Source: Heliocidaris erythrogramma (lineage: Eukaryota > Echinodermata > Echinoidea > Camarodonta > Echinometridae). From it: a stretch of DNA of 64,000 bases. Under the pieces are notes generated by a model that was given only the letters and a program-made list of their open reading frames with translations, was not told where the DNA came from and ran no database searches. This document shows, piece by piece, positions 1 through 64,000 of the stretch (position 1 is its first letter; each line of letters starts with the position of its first letter). The DNA lies in NCBI GenBank assembly GCA_025617745.1, contig CM046858.1, positions 44,465,750 to 44,529,749 of the forward strand, in the 5' to 3' direction. Both the position numbers and the translations under genes were made by a program.

Positions 1-189
1 TTGAAAACTTGATTATCTACTGTCTTATGCGGTTTAATGAAAATACTGTTTAAAAAAAATGCTTGACAGCAGGCGAAAAATAAAGATGAATGAACTTTAT
101 GAAGGTAACTACGAGTTTACGTTCACTACGTCATTACATGGTGGGAGGAGGGCGCACTCTGCTTTATTCATAGAGATCCTATTACAAGT

Positions 190-420
190 CATGTACAGGA
201 TCTATAGTTTCTCTCTTTCTTTCTTCTTTACTCTTCTCTTTCTTTTCTCTTCCTTTTCTTGTGTGTGTGGGGGGGGGGGGGGGGGGGCGCTCTCTCTCTC
301 TCTCTAATCTTATCTTAATTTCCTCCTCCTCCTTGTCATTTCTCCATGGCCCACTCTGACTCTCTTTCTCGGGGGGGGGGGGGGAGGGGGTGCACGTGCC
401 CTAGTGGTGTAATGAGTCTT
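190..420. repeat. Low-complexity C/T- and G-rich tract
   Basis: Pyrimidine-rich DNA (ttctctttc) interrupted by poly-G runs near 268-287 and 371-388 and a (CT)n run near 290-305. The reading frames across it are products of low complexity, with no recognisable domain. No gene is seen in 1-560. Confidence 0.8.
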
Positions 421-650
421 GAATCCTTCACCTTTTCATGTTCTCAACCTCTCCTCTCTACGTTTTTGTTGTTGTTGTTGAAAAACAGCAGATTCTCACT
501 GAGAGCTCCGGCAGGCCAATCAAATGGTTTGCTGCTTCTCAAAAGTGACTGACCGTACGATACACTCTTAAAAATGCGGGGTCGCATATTGCGTGGTCGA
601 ATTTATTCGACCACGTTTCGGGGTTGTTTTCGATCAATAATGCTCCCGCT

Positions 651-713
651 GCATTAAAATGACCAGTTTTTGCGTGGTCAAAATGACCACGCAAAAACTG
701 GTCATTTTAATGC
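651..713. repeat. Perfect 30-bp-arm inverted repeat
   Basis: Arms 651-680 and 684-713 are exact reverse complements separated by AAA. It lies inside the 561-1680 element. The right arm runs into 'cactctaaaaaa', which resembles the element's own terminus, so it may mark a nested or rearranged end. Confidence 0.9.
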
Positions 714-1167
714 ACTCTAAAAAAGGACTGGTCAAAAAATGTACCAATGCGATTGGTCAACACCATATGGGTTATTTCCAAATATATGTTGGTCACAATG
801 TTCCAATTTCACTGGTTAATCACTAACCATTTGAAATATTGCTTATTCATCAGCAAAGTATTGGTCCGACTTCTACTTGGTTAAACGTCAAATTGTCATG
901 ATATTCATGATGTATCCTGAATACCCATGAGCAACCGTAAACAACCAGAATTTATATATATAAATGACACTTGATTTTTAAGTTTTTATGCAATGATTGC
1001 ACTTTGAAATGTGATGAAAAATGTATGTATACTAATTATTATGTTGTACATATTCAAACATGTAATTAGGTTTAAGATCTAAAAATCTACATTAGAAAAT
1101 TAAATTAAAATCTTTAACCACTTTTAGCAAGCACTGCAATACAGTCCCTATATAATAAAGTAAAGGT

Positions 1168-1290
1168 TTTCAGGATGTATAGGTATAGGATAGGTATAGG
1201 ATGTAGGACTATAATAGGAGTAGGGTTAAAGTAGGATGATAGGGGTATGATATGCTATACGATAGGAGAGGATAGGTTATAGGTCATAGT
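1168..1290. repeat. Degenerate AGGATAGGTAT-type tandem repeat
   Basis: A run of imperfect 'aggtataggata' units without coding content, inside the central part of the 561-1680 element. Confidence 0.6.
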
Positions 1291-2035
1291 GAGCAAAATA
1301 TACAAAATATGTTATGATATTACTTGACATTAGCTTCTTTTTTTTAATCTTTGAAACGTGGATGGTATACACGCGCATCCGGCAGAAGTATCAACCCCGT
1401 CCGACGGGAAATGACCACGTTGCGTGGTCGGAAGAAATGACCCCGTACGTTTTGACGGGGTTATAAGGTAATGATCATTAGTATGCGGGGTCAAGTTATG
1501 CAGAAATGACCACGCAATCGTGGTTAAATTTTGACCACATTCGGGGTCGAAATGTAACCACGTTATGTGGTTACTTTGGGTGACCCCGCACGGGGTTTGT
1601 GCATAGTTGATCCCGCATGCGGGGTCATTTGTAACCCCGTTTGGTGGGGTTATTTTTGACCACGCATTTTTAAGAGTGTACGAAATGAACAAACTATTGT
1701 TACCAACACCCAAATACATTTAAGCAAACAGCACATCATGTCAACTCAAGGAGGTATCAGTGTGCAGTGGTTTATTCTACATTTAAAACTTTTAAGTCCA
1801 TTACATTTCTCTTTCTCTCTTCCTTTCTCCTATTTCACTTTTATCTTCATAATTATAGTATATATCTTCATATTCTCAACTTTCACATTAGATTACGATG
1901 TACCGAACTCTTTAAAAGTAATACCGCTTTAATATGATTCAACCACAATTTTCAAACCAATGATATTTCTTAGTCGCTATCGACCACCAAATTGCTACAT
2001 CGAAACATTTCAACAGTATGCAAATTTGTTGTAAT

Positions 2036-2262
2036 TTCTTGACAGTTTTAATTATTGCATTAAGTAATCCGTTTTTTAGACAGAAGCATGCCACTAAGAC
2101 GTCGCTATTAAAAGTCACTAATGATTGGCTGAAAGCAATGGATGAGGGCCTTTATACTGGAGCTGGAAGAAGGCCTTCGATCGACACTGTGGATGTTAAC
2201 ATACTAGCTTGTTACTACTCATTTCAAAAGATGTTCTACCGTGGTTTGAGAGCTATTTATAT
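2036..2262 (+). pseudogene. Relic of a LINE reverse transcriptase
   Basis: The plus-strand reading contains KTSLLKVTNDWLKAMDEGLY, the pattern that follows the 'SGFR..HST.TALL' motif (RT block 2) of Jockey/CR1-type LINE reverse transcriptases. After it comes SIDTVDVNIL, a decayed form of 'KAFDTVDHNIL' (RT block A, catalytic Asp region). The first catalytic Asp context is not intact and no further RT motifs follow, because the fragment ends where the 2263-2509 MITE begins. It is non-functional. The match is by recalled family pattern, not alignment. Confidence 0.65.
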
Positions 2263-2509
2263 GGGGTAACCTCGCTATTCATAAGGACCGCTTTCCATAA
2301 CGCGTGACTAAATGAATTGAGTGAGTCCTTTATAAAAAGCGACCCTTATAAATAGCGAGCAAACCATAGACAAATGCCCTCGCTAGTCGCTAGTCATAAG
2401 GACCGCTAGTCATAATGACCATTATTCATATAAGGACCACTGTCCGTAATGCGTGACTAAATGAATAGCGATTATAAATAGCGGTCCTTATAATCAGCGA
2501 GCAGACCCC
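2263..2509. mobile_element. 247-bp MITE with 8-bp target-site duplication
   Basis: Direct 8-bp repeats ATTTATAT at 2255-2262 and 2510-2517 flank an element beginning GGGGTAACCTCGCT and ending AGCGAGCAGACCCC. About 29 terminal bases pair as inverted repeats, including ATAAGGACCGC. Internal 'ataaggaccgc' words repeat in both orientations. An 8-bp duplication is typical of hAT (also P-like) transposons. No coding capacity. It interrupts the LINE relic just upstream. Confidence 0.85.
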
Positions 2510-2517
2510 ATTTATAT

Positions 2518-3417
2518 AACCGTCGGATGTGTATAGTATATTTGCTACATTGACTATTTTAAATAATTATAGATTATGGAATAGGGTTATTATTTCCTCC
2601 ATAGGGGGATGCGGGGTATATATCCCTCCCCCCCCCAAAAAAAAAACCATCACATTCTTTAATGATTAGAAGTAAGGAATAAGAAATGCCATAATTTCAA
2701 TGCAAAAATATCGAAGAAAAATTATTCGCTGGCATTGTAATTCTCAATTGAGGGGTTCTGTCCATTGCCATAGATCCGTGCATACCTTCTTTTTATTAAA
2801 AAACAATTTTGGGATGCTCTAAAATGCATGTTCTATAGACAGATTTTCGAAAAAGTCCCCACGTTGTCGCTTCGCTCAGTGGCGTATCTATGGGAGGGGG
2901 CAGGTGGCACTTGGAGGGGGCGTAAAAAAGGAGAGGAAAAAAGTGGGGGAAATGAAGAAAAAATCATCCTTTTTATACGGATTATGCGCCCCAAAATCCG
3001 CAGGTTTAATGCACTAGAAATCTACTTTTTGAAGGTTCGAAATGCGGTCACCCCCCCCCCCCCCCAATCATGAACACGGATCGACACCCCTGGGCTCAAG
3101 TCAATATGTGTAACGACTTACCTTTAGATGTTACATTGACGAATGACTTCAATACATTTTGCAAATACATGTATATGTATTTAAATCTAAATTTTGCTTT
3201 AATCTTTAGAGAAATAAACCTGTTTTGCCAATAGAGGGAGGTGGGGGGGGGGGGGGGGACCTACTTACATTTCCCCCTTCTTTTTTTAGATGTATTTTTG
3301 TTTTTGTATATTCTTAATTCATTAAAAGCAGAATTGCCATTTTGTTTCTCTGTATATGTTTTTTAGAACTGTGCATTTATCTGGACCCCAGGGAAGAACA
3401 GCTTTGTAACATGGTGA
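2518..3417. other. Intergenic stretch without a recognisable gene
   Basis: Contains poly-C/poly-G runs (2627-2636, 3050-3066, 3242-3257) and a 'cagtggcgtatctatggga' terminus near 2878 facing 'cggatcgacacccctg' near 3077-3092. These look like hAT-type terminal repeats of a ~210-bp MITE, but no convincing target duplication was found. Nothing coding is supported. Confidence 0.5.
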
Positions 3418-6400
3418 GTGGGGCATCTCGCCAATTCACTATATTTTGTTATATGTATCATTCCATTTCGATTGTAATGTTTCTTTTTATATCATCATGA
3501 CTGGAAAATAAACAATAAAATACCTCACTGACTTTTAAACTCAATCTCCCTCCAGGCGGCGGAGACTGCCCCCCCCCCCCCCATTTTCTATTTCATATGA
3601 CACGTTAATCTTCCTAATTGTATATCATCAATTCATATCATTCCACGTTCAAATTAAGGCATACATGGACGATCATTTTCGGACCAGCTTGCATTTCATT
3701 GGTTATTTGGCTCGATTTTGAGTGGTAAAAACTGTCAGAGGTAAAAATGTCAGAGGTAGAAATATCGGAGGTAAAAGTGCCAGAGGTAAAAATGCTTTTT
3801 GCCTTTGTCCACAAGGTCAATCGGCACACACTGACTGAGTGTTTTTTTTTTTCTTTTTTTTTTTTTAAACTGGGACTATAGTTCTTTTCATATACGAAAT
3901 CATAAATTTTGACAAAGAACTTGCGTCAAAGATAAGGTAACTTCACAGGCTTATCTTTGTGTGGCAAAAAAAGTAAGTTCTGCTACGAGTAAAGAGTTTA
4001 CCCGCCCCTAAAACATGCATGGAAGTTTAATAGTCTCTTGCAAAAATAGCTTTATGAATTTACTGCAGTTTACAAACTTTGGGGACTTAATGTTCATATA
4101 AAAATACAGCATCAAAATATACATTTTCATAGAGAATAATATAAGCATGAGTTAAATATTACGATGCTATTACAAAAGCCTCTGATACTTGATAATACAC
4201 AGCCCTGGAAAATTTATTAGACCAAGCTTTTGTAATAAGGGTAGGCCTACCATAATATGCATACAAAATTATAAAATGAATTGTCTTTGTATTTCATTGA
4301 ATGAATACCAAATTCCAGCAATTATAGCTTGCTTTTATGGAATTTTATTTCCTTCTTACCACAAAAATAACGCTATAAGTAACCATGCTTGGTCTAATAA
4401 TTTTTCCATGGCTCTATTTTATTTAAGGCATAATTAATTTTCTAAACTGTCTTCATAGTCGATTGACTTAGTATTTATTTCACTCAACTCCTTTTTGCTC
4501 TCGGGATATGACGGAAATAACATGTTTCGGATGCTGGGTCTCACCCTCGTTTTAGGGTATATGATAAAACATGGTACATCAGACGATGTCCCTTTGGGTT
4601 GAGAATCTAAGACTACACCACTTTCTTTATCAGGCTTATTTGAAGATACATTAAGCATGAAAACGTGACGGCGAGTGAACTTCTTTTTGCGAAGCATCCC
4701 TGTTTCATGAACAAGATCAGTATCAGTATCGCTGTTAGCTTCACTAGGCGTCATCGTTGATGGACGGCTATGTTGATCCTTCACTCCGTGAGTGAGTAAT
4801 TGGAAGTCGAGTTCATTCCCAGCTTCGCTAGATTCGTTGGACATGTTAGAAATGACCTTTGCTTTGACAACACAAGGGGACTTCCTTTCCGACGTTGGAT
4901 GTCCAGAAAGGGAGACTGTGATTGAGTTCTCAGCTTCTTCAGATTCATTGGAAGTGGCCTTTCCTTCCGCAACACAAGAAGACTTTCCTTCAGATGTTGG
5001 ATGTGCAGAAAGGGAGTCTGTGACTGAGTTCTTAGGTTCTTCAGATTCATTGGAAGTGGCCGTTGCTTCGGCAACACGAGAAGACATTACTTGAGGCGTT
5101 GGATGTGCATAAAGGGAGCCTGTGATTGAGTTCTCAGCTTCAGATTCATTGGAAGTGGCCTTAGATTCAGCAACACTGGCAGACTTCCCTTCGGAAGTTG
5201 GATGTGCAAAAAGGGAGTCTGTGATTGAGTCATAATCTTCGCCAGCATTATTTGTTGGAGTCACGGCGGGCATTCTGGAATACTACTGCAGTAGGTTGCA
5301 TGGTCTTGACGAAGAGAATCCAGGATGGAATCGGAATTCCTTCTCGTAGGCCTAGGCCTACCATTGGATACTCTTGTTTTGGGAATATAATGTGAATAGC
5401 ATCTTCTAAGTTCTGTGTATGTCGAAACAGATCCACGCTTAAGATCACTCTCATCATCTGTTTCACTGATGGTTCCCTGTGTCTTATGAATATGGCGCGA
5501 ATAATACACTTCCGGAAAGCCCGTGGAAACCGATTCTGGAACGAAATTCCTCTCTTCAACTTCTTCTGAAGTCGTCATTCTCGTTGAACGATTATTCTGT
5601 GATTCACTTCTGGTCCAAGGGGCTGCCGGAGAAAGGTCTCCGTTTGTGTCACCTTGGCTGGTAGCACCAGTTTCATCAGGGCTCTGCAAGCGTGGCCACA
5701 TGTCGAAGTCGACGTACCCGTAGTCATCAGCTGAAACATCCCTGTTTGTGGAATAACACCAAGGATCTAATGTTGCATCGTTGTCAGTCACAGAAGAAGT
5801 GCAATGTGGTATTTTAACCTGGGTTAGGCCTAGTTCTACTGCCATTGTTTTGGAACCACTGGAATTCAATTTACCAATGGTGGCTTGTCTGCAATTCGGG
5901 CAACCCCTATTATCGGAGCTTCCAAGACGGTCTTTCGTGTCCGTATTGCTAGCTGACCGCAGAATAGACGTCGCTACAGATGCGGGACGTCGTGGATGAA
6001 AGGCTCTTGGAGCATCCATATTTTCATAATGGCTGTGTGGTCTAATTTTATGATCTCTGTTCTGTTTATATCTCGTTAGCGAAGCATCTTTGTTAATTTG
6101 TTGGCTGCCGTTGTCTTGTAATTTTGGAGGAGTGGGAATTAGATTTGCACCCCTCTTATGTATTTTGCGATAAGCTGCAAATCCAATGATGATGATGATG
6201 GTGAATAGACAAATACCGGTAGGCACGCAAATGGGAATCAATGGAGACACGCCGTCTGCATGTTAGAAAACAAAAGAAATTTCCTTTTTTTTGGTAAAAA
6301 TGAATGAGGGGCTATTAAAAAAATATGTATATATATATTTAGGTGTTGTGTGCATATCGTTGACAATTATTACATTATACTTCTTCTGTCAGAAATGTTT

Positions 6401-7364
6401 CAATTTGTGAGAGAATGAACAAGAAAACCTTTCGTTATTGGAAAAGAGTATCAGATTTTTTGAAAATCAGGGGCGTCGCTATTGGGGGGGGGGGGTATGA
6501 AAAATATTCTGTCACCAAATACGACATTTTTGTAGGATGTCGGCAAATTTAAAAAGAGATGACATTTTCTTTCTTTTTCTTTTCTTCTTGTCATAGGTAG
6601 TGTTGTTCTTCTTTTCCTCATTCTTCTCCGTCTTCACTTACATAATATTTTTTTTTTTATTTATTTATTTATTTATTTTTTTATTTTTTTTTGGGGGGGG
6701 GGGGGAATAGGGAAATTTTCGACTACCTTGTCGACAATATTGGCCAGACACCCTTAATTAAAAATGTTGTAGGGACGCCTCTTGGTAATACGGCCATTCA
6801 CTTCTAACACTGTCTATAAAAGAGAGATTCCTCCCTTTCAACTGAACGTCCCGATTTATATTCACATATTCTACGATGGTTTTATAAATTAGGCGCTCAC
6901 ATAATCGCACCTTTATTGTATCATTAATCTACCTTTTATTCTACACGAAAATCAATTAACATGCTGCTAATTACATACAAGTTTCATAAGGTATTACATC
7001 AATACGATATAGTCCATATGCCTAAAAAGGGTCTTTACTTTCAGAGAACCTTGTGATGAAGGGAGGGTGAGGTTCTAGGTTTAAAAAGAGAATTTGTCAT
7101 TGCCAGTGAAAACAAATTAATGGTATAGCCTGGGGAAGTGCACACTAATATGCCTATTTGCTTATATTATGGGAATTTAGAGAAATTAATAGGAGTGAAC
7201 TATGGCTTCTGGTAGCAAGTCAAGTATAAATCAAAACTAACCGAGACCACAAGGCTGTCCAATACTACCCTTGTTTTTAGCTAGGCTACCATGGAGGGGC
7301 TACCGTGGAATGCTCACAACGTTCCCGAATAATAACGTCCTACCAGGTATAGACACCATTTTCC

Positions 7365-7837
7365 GGGGGGGGGGGGGGGGATACTCGTTTTTCTGAAGGT
7401 TCATAATTCCAAAACACAAAATTCCCATACGAGGGGGTTCATTATTCCGGAAATGAAAAAGGGAATTTTGTTGCATCATTCCGAAGGTTCATAATTCCAA
7501 AGGTTCGTTATTCTAAAGGTTGGTTTATCAGAAGGGTCATAATTCCGAAAAAAAAAAGGTTTCGTAATTCCGAAAATGAAATAGGGTTCGTATTTCCTAA
7601 AAAGGAAAACAGGTTCATAATCCCGAAAATAAGATATTGCTAACTATTCCGAAGGTTCGTAATTTCGAAAAATGATGGAGGGTTCTTTAACATATTCGGA
7701 ATTATGAACCCTGATTCATTTTCGGAATTATGAACCTGACTTAATTTTCGGAATTACGAACCCTATTTAATTTTAGGAATTATGAACCATATTTCATTTT
7801 CGGAATTATGAACCTTTGGAAAACACGACATTTAACC
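7365..7837. mobile_element. Inverted-repeat element with subterminal TTCGGAATTATGAACC array (copy 1)
   Basis: In intron 2 of gene A. The left half (7381-7680) carries repeats such as GGTTCATAATTCCGAA and the right half (7685-7815) the same words reverse-complemented, so the whole can fold back. The outer right end AAAACACGACATTTAACC is the complement of the 'GGTTAMATGTCGTTTT' terminus seen in sister elements at 18074 and 41692. The left end is a poly-G run. No protein is encoded; the apparent frames (repeating FGNTN) are by-products of the repeat. Confidence 0.7.
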
Positions 7838-8398
7838 CATTTGCCACACCTGGGTATAGAGTGGTAAATGTAAAATGACTTTCCAAAGGACTTGCCAAAC
7901 TTTGACAGGGATGCAATAGTCATCCACGGTACAATAATACCATACTGTACATGTACAAGGTCTGCAGAAAGTAGTCCTACGTTATCTCCAGATCCAGACT
8001 CTTGATTCATCAAGCTTGTCGACATTAACAAGTACTAATTTTATGATTGATAGCTACTGAAATCGTTTCATTTGACATGTTTGATAGGATGTGAGTAAAA
8101 ACAGACTGTGGAATTTGTTATTAAAAACAAGTTTCATGAAATGAGACCCTTTATTCTGTAAAAGAAGGGGGCACAAAAATAAAATAAATTCACATTTTAA
8201 AAGATGCCTTTATTGAAGAGGCAGGAGGCCATTTAAAAAAATATGTATTGAAGGGTAGGCACGGGCCAGTCGAGCCCTCTAAAATCCGCCGCTTCTTTCA
8301 AACACCGTTAATTATATTTTGACAGTCCATTTTGATTATGAATTTTCACCTGTTTTGATAATACTGATGTACTAATGTACTTCCTCTGAACAGAAGTG

Positions 8399-8692
8399 GA
8401 GGTGTCGTGGTATAGTGGTTTCATTCACGGGACTCTCAATCCAAGGGTTCAGGGTTTGAATATCAGCCCGGCACTAGAGTCTTTTGGCAAGACATTAATC
8501 CACATTTGCCACTCTCCACCCAGGTGTTAAATGGGTACCTGACATGATTTATTCCTTGAAATGCGCTGATTACGGCTGCCGGAGCTAAAGCCAGGGTAAT
8601 AATATCCAAACCCTTTGGAAGCGCATAAGGACGTTATATCATAATGCGATATGCGCTATACAAGAACGGTTTATTATTGTTATTATTATTAG
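8399..8692 (+). mobile_element. tRNA-derived SINE (copy 1)
   Basis: The head 'ggtgtcgtggtatagtgg' resembles an RNA polymerase III box A and 'gggtttgaatatc' a decayed box B. The body has 'cttttggcaagacattaat' and 'tttgccactctccacccagg', and the 3' end is 'gcgctatacaagaacgg' followed by (ATT)n. The same body occurs at 27063 and 42899. It is not a functional tRNA gene, as the acceptor arms do not pair. Confidence 0.8.
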
Positions 8693-9018
8693 ATTGAATG
8701 GGCATTATACCTTCTTTGTCTTCCTTCGAGGTAGGCCTGCAGACCCTGGATAGATGGAATGTTGCTTTTGGAGAGTTTACTGTGTAGTAAAAAAAAAGGA
8801 AAAAGAAGAAGATAAATAAATAAACAAGTGAACAAGAGGGTGAGGACGTAAATGCTTTAATAACTTTATTTCTAGGTAATATATGAAAAAAATAAAAACA
8901 ATAAATAAATGGCACATTTATCATTCAAAATGGCAAGAGGAATTAAGGTCACGTCTGAACACAATTGATATAGGTGTATTCTAAAGACTTCAGAAGTAAA
9001 AGTATACATACTTAAAAA

Positions 9019-9195
9019 AAAATAATAATGAATAAGAGTAATAATGAATTAAAGTAATAATAATAATAATAATAATAATCATAATAATACATGTATTATT
9101 ATTAATAATAATAATAATAATAATGATTATAATGATAATAATATCAATAATATAAATACAACAATAAAAATAACAATAACAATAAAGAAAAATAT
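9019..9195. repeat. (AAT)n microsatellite
   Basis: Imperfect AAT/ATT trinucleotide tract directly downstream of the WSC exon in the intron of gene A copy 1. The same tract is at 27680-27855. Confidence 0.9.
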
Positions 9196-9320
9196 TTACA
9201 CATTAAAAGCAACTTTATAGCACCATTTCTACTGGATACCAAGCGCTTGTAAAATATTATTCCACAAATTAGATATGACAGTTATAAATGAGAATTATTT
9301 ATTGACCGTGCAATGTATAC

Positions 9321-9590
9321 CTCTGTACAAAGAAACTGCAGTGTAACCACCACAAAATGACTCCGTATGATTCTGACAGGGCAATCCACAAACATTATCA
9401 ACCAACTTCATTAGGCAATCTTGTTCACAAGAGCACGAACATTTTGTCCGATTGTAAAGCCCTGCTACGGGAAATCCTTTATCTTTGCATCTTCTTCTGC
9501 AAGAGTTGGGCGTTGATATGAAGTCCGAAATGTTGATGTCGTAATCGAATTTCAAGCAGAGAAGGGGGTAGCAACCATAGTAATATCCAT
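9321..9590 (-). CDS. Gene A copy 1, WSC-domain exon
   Basis: A 270-nt phase 1-1 exon bounded by ttttcacag|AT and AGAG|gtatac. The protein is identical to that of copy 2 (27980-28249): GCYP start, NSCRRRC, YNRTKCSCSC, CGLPC, FCGGYTAVSLYR. Part of the frameshifted gene A copy 1. Confidence 0.85.
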
Positions 9591-10124
9591 CTGTGAAAAT
9601 CAAAGACACCTATACATTGTAATCTTAGAAGTATCGCTATCAGGTACCAGTGCCGGTCCAGGTTTGTTAGAGAGGGTTGGGACTAGATGTATTTCAATGA
9701 AATATGATTTCATGAATCCCGTCATGAAGGGGGGGGGGGGGGGGGGGGCGGGGGTGATTACGGTTGAGGAAAGAGAAAGAGAAGTCATATCGTTATATAT
9801 TTTTCTTCTTATCCTCTTCATTTCCCCCTTTTCAACAATGAACGTAAAAGTCTTTGCCATGAATTAGGGAATAATTGAAAATATCAAATTGGAAATATCA
9901 AATCGAGATAACGAGAACAAATTGCTCATTGTATGCCAAACCACTGCTCTTCTTAAAGAGATAAAACAATACTATAAAAATGACGAAAAAAGAAGAAAAA
10001 TTACACAATGTTTGCATATATTATTCAAACACCCTCTACAGTGCATCTAAGAAAAATAGTTAACAGTCGGAAAAAGTCTCCCCAAATAAATATTTTAAAA
10101 TATTTATAAGAAATGTTCATACCT

Positions 10125-10930
10125 TTGGATAGTTTAGGTCTCTTCTATGAAATGAGAGAAAACAAAAACAAATCTGGCCATATTTTAAGCTTGAGTGAGC
10201 AAATGCGACTTTTGCGAAAAGGTGCAAAATCCAAACTTGACAAAAACTTGCTATTTGTTCTGGCTGGTATTAACCAATTTGAGAACTATTAAAAGTTGAC
10301 AGTTGAAAAAAGTCTCCCCAAATGAACATTTTAAATATTATGTTCATGAAATTTGCCTACCTTTGGATTGTCTTTCCTATCAAATGACACCAAAAAAGTT
10401 TGACGACATTTTACGCTTGAGTGAGCAAAAGCCATTGTTGTGAAATGGTGCAAAAATCCATGGTTGACAAAGAGTTTGTATTGGTTCTGGCTGGTATCAG
10501 CAAAGTTAGGGTCTTGAAAAAGCTTAGAAATTTTAATATTCTGACCATTAAAAGGCAGTTTGTGAAGGAATAGGCTTTGTTTTCTGTAGTCCTGACATAT
10601 CCCTTCAAAACTTCATGGTTGACTGAGAAAGCCAGCTTGAATTAGAAACTTGTCAAAATTGATAATTGAAAGCTGTTAATAAAGTAGTCAATTGTTTACT
10701 GAAGCATAACAATGGTGATCAGATACGTCAGTAGTAGTACATACAGAGAACAAAACCTGGTCTTTCATAAATTGTCTTTTATTGGTCAAAATATGAAAAT
10801 TTCTTAGCCTTTTCATGATCTCAATTTTGCTGATACCAGCCAGAACAAATACCAATTCTTGTCCAGTCTAGATTTTGCACATTTTGGCAAAAGTGGCCTT
10901 AGCTAAATCGAGCGTTATATCTTTCTGTAG
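10125..10930. repeat. Intronic element with a direct and an inverted copy of a ~160-bp unit
   Basis: Units at about 10125-10285 and 10360-10525 share 'cttgagtgagcaaa', 'ggtgcaaaa' and 'ttctggctggtat'. An inverted copy at 10800-10925 has 'ataccagccagaacaaat' and 'ttttgcacattttggcaaaa'. It is absent from the equivalent intron of gene C (51.24-51.33 kb), which suggests an insertion. No coding content. Confidence 0.65.
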
Positions 10931-10960
10931 GGTACATCCAATTGCTTTCGATTTTCTTAC

Positions 10961-11054
10961 CTGTTGCATATCCCAGAGATCCATCCTCAACCGATTTCAT
11001 AATCACTGAAGAGAACAAGTCCATGACCAAGAAGACAATTGCAGAACGGTACAT
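10961..11054 (-). CDS. Gene A copy 1, signal-peptide exon
   Basis: ATG at 11054; 31 codons plus one base before the donor G|gtaag. The peptide has a hydrophobic core AIVFLVMDLFSSVIM. Same sequence as 29616-29709. Confidence 0.8.
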
Positions 11055-11999
11055 GTTTATCACTTAACTATTTACAAATGATTTAATACAAAAGCAGAAC
11101 ATACAGTAATACTAACAAATAAGGTAATGTTACAAAGTTCGCCTACATATGAACACGTAACAGTGTTACTCTCCACATGCCAAGAGAAAAATGCGGCTAT
11201 GACACAGGTGATTGCTGATTATACCTCTAAAGAAACTTTTAATATACCATTAATCATGGCTATTCTGTTTCTATGAAAGACTCATTTAAAAATTCCAGAT
11301 AGTTACCTTTCAGTAAGGGTCTTTAGTGAATATAAATGAATCCTAACTGTACTTTCGTTTTATAAATTTGTCATGAATCATAAAGGAAAGAAACCGAAAT
11401 TTTGTTTTTATACAGAGCTCTATGAATGACAAAAGTTTTATATCAATGTTTAGTATTTTATAGTCCATAATACATAATATATGGATATGTTCTAGTTAAC
11501 ATGTAATATGTACGGTACTTAAGATAATTTACAACACAACTAGCCTCAACGCTTCATATTGAGAACTTTTTCATGGTTAAAAGATACATGTCACATAATT
11601 TATACTTTTTCATACTCGTTAGATTCGACATACTTTTCATAAATAAATCATATTCAAGAGAAATAATACATAAATGAATATAGTTTAAAAATATTGAAAT
11701 GTTGCTATCAAACGCATCATTCAGGCTTTTTTGCATTTCGTCCACCCCCATGACATGACAAGCACTGGTCCAATGTATTGCTCAACACTGATTTTTCATC
11801 AAAGAAAAATTAATGGAAGGAACCCAAAGATATAAGCCCTACTCGTAGAAGTCTTTTAGGCATGCATACTAATTTATTTCTAGTCTAAATTTCCTGGAAT
11901 ATGTATCTGTATTGCATCTACTACTTCTATAATAATTATCGGACCTGTCAAGTTAGTAATAACGATAATGATTATAATAATGATAACAAAAATATCATT

Positions 12000-12015
12000 A
12001 TTAATAATAATAATG

Positions 12016-12052
<37 letters not shown>
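12000..12052. repeat. (AAT)n microsatellite
   Basis: Pure trinucleotide run that gives false Asn-rich and Ile-rich frames. It lies between gene A and the gene B tail exon. Copy 2 equivalent at 30655-30710. Confidence 0.9.
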
Positions 12053-12788
12053 GCCATCATCTATACATGATGAATCCCGGGAAGAATCGAGAACATCAGA
12101 AAAGGAGAAAACTTGTGTGGCTAGTTCCCCAGAAAGAGCCCTGGTCATAGGTGTGGTTGATGCCCCAGGAGGAATGTGCTTCTGGAACTAGATCGGTCTC
12201 TAAATCAGCTTTACTGAAAGACATTGTTGATCAGCCATGAATAATAAACCCTTGGATTATGATTATTACTATGTTGCAGTCCTCTTCCATTTCTCTCGAA
12301 TCCACGTCCCCTATCCTCGTCTCTCCCTCTCTTTGTCTGTCCCTTTCTTCTTTTCCTGTATTAATTATTTTATATTTGTGTATTCAGGCGTAACCGCTAC
12401 AAGCATCTGCTTATTGGGATCGCGCCTTACTCCTTGTAATATTGCAAGTTCTTGATTGTACTGATACTACTGTATATGCATGTAAATTATACTATTTGAA
12501 TAAATATTGAATGTCAAAATCAATGGAAAAGATAATCTGAATTTGAAAAAAAATAATAATTTGAATTTGAGAAGCGTGAAAAGGTTCTTTAGAAATTAGG
12601 CCTGTGAGCTGGATGTCCCTTCCGCGAACGTGAATAAAAGTAACGGCCCCAAGATGTTGGGCTCCTGGTTTGATGTGCACTCGACGTTCGTTTAAACCCC
12701 CCCCCCCCCCCCAAATCTATCTGTCTGTAGAATAAGCCCACGGATCAAGAGTCCCTGAATTACAACTCTTTCCTCTGATAATAGATGT

Positions 12789-13718
12789 CAGGCTCGTATC
12801 CAGGGGTTCTAAAAGGGTGGGTCGTTTTTGGCAAAAGTGGACCTTTTTGTCATAATCAATACGGACCTTGCTAGGGGGTCCGGGGCATGCTCCCCCCGGA
12901 AAATTTTAAAATCTAGATGATTTCTGCTGCAATTTAAGGACTCCCGAGGGGAAATTTAGGGGTTGTGAATGATGATTTTGAACACACATTTTTGAAGTCG
13001 CAGAAACAAAATATTTATTAGAGTGTGTGTTACATTCACTTGTAACAGCTAGACCACAGTGACAGCATTTTGAGCAGCCACAATGACATACTCGTGACCC
13101 ATGCCATGGTTTTCACATTTTTCTTTTACAGAACGACGCCAGAGCTCTGACCACTGTCTGTCTGTCCGAATGCATCTAGTGTTGGTCTAACGGTGTCAGG
13201 AAGCCTGGACTTTTGGACGGATTAGATACAACTCCAGTGTTGCCAACTCTACGTATTTATACGTAGAATACGTATTTTGAGGGTCAACTACGTTCTACGT
13301 ACTCATTAATCAATAATGGGTTACTTCTACGTATTTCCAAGAGGTGTTACTGTGTTGGCAATTTTTCTTCAAAAATGGCCTTATTGAAACGCACCAAATA
13401 GCATCAAAATTTCAAAATTTTCCTGGGGGAGGACCCCCAGAACCCCGTGACGACAGGGGATCACCTCTCGTGCTCTCCCCGCGCTGCCGCTCCGCCGCTC
13501 CGGAGCTATGGCCACCTCTTTTTAAAATCTACTTATTACTTTTTGTTGTTGGCAACACTGCAACTCACTACACCAGCTTTGATGCTGTACAACTGACGGC
13601 GTGTGGGTAATTCTGGTAACAAAGATTAAAGGTGTGTGTGTTTTTTTTTTCATGAAAAAGCGGGCCTCAGCCCCTCCGACCCTCCGACCCCTCCGACCCC
13701 CCTCTGGCTACGGGCCTG
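12789..13718. mobile_element. 930-bp hAT-like non-autonomous element in the gene B tail exon (copy 1)
   Basis: 5-bp target duplication GATGT at 12784-12788 and 13719-13723. The termini CAGGCTCGTATCCAG and (reverse strand) CAGGCCCGTAGCCAG form an inverted repeat of hAT style. It contains a nested element at 13235-13560 and no transposase. It splits the homologue of the tail exon that is continuous in gene D. Confidence 0.75.
13235..13560. mobile_element. 326-bp nested MITE (copy 1)
   Basis: Inverted termini CAGTGTTGCCAAC...GTTGGCAACACTG flanked by a 6-bp direct repeat CAACTC (13229-13234 and 13561-13566). Rich in TACGTA palindromes near its left end. It lies inside the 12789-13718 element. 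No coding capacity. Confidence 0.8.
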
Positions 13719-13798
13719 GATGTAATCCGCTACTATTTCTTAACCTGTCAGGGCCCCAATCAAGAATCGGAAGCCACCTAGGTATCCTTGTCTGAAAC

Positions 13799-14130
13799 TC
13801 ACATAGACGAGATCGGGTGCATCTGCTTTGGCGGATTGCCCGATTGCCTGTCCAATGACATATAATGACGTAACGGTATATCGGTTCGATCTTCAGATTG
13901 ATCACCGGTGCTTCTTGTTTCTAAGTTAATATCAACATTAGCGTCGATATTCTGGTGCCTGCGTTGAGGTGCTGTCGTTGCAGTAACGAGAATTTGTGTC
14001 CTTGTACATTTTCTGCCTAGTTGGTATGTTGTCATGGCAAAGGCTACGATGAAAAGGCAAATACCGACTAGCACGTAAAGAGGAATTGCCAGAATTATAC
14101 CACCTGTACCATGTGTACCTTGTGTAGGCC
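13799..14130 (-). CDS. Gene B copy 1, TM and short-tail exon
   Basis: Acceptor aaaatag|GG. The helix IILAIPLYVLVGICLFIVAF is followed by a basic stop-transfer stretch and a ~80-residue tail ending HPISSM-stop. Protein almost identical to 32454-32785. Confidence 0.75.
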
Positions 14131-14985
14131 CTATTTTACACAATAGAGACAGTGAAACTGTGATAATAACATCAATTTTTTTTATTGTCAATGGACAAAT
14201 GTATTTATAAATGTTCCTCCGCTTAATCTAAAATATGAATTCAAATTAGATTCAAAACTTTGAAATCATTTTTGCATGTATTATTACTTTCGAATATTTA
14301 CCCTAAAGGCACCTGAAAATGTGATAAAGGTACTTTTATTATTATCATTATTATTATTATTTTTATTATTTTTTATTAGTATCATCATGGCCATCAATAT
14401 TATTTTGCTTTTCAGATTTTTTTTAGGACAGGTGCCCACTCCATTTTACAAACACCTGGATCCGCATTTTTCGGAAAGGTTGCATATTTGGTCTTATAAT
14501 GGAGACCTCATTCTTCATTACGAGAGGACCATCCATCATGGACTTTTTTTACATTTTAGTCCCTTATAGCAAAAAGTAATTTGAAACGAATATTTCTGAA
14601 AACATTTTTCCACTTGTATTAAAAGATTCATGTACCAGGCCATCATTTGTTCACCCCCCCCCCCCCGGTTTTGTTGAAAGGGTGCGTTGGGAGCGTCGGG
14701 TCGCGTCGCATTGAATGGAACGTCACCATTCGTCCAAAGCCCACCCCCATCGGTTTTGCCGAAAGGTTGCGTTGACTTTTTCTAAATATTGTTGTTATTA
14801 TTATTATTATTATCAGGCAGGTGTCAGGGGCGGATCCAGGATTTTGTAAAATAGGGGGCACAGAGCCGGAAAACTATTGTGTACTTAAGGTATGCCAGTT
14901 GGGTTTCAAAGGAGGGGGGGGGGGGGGCGGACGGCAGATTCGCCCCCCTCCCTGGATCCGCCCCTGATTGATTATTATCATTAAT

Positions 14986-15354
14986 CAGGGGCGGATCCAG
15001 GATTTTGTAAGGGGGGGGGGGCACAGAAATGCAGGGCTGTCAACTTTGGAGGAGATCCGTATTTAAATTGCTCGGGGGGGGGGGGGGGGGTTGGCGAGAT
15101 TTTTTTCTTCGCGAGCCCTCCAAAAGTCGCTCAGTGGACGGGGGGGGGGGGGGTGGGTTATCAGATTTTATGGGGTCCATTTTTCCTCCCATAATTCTCT
15201 GCAACAAAAAACAAACAAACAAACAAACAATAAAAGGTTATCAGTTCTAAAGGGGGGGGGGGGGGCACAATAAAAAAGGGGCACATTGCATATTTTTCTT
15301 TCAAAGGGGGTGGGGGGGGGCACGGGCCGGGATCCGTATATAAGTCCACCGCTG
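14986..15354. mobile_element. 369-bp hAT-like MITE (copy 1)
   Basis: Begins CAGGGGCGGATCCAGG and ends GATCCGTATATAAGTCCACCGCTG (3' end read in pieces: 'ggatccgtatataag' then 'tccaccgctg'). Flanked by TCATTAAT (14978-14985) and TCATTATT (15355-15362), a 7/8 match for an 8-bp duplication. Full of poly-G runs. A related CAGGGGCGGATCCAGG...CCTGGATCCGCCCCTG pair lies just upstream at 14826-14967. Copy 2: 33637-34006. Confidence 0.65.
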
Positions 15355-16013
15355 TCATTATTATTACATTTTAAAAAAGTACAAACGCACCCTTTCGGCA
15401 AAACCAGGGAGGGGGGGGGGGGGCTTTGGACGAATGGTGGCGTTCCAGTCAACGCGACGCGCGCTACCCACCCTTTCGGAACAAGCCTGTCTGACAAAGC
15501 AACAACTTGTGTATGCTTAACAAAAAAACTGCCTCACTTATGAAACAGATTAACCAAATATCTTGACACAATTATGTTATATGACAGGGTAAAAATCCCT
15601 TCATTTGAATGTACATGACTACAAAAATTGTATATTATAATGAAATCCAGTGTCATGAATTCCACAGGTGATCATGAGTGTCATCGTAGCTAGTATACAG
15701 GTCAGTGGGAATCTCACAAATAGCACTGCTCTAACATTACTTTGTAATTAAATGACACCACCCATGGGATAATGTATAGCTCCAAGGAAACTGCAACTTT
15801 TTGAGACATTGTTGTCCTTCTTAATAAATAATCTAATTGGATTAATTTAAAGATATTTTCAACAGGCTGACAATTATCTACATGATTATTGGCTTATCGG
15901 ATTATTATTCATTCCACTTTAATCACACATACGACCACCCACATACACCTACGCACACGCACATCCACACACACTTGGATCAACTTGTTACAAATAGAAA
16001 CAGAAATATTTAC

Positions 16014-16103
16014 CCTTTGTATCATGGTCCACATTTAGAGACTGGTCTTCCTGAGGTGTCTTGCAACTTTTAGATTTTCTCGTGGACGTTTTTTGTGCCT
16101 TCA
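16014..16103 (-). CDS. Gene B copy 1, stalk exon
   Basis: A 90-nt phase 1-1 exon between tattacag|TG and AAGG|gtaaat. It encodes the Ser/Lys-rich stalk with SKSCKTPQEDQSLNV. Identical in copy 2 (34667-34756). Part of the gene B copy 1 fragment. Confidence 0.75.
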
Positions 16104-16915
16104 CTGTAATACAAAAACCATGAAAAAAGAAACATCATGAATTGAACAAATTGTACTATAGCATAACAAATATTGTGAGAAAGAAAGGGAAATAGTTGGA
16201 TGAGATATATGTTCGTATAATTCACGTTTTTCTTTTTGCAAGATAGATATTCTAATTTATGAAACTGATACGAAATGGAGGCAAGGAGGGACCGTTTTGT
16301 GATTTCAGGGAAGACAGAAATAGAAGGAGGGATAAAACCGTTAAGTTGTAGTGCATTACATTATTGTCAAAGAACCAAATATTGGAAACAGCTTGTGGAG
16401 GCCTAAATTTATTTACACGGCCATTAAACTATCGGCTTCAGTGATTCTATTGCATTAAAAGCAATTGACATTTTTTTATATGAGTTGGCTCGTTTTCTTT
16501 TCTTTAGACTGTCAGGGGCTTTGCAAGAGTTTAAGTGGCGCATCACCCGGAGTCTCTGTCCACCTTTCTGGCATGTTTCAAAACTTCCCTTTTACAAGCT
16601 ATGCTTCTATGCTGGTCTCTGTTTTCATTCTCATTTTCATAAAATTAATCTAACGTAGTCTTCATTACTGTTAATTTTTTTTTCTTACAACTCAAACTTT
16701 AATGTACTTTATTTTGCTTGTAATGATCGAAAACGTTTCTGCACCAAGTTGTGTTGTGAATTATTTGTATATTGTTAATTGCACAATACATATTGTTATA
16801 TACATGTACTTTGAAAAATGAAAATGTAATGAAATAAAATCTAAATCTGAAATCTGAAAAATCTGAAGCTTATATAATTTTTTTTCTACATGTCTTTATG
16901 TTCTACACGTTTTAC

Positions 16916-17184
16916 CTGTGTATACAGAAACTGCAGTATAACCACCGCAAGATAACGCTATGTCACCATGACATGGCAATCCACAGTAGGTGTCGGAATA
17001 GCGGTGTAAACATGTCAGCTCACATGCACAAGAGCATTTCGTCCGGTTGTACACTGCTGCTATATTAAATCCAAGTTGAATGCATTCCGATGTGCATGAG
17101 TTAGGGAAAGTTAGAAACTGTGGTATGTTCACATTATGGTCAAATTCTAAGCATCCACGAGGAAAGCAGCCAAGATAATCCATT
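16916..17184 (-). pseudogene. Gene B copy 1, WSC2 exon with 1-nt deletion
   Basis: Same exon as 35566-35835 but 269 nt long, so the phase-1 reading from the acceptor (tttag|AATGG) leaves the WSC frame. The downstream codons (DYLGCFPRGCLEF, NSCTSEC, YNRTKCSCAC, CGLPC, SCGGYTAVSVYT) remain intact in the shifted frame, which points to a very recent or artefactual change. Confidence 0.8.
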
Positions 17185-18469
17185 CTAAATAATTGAAAAT
17201 GAAGGAAATGAAACGTAGGCAAGTTCTCCACAAAAAGTCCCCTAGTAATGTTTATCATTCTTCTATTATATTATAACAATTTCAAACAGTAATGCTTTGC
17301 TTAAAATCCTTTCAATATTGTCCGCTTTTTTATTCACCTCCTTCTAACTCCCCCTCTCTCTCTTCTTTAACCATAAGGCCCTAATTAAAGAAATCCACTA
17401 CTCTGTTATGATTTAAAAAAACAACATAACTATCCATTCTGATATTAGATTGAATGAATATCAACTTTCTAGTTCCAAAGTTTATGCGAGTGAGCATATT
17501 GTTAGTTTCTTTCTATTCATCAGCTGAATCAAATAATATGATGAAAAAATGGATGCTTTGCCAAATGGGTAGAGGGAGCGGGAGTAAACGTGACCTCATG
17601 GCCCTCCTTGTTATTCCCTACAAACCGACTCTGATAGACCAAGTTCAAAACTGAGTGTCGTCTTTTGGATGAGGAACCTGAAGGTCGGTCCACAGACGTA
17701 AATAATGAGATCGATTGATTCACGTCTGCAAAACCCAATTACAGCTTGCCTAGTACCTCCTTGATTACTCACATCCACCCACATACACACACACATCTAT
17801 GTTTTCTATTGTTCGAATTTCAACCGAGGACTCCACTATTGAATTGCGTCACAAAATTCATTGACGGAATAAACCTCACCAATTGTTGACAACCGATGAC
17901 CTATTGAATTACTACCGATGACCCATTGTTCTCTTTGTTCGATGTCATCGGTCTGAATGCGTATACATGTATACAAACACACACGCACACCCCCCTCCCC
18001 CCACACACACAGTCTTGTATTGCTTTATTTCCGAGGACAAGTATTGTTCCTCTATTGTTCCTCCGTCCTCGGATGGTTACATGTCGTTTTTCCGAAGGTT
18101 CGTATTTCCGATGGTTCGTTTTTCCGAAGGTTCATAATCCCGAAGGTTCGTTATTCCGAAGGTTCGTTACTCCGAAGGTTCGTTTTTCCGAAGGTTCGTT
18201 TTTCCGAAAATGAACGTGGAGTTATTCCAACTCACATGGTTGTACCGCAAACCTTTTTTCTGAAAAATGAAATAGGTTTCATAATTCCGAAGGTTCGTAT
18301 TTCCGAAAAATGATATGAGGTTCATAATTCCGAAAATGAAATAAGGTTCGTATTTCCGAAAATGAAAAAGGGTTGTAAATTCAGAGAATACGGCGTCAAT
18401 CCGTATTTCGGATAGGGAGGAGGGGAAAGACGGCCAAGTGTAAAGATATTAATTTCGTACTCAATAATC

Positions 18470-18655
18470 ATAACAATGATGATTACAATTGTAATAAAAT
18501 CCAGAGAAATAGCCATTATTATCGTAATTCCTATCAATATTATCATTTTTATTATTATGATTATTATAATAATTATTATTATTATTATCATCATTATTGT
18601 TATTATTGTTAATATTATTATCATTATTATCATTGTTCCTATTATAATAACCAAT
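18470..18655. repeat. (ATT/ATC)n microsatellite
   Basis: Imperfect trinucleotide tract giving false Ile/Asn-rich frames on both strands. It sits inside the foldback element. Copy 2 at 37120-37306. Confidence 0.9.
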
Positions 18656-19751
18656 ATTTGTGAGCGAGCGCCTCAGGAATACATGTTTCATTTCTCATAA
18701 AATGATATTGCTTCGGTGAAATACATACTGATGTATTGAAGAAGGGAATGATCGGATTCCGGATTAAATTTGCTACAACAAAATTGGCTTGAAGTTATTT
18801 ATATAATGTATATACCGCTTTGGAAAATGAGACACACCAAAGTTCCAAGTAGATCTTTACAAGCAGAACATGGCCACGTAATGTTTTTGAAAGGGGGAGC
18901 TGATGCCTCTTGGCAGAATATCATACTCCCCGTTTCTACAATTTGCAAGCGAGCGAAGCGAGTTAAAAAAAAAAAAACCTTTTTTAAAAATTATAATGGA
19001 AATGCAATTTCGCCATCAAAAGACAAATATAGAACATGTAATAATGAGCCATGAATAATATTACTTAACCCTACTGCCGAATATGGAATATTTGGGCATT
19101 TGAAGGTCATATAATTATGTCAATGAAAAATGGTAGGTTCGTATTTATGAGTAAAACCATTAATCATTTGTACAGATTCTAATGAGTTGCTTCATTTTAC
19201 TGCACAGTCTGCGTTTTTAACAGTTACAACCGCTGACCTGATGTTTGAAATAACTTTTACAAGCATAACGAATTACAAAACACTAAAAGACATTGAGAGT
19301 AAAACAATCCTCATCGTAAAAAATAGAAATAAGGAATTACATAAATTATGTAGAAGAAAACATTGTGACCTAAATTAATGGCTTTTATCAACCAGTGCCC
19401 CACCTTATAAGGAGTTGAAGCGATTTATTTGAAACAATCGCAAGTTAAAATCAATCACAACTGTGTACTTAACATAGGCATAGGCGTACGAGAAGGGGGG
19501 GGGGGGGGTGCAGCCAACCCCCCCCCCGGATTTGAAAGTGCCGATATTCCGGCAACTCACACCTCATATTCAGGGAGTGAGGTGCCCGAATATCCTCATA
19601 TTTCAATCATTATATGCCGAAATATGTCATTTTTATGATTTTTCACAACGGAAAGGCACAATTATTTTTGGTCGCTAGCTTCGCGCGCTCGTAAATTAAA
19701 AAAAAGGAAAGTTGCTATCATTTTTTTTACAACAAAAAGGCCATAGGTGCC

Positions 19752-19836
19752 GTACCATATCAAACCCCCAACCTTCGCGTTTCCAGTCAAGCGCTGTAAA
19801 CCGTTCGACTACGACACCTCCACACACGCACACACA
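19752..19836 (-). mobile_element. tRNA-like SINE head fragment (copy 1)
   Basis: On the minus strand 'ggaggtgtcgtagtcgaacg' (box A-like) is followed by 'gttgggggtttgatatgg' (box B-like). Body and tail are not recognisable. Adjacent to a (CA)n run. Copy 2 at about 38406-38490. Confidence 0.55.
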
Positions 19837-20915
19837 CACACACACACAAACAAACACATAAACACTTATTCGATTCTTCTAATCTCGTCCTCTTATTTTC
19901 GTCTCTTTTCTCTTCTCTCCTCTTTTATAAACCTTCCCAGTTTTGTGTCTCCATTTCATTTTTTTATTCATTGCGGGGGTGGGGGAGGTGCTTTTCGTCG
20001 AAAAGAGATCCGCTTTTTGAAGATGGCAATTAAAACCATAATATCCTATCGTGACCCTAAATTTTCCCTTTAACAGTGGCGTAGCTAGAGTCTAGCCATT
20101 GTGGGAGCACTGGCACCATTGGAGGCACAAGTCTTTTGGAATAATCTTAAAGCTAATCTAAGACGCCGCTGGTGAAGAGAGGGTTGGGGGGGGGGGGGTT
20201 GCCGGAAGGGGTCCAATTCCTATTCTTTTTTTTTCTTTTTTTTCTTATTTCTTCGCCATCCGATGAGGGAGGGGTAGGGACATGCCCCCTCCCCCCCCCC
20301 CACCCCCCGTTGCTACACCTCTGCTCCTGATGAATTCGCCTTTTTTTTTTACCAGGAATTATGAACCCTATTTCATTTTCGGAAATACGAACCCTATTTC
20401 ATTTTCGGAAATACGAACCCTTTTTCATTTTCGGAAATACGAACCCTATTTCATTTTCGGAAATACAAACCCTTTTTCATTTTCGGAAATACGAACCTTC
20501 GGAATGATGAACCCTTTTTCATTTTCGGAAATACGAACCTTCGGAAATACGAACCCTTTTTCATTTTCGGAAATACGAATCTTATTTCATTTTCGGAATT
20601 ATGAACCTCATTTCATTTTCGGAAATACGAACCCTTCGGAATTATGAACCCTTTTTCATTTTCGGAAATACGAACCTTCGGAAATATGAACCCCGAACCA
20701 TTTCATTTCATTTCGGAATTATGAACCTTCGGATAAACGAACCTTCGGAATAACGAACCTTCGGAATAATGCAACAAATGTTCGGAATTACGAACCCTTT
20801 TTCATTTTCAATTATGAACCCCAAGCATGGGAAATTAGGGTTTCGGAAATACGAACCTTCGGAAATACGAACCTTTGGAAAAACGAACCTTCGAAAAACG
20901 AGATGCCCCCCCCCC

Positions 20916-21460
20916 CCTCGGACAGTCGACGGAATAAGGGACAAATTCATTGTTCGATGTTCGAGGACTATTGTCCGCTTCCGAGGACCATTGTTCTCAT
21001 GATTTTTTTTTTGTTCTCTGTCCGAAAATGTTCTCGGACATACGGCTAAACACGCCGACACCCACACACACAAACACATACACACACACACACACACTTT
21101 TTTTTTTCTTTTTATAATTTTTTATTCCTTGATTCATTTTTTCAAAATTAATATAACAGATTAAGCATTAAATACACAATATATTTCAACATGGCAATAA
21201 ACATAACATTCCAAACCCACACCCACACACACACACGCACACACACACAAGTTTACATGGCTTTACTTCCGAGGACAACTATTGTTCCTCTATTGTTACT
21301 CGTCCTCGGACAGTCGACGGAATAAGGCATAAATTCAATGTTCGACGTTCGAGGACTATTGTCCGGCTTCCGAGGACCATTGTTGTCATGATTTTTTTTT
21401 GTTCTCTGTCCGAAAATGTCCTCGGACATAATGCTAAACAAACGCACACTGCACACACAT
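20916..21460. repeat. Two direct copies of a ~190-bp 'gaggacca/gtccgaaaatg' repeat
   Basis: 20919-21080 and 21297-21440 share 'cggacagtcgacggaataag', 'ttcgaggactattgtcc', 'ttccgaggaccattgtt', 'ttgttctctgtccgaaaatg' and 'ctcggacata'. Each is followed or preceded by (CA)n. The second copy preserves the uninterrupted sequence into which the 18074-20915 element inserted. Non-coding. Confidence 0.75.
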
Positions 21461-21564
21461 TGATTTGTGGGGAACTTTTGTTTTTTGTACCCACAAGCAG
21501 ACTAAATAAAGGACATCATTGTGCTCTTTGTTTCTCTGTACTCACAGCTGCATATATGTAAGAN

Positions 21565-22063
21565 NNNNNNNNNNNNNNNNNNNNNNNNNNNNNNNNNNNN
21601 NNNNNNNNNNNNNNNNNNNNNNNNNNNNNNNNNNNNNNNNNNNNNNNNNNNNNNNNNNNNNNNNNNNNNNNNNNNNNNNNNNNNNNNNNNNNNNNNNNNN
21701 NNNNNNNNNNNNNNNNNNNNNNNNNNNNNNNNNNNNNNNNNNNNNNNNNNNNNNNNNNNNNNNNNNNNNNNNNNNNNNNNNNNNNNNNNNNNNNNNNNNN
21801 NNNNNNNNNNNNNNNNNNNNNNNNNNNNNNNNNNNNNNNNNNNNNNNNNNNNNNNNNNNNNNNNNNNNNNNNNNNNNNNNNNNNNNNNNNNNNNNNNNNN
21901 NNNNNNNNNNNNNNNNNNNNNNNNNNNNNNNNNNNNNNNNNNNNNNNNNNNNNNNNNNNNNNNNNNNNNNNNNNNNNNNNNNNNNNNNNNNNNNNNNNNN
22001 NNNNNNNNNNNNNNNNNNNNNNNNNNNNNNNNNNNNNNNNNNNNNNNNNNNNNNNNNNNNNNN
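21565..22063. other. Assembly gap (499 N)
   Basis: Undetermined bases. Copy 1 of the 18-kb repeat ends at the gap's left edge and copy 2 begins at its right edge. Confidence 1.
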
Positions 22064-23075
22064 GTGGGGCATCTCGCCAATTCACTATATTTTGTTATAT
22101 GTATCATTCCATCGATTGTAATGTTTCTTTTTATATCATCATGACTGGAAAATAAACAATAAAATACCTCACTGACTTTTAAACCTCAATCTCCCTCCAG
22201 GCGGCGGAGACTGCCCCCCCCCCCCCATTTCTATTTCATATGACACGTTAATCTTCCTAATTGTATATCATCAATTCATATCATTCCACGTTCAAATTAA
22301 GGCATACATGGACGATCATTTTCGGACCAGCTTGCATTTCATTGGTTATTTGGCTCGATTTTGAGTGGTAAAAACTGTCAGAGGTAAAAATATCCTAGAG
22401 GTAAAAATGTCAGAGGTAGAAATATCGGAGGTAAAAGTGCCAGAGGTAAAAATGCTTTTTGCCTTTGTCCACAAGGTCAATCGGCACACACTGACTGAGT
22501 GTTTTTTTTTTCCTTTTTTTTTTTTTAAACTGGGACTATAGTTCTTTTCATATACGAAATCATAAATTTTGACAAAGAACTTGCGTCAAAGATAAGGTAA
22601 CTTCACAGGCTTATCTTTGTGTGGCAAAAAAAGTAAGTTCTGCTACGAGTAAAGAGTTTACCCGCCCCTAAAACATGCATGGAAGTTTAATAGTCTCTTG
22701 CAAAAATAGCTTTATGAATTTACTGCAGTTTACAAACTTTGGGGACTTAATGTTCATATCAAAATACAGCATCAAATTATACATTTTCATAGACAATATA
22801 TATAAGCATGTGTTAAATATTACGATGCTATTACAAAAGCCTCTGATACTTAATAATAGCCCTGGAAAAATTATTAGACCAAGCTTTTGTAATAAGGGTA
22901 GGCCTACCATAATATGCATACAAAATTATAAAAATGGATTGTCTTTGTATTTCATTGAATGAATACCAAATTCCAGCAGTTATAGCTTGCTTTATGGAAT
23001 TTTATTTCCTTCTTACCACAAAAATAACACTATAAGTAACCATGCTTGGTTTTAATAATTTTTCCATGGCTGTAT

Positions 23076-23081
23076 TTTATT
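23076..23081 (-). promoter_or_regulatory. Candidate polyadenylation signal of gene A
   Basis: AATAAA on the minus strand 10 nt after the stop codon of gene A (stop at 23092). The equivalent in copy 1 is 4418-4423. A 3' UTR this short would be unusual, so the true site may lie further on. Confidence 0.35.
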
Positions 23082-23091
23082 TAAGGCATAA

Positions 23092-24929
23092 TTAATTTTC
23101 TAAACTGTCTTCAGAGTCGATTGACTTAGTATTTATTTCACTCAACTCCTTTTTGCTCTCGGGATATGACGGAAATAACATGTTTCGGATGCTGGGTCTC
23201 ACCCTCGTTTTAGGGTATATGATAAAACATGGTACATCAGACGATGTCCCTTTGGGTTGAGAATCTAAGACTACACCACTTTCTTTATCAGCCTTATTTG
23301 AAGATACATTAAGCATGAAAACGTGACGGCGAGTGAACTTCTTACTCAACTTCTTTTTGCGAAGCATCCCTGTTTCATGAACAAGATCAGTATCAGTATC
23401 GCTGTTAGCTTCACTAGGCGTCATCGTTGATGGACGGCTATGTTGATCCTTCACTCCGAGAGTGAGTAATTGGAAGTCGAGTTCATTCCCAGCTTCGCTA
23501 GATTCGTTGGACATGTTAGAAATGACCTTTGCTTTGACAACACAAGGGGACTTCCTTTCCGACGTTGGATGTCCAGAAAGGGAGACTGTGATTGAGTTCT
23601 CAGCTTCTTCAGATTCATTGGAAGTGGCCTTTCCTTCCGCAACACAAGAAGACTTTCCTTCAGATGTTGGATGTGCAGAAAGGGAGTCTGTGACTGAGTT
23701 CTTAGGTTCTTCAGATTCATTGGAAGTGGCCGTTGCTTCGGCAACACGAGAAGACATTACTTGAGGCGTTGGATGTGCATAAAGGGAGCCTGTGATTGAG
23801 TTCTCAGCTTCAGATTCATTGGAAGTGGCCTTAGATTCAGCAACACTGGCAGACTTCCCTTCGGAAGTTGGATGTGCAAAAAGGGAGTCTGTGATTGAGT
23901 CATAATCTTCGCCAGCATCATTTGTTGGAGACACGGCGGGCATTCTGGGAATACTACTGCAGTACCCCGCGGTTGCATGGTCTTGACGAAGAGAATCCAG
24001 GATGGAATCGGAATTCCTTCTCGTAGGCCTAGGCCTACCATTGGATACTCTTGTTTTGGGAATATAATGTGAATAGCATCTTCTAAGTTCTGTGTATGTC
24101 GAAACAGATCCACGCTTAAGATCACTCTCATCATCTGTTTCACTGATGGTTCCCTGTGTCTTATGAATATGGCGCGAATAATACACTTCCGGAAAGCCCG
24201 TGGAAACCGATTCTGGAACGAAATTCCTCTCTTCAACTTCTTCTGAAGTCGTCATTCTCGTTGAACGATTATTCTGTGATTCACTTCTGGTCCAAGGGGC
24301 TGCCGGAGAAAGGTCTCCGTTTGTGTCACCTTGGCTGGTAGCACCAGTTTCATCAGGGCTCTGCAAGCGTGGCCACATGTCGAAGTCGACGTACCCGTAG
24401 TCATCAGCTGAAACATCCCTGTTTGTGGAATAACACCAAGGATCTAATGTTGCATCGTTGTCAGTCGCAGAAGTGCAATGTGGTATTTTAACCTGGGTTA
24501 GGCCTAGTTCTACTGCCATTGTTTTGGAACCACTGGAATTCAATTTACCAATGGTGGCTTGTCTGCAATTCGGGCAACCCCTATTATCGGAGCTTCCAAG
24601 ACGGTCTTTCGTGTCCGTATTGCTAGCTGACCGCAGAATAGACGTCGCTACAGATGCGGGACGTCGTGGATGAAAGGCTCTTGGAGCATCCATATTTTCA
24701 TAATGGCTGTGTGGTCTAATTTTATGATCTCTGTTCTGTTTATATCTCGTTAGCGAAGCATCTTTGTTAATTTGTTGGCTGCCGTTGTCTTGTAATTTTG
24801 GAGGAGTGGGAATTAGATTTGCACCCCTCTTATGTATTTTGCGATAAGCTGCAAATCCAATGATGATGATGATGGTGAATAGACAAATACCGGTAGGCAC
24901 GCAAATGGGAATCAATGGAGACACGCCGT
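23092..24929 (-). CDS. Gene A, TM and cytoplasmic-tail exon
   Basis: Acceptor aacatgcag|AC, phase 1, 1838 nt open to the stop. It carries the TM helix, the tail motifs and the four-fold acidic Ser/Thr-rich repeat at about 23490-23915. Homologous to 44757-46156 of gene C. Confidence 0.85.
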
Positions 24930-27900
24930 CTGCATGTTAGAAAACAAAAGAAATTTCCTTTTTTTTGGTAAAAATGAATGAGGGGCTATTAAAAAAATAT
25001 ATATATATATATTTAGGTGTTGTGTGCATATCGTTGACAATTATTACATTATACTTCTTCTGTCAGAAATGTTTCAATTTGTGAGAGAATGAACAAGAAA
25101 ACCTTTCGTTATTGGAAAAGAGTATCAGATTTTTTGAAAATCAGGGGCGTCGCTATTGGGGGGGGGGGTATGAAAAATATTCTGTCACCAAATACGACAT
25201 TTTTGTAGGATGTCGGCAAATTTAAAAAGAGATGACATTTTCTTTCTTTTTCTTTTCTTCTTGTCATAGGTAGTGTTGTTCTTCTTTTCCTCATTCTTCT
25301 CCGTCTTCACTTACATAATATTTTTTTTTTTTTATTTATTTATTTATTTATTTTTTTTTTTTTTTGGGGGGGGGGGGAATAGGGAAATTTTCGAGTACCT
25401 TGTCGACAATATTGGCCAGACACCCTTAATTAAAAATGTTGTAGGGACGCCTCTTGGTAATACGGCCATTCACTTCTAACACTGTCTATAAAAGAGAGAT
25501 TCCTCCCTTTCAACTGAACGTCCCGATTTATATTCACATATTCTACGATGGTTTTATAAATTAGGCGCTCACATAATCGCACCTTTATTGTATCATTAAT
25601 CTACCTTTTATTCTACACGAAAATCAATTAACATGCTGCTAATTACATACAAGTTTCATAAGGTATTACATCAATACGATATAGTCCATATGCCTAAAAA
25701 GGGTCTTTACTTTCAGAGAACCTTGTGATGAAGGGAGGGTGAGGTTCTAGGTTTAAAAAGAGAATTTGTCATTGCCAGTGAAAACAAATTAATGGTATAG
25801 CCTGGGGAAGTGCACACTAATATGCCTATTTGCTTATATTATGGGAATTTAGAGAAATTAATAGGAGTGAACTATGGCTTCTGGTAGCAAGTCAAGTATA
25901 AATCAAAACTAACCGAGACCACAAGGCTGTCCAATACTACCCTTGTTTTTAGCTAGGCTACCATGGAGGGGCTACCGTGGAATGCTCACAACGTTCCCGA
26001 ATAATAACGTCCTACCAGGTATAGACACCATTTTCCGGGGGGGGGGGGGGGGATACTCGTTTTTCTGAAGGTTCATAATTCCGAAACACAAAATTCCCAT
26101 ACGAGGGGGTTCATTATTCCGGAAATGAAAAAGGGAATTTTGTTGCATCATTCCGAAGGTTCATAATTCCAAAGGTTCGTTATTCTAAAGGTTGGTTTAT
26201 CAGAAGGGTCATAATTCCGAAAAAAAAAAGGTTTCGTAATTCCGAAAATGAAATAGGGTTCGTATTTCCTAAAAAGGAAAACAGGTTCATAATCCCGAAA
26301 ATAAGATATTGCTAACTATTCCGAAGGTTCGTAATTTCGAAAAATGATGGAGGGTTCTTTAACATATTCGGAATTATGAACCCTGATTCATTTTCGGAAT
26401 TATGAACCTGACTTAATTTTCGGAATTACGAACCCTATTTAATTTTAGGAATTATGAACCATATTTCATTTTCGGAATTATGAACCTTTGGAAAACACGA
26501 CATTTAACCCATTTGCCACACCTGGGTATAGAGTGGTAAATGTAAAATGACTTTCCAAAGGACTTGCCAAACTTTGACAGGGATGCAATAGTCATCCACG
26601 GTACAATAATACCATACTGTACATGTACAAGGTCTGCAGAAAGTAGTCCTACGTTATCTCCAGATCCAGACTCTTGATTCATCAAGCTTGTCGACATTAA
26701 CAAGTACTAATTTTATGATTGATAGCTACTGAAATCGTTTCATTTGACATGTTTGATAGGATGTGAGTAAAAACAGACTGTGGAATTTGTTATTAAAAAC
26801 AAGTTTCATGAAATGAGACCCTTTATTCTGTAAAAGAAGGGGGCACAAAAATAAAATAAATTCACATTTTAAAAGATGCCTTTATTGAAGAGGGAGGCCA
26901 TTTAAAAAAATATGTATTGAAGGGTGGGCACGGGCCAGTCGAGCCCTCTAAAATCCGCCGCTTCTTTCAAACACCGTTAATTATATTTTGACAGTCCATT
27001 TTGATTATGAATTTTCACCTGTTTTGATAATACTGATGTACTAATGTACTTCCTCTGAACAGAAGTGGAGGTGTCGTGGTATAGTGGTTTCATTCACGGG
27101 ACTCTCAATCCAAGGGTTCAGGGTTTGAATATCAGCCCGGCACTAGAGTCTTTTGGCAAGACATTAATCCACATTTGCCACTCTCCACCCAGGTGTTAAA
27201 TGGGTACCTGACATGATTTATTCCTTGAAATGCGCTGATTACGGCTGCCGGAGCTAAAGCCAGGGTAATAATATCCAAACCCTTTGGAAGCGCATAAGGA
27301 CGTTATATCATAATGCGATATGCGCTATACAAGAACGGTTTATTATTGTTATTATTATTAGATTGAATGGGCATTATACCTTCTTTGTCTTCCTTCGAGG
27401 TAGGCCTGCAGACCATGGATAGATGGAATGTTGCTTTTGGAGAGTTTACTGTGAAGTAAAAAAAGGGGAAAAGAAGAAGATAAATAAATAAACAAGTGAA
27501 CAATAGGGTGAGGACGTAAATGCTTTAATAACTTTATTTCTAGGTAATATATGAAAAAACAAAATAAATGACACATTTATCATTAAAAATGGCAAGAGGA
27601 ATTAAGGTCACGTCTAAACAGAATTGATATAGGTGTATTCTAAAGACTTCAGAAGTAAAAGTATACATACTTAAAAAAAAATAATAATGAATAAGAGTAA
27701 TAATGAATTAAAGTAATAATAATAATAATAATAATAATCATAATAATACATGTATTATTATTAATAATAATAATAATAATAATGATTATAATGATAATAA
27801 TATCAATAATATAAATACAACAATAAAAATAACAATAACAATAAAGAAAAATATTTACACATTAAAAGCAACTTTATAGCACCATTTCTACTGGATACCA

Positions 27901-29709
27901 AGCGCTTGTAAAATATTATTCCACAAATTAGATATGACAGTTATAAATGAGAATTATTTATTGACCGTGCAATGTATACCTCTGTACAAAGAAACTGCAG
28001 TGTAACCACCACAAAATGACTCCGTATGATTCTGACAGGGCAATCCACAAACATTATCAACCAACTTCATTAGGCAATCTTGTTCACAAGAGCACGAACA
28101 TTTTGTCCGATTGTAAAGCCCTGCTACGGGAAATCCTTTATCTTTGCATCTTCTTCTGCAAGAGTTGGGCGTTGATATGAAGTCCGAAATGTTGATGTCG
28201 TAATCGAATTTCAAGCAGAGAAGGGGGTAGCAACCATAGTAATATCCATCTGTGAAAATCAAAGACACCTATACATTGTAATCTTAGAAGTATCGCTATC
28301 AGGTACCAGTGCCGGTCCAGGTTTGTTAGAGAGGGTTGGGACTAGATGTATTTCAATGAAATATGATTTCATGAATCCCGTTCATGAAGGGGGGGGGGGG
28401 GGGGGGGCGGGGGTGATTACGGTTGAGGAAAGAGAAAGAAAAGTCATATTGTTATATATTTTTCTTCTTATCCTCTTCATTTCCCCCTTTTCAACAATGA
28501 ACGTAAAAGTCTTTGCCATGAATTAGGGAATAATTGGAAATATCAAATTGGAAATATCAAATCGAGATAACGAGAACAAATTGCTCATTGTATGCCAAAC
28601 CATTGCTCTTGTTAAAGAGATAAAACAATACTATAAAAATGACGAAAAAAGAAGAAAAATTATACAATGTTTGTATTATTCAAACACCCTCTACAGTGCA
28701 TCTAAGAAAAATAGTTAACAGTCGGAAAAAGTCTCCCCAAATAAATATTTTAAAATATTTATAAGAAATGTTCATACCTTTGGATAGTTTAGGTCTCTTC
28801 TATGAAATGAGAGAAAACAAAAACAAATCTGGCCATATTTTAAGCTTGAGTGAGCAAATGCGACTTTTGCGAAAAGGTGCAAAATCCAAACTTGACAAAA
28901 ACTTTCTATTTGTTCTGGCTGGTATTAACCAATTTGAGAACTATTAAAAGTTGACAGTTGAAAAAAGTCTCCCCAAATGAACATTTTAAATATTATGTTC
29001 ATGAAATTTGCCTACCTTTGGATTGTCTTTCCTATCAAATGACACCAAAAAAGTTTGACGACATTTTACGCTTGAGTGAGCAAAAGCCATTGTTGTTAAA
29101 TGGTGCAAAAATCCATGGTTGACAAAGAGTTTGTATGGGTTCTGGCTGGTATCAGCAAAGTTAGGGTCTTGAAAAAGCTTAGAAATTTTAATATTCTGAC
29201 CATTAAAAGGCAGTTTGTGAAGGAATAGGCTTTGTTTTCTGTAGTCCTGACATATCCCTTCAAAACTTCATGGTTGACTGAGAAAGCCAGCTTGAATTAG
29301 AAACTTGTCAAAATTGATAATTGAAAGCTGTTAATAAAGTAGTCAATTGTTTACTGAAGCATAACAATGGTGATCAGATACGTCAGTAGTAGTACATACA
29401 GAGAACAAAACCTGGTCTTTCATAAATTGTCTTTTATTGGTCAAAATATGAAAATTTCTTAGCCTTTTCATGATCTCAATTTTGCTGATACCAGCCAGAA
29501 CAACTACCAATTCTTGTCCAGTCTAGATTTTGCACATTTTGGCAAAAGTGGCCTTAGCTAAATCGAGCGTTATATCTTTCTGTAGGGTACATCCAATTGC
29601 TTTCGATTTTCTTACCTGTTGCATATCCCAGAGATCCATCCTCAACCGATTTCATAATCACTGAAGAGAACAAGTCCATGACCAAGAAGACAATTGCAGA
29701 ACGGTACAT
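23092..29709 (-). CDS. Gene A: WSC-domain single-pass receptor-like protein, 733 aa (intact copy)
   Basis: Model: 29709-29616, 28249-27980, 24929-23092, all introns phase 1, frame closed by the stop at 23092. Residues 1-~20 are a signal peptide (MYRSAIVFLVMDLFSSVIM). Residues ~32-121 form one WSC domain with Cys pattern GCYP, CRRRC, KCSCSC, CGLPC and CGGYTAVSLYR, plus N-glycosylation sequons NIS, NRT and NHT. Residues ~127-149 are a TM helix (GICLFTIIIIIGFAAY) with basic residues after it. The ~580-residue tail has GCPNCRQ, GKLNSSGSKTMAVELGL, ATLDPWCYSTNR, DDYGYVDFD, VYYSRHIHK, four ~34-residue repeats (HPTSEGKS...ATSNESEEAE) and a conserved C-terminal block. No stalk exon was found. WSC domains are known or predicted carbohydrate binders in fungal sensors and animal surface proteins. 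A signalling role is inferred from the topology and tail only. No transcript support. Confidence 0.8.
23490..23915 (-). repeat. Four in-frame ~102-bp coding repeats
   Basis: Each unit reads N-S-[IV]-T-x-SL-x-[AG]-HPT, then a Ser/Lys segment, then [AV]TSNESEE or a variant. Unit starts follow GEDYDSIT, AENSITG, PKNSVTD and AENSITV. Gene C has one such unit (DSTTDPF...HPTSAKKSSS). The same four units occur in copy 1 (4830-5240). Confidence 0.85.
26037..26507. mobile_element. Inverted-repeat element with TTCGGAATTATGAACC array (copy 2)
   Basis: Copy 2 counterpart of 7365-7837, in the intron between the WSC and TM exons of gene A. Same fold-back arrangement and ends. Confidence 0.7.
27063..27357 (+). 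mobile_element. tRNA-derived SINE (copy 2)
   Basis: Counterpart of 8399-8692 with the same box A-like head, body and (ATT)n tail, in the same intron of gene A. Confidence 0.8.
27980..28249 (-). CDS. Gene A, WSC-domain exon
   Basis: A 270-nt phase 1-1 exon (ttttcacag|AT ... AGAG|gtatac). It encodes DGYYYGCYPLLCLKF, NSCRRRCKDKGF, LYNRTKCSCSC, CGLPC and SFCGGYTAVSLYR, matching the WSC consensus of paired Cys, 'YG.EC.C' and 'C..PC.G....CGG...SVY'. Confidence 0.88.
29616..29709 (-). CDS. Gene A, signal-peptide exon
   Basis: ATG at 29709 chosen because it is the only Met giving a hydrophobic leader that splices in phase 1 (G|gtaag at 29616/29615) to the WSC exon. It encodes 31 residues, with a spacer (KSVEDGSLGYAT) after the hydrophobic core. 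A stretch of about 120 bp upstream is conserved with gene C. Confidence 0.8.
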
Positions 29710-29850
29710 GTTTATCACTTAACTATTTACAAATGATTTAATACAAAAGCAGAACATACAGTAATACTAACAAATAAGGTAATGTTACAAAGTTCGCCTA
29801 CATATGAACACGTAACAGTGTTACTCTCCACATGCCAAGAGAAAAATGCG
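29710..29850 (-). promoter_or_regulatory. Conserved 5' flank of gene A (candidate promoter/5' UTR)
   Basis: Immediately upstream of the ATG, 'gtaaatagttaagtg', 'gttctgcttttgtatt' and 'gagtaacactgttacgtg' (minus strand) are shared nearly verbatim with the flank of gene C at 51430-51545. The introns of the two genes have diverged more. No clear TATA box was identified. Confidence 0.4.
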
Positions 29851-30670
29851 GCTATGACACAGGTGATTGCTGATTATACCTCTAAAGAAACTTTTAATAT
29901 ACCATTAATCATGGCTATTCTGTTTCTATGAAAGACTCATTTAAAAATTCCAGATAGTTACCTTTCAGTAAGGGTCTTTAGTGAATATAAATGAATCCTA
30001 ACTGTACTTTCGTTTTATAAATTTGTCATGAATCATAAAGGAAAGAAACCGAAATTTTGTTTTTATACAGAGCTCTATGAATGACAAAAGTTTTATATCA
30101 ATGTTTAGTATTTTATAGTCCATAATACATAATATATGGATATGTTCTAGTTAACATGTAATATGTACGGTACTTAAGATAATTTACAACACAACTAGCC
30201 TCAACGCTTCATATTGAGAACTTTTTCATGGTTAAAAGATACATGTCACATAATTTATACTTTTTCATACTCGTTAGATTCGACATACTTTTCATAAATA
30301 AATCATATTCAAGAGAAATAATACATAAATGAATATAGTTTAAAAATATTGAAATGTTGCTATCAAACGCATCATTCAGGCTTTTTTGCATTTCGTCCAC
30401 CCCCATGACATGACAAGCACTGGTCCAATGTATTGCTCAACACTGATTTTTCATCAAAGAAAAATTAATGGAAGGAACCCAAAGATATAAGCCCTACTCG
30501 TAGAAGTCTTTTAGGCATGCATACTAATTTATTTCTAGTCTAAATTTCCTGGAATATGTATCTGTATTGCATCTACTACTTCTATAATAATTATCGGACC
30601 TGTCAAGTTAGTAATAACGATAATGATTATAATAATGATAACAAAAATATCATTATTAATAATAATAATG

Positions 30671-30707
<37 letters not shown>

Positions 30708-31442
30708 GCCATCATCTATACATGATGAATCCCGGGAAGAATCGAGAACATCAGAAAAGGAGAAAACTTGTGTGGCTAGTTCCCCAGAAAGAGCCCTGGT
30801 CATAGGTGTGGTTGATGCCCCAGGAGGAATGTGCTTCTGGAACTAGATCTGTCTCTAAATCAGCTTTACTGAAAGACATTGTTGATCAGCCATGAATAAT
30901 AAACCCTTGGATTATGATTATTACTATGTTGCAGTCCTCTTCCATTTCTCTCGAATCCAAGTTCCCTATCCTCGTCTCTCCCACTCTTTGTCTGTCCCTT
31001 TCTTCTTTTCCTGTATTAATTATTTTATATTTGTGTATTCAGGCGTAACCGCTACAAGCATCTGCTTATTGGGATCGCGCCTTACTCCTTGTAATATTGC
31101 AAGTTCTTGATTGTACTGATACTACTGTATATGCATGTAAATTATACTATTTGAATAAATATTGAATGTCAAAATCAATGGAAAAGATAATCTGAATTTG
31201 AAAAAAAATAATAATTTGAATTTGAGAAGCGTGAAAAGGTTCTTTAGAAATTAGGCCTGTGAGCTGGATGTCCCTTCCGCGAACGTGAATAAAAGTAACG
31301 GCCCCAAGATGTTGGGCTCCTGGTTTGATGTGCACTCGACGTTCGTTTAAACCCCCCCCCCCCCCCAAATCTATCTGTCTGTAGAATAAGCCCACGGATC
31401 AAGAGTCCCTGAATTACAACTCTTTCCTCTGATAATAGATGT

Positions 31443-32372
31443 CAGGCTCGTATCCAGGGGTTCTAAAAGGGTGGGTCGTTTTTGGCAAAAGTGGACCTTT
31501 TTGTCATAATCAATACGGACCTTGCTAGGGGGTCGGGGGCATGCTCCCCCCGGAAAATTTTAAAATCTAGATGATTTCTGCTGCAATTTAAGGACTCCCG
31601 AGGGGAAATTTAGGGGTTGTGAATGATGATTTTGAACACACATTTTTGAAGTCGCAGAAACAAAATATTTATTAGAGTGTGTGTTACATTCACTTGTAAC
31701 AGCTAGACCACAGTGACAGCATTTTGAGCAGCCACAATGACATACTCGTGACCCATGCCATGGTTTTCACATTTTTCTTTTACAGAACGACGCCAGAGCT
31801 CTGACCACTGTCTGTCTGTCCGAATGCATCTAGTGTTGGTCTAACGGTGTCAGGAAGCCTGGACTTTTGGACGGATTAGATACAACTCCAGTGTTGCCAA
31901 CTCTACGTATTTATACGTAGAATACGTATTTTGAGGGTCAACTACGTTCTACGTACTCATTAATCAATAATGGGTTACTTCTACGTATTTCCAAGAGGTG
32001 TTACTGTGTTGGCAATTTTTCTTCAAAAATGGCCTTATTGAAACGCACCAAATAGCATCAAAATTTCAAAATTTTCCTGGGGGAGGACCCCCAGAACCCC
32101 GTGACGACAGGGGATCACCTCTCGTGCTCTCCCCGCGCTGCCGCTCCGCCGCTCCGGAGCTATGGCCACCTCTTTTTAAAATCTACTTATTACTTTTTGT
32201 TGTTGGCAACACTGCAACTCACTACACCAGCTTTGATGCTGTACAACTGACGGCGTGTGGGTAATTCTGGTAACAAAGATTAAAGGTGTGTGTGTTTTTT
32301 TTTTCATGAAAAAGCGGGCCTCAGCCCCTCCGACCCTCCGACCCCTCCGACCCCCCTCTGGCTACGGGCCTG
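31443..32372. mobile_element. 930-bp hAT-like element in the gene B tail exon (copy 2)
   Basis: Same element as 12789-13718 with the GATGT duplication. It holds the nested CAGTGTTGCCAAC element at 31889-32214, itself flanked by CAACTC. Its presence in both copies shows the insertions predate the 18-kb duplication or allele split. Confidence 0.75.
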
Positions 32373-32453
32373 GATGTAATCCGCTACTATTTCTTAACCT
32401 GTCAGGGCCCCAATCAAGAATCGGAAGCCCACCTAGGTATCCTTGTCTGAAAC

Positions 32454-32785
32454 TCACATAGACGAGATCGGGTGCATCTGCTTTGGCGGATTGCCCGATT
32501 GCCTGTCCAATGACATATAATGACGTAACGGTATATCGGTTCGATCTTCAGATTGATTACCGGTGCTTCTTGTTTCTAAGTTAATATCAACATTAGCGTC
32601 GATATTCTGGTGCCTGCGTTGAGGTGCTGTCGTTGCAGTAACGAGAATTTGTGTCCTTGTACATTTTCTGCCTAGTTGGTATGTTGTCATGGCAAAGGCT
32701 ACGATGAAAAGGCAAATACCGACTAGCACGTAAAGCGGAATTGCCAGAATTATACCACCTGTACCATGTGTACCTTGTGTAGGCC
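32454..32785 (-). CDS. Gene B, TM and short-tail exon
   Basis: Acceptor aaaatag|GG, phase 1, 332 nt to the stop at 32454. TM helix IILAIPLYVLVGICLFIVAF, then QLGRKCTRTQ and ~80 further residues ending HPISSM. Compared with gene D the frame is lost by a 1-nt deletion about ten codons before the end, and the rest of the ancestral tail (TLDPWAYSTDR...) lies beyond inserted DNA. Confidence 0.8.
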
Positions 32786-35700
32786 CTATTTTACACAATA
32801 GAGACAGTGAAACTGTGATAATAACATCAATTTTTTATTGTCAATGGACAAATGTATTTATAAATGTTCCTCCGCTTAATCTAAAATATGAATTCAAATT
32901 AGATTCAAAACTTTGAAATCATTTTTGCATGTATTATTACTTTCGAATATTTACCCTAAAGGCACCTGAAAATGTGATAAAGGTACTTTTATTATTATCA
33001 TTATTATTATTATTTTTATTATTTTTTATTAGTATCATCATGGCCATCAATATTATTTTGCTTTTCAGATTTTTTTTTAGGACAGGTGCCCACTCCATTT
33101 TACAAACACCTGGATCCGCATGTTTCGGAAAGGCTCCATATTTGGTCTTATAATGGAGACCTCATGCTTCATTACGAGAGGACCATCCATCATGGACTTT
33201 TTTACATTTTAGTTCCTTATAGCAAAAAGGAATTTGAAATGAATATTTCTGAAAACATTTTTCCACTTGTATTAAAAGATTCATGTACCAGGCCACCATT
33301 TGTTCACCCCCCCCCCCCCGGTTTTGTTGAAAGGGTGCGTTGGGAGCGTCGGGTCGCGTCGCATTGAATGGAACGTCACCATTCGTCCAAAGCCCACCCC
33401 CATCGGTTTTGCCGAAAGGTTGCGTTGACTTTTTCTAAATATTGTTGTTATTATTATTATTATTATCAGGCAGGTGTCAGGGGCGGATCCAGGATTTTGT
33501 AAAATAGGGGGCACAGAGCCGGAAAACTATTGTGTACTTAAGGTATGCCAGTTGGGTTTCAAAGGAGGGGGGGGGGGGCGGACGGCAGATTCGCCCCCCT
33601 CCCTGGATCCGCCCCTGATTGATTATTATCATTAATCAGGGGCGGATCCAGGATTTTGTAAGGGGGGGGGGGGCACAGAAATGCAGGGCTGTCAACTTTG
33701 GAGGGAGATCCGTATTTAAATTGCTCGGGGGGGGGGGGGGGGTTGGCGAGATTTTTTTCTTCGCGAGCCCTCCAAAAGTCGCTCAGTGGACGGGGGGGGG
33801 GGGGTGTGGGTTATCAGATTTTATGGGGTCCATTTTTCCTCCCATAATTCTCTGCAACAAAAAACAAACAAACAAACAAACAATAAAAGGTTATCAGTTC
33901 TAAAGGGGGGGGGGGGGCACAATAAAAAAGGGGCACATTGCATATTTTTCTTTCAAAGGGGGTGGGGGGGGGCACGGGCCGGGATCCGTATATAAGTCCA
34001 CCGCTGTCATTATTATTACATTTTTAAAAAAGTCCAAACGCACCCTTTCGGCAAAACCAGGGAGGGGGGGGGGGGGCTTTGGACGAATGGTGGCGTTCCA
34101 GTCAACGCGACGCGCGCTACCCACCCTTTCGGAACAAGCCTGTCTGACAAAGCAACAACTTGTGTATGCTTAACAAAAAAACTGCCTCACTTATGAAACA
34201 GATTAACCAAATATCTTGACACAATTATGTTATATGACAGGGTAAAAATCCCTTCATTTGAATGTACATGACTACAAAAATTGTATATTATAATGAAATC
34301 CAGTGTCATGAATTCCACAGGTGATCATGAGTGTCATCGTAGCTAGTATACAGGTCAGTGGGAATCTCACAAATAGCACTGCTCTAACATTACTTTGTAA
34401 TTAAATGACACCACCCATGGGATAATGTATAGCTCCAAGGAAACTGCAACTTTTTGAGACATTGTTGTCCTTCTTAATAAATAATCTAATTGGATTAATT
34501 TAAAGATATTTTCAACAGGCTGACAATTATCTACATGATTATTGGCTTATCGGATTATTATTCATTCCACTTTAATCACACATACGACCACCCACATACA
34601 CCTACGCACACGCACATCCACACACACTTGGATCAACTTGTTACAAATAGAAACAGAAATATTTACCCTTTGTATCATGGTCCACATTTAGAGACTGGTC
34701 TTCCTGAGGTGTCTTGCAACTTTTAGATTTTCTCGTGGACGTTTTTTGTGCCTTCACTGTAATACCAAAACCATGAAAAAAGAAACATCATGAATTGAAC
34801 AAATTGTACTATAGCATAACAAATATTGTGAGAAAGAAAGGGAAATAGTTGGATGATATATGTTCGTATAATTCACGTTTTTCTTTTTGCAAGATAGATA
34901 TTCTAATTTATGAAACTGATACGAAATGGAGGCAAGGAGGGACCGTTTTGTGATTTCAGGGAAGACAGAAATAGAAGGAGGGATAAAACCGTTAAGTTGT
35001 AGTGCATTACATTATTGTCAAAGAACCAAATATTGGAAACAGCTTGTGGAGGCCTAAATTTATTTACACGGCCATTAAACTATCGGCTTCAGTGATTCTA
35101 TTGCATTAAAAGCAATTGACATTTTTTTATATGAGTTGGCTCGTTTTCTTTTCTTTAGACTGTCAGGGGCTTTGCAAGAGTTTAAGTGGCGCATCACCCG
35201 GAGTCTCTGTCCACCTTTCTGGCATGTTTCAAAACTTCCCTTTTACAAGCTATGCTTCTATGCTGGTCTCTGTTTTCATTCTCATTTTCATAAAATTAAT
35301 CTAACGTAGTCTTCATTACTGTTAATTTTTTTTTTTACAACTCAAACTTTAATGTACTTTATTTTGCTTGTAATGATCGAAAACGTTTCTGCACCAAGTT
35401 GTGTTGTGAATTATTTGTATATTGTTAATTGCACAATACATATTGTTATATACATGTACTTTGAAAAATGAAAATGTAATGAAATAAAATCTAAATCTGA
35501 AATCTGAAAAATCTGAAGCTTATATAATTTTTTTTCTACATGTCTTTATGTTCTACACGTTTTACCTGTGTATACAGAAACTGCAGTATAACCACCGCAA
35601 GATAACGCTATGTCACCATGACATGGCAATCCACAGTAGGTGTCGGAATAGCGGTGTAAACATGTCAGCTCACATGCACAAGAGCATTTCGTCCGGTTGT

Positions 35701-38700
35701 ACACTGCTGCTATATTAAATCCAAGTTGAATGCATTCCGATGTGCATGAGTTAGGGAAAGTTAGAAACTGTGGTATGTTCACATTATGGTCAAATTCTAA
35801 GCATCCACGAGGAAAGCAGCCAAGATAATCCCATTCTAAATAATTGAAAATGAAGGAAATGAAACGTAGGCAAGTTCTCCACAAAAAGTCCCCTAGTAAT
35901 GTTTATCATTCTTCTATTATATTATAACAATTTCAAACAGTAATGCTTTGCTTAAAATCCTTTCAATATTGTCCGCTTTTTTATTCACCTCCTTCTAACT
36001 CCCCCTCTCTCTCTTCTTTAACCATAAGGCCCTAATTAAAGAAATCCACTACTCTGTTATGATTTTAAAAAACAACATAACTATCCATTCTGATATTAGA
36101 TTGAATGAATATCAACTTTCTAGTTCCAAAGTTTATGCGAGTGAGCATATTGTTAGTTTCTTTCTATTCATCAGCTGAATCAAATAATATGATGAAAAAA
36201 TGGATGCTTTGCCAAATGGGTAGAGGGAACGGGAGTAAACGTGACCTCATGGCCCTCCTTGTTATTCCCTACAAACCGACTCTGATAGACCAAGTTCAAA
36301 ACTGAGTGTCGTCTTTTGGATGATGAACCTGAAGGTCGGTCCACAGACGTAAATAATGAGATCGATTGATTCACGTCTGCAAAACCCAATTACAGCTTGC
36401 CTAGTACCTCCTTGATTACTCACATCCACCCACATACACACACACATCTATGTTTTCTATTGTTCGAATTTCAACCGAGGACTCCACTATTGAATTGCGT
36501 CACAAAATTCATTGACGGAATAAACCTCACCAATTGTTGACAACCGATGACCTATTGAATTACTACCGATGACCCATTGTTCTCTTTGTTCGATGTCATC
36601 GGTCTGAATGCGTATACATGTATACAAACACACACGCACACCCCCCTCCCCCCACACACACAGTCTTGTATTGCTTTATTTCCGAGGACAAGTATTGTTC
36701 CTCTATTGTTCCTCCGTCCTCGGATGGTTACATGTCGTTTTTCCGAAGGTTCGTATTTCCGATGGTTCGTTTTTCCGAAGGTTCATAATCCCGAAGGTTC
36801 GTTATTCCGAAGGTTCGTTACTCCGAAGGTTCGTTTTTCCGAAGGTTCGTTTTTCCGAAAATGAACGTGGAGTTATTCCAACTCACATGGTTGTACCGCA
36901 AACCTTTTTTCTGAAAAATGAAATAGGTTTCATAATTCCGAAGGTTCGTATTTCCGAAAAATGATATGAGGTTCATAATTCCGAAAATGAAATAAGGTTC
37001 GTATTTCCGAAAATGAAAAAGGGTTGTAAATTCAGAGAATACGGCGTCAATCCGTATTTCGGATAGGGAGGAGGGGAAAGACGGCCAAGTGTAAAGATAT
37101 TAATTTCGTACTCAATAATCATAACAATGATGATTACAATTGTAATAAAATCCAGAGAAATAGCCATTATTATCGTAATTCCTATCAATATTATCATTTT
37201 TATTATTATGATTATTATAATAATTATTATTATTATTATCATCATTATTGTTATTATTGTTAATATTATTATCATTATTATCATTGTTCCTATTATAATA
37301 ACCAATATTTGTGAGCGAGCGCCTCAGGAATACATGTTTCATTTCTCATAAAATGATATTGCTTCGGTGAAATACATACTGATGTATTGAAGAAAGGGAA
37401 TGATCGGATTCCGGATTAAATTTGCTACAACAAAATTGGCTTGAAGTTATTTATATAATGTATATACCGCTTTGGAAAATGAGACACACCAAAGTTCCAA
37501 GTAGATCTTTACAAGCAGAACATGGCCACGTAATGTTTTTGAAAGGGGGAGCTGATGCCTCTTGGCAGAATATCATACTCCCCGTTTCTACAATTTGCAA
37601 GCGAGCGAAGCGAGTTAAAAAAAAAAAAAACCTTTTTTAAAAATTGTAATGGAAATGCAATTTCGCCATCAAAAGACAAATATAGAACATGTAATAATGA
37701 GCCATGAATAATATTACTTAACCCTACTGCCGAATATGGAATATTTGGGCATTTGAAGGTCATATAATTATGTCAATGAAAAATGGTAGGTTCGTATTTA
37801 TGAGTAAAACCATTAATCATTTGTACAGATTCTAATGAGTTGCTTCATTTTACTGCACAGTCTGCGTTTTTAACAGTTACAACCGCTGACCTGAAGTTTG
37901 AAATAACTTTTACAAGCATAACGAATTACAAAACACTAAAAGACATTGAGAGTAAAACAATCCTCATCGTAAAAAATAGAAATAAGGAATTACATAAATT
38001 ATGTAGAAGAAAACATTGTGACCTAAATTAATGGCTTTTATCAACCAGTGCCCCACCTTATAAGGAGTTGAAGCGATTTATTTGAAACAATCGCAAGTTA
38101 AAATCAATCACAACTGTGTACTTAACATAGGCATAGGCGTACGAGAAGGGGGGGGGGGGGTGCAGCCAACCCCCCCCCCCGGATTTGAAAGTGCCGATAT
38201 TCCGGCAACTCACACCTCATATTCAGGGAGTGAGGTGCCCGAATATCCTCATATTTCAATCATTATATGCCGAAATATGTCATTTTTATGATTTTTCACA
38301 ACGGAAAGGCACAATTATTTTTGGTCGCTAGCTTCGCGCGCTCGTAAATTAAAAAAAAGGAAAGTTGCTATCATTTTTTTTTTACAACAAAAAGGCCATA
38401 GGTGCCGTACCATATCAAACCCCCAACCTTCGCGTTTCCAGTCAAGCGCTGTAAACCGTTCGACTACGACACCTCCACACAAGCACACACACACACACAC
38501 ACAAACAAACACATAAACACTTATTCGATTCTTCTAATCTCGTCCTCTTATTTTCATCTCTTTTCTCTTCTCTCCTCTTTTATAAACCTTCCCAGTTTTG
38601 TGTCTCCATTTCATTTTTTTATTCATTGCGGGGGTGGGGGAGGTGCTTTTCGTCGAAAAGAGATCCGCTTTTTGAAGATGGCAATTAAAACCATAATATC

Positions 38701-41700
38701 CTATCGTGACCCTAAATTTTCCCTTTAACAGTGGCGTAGCTAGAGTCTAGCCATTGTGGGAGCTCTGGCACCATTGGAGGCACAAGTCTTTTGGAATAAT
38801 CTTAAAGCTAATCTAAGACGCCGCTGGTGGAAGAGGGTTGGGGGGGGGGGGGGGGTTGCCGGAAGGGGTCCAATTCCTATTCTTTTTTTTTCTTTTTTTC
38901 TTATTTCTTCGCCATCCGATGAGGGAGGGGTAGGGACATGCCCCCCCCCCCCCCCCCCCCCCCCGTTGCTACACCTCTGCTCCTGATGAATTCGCCTTTT
39001 TTTTTTACCAGGAATTATGAACCCTATTTCATTTTTCGGAAATACGAACCCTATTTCATTTTCGGAAATACGAACCCTATTTCATTTTCGGAAATACGAA
39101 CCCTATTTCATTTTCGGAAATACGAACCCTTTTTCATTTTCGGAAATACGAACCTTCGGAATGATGAACCCTTTTTCATTTTCGGAAATACGAACCTTCG
39201 GAAATACGAACCCTTTTTCATTTTCGGAAATACGAACCTTATTTCATTTTCGGAATTATGAACCTCATTTCATTTTCGGAAATACGAACCTTCGGAATTA
39301 TGAACCCTTTTTCATTTTCGGAAATACGAACCTTCGGAAATATGAACCCTATTTCATTTTCGGAATTATGAACCTTCGGATAAACGAACCTTCGGAATAA
39401 CGAACCTTCGGAATAATGCAACAAATGTTCGGAATTACGAACCCTTTTTCATTTTCAGAATTATGAACCCCCAAGCATGGGAAATTAGGGTTTCGGAAAT
39501 ACGAACCTTCGGAAATACGAACCTTTGGAAAAACGAACCTTCGGAAAAACGAGATGCCCCCCCCCCCTCGGACAGTCGACGGAATAAGGGACAAATTCAT
39601 TGTTCGATGTTCGAGGACTATTGTCCGGCTTCCGAGGACCATTGTTCTCATGATTTTTTTTTTGTTCTCTGTCCGAAAATGTTCTCGGACATACGGCTAA
39701 ACACGCCGACACCCACACACACAACACATACACACACACACACACACTTTTTTTTTTCTTTTCATAATTTTTTATTCCTTGATTCATTTTTTCAAAATTA
39801 ATATAACAGATTAAGCATTAATTACACAATATAATTCAACATGGCAATAAACATAACATTCCAAACCCACACCCACACACACACACGCACACACACACAC
39901 GTTTACATGGCTTTACTTCCGAGGACAACTATTGTTCCTCTATTGTTACTCGTCCTCGGACAGTCGACGGAATAAGGCATAAATTCATTGTTCGACGTTC
40001 GAGGACTATTGTCCGGCTTCCGAGGACCATTGTTGTCATGATTTTTTTTTTGTTCTCTGTCCGAAAATGTCCTCGGACATAATGCTAAACAAACGCACAC
40101 TGCACACACATTGATTTGTGGGGGAACTGTTTTGTTTTGTACCCGACAAGCATGACTAAATAAAGGACATCATTGTGCTCTTTTGTTCTCTGTACTCACA
40201 GCTGCATATATGTAAGAGCACACCCTCACACACATAAGCCCACCCATACACCCACATACACTCACACCCATACCCTCACCCACACACATACCGTCATGTA
40301 CGCACACACTTGGATCAACTTGTTGCAAGTAGAAACAGATATATTTACCGTTTGGTCCATTGTTCATATTTACAGACTGGTCATCCTGAGGTGTCTTACA
40401 ACTATCAGATTTAACCGAGGACTTTTCTAGAGCGTTCACTGGAACAGGGAAACCATGAAGTTAGAAAGGAAAAGTATGAAGTGAAGTAATTGTATTATAG
40501 CATATAGCATTGTTTTGAGGAAGAAAAAGGAAAGAGTTTGATGATACATAATTTCACGTTTATTAAATGTAGAGATATTATAATTTATAAAAGAGTTACT
40601 GAATGGCGGCCAGGATCGACCGCTTTACGATGACAAGAAAGAAAAAGTCGGAAGGATGAAATCGTTATTCACAGTATTGCGACAAGATCAAACAATTGGC
40701 ACCAGCCTCAAGTGAAGACCTAAATTTATTTGTGAGGCCTTCGTACTATTGCCTTCATTGATGCTTTACATCAAATTCAATTATTTAAAAAAATGTTTTA
40801 ATGACTCTTCTTCGTTTCATTTGAAAGTATATTAGGTGATGTGGCACTTGATTATATACTTGCTAGTACCCTTTCAAATGTAAATTCTGAATTTTTGAAA
40901 TGTATCTTTGTGATATATGAATTTTACCTGTGTATACAGAAGCTGCAGTATAACCACCGCAAGATAACGCTATGTCACCATGACATGGCAATCCACAGTA
41001 GGTGTCGTCAGAATGACGGAGTAAACATGTCATCTCACAGGCACAGGAGCATTTCGTCCGGTTGTACACTGCTGCTATATTAAATCCAAGTTGAATGCAT
41101 TCCCATTTGCAAGAGTCAGGGGAAGTTAAGAACCGTGGCATATTCACACTATGGTTAAATTCTAAGCATCCACGAGGAAAACAGCCAAGATAATCCGATT
41201 CTGAATAAGTGAAAATGAAGGAAACAAAACGTAGGTAACTTCCCCACAAAAGTCCCTAAATAATCTTTTTCATCCTTCCATAAGATTATAATAATTTTAA
41301 ACAATTGTGCTTTGGTTGAATTCCTTTTCCATATTGTCCGCTTTTCCACATGTATAAACCTCTTTCTCACTCATTCTCTACATCTCTATCTTCTTTAACC
41401 AAACTGATCTAATAACATAAGTAAATGTACTGCTCTGTTATGATTTTATAAACAATAATTACCAATTCTGATATTAGACAAGCATAGGCGTACGGGCACA
41501 TTTTCGAAAGGGGGTCTGATGTCTTTTTCCTAAATATTTATTTTCGAGTTTATACATTTTTGAGAGCGACCAAAGCGAGCTAGCAAATTGTTTTGCAATT
41601 TTGTAGTGCAACTATACAAAAATTACAAATTTGGGCTCATTTCTGCTCGAATATAAGAATATCCAAGCACCTCGCTGCCCAAATATGAAGGGTTACATGT

Positions 41701-42541
41701 CATTTTCCCGAAGGTTCATAATTCTGAAAATAAAAAAGGGGTCATAATTCCGAAAATGAAATAGGGCTCGTTAATTCATACTTCCGACAATGAAAAAGGT
41801 TCATATTTCCGAAAGTTCTTAATGCTGATGATAACGCTGACGGCCGTGGGAAGGGAATCAGGGATAGGGGTTATATGTCGTTTTTTACGAAGGTTCATAA
41901 TTCCGAAGGTTCGTTACTACTACGGTTCGTAATTCTGAAAATGAAATAGGGTTCGTAATTCCGAAAATGAAAAAGGGTTCATTATTCGAAGGTTCGTAAT
42001 TCCGAAAAGTTATGTAGGACTCTATATTGCATTTTCGGAATTACGAGCCTTTGGAATTATGAACCATTTTTTATGTTTGGAATTATGAACCCTTTTTCAT
42101 TTTCGGAATTACGAACCCTCATTGTATGAACCTTCGGAGAAATAAATCAAATGCTCGGAATTATGATCCCCCTTCTATGGGACATTTGTGTTTCGGAATT
42201 ACGAACATTTGGAATCTTGATCCTTCGGAAACAGGAGTAATCCCATATGGAGTATGGTTGCCCGAATATCGCCAGAAGTGGTTGCCCAAATATCGCCATT
42301 TCAAAATCCCCGCTCCTCATATACGCCTAGGCAGATAGGCCTAAATTTATATATATTCGTGTTTTTTTTTTTTTTGGTCGAATTGCATAAGATGTGTCAA
42401 TATCTGTTGGAACATTAAATTGAATTTTGATATGATACAGAATAGCTTACCCTGTGCACTAGGTGGGTCCACTGATTCCATCGATTTATCATTACCAGTA
42501 ACGCACGAACTTAGCAAGCCGAACATTATGAACCTATACAT
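32454..42541 (-). CDS. Gene B: double-WSC single-pass membrane protein, 381 aa
   Basis: Model: 42541-42451 (signal peptide), 41200-40928 (WSC1), 40438-40349 (stalk1), 35835-35566 (WSC2), 34756-34667 (stalk2), 32785-32454 (TM/tail). Phase 1 throughout, and the six exons sum to 1146 nt, an exact 382 codons with the stop. The ectodomain is thus signal, WSC, 30-residue stalk, WSC, stalk. TM helix at ~281-305. The cytoplasmic tail has only ~75 residues and lacks the TLDPW and VYYSR motifs of gene D. WSC1 and WSC2 are close paralogs (both DYLGCFPRGCLEF), and their introns are also similar, so an exon pair was duplicated. The stalk sequence SxSCKTPQxDQS is shared with gene C. Role: probable cell-surface glycan-binding protein (inference). 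Alternative: the locus is two genes, with WSC2 belonging to another transcript. Confidence 0.7.
33637..34006. mobile_element. hAT-like MITE (copy 2)
   Basis: Counterpart of 14986-15354, in the intron between stalk2 and the TM exon of gene B. CAGGGGCGGATCCAGG left end and near-8-bp direct flanks TCATTA(A/T)T. Confidence 0.65.
34667..34756 (-). CDS. Gene B, stalk2 exon
   Basis: A 90-nt phase 1-1 exon (tattacag|TG ... AAGG|gtaaat). It encodes a hydrophilic stalk with SKSCKTPQEDQSLNV. Function unknown. Too short to be found as a stand-alone frame; located by homology with 47775-47864. Confidence 0.78.
35566..35835 (-). CDS. Gene B, WSC2 exon (intact)
   Basis: A 270-nt phase 1-1 exon (atttag|AATGGG ... 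CACAG|gtaaaa). It encodes EWDYLGCFPRGCLEF, NSCTSECIQLGF, YNRTKCSCAC, YCGLPCHGD and SCGGYTAVSVYT, a complete WSC pattern. Confidence 0.88.
36725..39565. mobile_element. 2.84-kb foldback element with subterminal arrays (copy 2)
   Basis: Counterpart of 18074-20915, in the intron between stalk1 and WSC2 of gene B. Left TSD 'tcctcgga' at 36717-36724, right 'cctcgga' at 39566-39572. The right array differs from copy 1 by a few unit-length changes. Confidence 0.75.
40349..40438 (-). CDS. Gene B, stalk1 exon
   Basis: 90 nt, phase 1-1 (tgttccag|TG ... AACG|gtaaat). It encodes VNALEKSSVKSDSCKTPQ followed by DDQSVNMNNGPN. About 60% like stalk2. A (CA)n-rich tract at 40216-40310 follows in the intron. 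Confidence 0.78.
40928..41200 (-). CDS. Gene B, WSC1 exon
   Basis: 273 nt, phase 1-1 (ttattcag|AATCGG ... CACAG|gtaaaa). SDYLGCFPRGCLEF, DSCKWEC, YNRTKCSCACEMTC, YCGLPC and LSCGGYTAASVYT. One codon longer than WSC2 (extra D in HSDDTYC). Confidence 0.88.
41690..42240. mobile_element. Third locus of GGTTCATAATTCCGAA arrays
   Basis: Two termini, GGGTTACATGTCATTTTCCC at 41691 and GGGGTTATATGTCGTTTTTT at 41877, each lead into arrays of the 'ggttcataattccgaa' family, with reversed units from 42025 to 42240. It looks like one element inserted in or fused to another. It lies between the WSC1 and signal-peptide exons of gene B. Confidence 0.6.
42451..42541 (-). CDS. Gene B, signal-peptide exon
   Basis: ATG at 42541, 91 nt, donor CAGG|gtaagc. 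Leader MYRFIMFGLLSSCVTG then NDKSMESVDPPSAQ. Starts with MYR like the leaders of A and C. Phase 1 fits the WSC1 exon. The model depends on this splice, which has no transcript support. Confidence 0.7.
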
Positions 42542-42898
42542 TCTGAATAGTTTTAGTAGCTAAATGAGTAGAAAAGTATTATGAAAAATGTAACGAAGTG
42601 ACAATCTGAATAGCTACTCTGTGTACCAGTCATATGATTCATATCTCTACATACGCTTGTCTTTAATGATTTCTTGATACAATCCTTTGTCATCAATTGC
42701 AAGTTTATTGCGGTTAATGACTCAAATACACGCAACTTCCAAGTTTCACTCATGTATTAGAAACCCATGTCAAGTCAACCCTTGTTGCAAAGCTGCTTTT
42801 AACGGTACCACTAGGTATTCAACAGATGTTTGGGGGAGGGGGTAAAATGCGAATTAACAAGGACATCGGCAAGGAATGAGGAAGGGAGTCGTATCAGG

Positions 42899-43170
42899 TA
42901 GAGGTGTCGTGGTCTAGTGGATACGTCACCGGTCTGTGGATCACATGGTTCGCGGTTCGAATCCAGACGCGGCGCTAATGTCCTTTGGCAAGACATTCAT
43001 CTACATTTGCCACTCTCCACCCAGGTAAAGTAAATGGGTACCCGGTAGGAAGAAATTCCTTGAATGCCGGGGTAATAATGTAATACATGTACTTTGTATT
43101 AAGCGCAGTAGAGTATATTTGTATAGTAGTTGCGCTATATAAATGGACATATTATTATTATTATCATCAT
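42899..43170 (+). mobile_element. tRNA-derived SINE
   Basis: The best preserved copy: box A-like 'gtgtcgtggtctagtgg', canonical box B 'ggttcgaatcc', body 'tcctttggcaagacattcat' and 'tttgccactctccacccagg', end 'gcgctatataaatgg' plus (ATT)n. Independent of the copies in gene A. No functional tRNA is claimed, because the arms do not form a cloverleaf. Confidence 0.85.
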
Positions 43171-43199
43171 CTTCTTTCCATGTTCTGCTCATCTCTCTC

Positions 43200-44150
43200 T
43201 CTCTCTCTTTCTCTTTCTTCATTGAATGTTTTTCTCCATTTCATGTGGGCAGCGGTGTGCACCATGCCCCTGTAGTCACTTCACTGTTCGAAACTATGTT
43301 CTGATTTATAATCATTCATGATGGAATTACGATCTATACAACAACAGATTGGTTTATAATCAATAAAGTAGAATTTATTGGAGTTTAGTGAAATAACAGG
43401 TATATCGAATCAATATTGTCATATATATAGATAAAAACTGAAACTGCACCGTTAAACACTGTTCATGAGGTTGTTTCGACTTAAAGGTGAATTAATATTG
43501 TCAAGTGGCCCTAACCCGTCGAACTTTATCTATATTATTGTTATCATATGAAAAGCTTATCAGTGCTGCAAAATGAAAACTGTCATCATTTTAAATTCAA
43601 AGTTTTCTCACTCAGTCACTTTCCCTCGTATGTTAATAGACGCAATTATTCTTCATATAAAAGAAACCCCTGTTTATCATAATTACATCTATTAGGGGGA
43701 GTAGTTTTGAACCTCTCCCCATGACAATACATTTTGTGGTATTGCGATTAGCTATCTAGTGCTCTGAAAGCTAAAGTTTCTTCATTCCAAAACCTAAATA
43801 TTCTCAGAGGTAAAAATTGTGAAGTGCAGTAGCTACACAATTAGCTATATATAAATCCTTCGTTTTCGATCAACGCTTTTGCCCCTGTCCGCACATTAAT
43901 TGAGCTTCTTTAAAAAAAAGATGGGCCCAGCTCTATTCATTCGGAATCATAGAAAGTATAAAATCAACCACTAATATTTTATCTCGCTTTCTCTAGGTCA
44001 ACAATGAAGGAGTATGAAGGAAATGAAGGATAACATGAAGGTGATCGCACGGAACCGAACTCTGAGTTGGGTTCCGCGCGAGCCCTTATCTTGGCGAGCG
44101 CGTACGGGTGCGTCGAGTAGTCTACTCACGAGGCGCCTTTACGCTTATAG
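43200..44150. other. Intergenic DNA between genes C and B
   Basis: No gene recognised. 43800-43960 ('cagaggtaaaaa', 'cgcttttgcccctgtccgca') is homologous to the 3' flank of gene A (22445-22570), so the A/C duplication extends at least this far past the stop codon. A GC-richer patch lies at 44050-44145. Confidence 0.55.
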
Positions 44151-44163
44151 AGAGTGTAATTAA

Positions 44164-44705
44164 AGGTCCACTGCAACCCAAATTCAAGTTGATTTCTGGT
44201 GATTTGCAAGGATGTATACAACTCATATTTTGTTATTCAAACATCTAGATATGTTTCATAGATTTTTAGATAATTTTTGAAATCATTTTCTCAAACATGC
44301 TAAGCTCCACCCTAAAAAAGGCTCCAGATCTCATTCCTGCAGGGACATCATCTGTCAATCAGCTAAGGAGAGGCAGCGGTATGTAGCTTTGCCAGAGATG
44401 ACCATCTGTTCTAATAGACCATACGATGCCTACATAGCCTACAATGGTAATGAGGAGGTATTGTTTGAAAGTATGCAATTCTATTGTGAGCATGTGCTGA
44501 GCTGGGGGAAGTTACATTCCACAGTCTATTGTAGAATGTTAGTGTAGCTGACTGATGATTGACAGATAATGCCATTGCAGGAATGAGATCTGGAGCTTTT
44601 TTTAGGGTGGAGCCTTAAGAGGTTGGAAAGTAATATTTGAAGCTCATATTTTGAAATGAAACCTCAAACATACGGAACAATTATTTTTGGGGTGATTGGT
44701 ACCCT
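44164..44705. mobile_element. ~540-bp MITE flanked by TTAA
   Basis: TTAA at 44160-44163 and 44706-44709 flank ends AGGTCC and GGTACCCT. Inside, 44303-44341 and 44575-44617 form a near-perfect inverted repeat (agctccaccctaaaaaa, gctccagatctcattcctgc), extended inward by 'atctgtcaatca'. TTAA targets suggest a piggyBac- or Kolobok-type MITE. It ends 50 bp past the gene C stop codon. Confidence 0.7.
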
Positions 44706-44756
44706 TTAATAGTCTACGGCCTTGCAACAATATTATTAATTTGATAGTTTAATGCA

Positions 44757-46156
44757 TTACTTTTCTAAACTATCTTCAGAGTGTATTGACTTAGAATTGA
44801 TTTCACTCAACTCCTTTTTGCTCTCGGGATATGACGGAAATAACATGTTTCGGATACTTGGTCTCACCCTCGTTTTAGGGTATATAATGAAACACGGCAC
44901 ATCAGACGACACCTCTTTTGGTTGTGATTCCCCGCTTTGTTTTTCAACCCTATTTGAAGATGTGTTGACCATAGAAACATGACGACGACTGAAAAACTTA
45001 GTCCACGGTTCTCTACAAAGTAGCCCAGTATCAGGAAGAAGATCGATATTCCTATCTTTGCGAGCTTCATCTAGCCTCTTTATTCCTTCAGGATTATTCC
45101 GTGACCGATCGTGCACTTCGAACATTAGGGTTAGCAACTCGGAGTCGAGTTCGTTTCCAGATTCGTTGGAAGTGACATTTGCTTCGCTAACAGAAGAAGA
45201 CTTCTTTGCGGACGTTGGATGTGAAAAGGGATCTGTGGTTGAATCAAAATCTTTACTAGCTTCAATCGGAGATCCTTGCGCTCCAGGAGTACTACTGGGG
45301 TAGCAGCTGGATGTCGCAAGGCCTGTAGAAAGAGAACCCGGGACGCAACCAATAGTTCCTCCACTGGGCTTACCGGTGGACCCTCTTGCCTCGGGAATAC
45401 GTAAATTGCATTCTCCAAGTGATGTATATCTCGAAACAGACTCGTGTGGAAAATCTCTCTCTTTACAAGAATCACCAAGGGTTGCCTGTGCCCTATGAAT
45501 TTTGCACGAATAGTACACTTTGGGAGAGCCAGTGGGAACCGAATCTGGAACAGGATACCCCTCTACACCATCTTCTGAAGACGTCATGGTTGTGAGAGCA
45601 CTTTGTGACCGGGACTCATCTCTAGTCAAAGGTTTTGCCGTTGAAAGGTCTCCGGTGGTGTCACCTTGGCTGGGAGCACCAGCTTCATCACAGCTCTTCC
45701 AGCGTGGCCTTATGTCGAGGTCGACGTACCCGTAATCATCAGCTGAAACATCGGTGACGCTAATTCTGTTTGTGGAATAACACCAAGGATCTAATGTTGC
45801 ATAATTGTCAGTCGCGGAAGAAGTGCAATGTCGTATTTGACTATGTCGTAGGCCTAGTTCTACTGCCAATGTTTTGGAACCACTGGATTTCAATTTGCCG
45901 TGGACAGCATCAAGCATAAATTGTCTGCAATGCGGGCAACCCCCGTCGGAGTTTTCAAAACGGTCTTTCGTATCCGTGCCGAGCGCTGAGTGGTTCATTT
46001 GTTGACTGCCGTTGCCTTCTTCTTTTGGAGGAGTGGAAATTAGATTCACTCTTCTCTTACATATTAGGCGATAAACTGCCATTCCAGTTATCATGATTAT
46101 AACGGTGAATAGACAAATACTGGGCACGAGAATTGGAGCCATAGGAGTCACACCAT
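44757..46156 (-). CDS. Gene C, TM and cytoplasmic-tail exon
   Basis: Acceptor aaatgcag|AT, phase 1, 1400 nt to the stop. TM helix SICLFTVIIMITGMAVY, basic KRR, then GCPHCRQ, GKLKSSGSKTLAVELGL, ATLDPWCYSTNR, DDYGYVDLD, VYYSCKIHR, one HPTSAKKSSS unit and the C-terminal block with FIIYPKTRVRPSIRNMLF. Paralog of the gene A tail exon. Confidence 0.87.
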
Positions 46157-49100
46157 CTGCATTTGAGAAAACACAAGAAAATGTAAAATTATCTGCTAAA
46201 AATGAATGAGGATTATAAAAATACGTTTCGAATGTCAATGTGTCGTCAGTGTTTTTTTTTTTTTTTTTTGTTGTTGTTAACTATCACATTCTACTCTTTG
46301 GAAGTATTTTCAATGGATAACAGGATGACTAGAAGATCCTTGATTTTTTGGAAAAGAATTGTGCCGTTGTCATAACCAGGGGCGTTGCTTGGGGGGGGGG
46401 GGGGGGGTTAATGTTATATTTTCTCTCGGCAAATCTGACAAATTGATGACTTTTCCTTTTTTTTCTTTTTCTTCTTGTTCTTATTCTATGCATTGTTCTT
46501 CAATTCTTGTTTTCTGTATTGTTCAATTCTCGTTCTTGTTTTTGTTCTTATTCTTGTTTTTGTTGCTCTTCTTTTCTTGTTCTTTTTGTTGTTGTTCTTC
46601 TTCTTCTAGTAGGGAAATTTCGGCGACCTTGTCGGCAACTTGGTCCGACACCCCCAATTAAAATGTGTATAACCTCAATTACTTTTATCACTGTCTATTA
46701 AATGGAGAGTCATCCCTTTAAGCGGATCCTCAAGATTAATATTCTCATATCGTCAGAACTATTTATAATTCAGGCAACCAGTAATTGACCCTTCAATGAT
46801 TAAATGATGCTTATCATAAATCTACCTATATCAAAAACGAAAACCCATTAACATGATGCTAACAACATACAAGTTTCATAAGGAATATATCAATATAAGG
46901 AATATATTAATATGACAAATTTCCCTATTACCACGAAGAGAAAAAAGTTACTTTCAGAGAAGAAAGATTGTTGTGCAGAAGAGAAGGGGGATGGGGTATG
47001 CTGTATGTCCACACAGAAGTTATCATTATCAATGAAAGCAATGTGATTAAGATCATGAGCATTGTAAAGCTTGATCATACTAACATCTCACTTAAAGTGG
47101 ACAGTTACATATTTTTTAAATCGGTTACACATGACCGTCGTTTAATAATACTATCGCCTTACAATTGATGTAGATTTGAAAAGAATACGTCGAATGGACA
47201 AAGAATTTAGAATGAGAATTTAGAATTTATTTCAACCATATGGTTGGATTCACACATAATAAAAACATTCAAATTGACATTTAGATTACAAAGAATACGA
47301 CATACATTTAAATAATTCATGAAATACAATACTTATATAGAATAAAATACATGTACAAGACAAATGGGCATGATATGGCAAGGTATAGTAAAACATGGAA
47401 ACGATAGATTAATCAAATTTTAAATTACTTCTGCAAAATAAAGTTTTGATTTGATTTGAAAATTAATACGATTTAAATGAAATTGAACTTGACGGGAAAT
47501 ATGTCGAAAACAGCAGAAGTCAGTCTCGGTGATGTGGCGATCGGCCACACGGAAGGACAAGACAACGGGGAAAAAGCCATGCACCAGGCCAAGACTACAA
47601 TGGGTTTCCCTAGCCTGATGCACATGTGCCCCTACTTGTCCTCCAATGTGGCGTTAGAATGACGTTAGAATGACGTACCGTCTCCGTTTTTCTTAGAAGT
47701 CGGCCTACAAATACCTGATACATTGAATGCTGATTTTTATTAAAAGTTACTGCATGATCAAAAATGATATTTACCCTTTGTATCATCGTCCACATTTAGA
47801 GACTGGTCTTCCTGAGGTGTCTCGTAACTGTCAGATTTATCCGAGAACGTTTCTTGAGCGTTCTCTGCAACATACAAAATCATTAATTTGGAAAGAAACA
47901 GCATGAATTGAACAAATTGTATTAAAGCATACAAAATTTTGGAAGCAGCTTGTGGAGACTCTCTAAATTTATTTGCACGACATTTAAACTGTTCTGAATG
48001 AGGGTTATAAAAGTATATTTCCAATGTCAATGTGTCGAGTGCGTTTTGTTGTTAACTACCGCATTGTACACTTCTGAAGTGTTTCAATGGGTAACAGGAT
48101 GAACTAGAAAATCCATCATTATAGGAAGAGAATTCTCGCAACCCCAAATACGCAATTTCGCCAACAGATGGCGTTTGTCATGCAAACCACGCATGCGCAT
48201 TGCTGACAATATCCCGATTGGGTCGACAATGTGTTTGTCTTTTTGCATTGAAAATGTACTCAGGTATTACAAAAATCCTCGAGTTTGAGTATAAATTAAC
48301 CGACATGTTTGAAAAGATACCGTCATGATTTATTGAGACAATTGGTTGCATTTTCAAAATTTGGTTTATGTCATGCGATCCAAAAATTAAGCATTTTAGC
48401 ACTCATTTTATTCATAAGCCGTAGTATTTCAATATGCCATTTCGGAGATGCAATCTGAGCATGAGCAGATAAAGGTCATCTGTACAAAATTGTCCCAGAG
48501 GTAATTACCCTGGGGGCAATTGTCCCAGGGGTAATTACCCTGGGGGCAATTGTCCGAGGGGTCAGTTATTGTATAGGCTAATAAGCCACTTCGGGGATGC
48601 AATCTGAGCATGAGCAGATAAAGGTCATCTGTACCAAAATTCTAAAACCCACTGACACTAATATTCGATATGTGCTCATGAATGTCATGTAATCATTATT
48701 CAATTATGCAGGTGGAAGTATTCTTTTTAAAGGGGGAAACAAAAGCTATTCATGAGGCACCTCTATCACTCCCAGAGTTATTTTTCTGAAGTGCACATAA
48801 AGGGACCCTCCATGTCTAAAATATCTGTGGATATTTGGGGTCATTTGTACCATGCGCTAACCCCGAACTGGCTTATACGGACCGGAAGTGAATTTAACGA
48901 AGATTCGGACCATTTCCATGCATAATATTGCCCTCTACGTCGAAAATTGCATATTTGCGGTAGCGAGAATTGACCCTTCATTGATTAAATGATGATTATC
49001 ATAAATCTACCTTTATCAGACACGACAATCCATTAACACGATGCTAACTACATACAAGTTTCATATGGTACATATCAATATTGCGAAGTTCTATATGACC

Positions 49101-51429
49101 ACAAAGAGAAGCTACTTTAAGAGAAGAAAGATTGCGGTGCAGAAGAGAAGGGGGATGGGGGTATGCTGTATGTCCACACAAAAGTTATCATTATCAATGA
49201 AAACAATGTGATTAAGATCATGAAGATTGTTAATGCTTGATCATGCTAACCTCTCACTTAACATACATGTAGACAAATATATTTTAGAAATCGTTCACAC
49301 CTGACCGTGGGTTAATAATGCTATCGCCTCACAAGAGAAGTAAAATTGAAAAGAATACGTCGACATGGGCATAGACATGTACCTTCTCCGTTTTTCTTAG
49401 AAGTCGGCCTGCAAATACTGGCTAGATTGAATGCTGCTTTTGAAGAACCCACTGCATGATAAAAAGGAAGGGAATGAACAGGATGGTGAGAGCAAAATTA
49501 CTGTGATAATGCAATTTCTATACATCTCCTGATCATTAAACACCATCATCTAAGGGAGAAGAATAGATTTACAGAAATTGGGGAAAATAGAGAGAGAAAG
49601 AGAGAGCAGCAATAATCTATGGATATTGTAGGAAATTGGCGGTAAAGAACCACTAAGGTTTTCTTATTCAATTATTAAAATTGTATTGGTTAAAAATATG
49701 ACAATGTTGATATCGAAAAGGATCTTCACCACAATTTCGTCAAAATAGTTTCTTACAACAGATTTAATCACTGAAATGTTACGCTTTTGTACAAAATGAC
49801 AAGAGGAATAAATTACACTTCTGAACAAAATTGATATTGCATTATTCTCAGCTCTGAAGAGTTCGTAAGTAAAATTATCCTATACATTCTAACAAAAAAA
49901 CCGTTATTTCCAAAATTGGATGTATTCAACAACAAGAAGTATTTATTGAACATGCAAGGTTGTACCTCTGTACAAAGAAACTGCAGTGTAACCACCACAA
50001 AACGACTCCGTGTGATCCTGACAGGGCAATCCACAAAAGATATCATCCAACTTCATTAGGCAATCTTGTTCACAAGAGCACGAGCATTCTGTTCCGTTGT
50101 AAAGCCCTGCTAAGGAAAACCCCTCATCTTTGCATCTTGTTCTGCAAGAGTTGGGCGTTGGTATGAAGTCCGAAATGTTGATGTCGTAATCGAATTTCAA
50201 GCAGAGAAGGGGGTAGCAACCATAGTAATATCCATCTGTGAATATCAAAAGAAAACAAAGAAAAATATGATCATTAAGGATAATGCACCAGCAATGGGCA
50301 TGATATATGCATTAGACTGTTAGAAATGTTTTTTCTCAAGATCTAAAATGCAAAAGTTTCTACAGCTCAGTCACTTTGCTTCATCGCATAATTATGTTTG
50401 CTCCAGGATGTCTTAATTTTGCGAACACGGGTTCAAAATATGAAAAATAAAGTGAAATAAAGTGTAAGTTTCATCGTTTGTTCAATGTCGTGTCCCCAAT
50501 ATAGGATAAAATGTATTAAAAAATTGTGAGGGTTCAACATTTGAAAGAAATCTCAACTTCCGGTTACCTCGCTAAATTCCTCGACTCTATTTCTCAAGGG
50601 TTTTGTTAATTATGCGCTCCATTTGTGAAGGAAGTGGATAGAAAACCGTTGACCAAAGTTCAAAATGCGAATCTCTACCCCTCGATTGCAGTGCTCAATT
50701 GTCCTGGGTAAAATGCACAAGAACTCGCGTTTTGGGGTTAAAAATGTAAAAAATCTCGGTTGCCTTGCTCCCTCACTTGTACAATAACGTAGGCAAGTTT
50801 GAGCGGGGGGGGGGGGGGGGGGGGGGGTGCAACTTCGTTGATTGTCCCGGGCGCCAGAATCCCTAGATGAGCTATTGGGTCCAGGTTGTCTGAAGGAATG
50901 AGAAAGAAAACTCATATTCCCCCTTCTTTTCCTCCCCCCCTTTTTCAACAATCAATGTAAAATGTCTTTGACATGGGCTTCATTGAATTAGAAAATTTTG
51001 GAAATGAAAAAAATTAGTTAATAATTACAATTTGTTCATTGTATGCCGAACCATTGCTCTTAACAATGCTATGAAAATGACACACTTTTAAAAAGAAAAA
51101 TTGCGATAATGTTGACATTGTTTAAACGTTAGACAGCCTCTATTCTTGAATCTGCAAGTATTTATACCATTTCTTGCTGTATGTTAGAGCAAATACAAAC
51201 AAGATTCACCAAGATTTACCTTTGTAACCTTTTAAAATGACGCCCCATGTGCGAATGACATAATATATGGTTTGATGAGAATGAATTAGTTATATCTTTC
51301 TATAGGGTAAATCCAATTGCTTTCGATTTTCTTACCTAGTGCATATCCAACGGACGCAGCGTCCATCGCTTTCATAACCACTGAAGAGAACAAGTCCATG
51401 ACCAAGAAGATTATTGCAGAACGGTACAT
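44757..51429 (-). CDS. Gene C: WSC-domain single-pass receptor-like protein, 617 aa
   Basis: Model: 51429-51336 (signal peptide), 50235-49966 (WSC), 47864-47775 (stalk), 46156-44757 (TM/tail). Phase 1 introns with canonical GT-AG ends, total 1854 nt = 618 codons. Leader AIIFLVMDLFSSVVM. WSC domain at ~32-121 with GCYPLLCLKF, NSCRTRC, ECSCSC, CGLPC and FCGGYTAVSLYR. The stalk at ~122-151 contains SYETPQEDQSLNV. TM at ~157-179. Tail ~440 residues with several Tyr motifs. Differs from gene A in having the stalk exon and one rather than four acidic repeats. It has no frame defects and is outside the 18-kb duplication, so it is the most reliable model in the window. Ligand, enzyme partner and pathway are not visible. 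Confidence 0.83.
47775..47864 (-). CDS. Gene C, stalk exon
   Basis: 90 nt, phase 1-1 (gttgcag|AG ... AAGG|gtaaat). Encodes ENAQETFSDKSDSYETPQ then EDQSLNVDDDTK. The downstream intron begins like the intron next to gene B stalk2 ('gaaacagcatgaattgaaca'), implying it came from a B-type gene. Confidence 0.78.
48442..48636. repeat. Direct ~46-bp repeats flanking a GC-rich minisatellite
   Basis: 'ggatgcaatctgagcatgag' plus 'cagataaaggtcatctgtac' occurs at 48448-48488 and 48595-48635. Between them are about 2.3 units of 'ggtaattaccctgggggcaa' plus 'ttgtcccagg', itself partly palindromic. In an intron of gene C. Function unknown. Confidence 0.7.
49966..50235 (-). CDS. Gene C, WSC-domain exon
   Basis: 270 nt, phase 1-1 (atattcacag|AT ... 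AGAG|gtacaa). DGYYYGCYPLLCLKF, CRTRCKDEGF, NGTECSCSC, FCGLPC, FCGGYTAVSLYR. About 88% identical to the gene A domain. Confidence 0.88.
50795..50828. repeat. Poly-G tract
   Basis: A run of more than 20 G at 50804-50827 in intron 1 of gene C. It corresponds in position to the poly-G at 9730-9750 in gene A, so the site predates the A/C duplication. Otherwise 50260-51330 holds no gene. Confidence 0.8.
51336..51429 (-). CDS. Gene C, signal-peptide exon
   Basis: ATG at 51429, 94 nt, donor CTAG|gtaag. MYRSAIIFLVMDLFSSVVM and then KAMDAASVGYAL. Homologous to the gene A leader. Confidence 0.82.
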
Positions 51430-51545
51430 GTTTGTCACTTAACTATTTACAAATGATTTAATACAAAAGCAGAACATACAGTAAGGTTCGCCCACATAAT
51501 TATGAACACGTAACAGTGTTACTCTCCACATTGATAGAGCTCATT
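51430..51545 (-). promoter_or_regulatory. Conserved 5' flank of gene C (candidate promoter/5' UTR)
   Basis: Shares 'caaatgatttaatacaaaag' with 'cagaacatacagtaa' and 'cacgtaacagtgttactctc' with gene A's flank. A looser similarity goes on to about 52300 ('gaatataaatgaatc', 'ctcaacgcttcat', 'gcatttcgtccac'). Confidence 0.4.
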
Positions 51546-51856
51546 GGTGATTATACCTCTAAAGAAACTTTTGATAGACCATTTACCATGATGACCTGTT
51601 TCTATAAAAGACTAATTAAAAAACTACACACAGTCTCCTTTCTGTGGGGACCTTTCGTGAATATAAATGAATCTCACCCTGTACTTTATTCTATACATTT
51701 GTTGCAGGATTTACGTCATAAATAATAGAGGCAAGAAACCGAAACTTTTTTTTCATACAATGCTCTACGATTGCTAAAAGTTTCTTTTATATAAATGTTT
51801 AGTGTTTCATAGTTATTATTAATATGTGGATATTATTCTCGTGCACCTATTGTATA

Positions 51857-51949
51857 TATTGGATGACTTTATTTCATGGAATACCAGAAAATATTCCACT
51901 CGTTAGGGCCAATATTCTCTGGTATCCCATTCAGAGCCATCCAATATAA
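51857..51949. repeat. Imperfect hairpin
   Basis: Left arm 'tattggatgactttatttca' with 'tggaataccagaaaatatt' and right arm 'aatattctctggtatcccat' with 'tcagagccatccaatata' are complementary with few mismatches. A small MITE or hairpin upstream of gene C. Confidence 0.7.
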
Positions 51950-52299
51950 TATAAATAATCAATCAAATGAACGAAATGTACAACAATTTATAAGACATAC
52001 GTAATCAAATGTCTGTCGAAAACAGCCTCAACGCTTCATTTCGAGACATCTTTATTATTTAAGGAATGCATGTATTCTATATATATTATATATTACACAT
52101 TATTTCAAACTTGCTTGATTCGACCTACTATATATAAACAAAATAATATTCCATAGAACTAATACATAAATGAATATTATAGATAAACACTAAAATGTTT
52201 GCTGTCCTATCATTCACGCTTTTTTTGCATTTCGTCCACATAACAAGACAAACGCTACGCCACTTTACAGCTCAACACTGACTTGCTGTCAAAGCAAAA

Positions 52300-53293
52300 T
52301 ACCCGGAAAGTTAATATAAGGAATGCGAGGACATACATTATGTCCCAGAAAAAATACAATCGTCATTTAAGTATCGATTAAAGAAACCATTTTGCAACAT
52401 AAAAATAATTAATAATTAACAAAAGAACCATGGCAATTATAATGATAAATGATTATTTGCCATAACAATTATAGATATATAAACAAAACAGTAAGTTCCT
52501 TTTCAAACCTTTTGAAAGGAGTGTGATATTGTTCATTGTGCTTTGTGCATCTACCTTATGTCAAATCTAGGATGGAAGGGACTTATGACATACGTTACAA
52601 AAATCCCTAATTCTTCGTGACTACCGAACCAAATCGTATGGGGTATTCACTGAGATACAAATAATTAGTTATAGTTTCACAATCCTGAACCATATTAAGA
52701 TTAATTCACAAATTTGAAAGCTATTGATGCTAAAAGTCCGATTGTATATTTGGAGGGACATACTATATAGGCTCCTACTAAATGAAGAATACAAGTCTTT
52801 TACATTCATTTCCCAGTCTAATTTTTTCCGGAATTTTTTTTCCGGAACTGTACCTCATCTACTGATTATATAATTATCAGACCTGCGGTGTTCAAGTGGC
52901 ATCAAATATATATATATATATATATTTATATATTATATATTCTAGCAGAAGCAGCCCGTGGACATACACGGGCGCTAGCTGTGTTTATGATTAATCGTCG
53001 TACCGTATATTTGTCACAATAATCGATTGAATAAAAAGAAAAGTCGGGTTATTTTTTTTTACCAAGAAGTATTTACAACATATTAATACGTGTTATTTAT
53101 TCATATCTTACATGAGTTCTGAAGAAAATACATTTTCATGCTGATGAAGACTAAATTGACGATTGTTTTACTTTATGAATGACTTAATAGTGATTTTATT
53201 TATGTTACGTCGGCCCTGTGGCCTGTGGATGACACACGATCTCATTTACACCAGGGTGGGATTCTCGCACATAGAGCATGGATAGATTTATAG
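52300..53293. other. Intergenic DNA without a gene
   Basis: AT-rich, with a (TA)n tract at 52908-52935 and a short hairpin 'gcagcccgtggacatacacg' near 52949. No coding evidence. Part of the ~6 kb inserted between C and D relative to A and B. Confidence 0.6.
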
Positions 53294-53301
53294 TAGTATA
53301 T

Positions 53302-55489
53302 CTTTATTTATTTATTTATTTCTGATATTTATACAGGGTGGCTCATATCACCAATCTGGTGGTCTTCCATGAGGCCCTGTTTGGTAACAATAAAACAAAT
53401 AACATCAACAATAATCAAAATATATAAATACACAAGCATAAACACGTATAATACACATTAATCGGTATCCTCATTAGTGAAGTAATCATTCAGTAATATT
53501 CATTGACTATTTACAAGAATTTTCGAATCGAATTTTAAATTAAGGATTATTAGCATTGTAAACTGTGAAATAATCAAATTAAAATATGGATGATAACCAC
53601 ACATCAAAATGAGGGGGAAATAATTAACAACACATATACCAAAGAAGTTGCTATGCATAATATCCCCATATAGTTCACAGCTTACATCTCCTCTGCAGAT
53701 AACAGAGCTTTTAGAGTGTATTTGAAACTGTTTAAAGTAGGCAACATTTTGATAGAAGTTTCAAGTTGGTTCCATACTGCAATTCTAGATTATTATTGTA
53801 TGTGTCCGTCCTAAATTTAGGTACACGCAATGTATCTCTTACAGCATGTCTTGTGCTGTGATCATGTAGAGAGCTGACATGTTGTAAATCTTTTTTTAAG
53901 TATTCTGGTGCCACGCCATGCATTGCTTTATACATCATCACTGCACGTCCAAACTGGAAACGGGTCTGAATAGGCATCCAACCTAACCGACTAAACATAT
54001 CTTTTGAGGATACATCGAATCCTTCTCCCAACACTATACGGGCAGCCCGTTTCTGAACCTTTTGTAGTTTAATAGTTTGTCTTTGAAATCTTTCGGACCA
54101 AACAGAGGAACAATAATCAAAATGAGGAAGGACGATGGAATTATATAGAAGTTTCAGAGACCTAGTTGGAACATAACTTTTTGCTCGCTTAATTACACTA
54201 ATATTTTTTTGAGCAGTCTTAATAACTTGTTCCACATGTTCCGTCCATCGCAACTCCTCATCAATCATGACACCTAGACACTTGGCAACTTTAACTCTTT
54301 TCAGACAACTGCCGTTTAGTGTGACAGAAAAATCCTTTACACTATTAAGAATTGATCGTGGTCCAATAAGCATCACATTTGTCTTATCAGCATTAAGAAC
54401 TAGACGGTTTTTGTTACCCACGAAAAAACATTTTCTAAACCTTTTGTTAGCTTTCGCTCTACTTCTGCAACACTTCTTCCGTTAACTGTTAGAGTGGTGT
54501 CGTCGGCATACATATCAACAATACTTTCATCAATACATTTTGGTAAGCTATTAATGTAGATAGAAAAAAGAAGTGGCCCAAGAATTGAACCTTGTGGGAC
54601 ACCCATCACAATTTTTGAGGAACTTGAAGTGGTCCCTTTAAAACAAACCGTCTGTTCTCGGTTAGACAGATATGATACAAACCGCTGAACACTCCTATCA
54701 GAATAGCCAATGGCTTTCAGTTTATGTAACAGAATATCGTGATCAACAGTGTCAAATGCTTTCCTCAAATCAATGAAAGCAACACCTGTTAATTCATTGT
54801 TATCAAAATTCAATGACAGTTGGTTAACTAATTTCATAAGAGCTGTTGCAGTAGAGTGAAGGGGACGAAAACCTGATTGGTTAGCACACAATATTTCATA
54901 TTTGTCGAGAAAATCACATAGTTGGAAATGCACAGCTTTTTCAAGAATCTTGCTTACTACGGATAATATCGATATTGGTCTGTAATTACTGGGAGTGGAC
55001 ATACCACCAGCCTTGTAAATTGGAATAACTCTCGCTTTTTTCAAGATTTTAGGCACTTGTCCTGTTGCAATTGACTTATTGATAAGGCACGTTAAAGAGT
55101 CAACAATGACATATTTCGCCATTTTCAAAAGACGGCAACTTATTCCATCATCACCTGTTGCTTTATCGTCACTCATGTTTTCAATTTCTTTTAAAACAAA
55201 TGCGTTCATGACTTGATGTAGCTCAAACTTTTCTTCAGTATTAGCTAGCTCATTTTCTTCTAGAATGATTTCAGCGTGTTTTGGGATATCACGCGTAATA
55301 TTTTGAGCACAAGTAACAAAATATTCATTAAATGTTTGAGCAATACCTTTGTCATCAGTAATTTTGGTCCCATTCACGTCTAGGCTGCTGGGTAAGACAT
55401 GATTGGATTTAGGAATAATGTGCTTGATACTCTGCCACATTTTTTTGCTATTCCCTTTACTCACATCTATCTGAGAACTGTGATATCCA
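53302..55489 (-). mobile_element. 5'-truncated LINE (Jockey/CR1-like) with target-site duplication
   Basis: Bounded by TAGTATAT at 53294-53301 and 55490-55497. Minus-strand order: truncated start, reverse transcriptase 55464-53732, 3' UTR, and a tail of AAATA repeats (53303-53325 on the plus strand as tttattta). The endonuclease domain is missing, consistent with 5' truncation at insertion. A frameshift at ~54410 breaks the RT. It lies between genes C and D and is absent from the A-B interval. Confidence 0.85.
53732..55464 (-). pseudogene. LINE reverse transcriptase, frameshifted
   Basis: RT blocks in order: ARVIPIYKAGG...NYRPISIL (block 1), QSGFRPLHSTATALM (2), VAFIDLRKAFDTVDHDIL (A, catalytic Asp), GVPQGSILGPLLFSIYINSL (B), MYADDTTL (C, catalytic YADD). 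Then, after a frame change near 54410 beside a run of A/T, VLNADKTNVMLIGP (D), AKCLGVMIDEELRW (E) and the C-terminal PHFDYCSSVW region. All catalytic residues are present, but one frameshift and the missing N-terminal endonuclease make it inactive. The first codon at 55464 is GTG, the edge of an open frame rather than a true start. Confidence 0.88.
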
Positions 55490-55498
55490 TAGTATATT

Positions 55499-55829
55499 CA
55501 GAGGTGTAGCCAGGATTTTTCAATAGGGGGCAGACGTGAAGGATCCAACCGCATAGCCAGGATTTCATTTTAGGGGGCGGTTGTGAGCACGCGAAGAGTG
55601 CGAACTTGGTGGTGAGCACGCAAAGCGTGCTCCCCAGGGGATGGGTGCAGGGAGGGGGAAGTTTTCCCGCGCGAAGCACGAAAGCTCTGACGTTTTATAG
55701 CAAATTTGGCTCGTAGCACTTTTCTTTAGGAGGAAAGTTATTTCAACGTCCGGACTGCTTTTTAGTTATGCTTTTTTAGTGGCTGAATAGGAGGGGCCAT
55801 GGCCCCCTGTGCCCCTGTCTACGCCAGTG
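55499..55829. mobile_element. 331-bp hAT-like MITE
   Basis: Direct flanks AGTATATT (55491-55498) and AGTATATC (55830-55837), inverted ends CAGAGGTGTAGCCAGG and, on the other strand, CACTGGCGTAGACAGG. It abuts the 5' edge of the LINE, and its target repeat overlaps the LINE's target duplication. No coding capacity. Confidence 0.8.
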
Positions 55830-55837
55830 AGTATATC

Positions 55838-56440
55838 CATGCATAGAGCTAGAGAAAGCGATTTGATCTTGCCATGTTTCTGTGGTTTAATACTCAAGAG
55901 AAATTAAGGCTATGAAAACACAACATGCATAATTAGCGGTACATCCCTTGTGAAGGATACAAAAATGAGAAAAAGTGAATTCATTGTCAATTTATTTTTC
56001 AGGGGGATTATTGCCCCCTTATATGGGTCTTGGGAGGACCGACCGATTGACTTTTCCCTACTACCCCCCCCCCCCCCCCCAAATCGGCCTCCCGTCACCC
56101 CCAGGGCGAGGGGAGATGGGAGTAATATCCTATACGTATTGATATCATAGTGGCAATATTTTCGAAGGAAATTTTGGTGGGGGGGGGGGGGGGGGAGGGG
56201 GCCGGGGGTCTCCTTCTTTACCTCGTGGCAACCGATATTCCTAAGTGACGTGATCTCCTACACCTCCCCTCCCCGAATGATGTCTACAGGTCGGTTTAGT
56301 CTGTCATAAGGGAATGAATAATATATTTGAGGCGATATACAATAACACGTTTCCAACGGTATGAGGGCAATTTTCCCTTTCATGTCAAGTTAGTTGTTGA
56401 TAATAGTAATGACTTATGCGACAGCCATCCATGTGCGGTT
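55838..56440. other. Non-coding DNA with poly-C and poly-G tracts
   Basis: Poly-C at 56064-56081 and poly-G at 56179-56199. Open frames here are homopolymer products. No gene, RNA or element with clear ends is recognised. Confidence 0.55.
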
Positions 56441-56445
56441 ATGTA

Positions 56446-56483
56446 AACCCTAAACCCTAACCCTAAACCCTAAACCCTAACCC
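56446..56483 (+). repeat. Interstitial telomere-like tract
   Basis: Five tandem units mixing CCCTAAA and CCCTAA, ending in CCC. The animal telomere repeat is CCCTAA; the 7-base units are a variant. Isolated, with no neighbouring subtelomeric features. Confidence 0.85.
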
Positions 56484-56489
56484 AAACCA

Positions 56490-58560
56490 TATACATTGTT
56501 TTCATGTTGGGTGGCTGTTGTAAAAGGAAGTTTACCCTAGTATATGCTTCCATGATATAAGTAAAAAGTAGAAATAAATTTAATCAATTATAAAGAGTCT
56601 TAAAATATGAAGTGGCCGAAATCCCCTCCCATTTTTTTTCATCTAACAGTTATATGTTCCTGCCCTTCACCCCAAAAAATAAATAAAGAAATAAATGTAA
56701 ATATATAAAAATAAAATTAACAAAACCTGTTGAAAGTTAAATTTAGAGAGTAATGGAATGCTTACATAAAGCAAACTTCCAAAGGAGCCGAATTTTCACA
56801 AATAAAAGGCAGAAAACGATCCGAATCTATCGCGACGACCAACCCCCCCCCCCTCCCGGGGATGTTTCATTGAGACCTGTACATCATCCGCGTAAATCAC
56901 TTGCTGAATTGAAAAGCAGATTGAAGGGAAACAACTCTATCTCTGATTTTTATACTTTTATACTATTTTTATATCTTGCTTGGTATTTTACATCCTATTT
57001 AGGCCCACATCATCATCATAGACATATTTTTAGCCAAAAATTTAACCTAACTTGCAAACACAATACCGAACTATTCCCCCCCCCCCCTTCGCGGACCTTC
57101 TTAACAGTCTCTGAATTTGATATCTTTTTTTGATACCCTAAACGCGTAACCTGGGTTACGCGCCTATTGCTGAAAAGGTACACGTTTTATCCGTTTTCAC
57201 GTGGATGATGAGACATCCCCCCCCCCCGCGACCGCCGTGAAACCATAGAATTACATACACACTAAACTGTGTGTGCATGTAACCATGAAGCTACAAATTA
57301 TGCAACTCTATGCGTGAAACATAGTACCTGTACATGTGCACATGCGCTGTGCGAACGAATAACACCTGTGTTGCGTCGTATACATTGAAGCCATATATGC
57401 GTGTATGGCCTTGGAGTATACACGTCACTTTGTTCTATGGCAATTTACCAATTGAGGTTTCTCCCCCTTCACAGGTAAAGTGTATGGGTTGGGGCATCAC
57501 AAAAGGTACTTTTTCGTGCGTACGGCAGAATTATTACTCCCTCCGTAAATTCAATGTTTAGAAATGAATTTATGAAATATGGACGGCACGTCAGCCCTTA
57601 AAAAGTGCCTCCCAACCCTCTAAGAACCATTCCCGGCCAGTGGGTACCAAAAGGTGGGAACCGAAAGAGCGAGGGGAGGCGCCTATTCGAACCCCCCCCC
57701 CCCCAAAAAAAAAGCCCCAAATCCTTAGCGTAATATATATATACACTTTAAGTTATATGTGTATATGTGTAATTAAAGCTTCATAACGTCAGAAAGTGTC
57801 ACACAATGCATTTACAAATTAATACAACTCAGCTCTGCCCATTTTTGTGTAAACGGCCTTAAGGCAATCATACTTAAAGTGATTTGGTAACTTTATAGAG
57901 GCTTGATAAAATCTGAGCTGCTTGGCCTTACATGCGATCAGTGTATGTAATATGGTGTAAAAATGAAGACCAGGGGGGAAAAAGCACTTCAAAATCATCA
58001 TTTCCTTCACAAAAGTAAACATATGCAAGTGACCGGAAATGCCAGAGCCATTTTCCCCCATAGACTCAGTGTTAGACTAAAGCGTATGGCCATACGCTTT
58101 CGTAAATGGGAGTATTCAGTCATAGATATCTTAATAATAGCATTATATATTTGAAAACCTTTCTATGCCTGGCTATTTATTTATCCTTTTGAACATCATT
58201 ATACAAGACAGATATCAAAATTCAACAATTTATTAAATCAACCCTCCACAAAGTTACCGAATCCCTTTAATATGCTTTGAACAATCTACATGTTTTTTTC
58301 TTCTTGTAAATGAAAGTAAAAACATAAGACGGTTCGGGCAAGACAAAATCCCGCGCATATCACTGCTATGCTTGAGACATAATTATGCAGAATGTCAAAG
58401 CTCATGTCTGGTAGCATCATATAAAGGCGCAATTATCCTGTTACGTGCTATCGCTATTTCCGGGGTTAACCCGTTTACATGATCATCAATCTCTCCCCTA
58501 ATGTGTGAAATACGCAGTCGCGACATAAATGGGTCTGACAAATATGATCTTGAGGCTATG
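56490..58560. other. Non-coding region between the LINE and the gene D exon
   Basis: Holds poly-C runs (56843-56853, 57076-57087, 57217-57227, 57691-57705), a palindrome GCGTAACCTGGGTTACGC near 57144 and a perfect 22-bp palindrome at 58079-58100. No homology to the A-B interval was seen until ~58560, where 'gatgaatcctgggaagaatc' matches 30724. Confidence 0.55.
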
Positions 58561-58632
58561 TAGCCATCATCTATATACAAGATGAATCCTGGGAAGAATC
58601 GAGAACATCAGAAAAAGAGAAAAATTTTGTGG

Positions 58633-59264
58633 CTATAGTTCTTCAGAAAGAATCCTGGTTACAGCTGTGGTTGATGCACACGAGGTGTGTGCTTCTAGGA
58701 TTAGATCTGTCTTTAAATCAGCTTTACTGAAAGACATTAACTTGTTGATTTGCCGCGAATAATAAACTCTGTGAGAAGCATCAGGAGATTCTCTGGAAAG
58801 TGGGCCTTGGAGCTTGACGTCGATTCCGCCAACGTGAATGAAAGTATCTGCCTCAATATGTTGGGCTTCGGGTTTGATGTTCTCTCGACGTTCACTTGAC
58901 AAAATGTTCTCTCGGTCAGTAGAATAAGCCCATGGATCAAGAGTCCCACAAACAAGCTCCGGTACCTCTGCTTTGTCGGTATTTCCCCGTTCACTTAAGG
59001 ATAGGCTGTCCAATGACGAATAATAATGTGAAAGGCTATCGGTTCGATCTTCAGAATGATTACTTCTTGTTTCTAATTTAAAAACAACGATAGCTTTCCT
59101 ATTCTGGTGCCTGCGTTGTCGTACTGCTGTGGCAGTAACAAGACTTTGTGTCCTTGTATTTATTCTTCCTAATTGGTAGGTTGTCATGCCAAATGCTACG
59201 ATGAAAAGGCAAATACCGACTGGCACGAAAAGTGGAATTGCTAGAAGTATACCACCTGCATCTT
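58633..59264 (-). CDS. Gene D (partial): TM and tail exon of a B-type protein
   Basis: Phase-1 acceptor gcctacag|AA at 59264 (alternative aaatag|GG at 59273, same frame), open to the stop at 58633. TM helix LLAIPLFVPVGICLFIVAF, then QLGRINTRTQ and a ~175-residue tail with GTLDPWAYSTDR and VYYSRQINK. This is the uninterrupted version of the gene B tail. Upstream, the region equivalent to the gene B WSC2 and stalk2 exons is missing: homology jumps from ~14.63 kb-like sequence at 59790 to ~17.5 kb-like sequence at 59890, and the satellite follows. No WSC or signal exon occurs between here and 64000. Either a decayed gene or one whose ectodomain exons lie beyond the window. Confidence 0.65.
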
Positions 59265-59479
59265 CTGTAGGCCCTATTTATACAATAAAGACAGTGAAAA
59301 TGTAATAATAACGTTAACGTTTTGATGTTCAGTGGTCAAGTTTAATAATAAATATTCCTCTGCCTGATTTAGAATAATATTATGAATTCAAATTAGATCT
59401 CAAACTTCAATATTGTTTTAATGTACTTTTCAGTTTCTACCCCAAAAGGCACCTGAAAATGCGATAACTTTACTATTAT

Positions 59480-59493
59480 CTTTATTATTATTA

Positions 59494-59539
<46 letters not shown>

Positions 59540-59540
59540 G
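59480..59540. repeat. (ATT)n microsatellite
   Basis: Trinucleotide run upstream of the gene D exon, at the position of similar runs at 14337-14375 and 33000-33030 next to the gene B TM exon. Confidence 0.85.
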
Positions 59541-59984
59541 CTTTTCAATTTTTTTTCTCGGATTAGTGCCCCCTCCATTTTACAAAAACCTTGATTCCCC
59601 CTTTCGGAAAGGTTGCACATTTGGTCTTACAATGAAGATCATATTCTACATTGCGAGAGGACCATCCATTGATGACTTGGGCAAAATGAGCCAGTAAAGA
59701 TAATATTTAGTTCACTTAGCATAAAGGAATTTGAAATTATTTTTTCTGAAAATGTTTCTTTCCACTTGTACGAGAAGATTCATGTACCAGATGTTGTGAT
59801 ATTCCGAGGCTTCCAAAGAGGAATTTCAAATAGAAACTATCAACTAAGTCGCACCCAAGCGCACCACATTACTGTTTCAAATTGTTCGTATCTTTGTATT
59901 CATCAGCTGAATAAAAATTATGCTGAAAAACATTGTTCGCTTACCAGATGGGTTGAAGGAGCGGGACTGGACATCCCTGATAGC

Positions 59985-62890
59985 AGACGGACGTCTTAAA
60001 GACGTCGTATATTGGTCGTATTCTGGTCAACTGGTCATACGTCGTATGAACGACGTTATCACGACGTCTTCGTGACGACTTTCTAAGACGAGTATGTATT
60101 GTCTTATTTGGATGACTAGTTTATGACGTGATTTTGACGTCAATTATTTACCACTTATATGAAGGATTTTTCAAGACCAAAAACGACGTAATTATTACGT
60201 CACTTCATTGCCAGCTCACGACCAGTTACGACTTGCATCATCCATGACCATTTCTTGACGTGATTTTGACGTCAATTATTTACCACTTATAAACGATTAT
60301 TCAAGACCCCCAAAAAGACGTAATTATCAGGTGACTTCATTGCCAACTCACGACCAGTTAAGAATTGCACTATCCATGACTAGTTCATGACGTGATTTTG
60401 AAGTCAATTATTTACCACTTATTTGAACGATTATTCAAGACCAAAAGACGACGTAATTATTACGTCACTTCATTGCCAACTCACGACCAATTAAGAATCG
60501 CACTATCCATTACTATTTCATGACGTGATTTTGACGTCAATTATTTACCACTTATATGAACGATTATTCAAGACCAAAAAACGACGTAATTATTACGTTA
60601 CTTCATTTCCAACTCACGGCCAGCTACGAATGACTAGTTCATGACGTGATTTTTACGTCAGTTATTTTCCACTTATATGGACAATTCAAGACAAAAAACG
60701 ACGTAATTATTATGTCACTTCATTGCAAGCTGACGATCAGTTATTTCACCATCCATGACTAATTGTTGACGTGATGGTGACGCCAATTATTTACCACTTA
60801 TGAACGATTATTCAAAACCAAAAAACGACGCAATTATCACGTCATGTCATTGCCAACTAACGACCAGTTAAGAATTGCACTATCCATGACTAGTTCATGA
60901 AGTGATTTTGACGTCGATTATTTACCACTTATTTGAACGATTATTCAAGACCAAAAGACGACGTAATTATTACGTTACTTCATTGCCAACTCACGACCTG
61001 TTAAGAATTGCATTATCTATTACTATTTCATGACGTGATTTTGACGTCAATTATTTACCACTTATATGAACGATTATTCAAGACCAAAAAACGACGTAAT
61101 TATTACGTGACTTCATTTCCAACTCACGACCAGCTAAGAATGACTAGTTCATGACGTGTTTTTGACGTCAGTTATTTTCCACTTATATGAACTATTCAAG
61201 ACCAAAAACGACGTAATTATTACGTCACTTCATTGCCAACTCACGACCAGCTACGAATGAATAGTTCACGACGTGATTTTGACGTCAAGTATTTACCACT
61301 TGTTTAACGATTATTCAAGACCAAAAAACGACGTAATTATTACGTGACTTCAATTCCAACTCACGACCAGCTAAGAATGACTAGTTCATGACGTGATTTT
61401 GACGTCACTTATTTACCACTTATGAACGATTATTCAAGACCAAAAGACGACGTAATTATTAGGCACTATCCATTACTATTTCATGACGTGGTTTTGACGT
61501 CAATTATTTACCACTTATATGAACGATTATTCAAGACCAAAAAACGACGTAATTATTACGTCACTTCATTTCCAACTCACGGCCAGCTACGAATGCCTAG
61601 TTCAAGACGTGATTTGGACGTCAAGTATTTACCACCTGTTTAACGATTATTCAAGACCAAAAATAGACGTTAATATTATGTGACTTCAATTCCAACTCAC
61701 GATCAGCTAAGAATGACTAGTTCATGACGTGATTTTGACGTCAGTTATTTTCCACTTATATGAACAATTTAAGACCAAAAAACGACGTAATTATTACGTC
61801 ACTTCATTGCAAGCTGACGATCAGCTACGAATGACTAGTTCACGACGTGATTTTGACGTCAAGTATTTACCACTTGTTTAACGATTATTCAAGACCAAAA
61901 AACGACGTAATTATTACGTGACTTCAATTCCAACTCACGACCAGCTAAGAATGACTAGTTCATGACGTGATTTTGACGTCAAGTATTTACCACTTGTTTA
62001 ACGCTTATTCAAGACCAAAAATCGACGTTAATATTACGTGACTTCTATTCCAACTCACATGACCTGATTTTGACGTCAGTTATTTTCCACTTATATGAAC
62101 AATTCAAGACCTAAAAACGACGTAATTATACCGTCACTTCATTGCCAACTCACGACCAGCTACGAATGGCTAGTTCATGACGTGATTTTGACGTCAAGTA
62201 TTTACCACTTGTTTAACGATTATTCAAGACCAAAAATCGACGTTAATATTACGTGACTTCACGACCAGCTAAGAATGACTAGTTCATGACGTGATTTTAA
62301 CGTCAGTTATTTTCCACTTGTTTAACGATTATTCAAGACCAAAAATCGACGTTAATATTACGTGACTTCACGACTAGCTAAGAATGACTAGTTCATGACG
62401 TGATTTTGACGTCAGTTATTTTCCACTTATATGAACAACTAGGCCAAAAAACGACGTAATTATTACGTCACTTCATTGCCAACTCACGACCAGCTACGAA
62501 TGGCTAGTTCACGACGTGACTTTGACGTCAAGTATTTAACACTTGTTTAACTATTATTCAAGACCAAAATTCGACGTTAATATTACGTGACTTCCATTCC
62601 AACTCACGACCAGCTAAGAATGACTAGTTCATGACGTGATTTTGACGTCAATTATTTACCACTTATATGAACAATTATTCAAGACCAAAAAAAAAACCTA
62701 ATTATTACGTGACTTCATTGCCAACTGACGACCAGCTCCGAATGACTAGTTCATGACGTAATTTTATTTACCACTTATGAACGATTATTCAGTTTAAATC
62801 TAAACATGGGAACGGTTTGGGATTAATTAGACAATGTCTATATTTTTTTTAATGACTAGTTCATGACGTGATTATGACGTCAATATACAA
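59985..62890. repeat. ~120-bp satellite array rich in TGACGTCA-like palindromes
   Basis: About 23 degenerate units of roughly 105-135 bp. Each has TGACGTGATTTTGACGTCA, 'ttatttaccacttatatg', 'aacgattattcaagacc', the palindrome GACGTAATTATTACGTC, and 'ccaactcacgaccagctac' followed by 'gaatgactagttca'. The first ~110 bp (59985-60100) is a divergent, denser version (acgtcgtat, acgacgtt). Non-coding. Confidence 0.95.
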
Positions 62891-62899
62891 CTTATGGTT

Positions 62900-63440
62900 C
62901 GATATGTGCCCTAGAAAAAAGGGATATCAGAACGTGCATTCGCTAGACTTTGGATATAAAAGCTAAATAATTTTTTGCTATTGCAAACATAAGGGAAAGA
63001 AGAAAAAAGGATAATTAATACAATTAAATGATACAGTATTGACTGCAGGCTACGTCATCGAGCCACTCAACTTTTTGCCGGTACTCAATGTATACAATTA
63101 TCTTGCTGACATAATGGGTTTTTTTTGTTGTTTTGTTTGTTTTTTGTGTTTTTTAACGTGATCGTTTTACTCGTCCGTCGTTTCACGTGCGTGCATTGCC
63201 GCGCTGCTCGACTCAGCGTGGAGTGTGTGCATGTGAAAAAATAGCAGTGGAACAGGTTACTCTAACTTCTTAGGCATACGAACTCGTCTTCGTTGATCTT
63301 CTAAAGACCTTCCATCAAAGTTTAAGTTCAGGTTTCGTGGCAAGTAAGTTAGGTATTCACACCACACTGTGCATTATGTGTAGCTAAGACAGTAACAGAT
63401 AGACACTAGGAACACGATGCATGCAATGACAAAAGAGAGC
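62900..63440. other. Non-coding DNA right of the satellite
   Basis: T-rich stretch at 63115-63150 followed by a CpG-richer patch (63160-63235). No exon, start codon context or domain could be supported. Confidence 0.5.
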
Positions 63441-63446
63441 GGAGAA

Positions 63447-63650
63447 AAAATATACAGATCCTCATTGTACCCTCCACAATTGTTCTGGTAGACAAAAGAA
63501 CATCCCTTCATTGCTATTATGTAAGATAAGTAGAACAGGTGAATATGCATGTGACACCTGCTCTACATAATCTTACATAATAGCAATGAAGGGATATTCT
63601 TTTGTCTACCAAAGCAAGTGTGGAAGGTACAATGAGGAGCTGTATATTTT
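63447..63650. repeat. Long hairpin (~95-bp arms)
   Basis: Left arm 63447-63541 and right arm 63555-63650 are ~90% complementary (e.g. 'gtagacaaaagaacatccct' against 'agggatattcttttgtctac', and 'cattgctattatgtaagat' against 'atcttacataatagcaatg'), with a ~13-bp loop. Weaker complementarity continues outward to about 63400 and 63700. Likely a MITE or foldback element. Confidence 0.85.
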
Positions 63651-64000
63651 GTCCGCTTCTTTATTTGCCATGTTCATAGTAAGACAACGTGTGTTATTAT
63701 TAGTCACACTGTTTGTAGAACTGTCAGTATACTATCAATCACATTTGTCAAGTGACCGTTATTATACATTACAGTCGAAATTATGCATCTGCTGAGTGCT
63801 GTATTTTTTCACTGTCATTGGGACATTAAATTATATATACAATTACAAATTATCATTTAGTGATCATTTAAATACTGCCAGAGTTAAGTCTACTTACTTT
63901 GAAGTAAACATCGAAATAAGTAGACTAAATACTAACTGTTAGGCAGTGTACCCTATAGTCTATGTTTTTTGTCCAATAATATTGTTACTAACGTTACTGT
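63651..64000. other. AT-rich non-coding end of window
   Basis: Includes a short hairpin 'agtctactta ... taagtagact' at 63887-63926. No gene recognised. Confidence 0.55.

Follow-up and report, generated by a model that had tools for sequence, protein, structure and literature searches.

Clustered sea urchin genes predicted to encode single-pass WSC-domain receptors with tyrosine motifs in their tails

Gene models and contig copies at the locus

The window, that is the whole 64,000-nt stretch of DNA analysed, holds clustered WSC-domain genes on the minus strand. Gene A consists of a signal-peptide-like exon (51336..51429, with a similar exon in gene A'), a WSC exon (49966..50235), an exon for a 30-aa stalk (47775..47864) and a last exon for the transmembrane helix and tail (44757..46156). 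All four were placed by splice modelling, complemented by a Pfam match for the WSC exon and by tail comparison and dN/dS for the last exon. Gene A' was modelled likewise, with a signal-peptide-like exon (29616..29709), a WSC exon (27980..28249, also by cysteine alignment) and an exon for the transmembrane helix and tail (23092..24929, also by tail comparison), the latter with 102-bp internal repeats at 23519-23900; the stalk exon is absent. In gene B, a first WSC exon (40928..41200, splice model and cysteine alignment) and stalk exon (40349..40438, splice model) are followed by a second WSC exon (35566..35835, splice model and Pfam), a second stalk exon (34667..34756, splice model) and an exon for the transmembrane helix and a short tail (32454..32785). 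A fourth gene, C, contributes only its last exon, again for the transmembrane helix and tail (58633..59273); its other exons lie outside the window, the WSC exons beyond position 64000. The order of signal peptide, ectodomain, one hydrophobic helix and tail was read from the gene models and simple hydropathy only. Scans for tRNA genes and Rfam families gave no lead.

All junctions showed a GT donor and an AG acceptor, with internal borders in phase 1, including those of gene A at 51336/50235, 49966/47864 and 47775/46156, which confirmed, as sequence features, the splice joins and exon phases of the initial annotation. The exact closure that it had reported also holds as arithmetic, at 618 codons for gene A, 734 for gene A' and 382 for gene B, where the five exons sum to 1055 nt and a predicted 91-nt signal-peptide-like exon (42451..42541), which has counterparts in genes C and D, brings the total to 1146 nt. 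In the 382-codon gene, however, the tail exon is probably truncated. Its model ends within this exon, and likeness to the tail of gene C picks up again about 1 kb downstream, in two minus-strand stretches at 31223..31409, with an in-frame stop, and at 30777..30907.

The 18.1-kb segments 3418..21563 and 22064-40217 were found to be 98.8% identical and adjoin the 500-N assembly gap (21564..22063) that separates them. To judge from the alignment, they are almost certainly one locus present twice, as overlapping or haplotype contigs, and the first segment contains copies of gene A' (4434-11054) and of part of gene B (13799-17181). A third contig, c3, starts at a second 500-N gap and is collinear with the same locus; its matching pieces of more than 600 bp and 90% identity are about 92-99% identical. 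On the strength of these copies, we rejected the interpretation of each WSC copy in the window as a separate gene.

WSC domain identity and family size

The Pfam model PF01822 scored 31.0 bits for gene A and 33.8 bits for the second WSC domain of gene B; further scores of 38.7 bits and, for a two-domain model, 50.4 bits were obtained, the cut-off being 27.8. In an alignment of 18 sequences, the eight canonical WSC cysteines (A1 positions 6, 30, 34, 50, 52, 67, 71 and 79) were invariant in 18/18, as was G80 of the CGG motif, G81 being nearly so. These cysteines were matched by order alone to the disulfide pairs of Wsc1 given in an excerpt of PMC9024836. For one further invariant cysteine, C11, the canonical pairing provides no partner. 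The proposed architecture of a WSC ectodomain, one hydrophobic helix and a tail, encoded by modular phase-1 exons, is supported by these scores and by the exon models. Between A and A', the WSC exon showed a dN/dS of 0.33, and similar sets of exons were found again beyond the window; both results speak against a chance pattern.

With one WSC exon as query, 98 matches were found in the genome, and the Pfam WSC model gave 268 candidates, 150 of which were scored (150/150 above cut-off); redundant contigs make both counts too high. Among the 98, the 15 matches on C6, where A and A' lie, collapse to 7 WSC exons of 5 genes. On C10, 16/19 related tail matches follow a same-strand WSC exon at a distance of less than 12 kb, compared with a mean of 4.2 and a maximum of 10 in 2000 random placements. 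Tails of the WSC genes on C9 and C15 were looked for and not found. The family suggested by the initial annotation is clustered and extends far beyond the window. Part of the duplication within the window is almost certainly an assembly artefact. That the apparent family as a whole is mainly an artefact of unmerged haplotypes is highly improbable. The near-identical copies at the gap, the collinear third contig and the collapse of the C6 matches would be expected in such a case, but the genes differ strongly (about 51% identity between the WSC domains of genes A and B), many more WSC genes lie on other contigs, and the far end of the overlap between contigs c2 and c3 was not found within the 5 kb tested.

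Motifs and constraint in the cytoplasmic tails

The tails had been described as unfamiliar, and the profile searches bear this out. In Pfam, those of genes A, A' and C had no match up to an E value of 10, and two C10 tails gave only matches below cut-off at E up to 1 (for example Myc_target_1, 18.1 vs 31.1 bits); two conserved tail blocks matched no Pfam family. In comparison with PDB sequences, one C10 tail had no match and the C-terminal block of gene A had four, all at E 0.13 or worse. An assignment of the tails to a known receptor family was rejected on the basis of these searches.

The motif VYYSxx[IL] occurs 9 times in five tails, with a maximum of 1 in 2000 shuffles; the 9 occurrences are not independent, because the motif was first noticed in the same tails in which it was counted and because the C6 tails are related to one another, as are those on C10. 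VYYS is absent from the tails of genes B and D. The tails further carry a TLDPWCYSTNR/DDYGYV segment and, in some cases, YxN. The ITIM motif [SIVL]xYxx[LVI] is present, in the SxYxxL form, as SRYTSL in A and as STYTEL in A', and no instance of it was seen in C, B, D or two C10 tails. Between A and A', no constraint was visible in the SxYxxL segment (dN/dS 1.22) or in the 14-codon VYYS segment (0.97), the value for the whole tail was 0.56, and that for the C-terminal 46 codons of these two C6 tails was 0.04. Judged by substitution rates and database searches, this C-terminal block is undescribed and strongly constrained. Tyrosine is the best-kept residue of the two tails (10/12 vs 271/451 for all residues).

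Much of the C6 cluster might instead be decaying or neutral, made up of truncated and frameshifted leftovers of duplication. The disrupted tail of gene B, the frameshifts in the contig-c1 copy of A' and in the contig-c3 copy of A (which stops at codon 205) and the whole-tail dN/dS point in this direction. We hold this to be improbable in view of the low dN/dS in the WSC exon and in the C-terminal block; moreover, 28/37 single-base indels between the copies lie in homopolymers, so that the frameshifts may be sequence errors.

Proposed receptor function and known WSC systems

We think that the genes probably, though by no means certainly, encode a large clustered receptor family of the type I, single-pass kind, whose tails are of the phosphotyrosine type and whose role is plausibly in innate immunity. 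In favour of this count the exon models and phases, the PF01822 scores, the invariant cysteines, the dN/dS values, the retention of tyrosine, the VYYSxx[IL] motif, the placement of the C10 tails and the WSC counts. A precedent is provided by amphioxus BbLcLRR, whose tail tyrosines are phosphorylated by Lck and which associates with SHIP1 in Jurkat cells (PMC8211107, excerpt), and WSC-domain genes are among the candidates at a Daphnia resistance locus (PMC9894429, excerpt). Against it count the unconstrained VYYS and SxYxxL segments, the members in which one or the other is missing, the non-independence of the VYYS occurrences, the inflation of the WSC counts and the fruitless search for tails of the C9 and C15 genes; the two frameshifted copies and the probable truncation of gene B could mean decay.

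Such a receptor would expose one or two WSC modules, of PAN/Apple-type fold in solved relatives, following a signal peptide and mostly on short stalks, and its tail past the membrane helix, probably disordered, would present the recurring tyrosine motifs described above. Binding of a glycan, as the initial annotation proposed, or of a protein ligand by the WSC modules may cluster the receptors, and C11 could form a covalent dimer link. A Src-family-type kinase might then phosphorylate the tail tyrosines, with recruitment of SH2 proteins. The most likely use would be in coelomocytes or gut epithelium, for innate immune recognition. A more elaborate version, which we regard as speculative and rather doubtful, is that of a large, polymorphic repertoire with WSC modules as its recognition element, operating in the manner of the paired Ig or lectin receptors of vertebrates. 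Members with long tails would signal via VYYS-type and ITIM-type tyrosines, whereas those with truncated tails, for example gene B, would be decoys or partners; ectodomain alleles would diversify by conversion or selection, and the C-terminal 46 residues of A and A' would represent a novel docking module in the cytoplasm.

The innate receptors of sea urchins (Toll-like, NLR, SRCR, SpTransformer) are the textbook case of massive family expansion. WSC-only membrane receptors with common tyrosine motifs would add to these a candidate repertoire for glycan or microbe recognition and a handle on its signalling, and, judged by the present gene models, the family members could be immune sensors of a kind that has received little study. 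In the full-text literature searched, which takes in few subscription journals, we found no description of a WSC-only membrane receptor family with such tails.

Among known systems, the sea urchin sperm receptors SpREJ6, 7 and 10 are membrane proteins that also contain a WSC domain (PMC1934368, excerpt). They suggest a role in gamete or other self-recognition, in which the diverging single-pass receptors encoded by the cluster would sit on sperm or egg. For this one could also cite that all 7 mismatches between contig copies of gene A in an 800-bp block fall within the 270-bp WSC exon, 5 of them nonsynonymous. This role is unlikely, as the SpREJ proteins are large, multidomain members of the PKD1 family and the family size equally fits immune families.

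Developmental receptors rarely form large, polymorphic, partly truncated families, and the Pfam-scanned models contain no kringle, CUB, Sushi or SRCR domain. Both points make it quite unlikely that the genes are a developmental or tissue-signalling set, Kremen-like or skeletal-matrix-associated, expanded by tandem duplication. Kremen1/2 are indeed single-pass receptors with one WSC domain, and that of Kremen1 binds Dkk1 (PMC9024836, excerpt), so WSC domains can bind proteins too; a scavenger-receptor/WSC/Sushi protein is listed in a sea star skeletal proteome (PMC5460417, excerpt). Kremens, however, have kringle and CUB domains, for which neither the gene A nor the gene C model gave a Pfam match.

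The receptor family that we favour resembles the sea urchin SRCR superfamily as an expanded urchin receptor family, some members of which contain WSC (36 counted, 8.96%; PMC10855680, excerpt). It differs in that the models scanned here have no SRCR domain, and none of the best 150 of 1546 candidates in an SRCR genome search lay on C6. Amphioxus BbLcLRR is a comparable single-pass receptor, with a WSC domain outside the cell and ITIM-type tyrosines in the tail (PMC8211107, excerpt), but its ectodomain consists mainly of leucine-rich repeats, which the urchin genes lack. Finally, the yeast cell-wall integrity sensors Wsc1-3 have the same order of extracellular WSC domain, linker, one transmembrane helix and tail, and the same eight cysteines (PMC9024836, excerpt). 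They are fungal, form no clustered family and carry a long glycosylated Ser/Thr-rich region, in place of which the urchin genes have the 30-aa stalk (except A'), together with long tails with tyrosine motifs.

Gene models and contig overlap in the C6 cluster

In the searched genome (G000, 1.064 Gb in 26 contigs) the window occupies C6:44465750-44529749, and its WSC-receptor genes lie on the minus strand. Gene A (minus strand; exons 51429-51336, 50235-49966, 47864-47775 and 46156-44757, with GT/AG borders) closed at 618 codons, gene A' (minus strand; 29709-29616, 28249-27980 and 24929-23092) at 734 codons and gene B (minus strand; 42541-42451, 41200-40928, 40438-40349, 35835-35566, 34756-34667 and 32785-32454) after 1146 nt, or 382 codons. 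Phase 1 was found at all internal exon borders of these three models, and the junctions, phases and exact closures of the initial annotation were reproduced for them. The stalk, a 30-aa exon described there as optional, was present in gene A and was looked for but not found in gene A'. Gene C has only its last exon inside the window (59273-58633, minus strand); the exons for its signal peptide, WSC domains and stalks are found beyond it, at C6:44536569-44549142. A script search of the same-contig copy found no in-frame acceptor for the second stalk of gene C, and the script-built copy on contig c3 gave exons of 91, 273, 90, 273 and 90 nt, open into a tail whose stop was not reached. For gene D (C6:44556-44560 kb) the script built exons of 91, 273 and 72 nt and found no tail acceptor in frame.

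Window positions 3418-21563 matched 22064-40217 with 98.8% identity in an 18.2-kb alignment. Aligned globally, the two copies show 93 mismatches over 18087 aligned bases, together with 57 indels; 37 of the indels are single-base, and 28 of these 37 fall within homopolymers. One copy stops exactly at a 500-N gap (21564-22063) and the other begins exactly past it; the two are therefore almost certainly overlapping contigs. A second 500-N gap (C6:44596048-44596547) is directly followed by c3, which runs collinear with this locus, its pieces above 600 bp and 90% being about 92-99% identical. We tentatively read c3 as a further haplotype, although the expected far end of the overlap was absent from the 5 kb tested. 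Because of these redundant contigs, the 15 WSC matches on C6 (A' two, first WSC exon of gene B, B1, two, second, B2, three, A two, C1 two, C2 two, D two) shrink to seven WSC exons in five genes.

The c1 copy of A' carries a one-base frameshift, reading of the c3 copy of gene A ends at codon 205, and the tail exon of gene B loses its likeness to gene C at 32497 and resumes it at 31409 and 30907, stop included; any of these could be a true allele or an error in the sequence. When the contig copies of gene A are compared over an 800-bp block, its seven mismatches (five nonsynonymous, two synonymous) are all inside the 270-bp WSC exon. The pattern is not general, since of the other tabulated WSC exons with a c3 copy B1 showed three nonsynonymous and four synonymous changes and B2 showed none. 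In the A' tail copies six of six substitutions were nonsynonymous, a number too small for a conclusion.

The window also holds a retroelement (53732-55497, minus strand) with two overlapping open frames, the upstream one matching RVT_1 at 112.9 bits and the downstream one, which lies in a different frame, without a Pfam match above cut-off. A long tandem array of about 133-bp units and related periods spans 60112-62766, and many short repeats with 16-, 26- and 42-bp periods, based on a TTCGGAAATACGAACC-like unit, occur at 20355-20901, 39011-39552, 7474-7814, 36735-37022 and elsewhere.

The WSC domain and its distribution in the genome

The WSC assignment was borne out by PF01822 (cut-off 27.8 bits), with 31.0 bits for the ectodomain of gene A, 33.8 for that of gene B, 38.7 for a C10 copy and 50.4 for the two-domain gene C model. 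With an E limit of 1, a search of PDB sequences found only 9n3u_A (E 0.0055) and 7pz2_A (E 0.006), the latter being the yeast Wsc1 domain (PMC9024836). Eight cysteines, invariant in an alignment of 18 WSC sequences, match by order the Wsc1 pairs C27-C86, C49-C69, C53-C71 and C90-C98 reported in PMC9024836, and a CGG motif is nearly invariant. Three extra cysteines occur: C11 without exception, C54 and C58 in 17 of 18 sequences. The C15 copy L026:2079-2348 lacks both C54 and C58, a joint loss that suggests an extra disulfide between them. Cysteine totals are odd (11 in 17 of 18 sequences, 9 in L026), therefore C11 has no evident partner. In the 15 rows kept for an entropy count, after exclusion of two rows from c3 and one partial row from C9, the N46 sequon was present in 15/15, and residues 72-78 of the long loop were the most variable tabulated segment (mean entropy 2.04 bits).

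One WSC exon as query matched 98 places genome-wide (C10 60, C9 16, C6 15, C15 5, C16 1, C19 1) and the Pfam WSC model gave 268 candidates, both counts being raised by contig redundancy and taking no account of gene structure. All 150 of the 268 that were scored passed the cut-off, mostly on C10; the window's own C6 exons lie outside these 150. SRCR/WSC proteins may account for some of the stronger matches, because a count in the SRCR genes of sea urchins recorded 36 WSC (8.96%; PMC10855680). The gathering of matches on C10, C9 and C6 agrees with a clustered family and extends it beyond the window.

At about 39.0-39.3 Mb of C10 a same-strand row of WSC matches, spaced by about 10-35 kb, outscores the window's WSC exons against Pfam. 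WSC matches at 51.3-51.6 Mb of C10 (minus strand) and at 53.2-53.5 Mb (plus strand) face opposite ways with the same or almost the same scores, which may reflect an inverted duplication or one more stretch of haplotype assembled twice. SRCR exons gave 1546 first-look candidates genome-wide, 150 of 150 scored being above cut-off, an abundance that fits an echinoid. Tektin exons also make a sea urchin the most likely source of this eukaryotic DNA. One on C10 aligned with chain 8snb_8J of the PDB structure 8snb, from Strongylocentrotus purpuratus, at 244 bits (119 of 121 residues), the second-best chain scoring 132.9. Two exons of a different tektin, on C9, reached 219.7 and 138.3 bits with 8snb_8Q (104 of 113 and 70 of 76 residues), the runners-up scoring 130.2 and 64.4. 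A C5 tektin exon was closest to mammalian tektin-3 (138 bits, versus 104.5 for its best 8snb chain); this lends no support, but would be expected were that paralogue absent from 8snb.

Cytoplasmic tails

The initial annotation had called the tails unfamiliar, and Pfam at E up to 10 gave no family for those of A, A' and C. Two C10 tails had sub-cut-off Pfam matches only, and one of them was without match in a PDB sequence search. The gene A tail as query found nine pieces, on C6 only; a C10 tail found 19 matches, on C10 only, including two pairs of neighbouring pieces. For 16 of these 19, one of the 60 C10 WSC places lies on the same strand less than 12 kb upstream; 2000 random placements within 24.28-25.40 Mb averaged 4.2 such cases and reached at most 10, the places not being fully independent owing to redundant contigs.

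Common to C6 and C10 tails is the motif VYYSxx[IL], with nine occurrences in five tails (A, A', C and two from C10) and at most one in 2000 shuffles, although it was spotted in the very tails later counted; it is missing from the tails of B and D. Among the tails compared, SxYxxL occurs only in A and A', and YxN in A', D and both C10 tails. The A' tail exon contains a 102-bp, 3.8-copy in-frame repeat (23519-23900; second copy 4849-5230), of which gene A has about one unit; internal duplication therefore seems to make tail length variable.

Across the final 46 codons compared, A and A' were separated by nine synonymous and two nonsynonymous changes (dN/dS 0.04), next to 0.33 for the WSC exon, 0.38 for the TLDPWCYSTNR..DDYGYV segment and 0.56 for the whole tail exon. 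This C-terminal block matched gene A and the two A' copies (three genome matches at E up to 10) and nothing else in the genome at that threshold, and its Pfam search was empty.

Proposed signalling and known receptors

The models would encode type I WSC receptors, a clustered family whose tails would signal by phosphotyrosine, with innate recognition as their most likely use; we infer topology, ligand, phosphorylation and immune role alike. Tyrosine is the best-kept residue between the A and A' tails (10/12, versus 271/451 overall). Against a phosphotyrosine reading stand the 14-codon VYYS segment and the SxYxxL segment, with dN/dS of 0.97 and 1.22 between A and A'. The observation of the initial annotation holds. 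Its interpretation is upheld in part, for the receptor models, their unfamiliar tails and their clustering, and some of the repeated copies in the window are almost certainly redundant contigs.

WSC domains are described as binding glycan or protein (PMC9024836), and a resistance locus in Daphnia has WSC-domain genes among its candidates (PMC9894429). Functionally, the nearest precedent is BbLcLRR of amphioxus, which has a WSC domain within its ectodomain; in Jurkat cells, Lck phosphorylated its tail tyrosines, which also associated with SHIP1 (PMC8211107).
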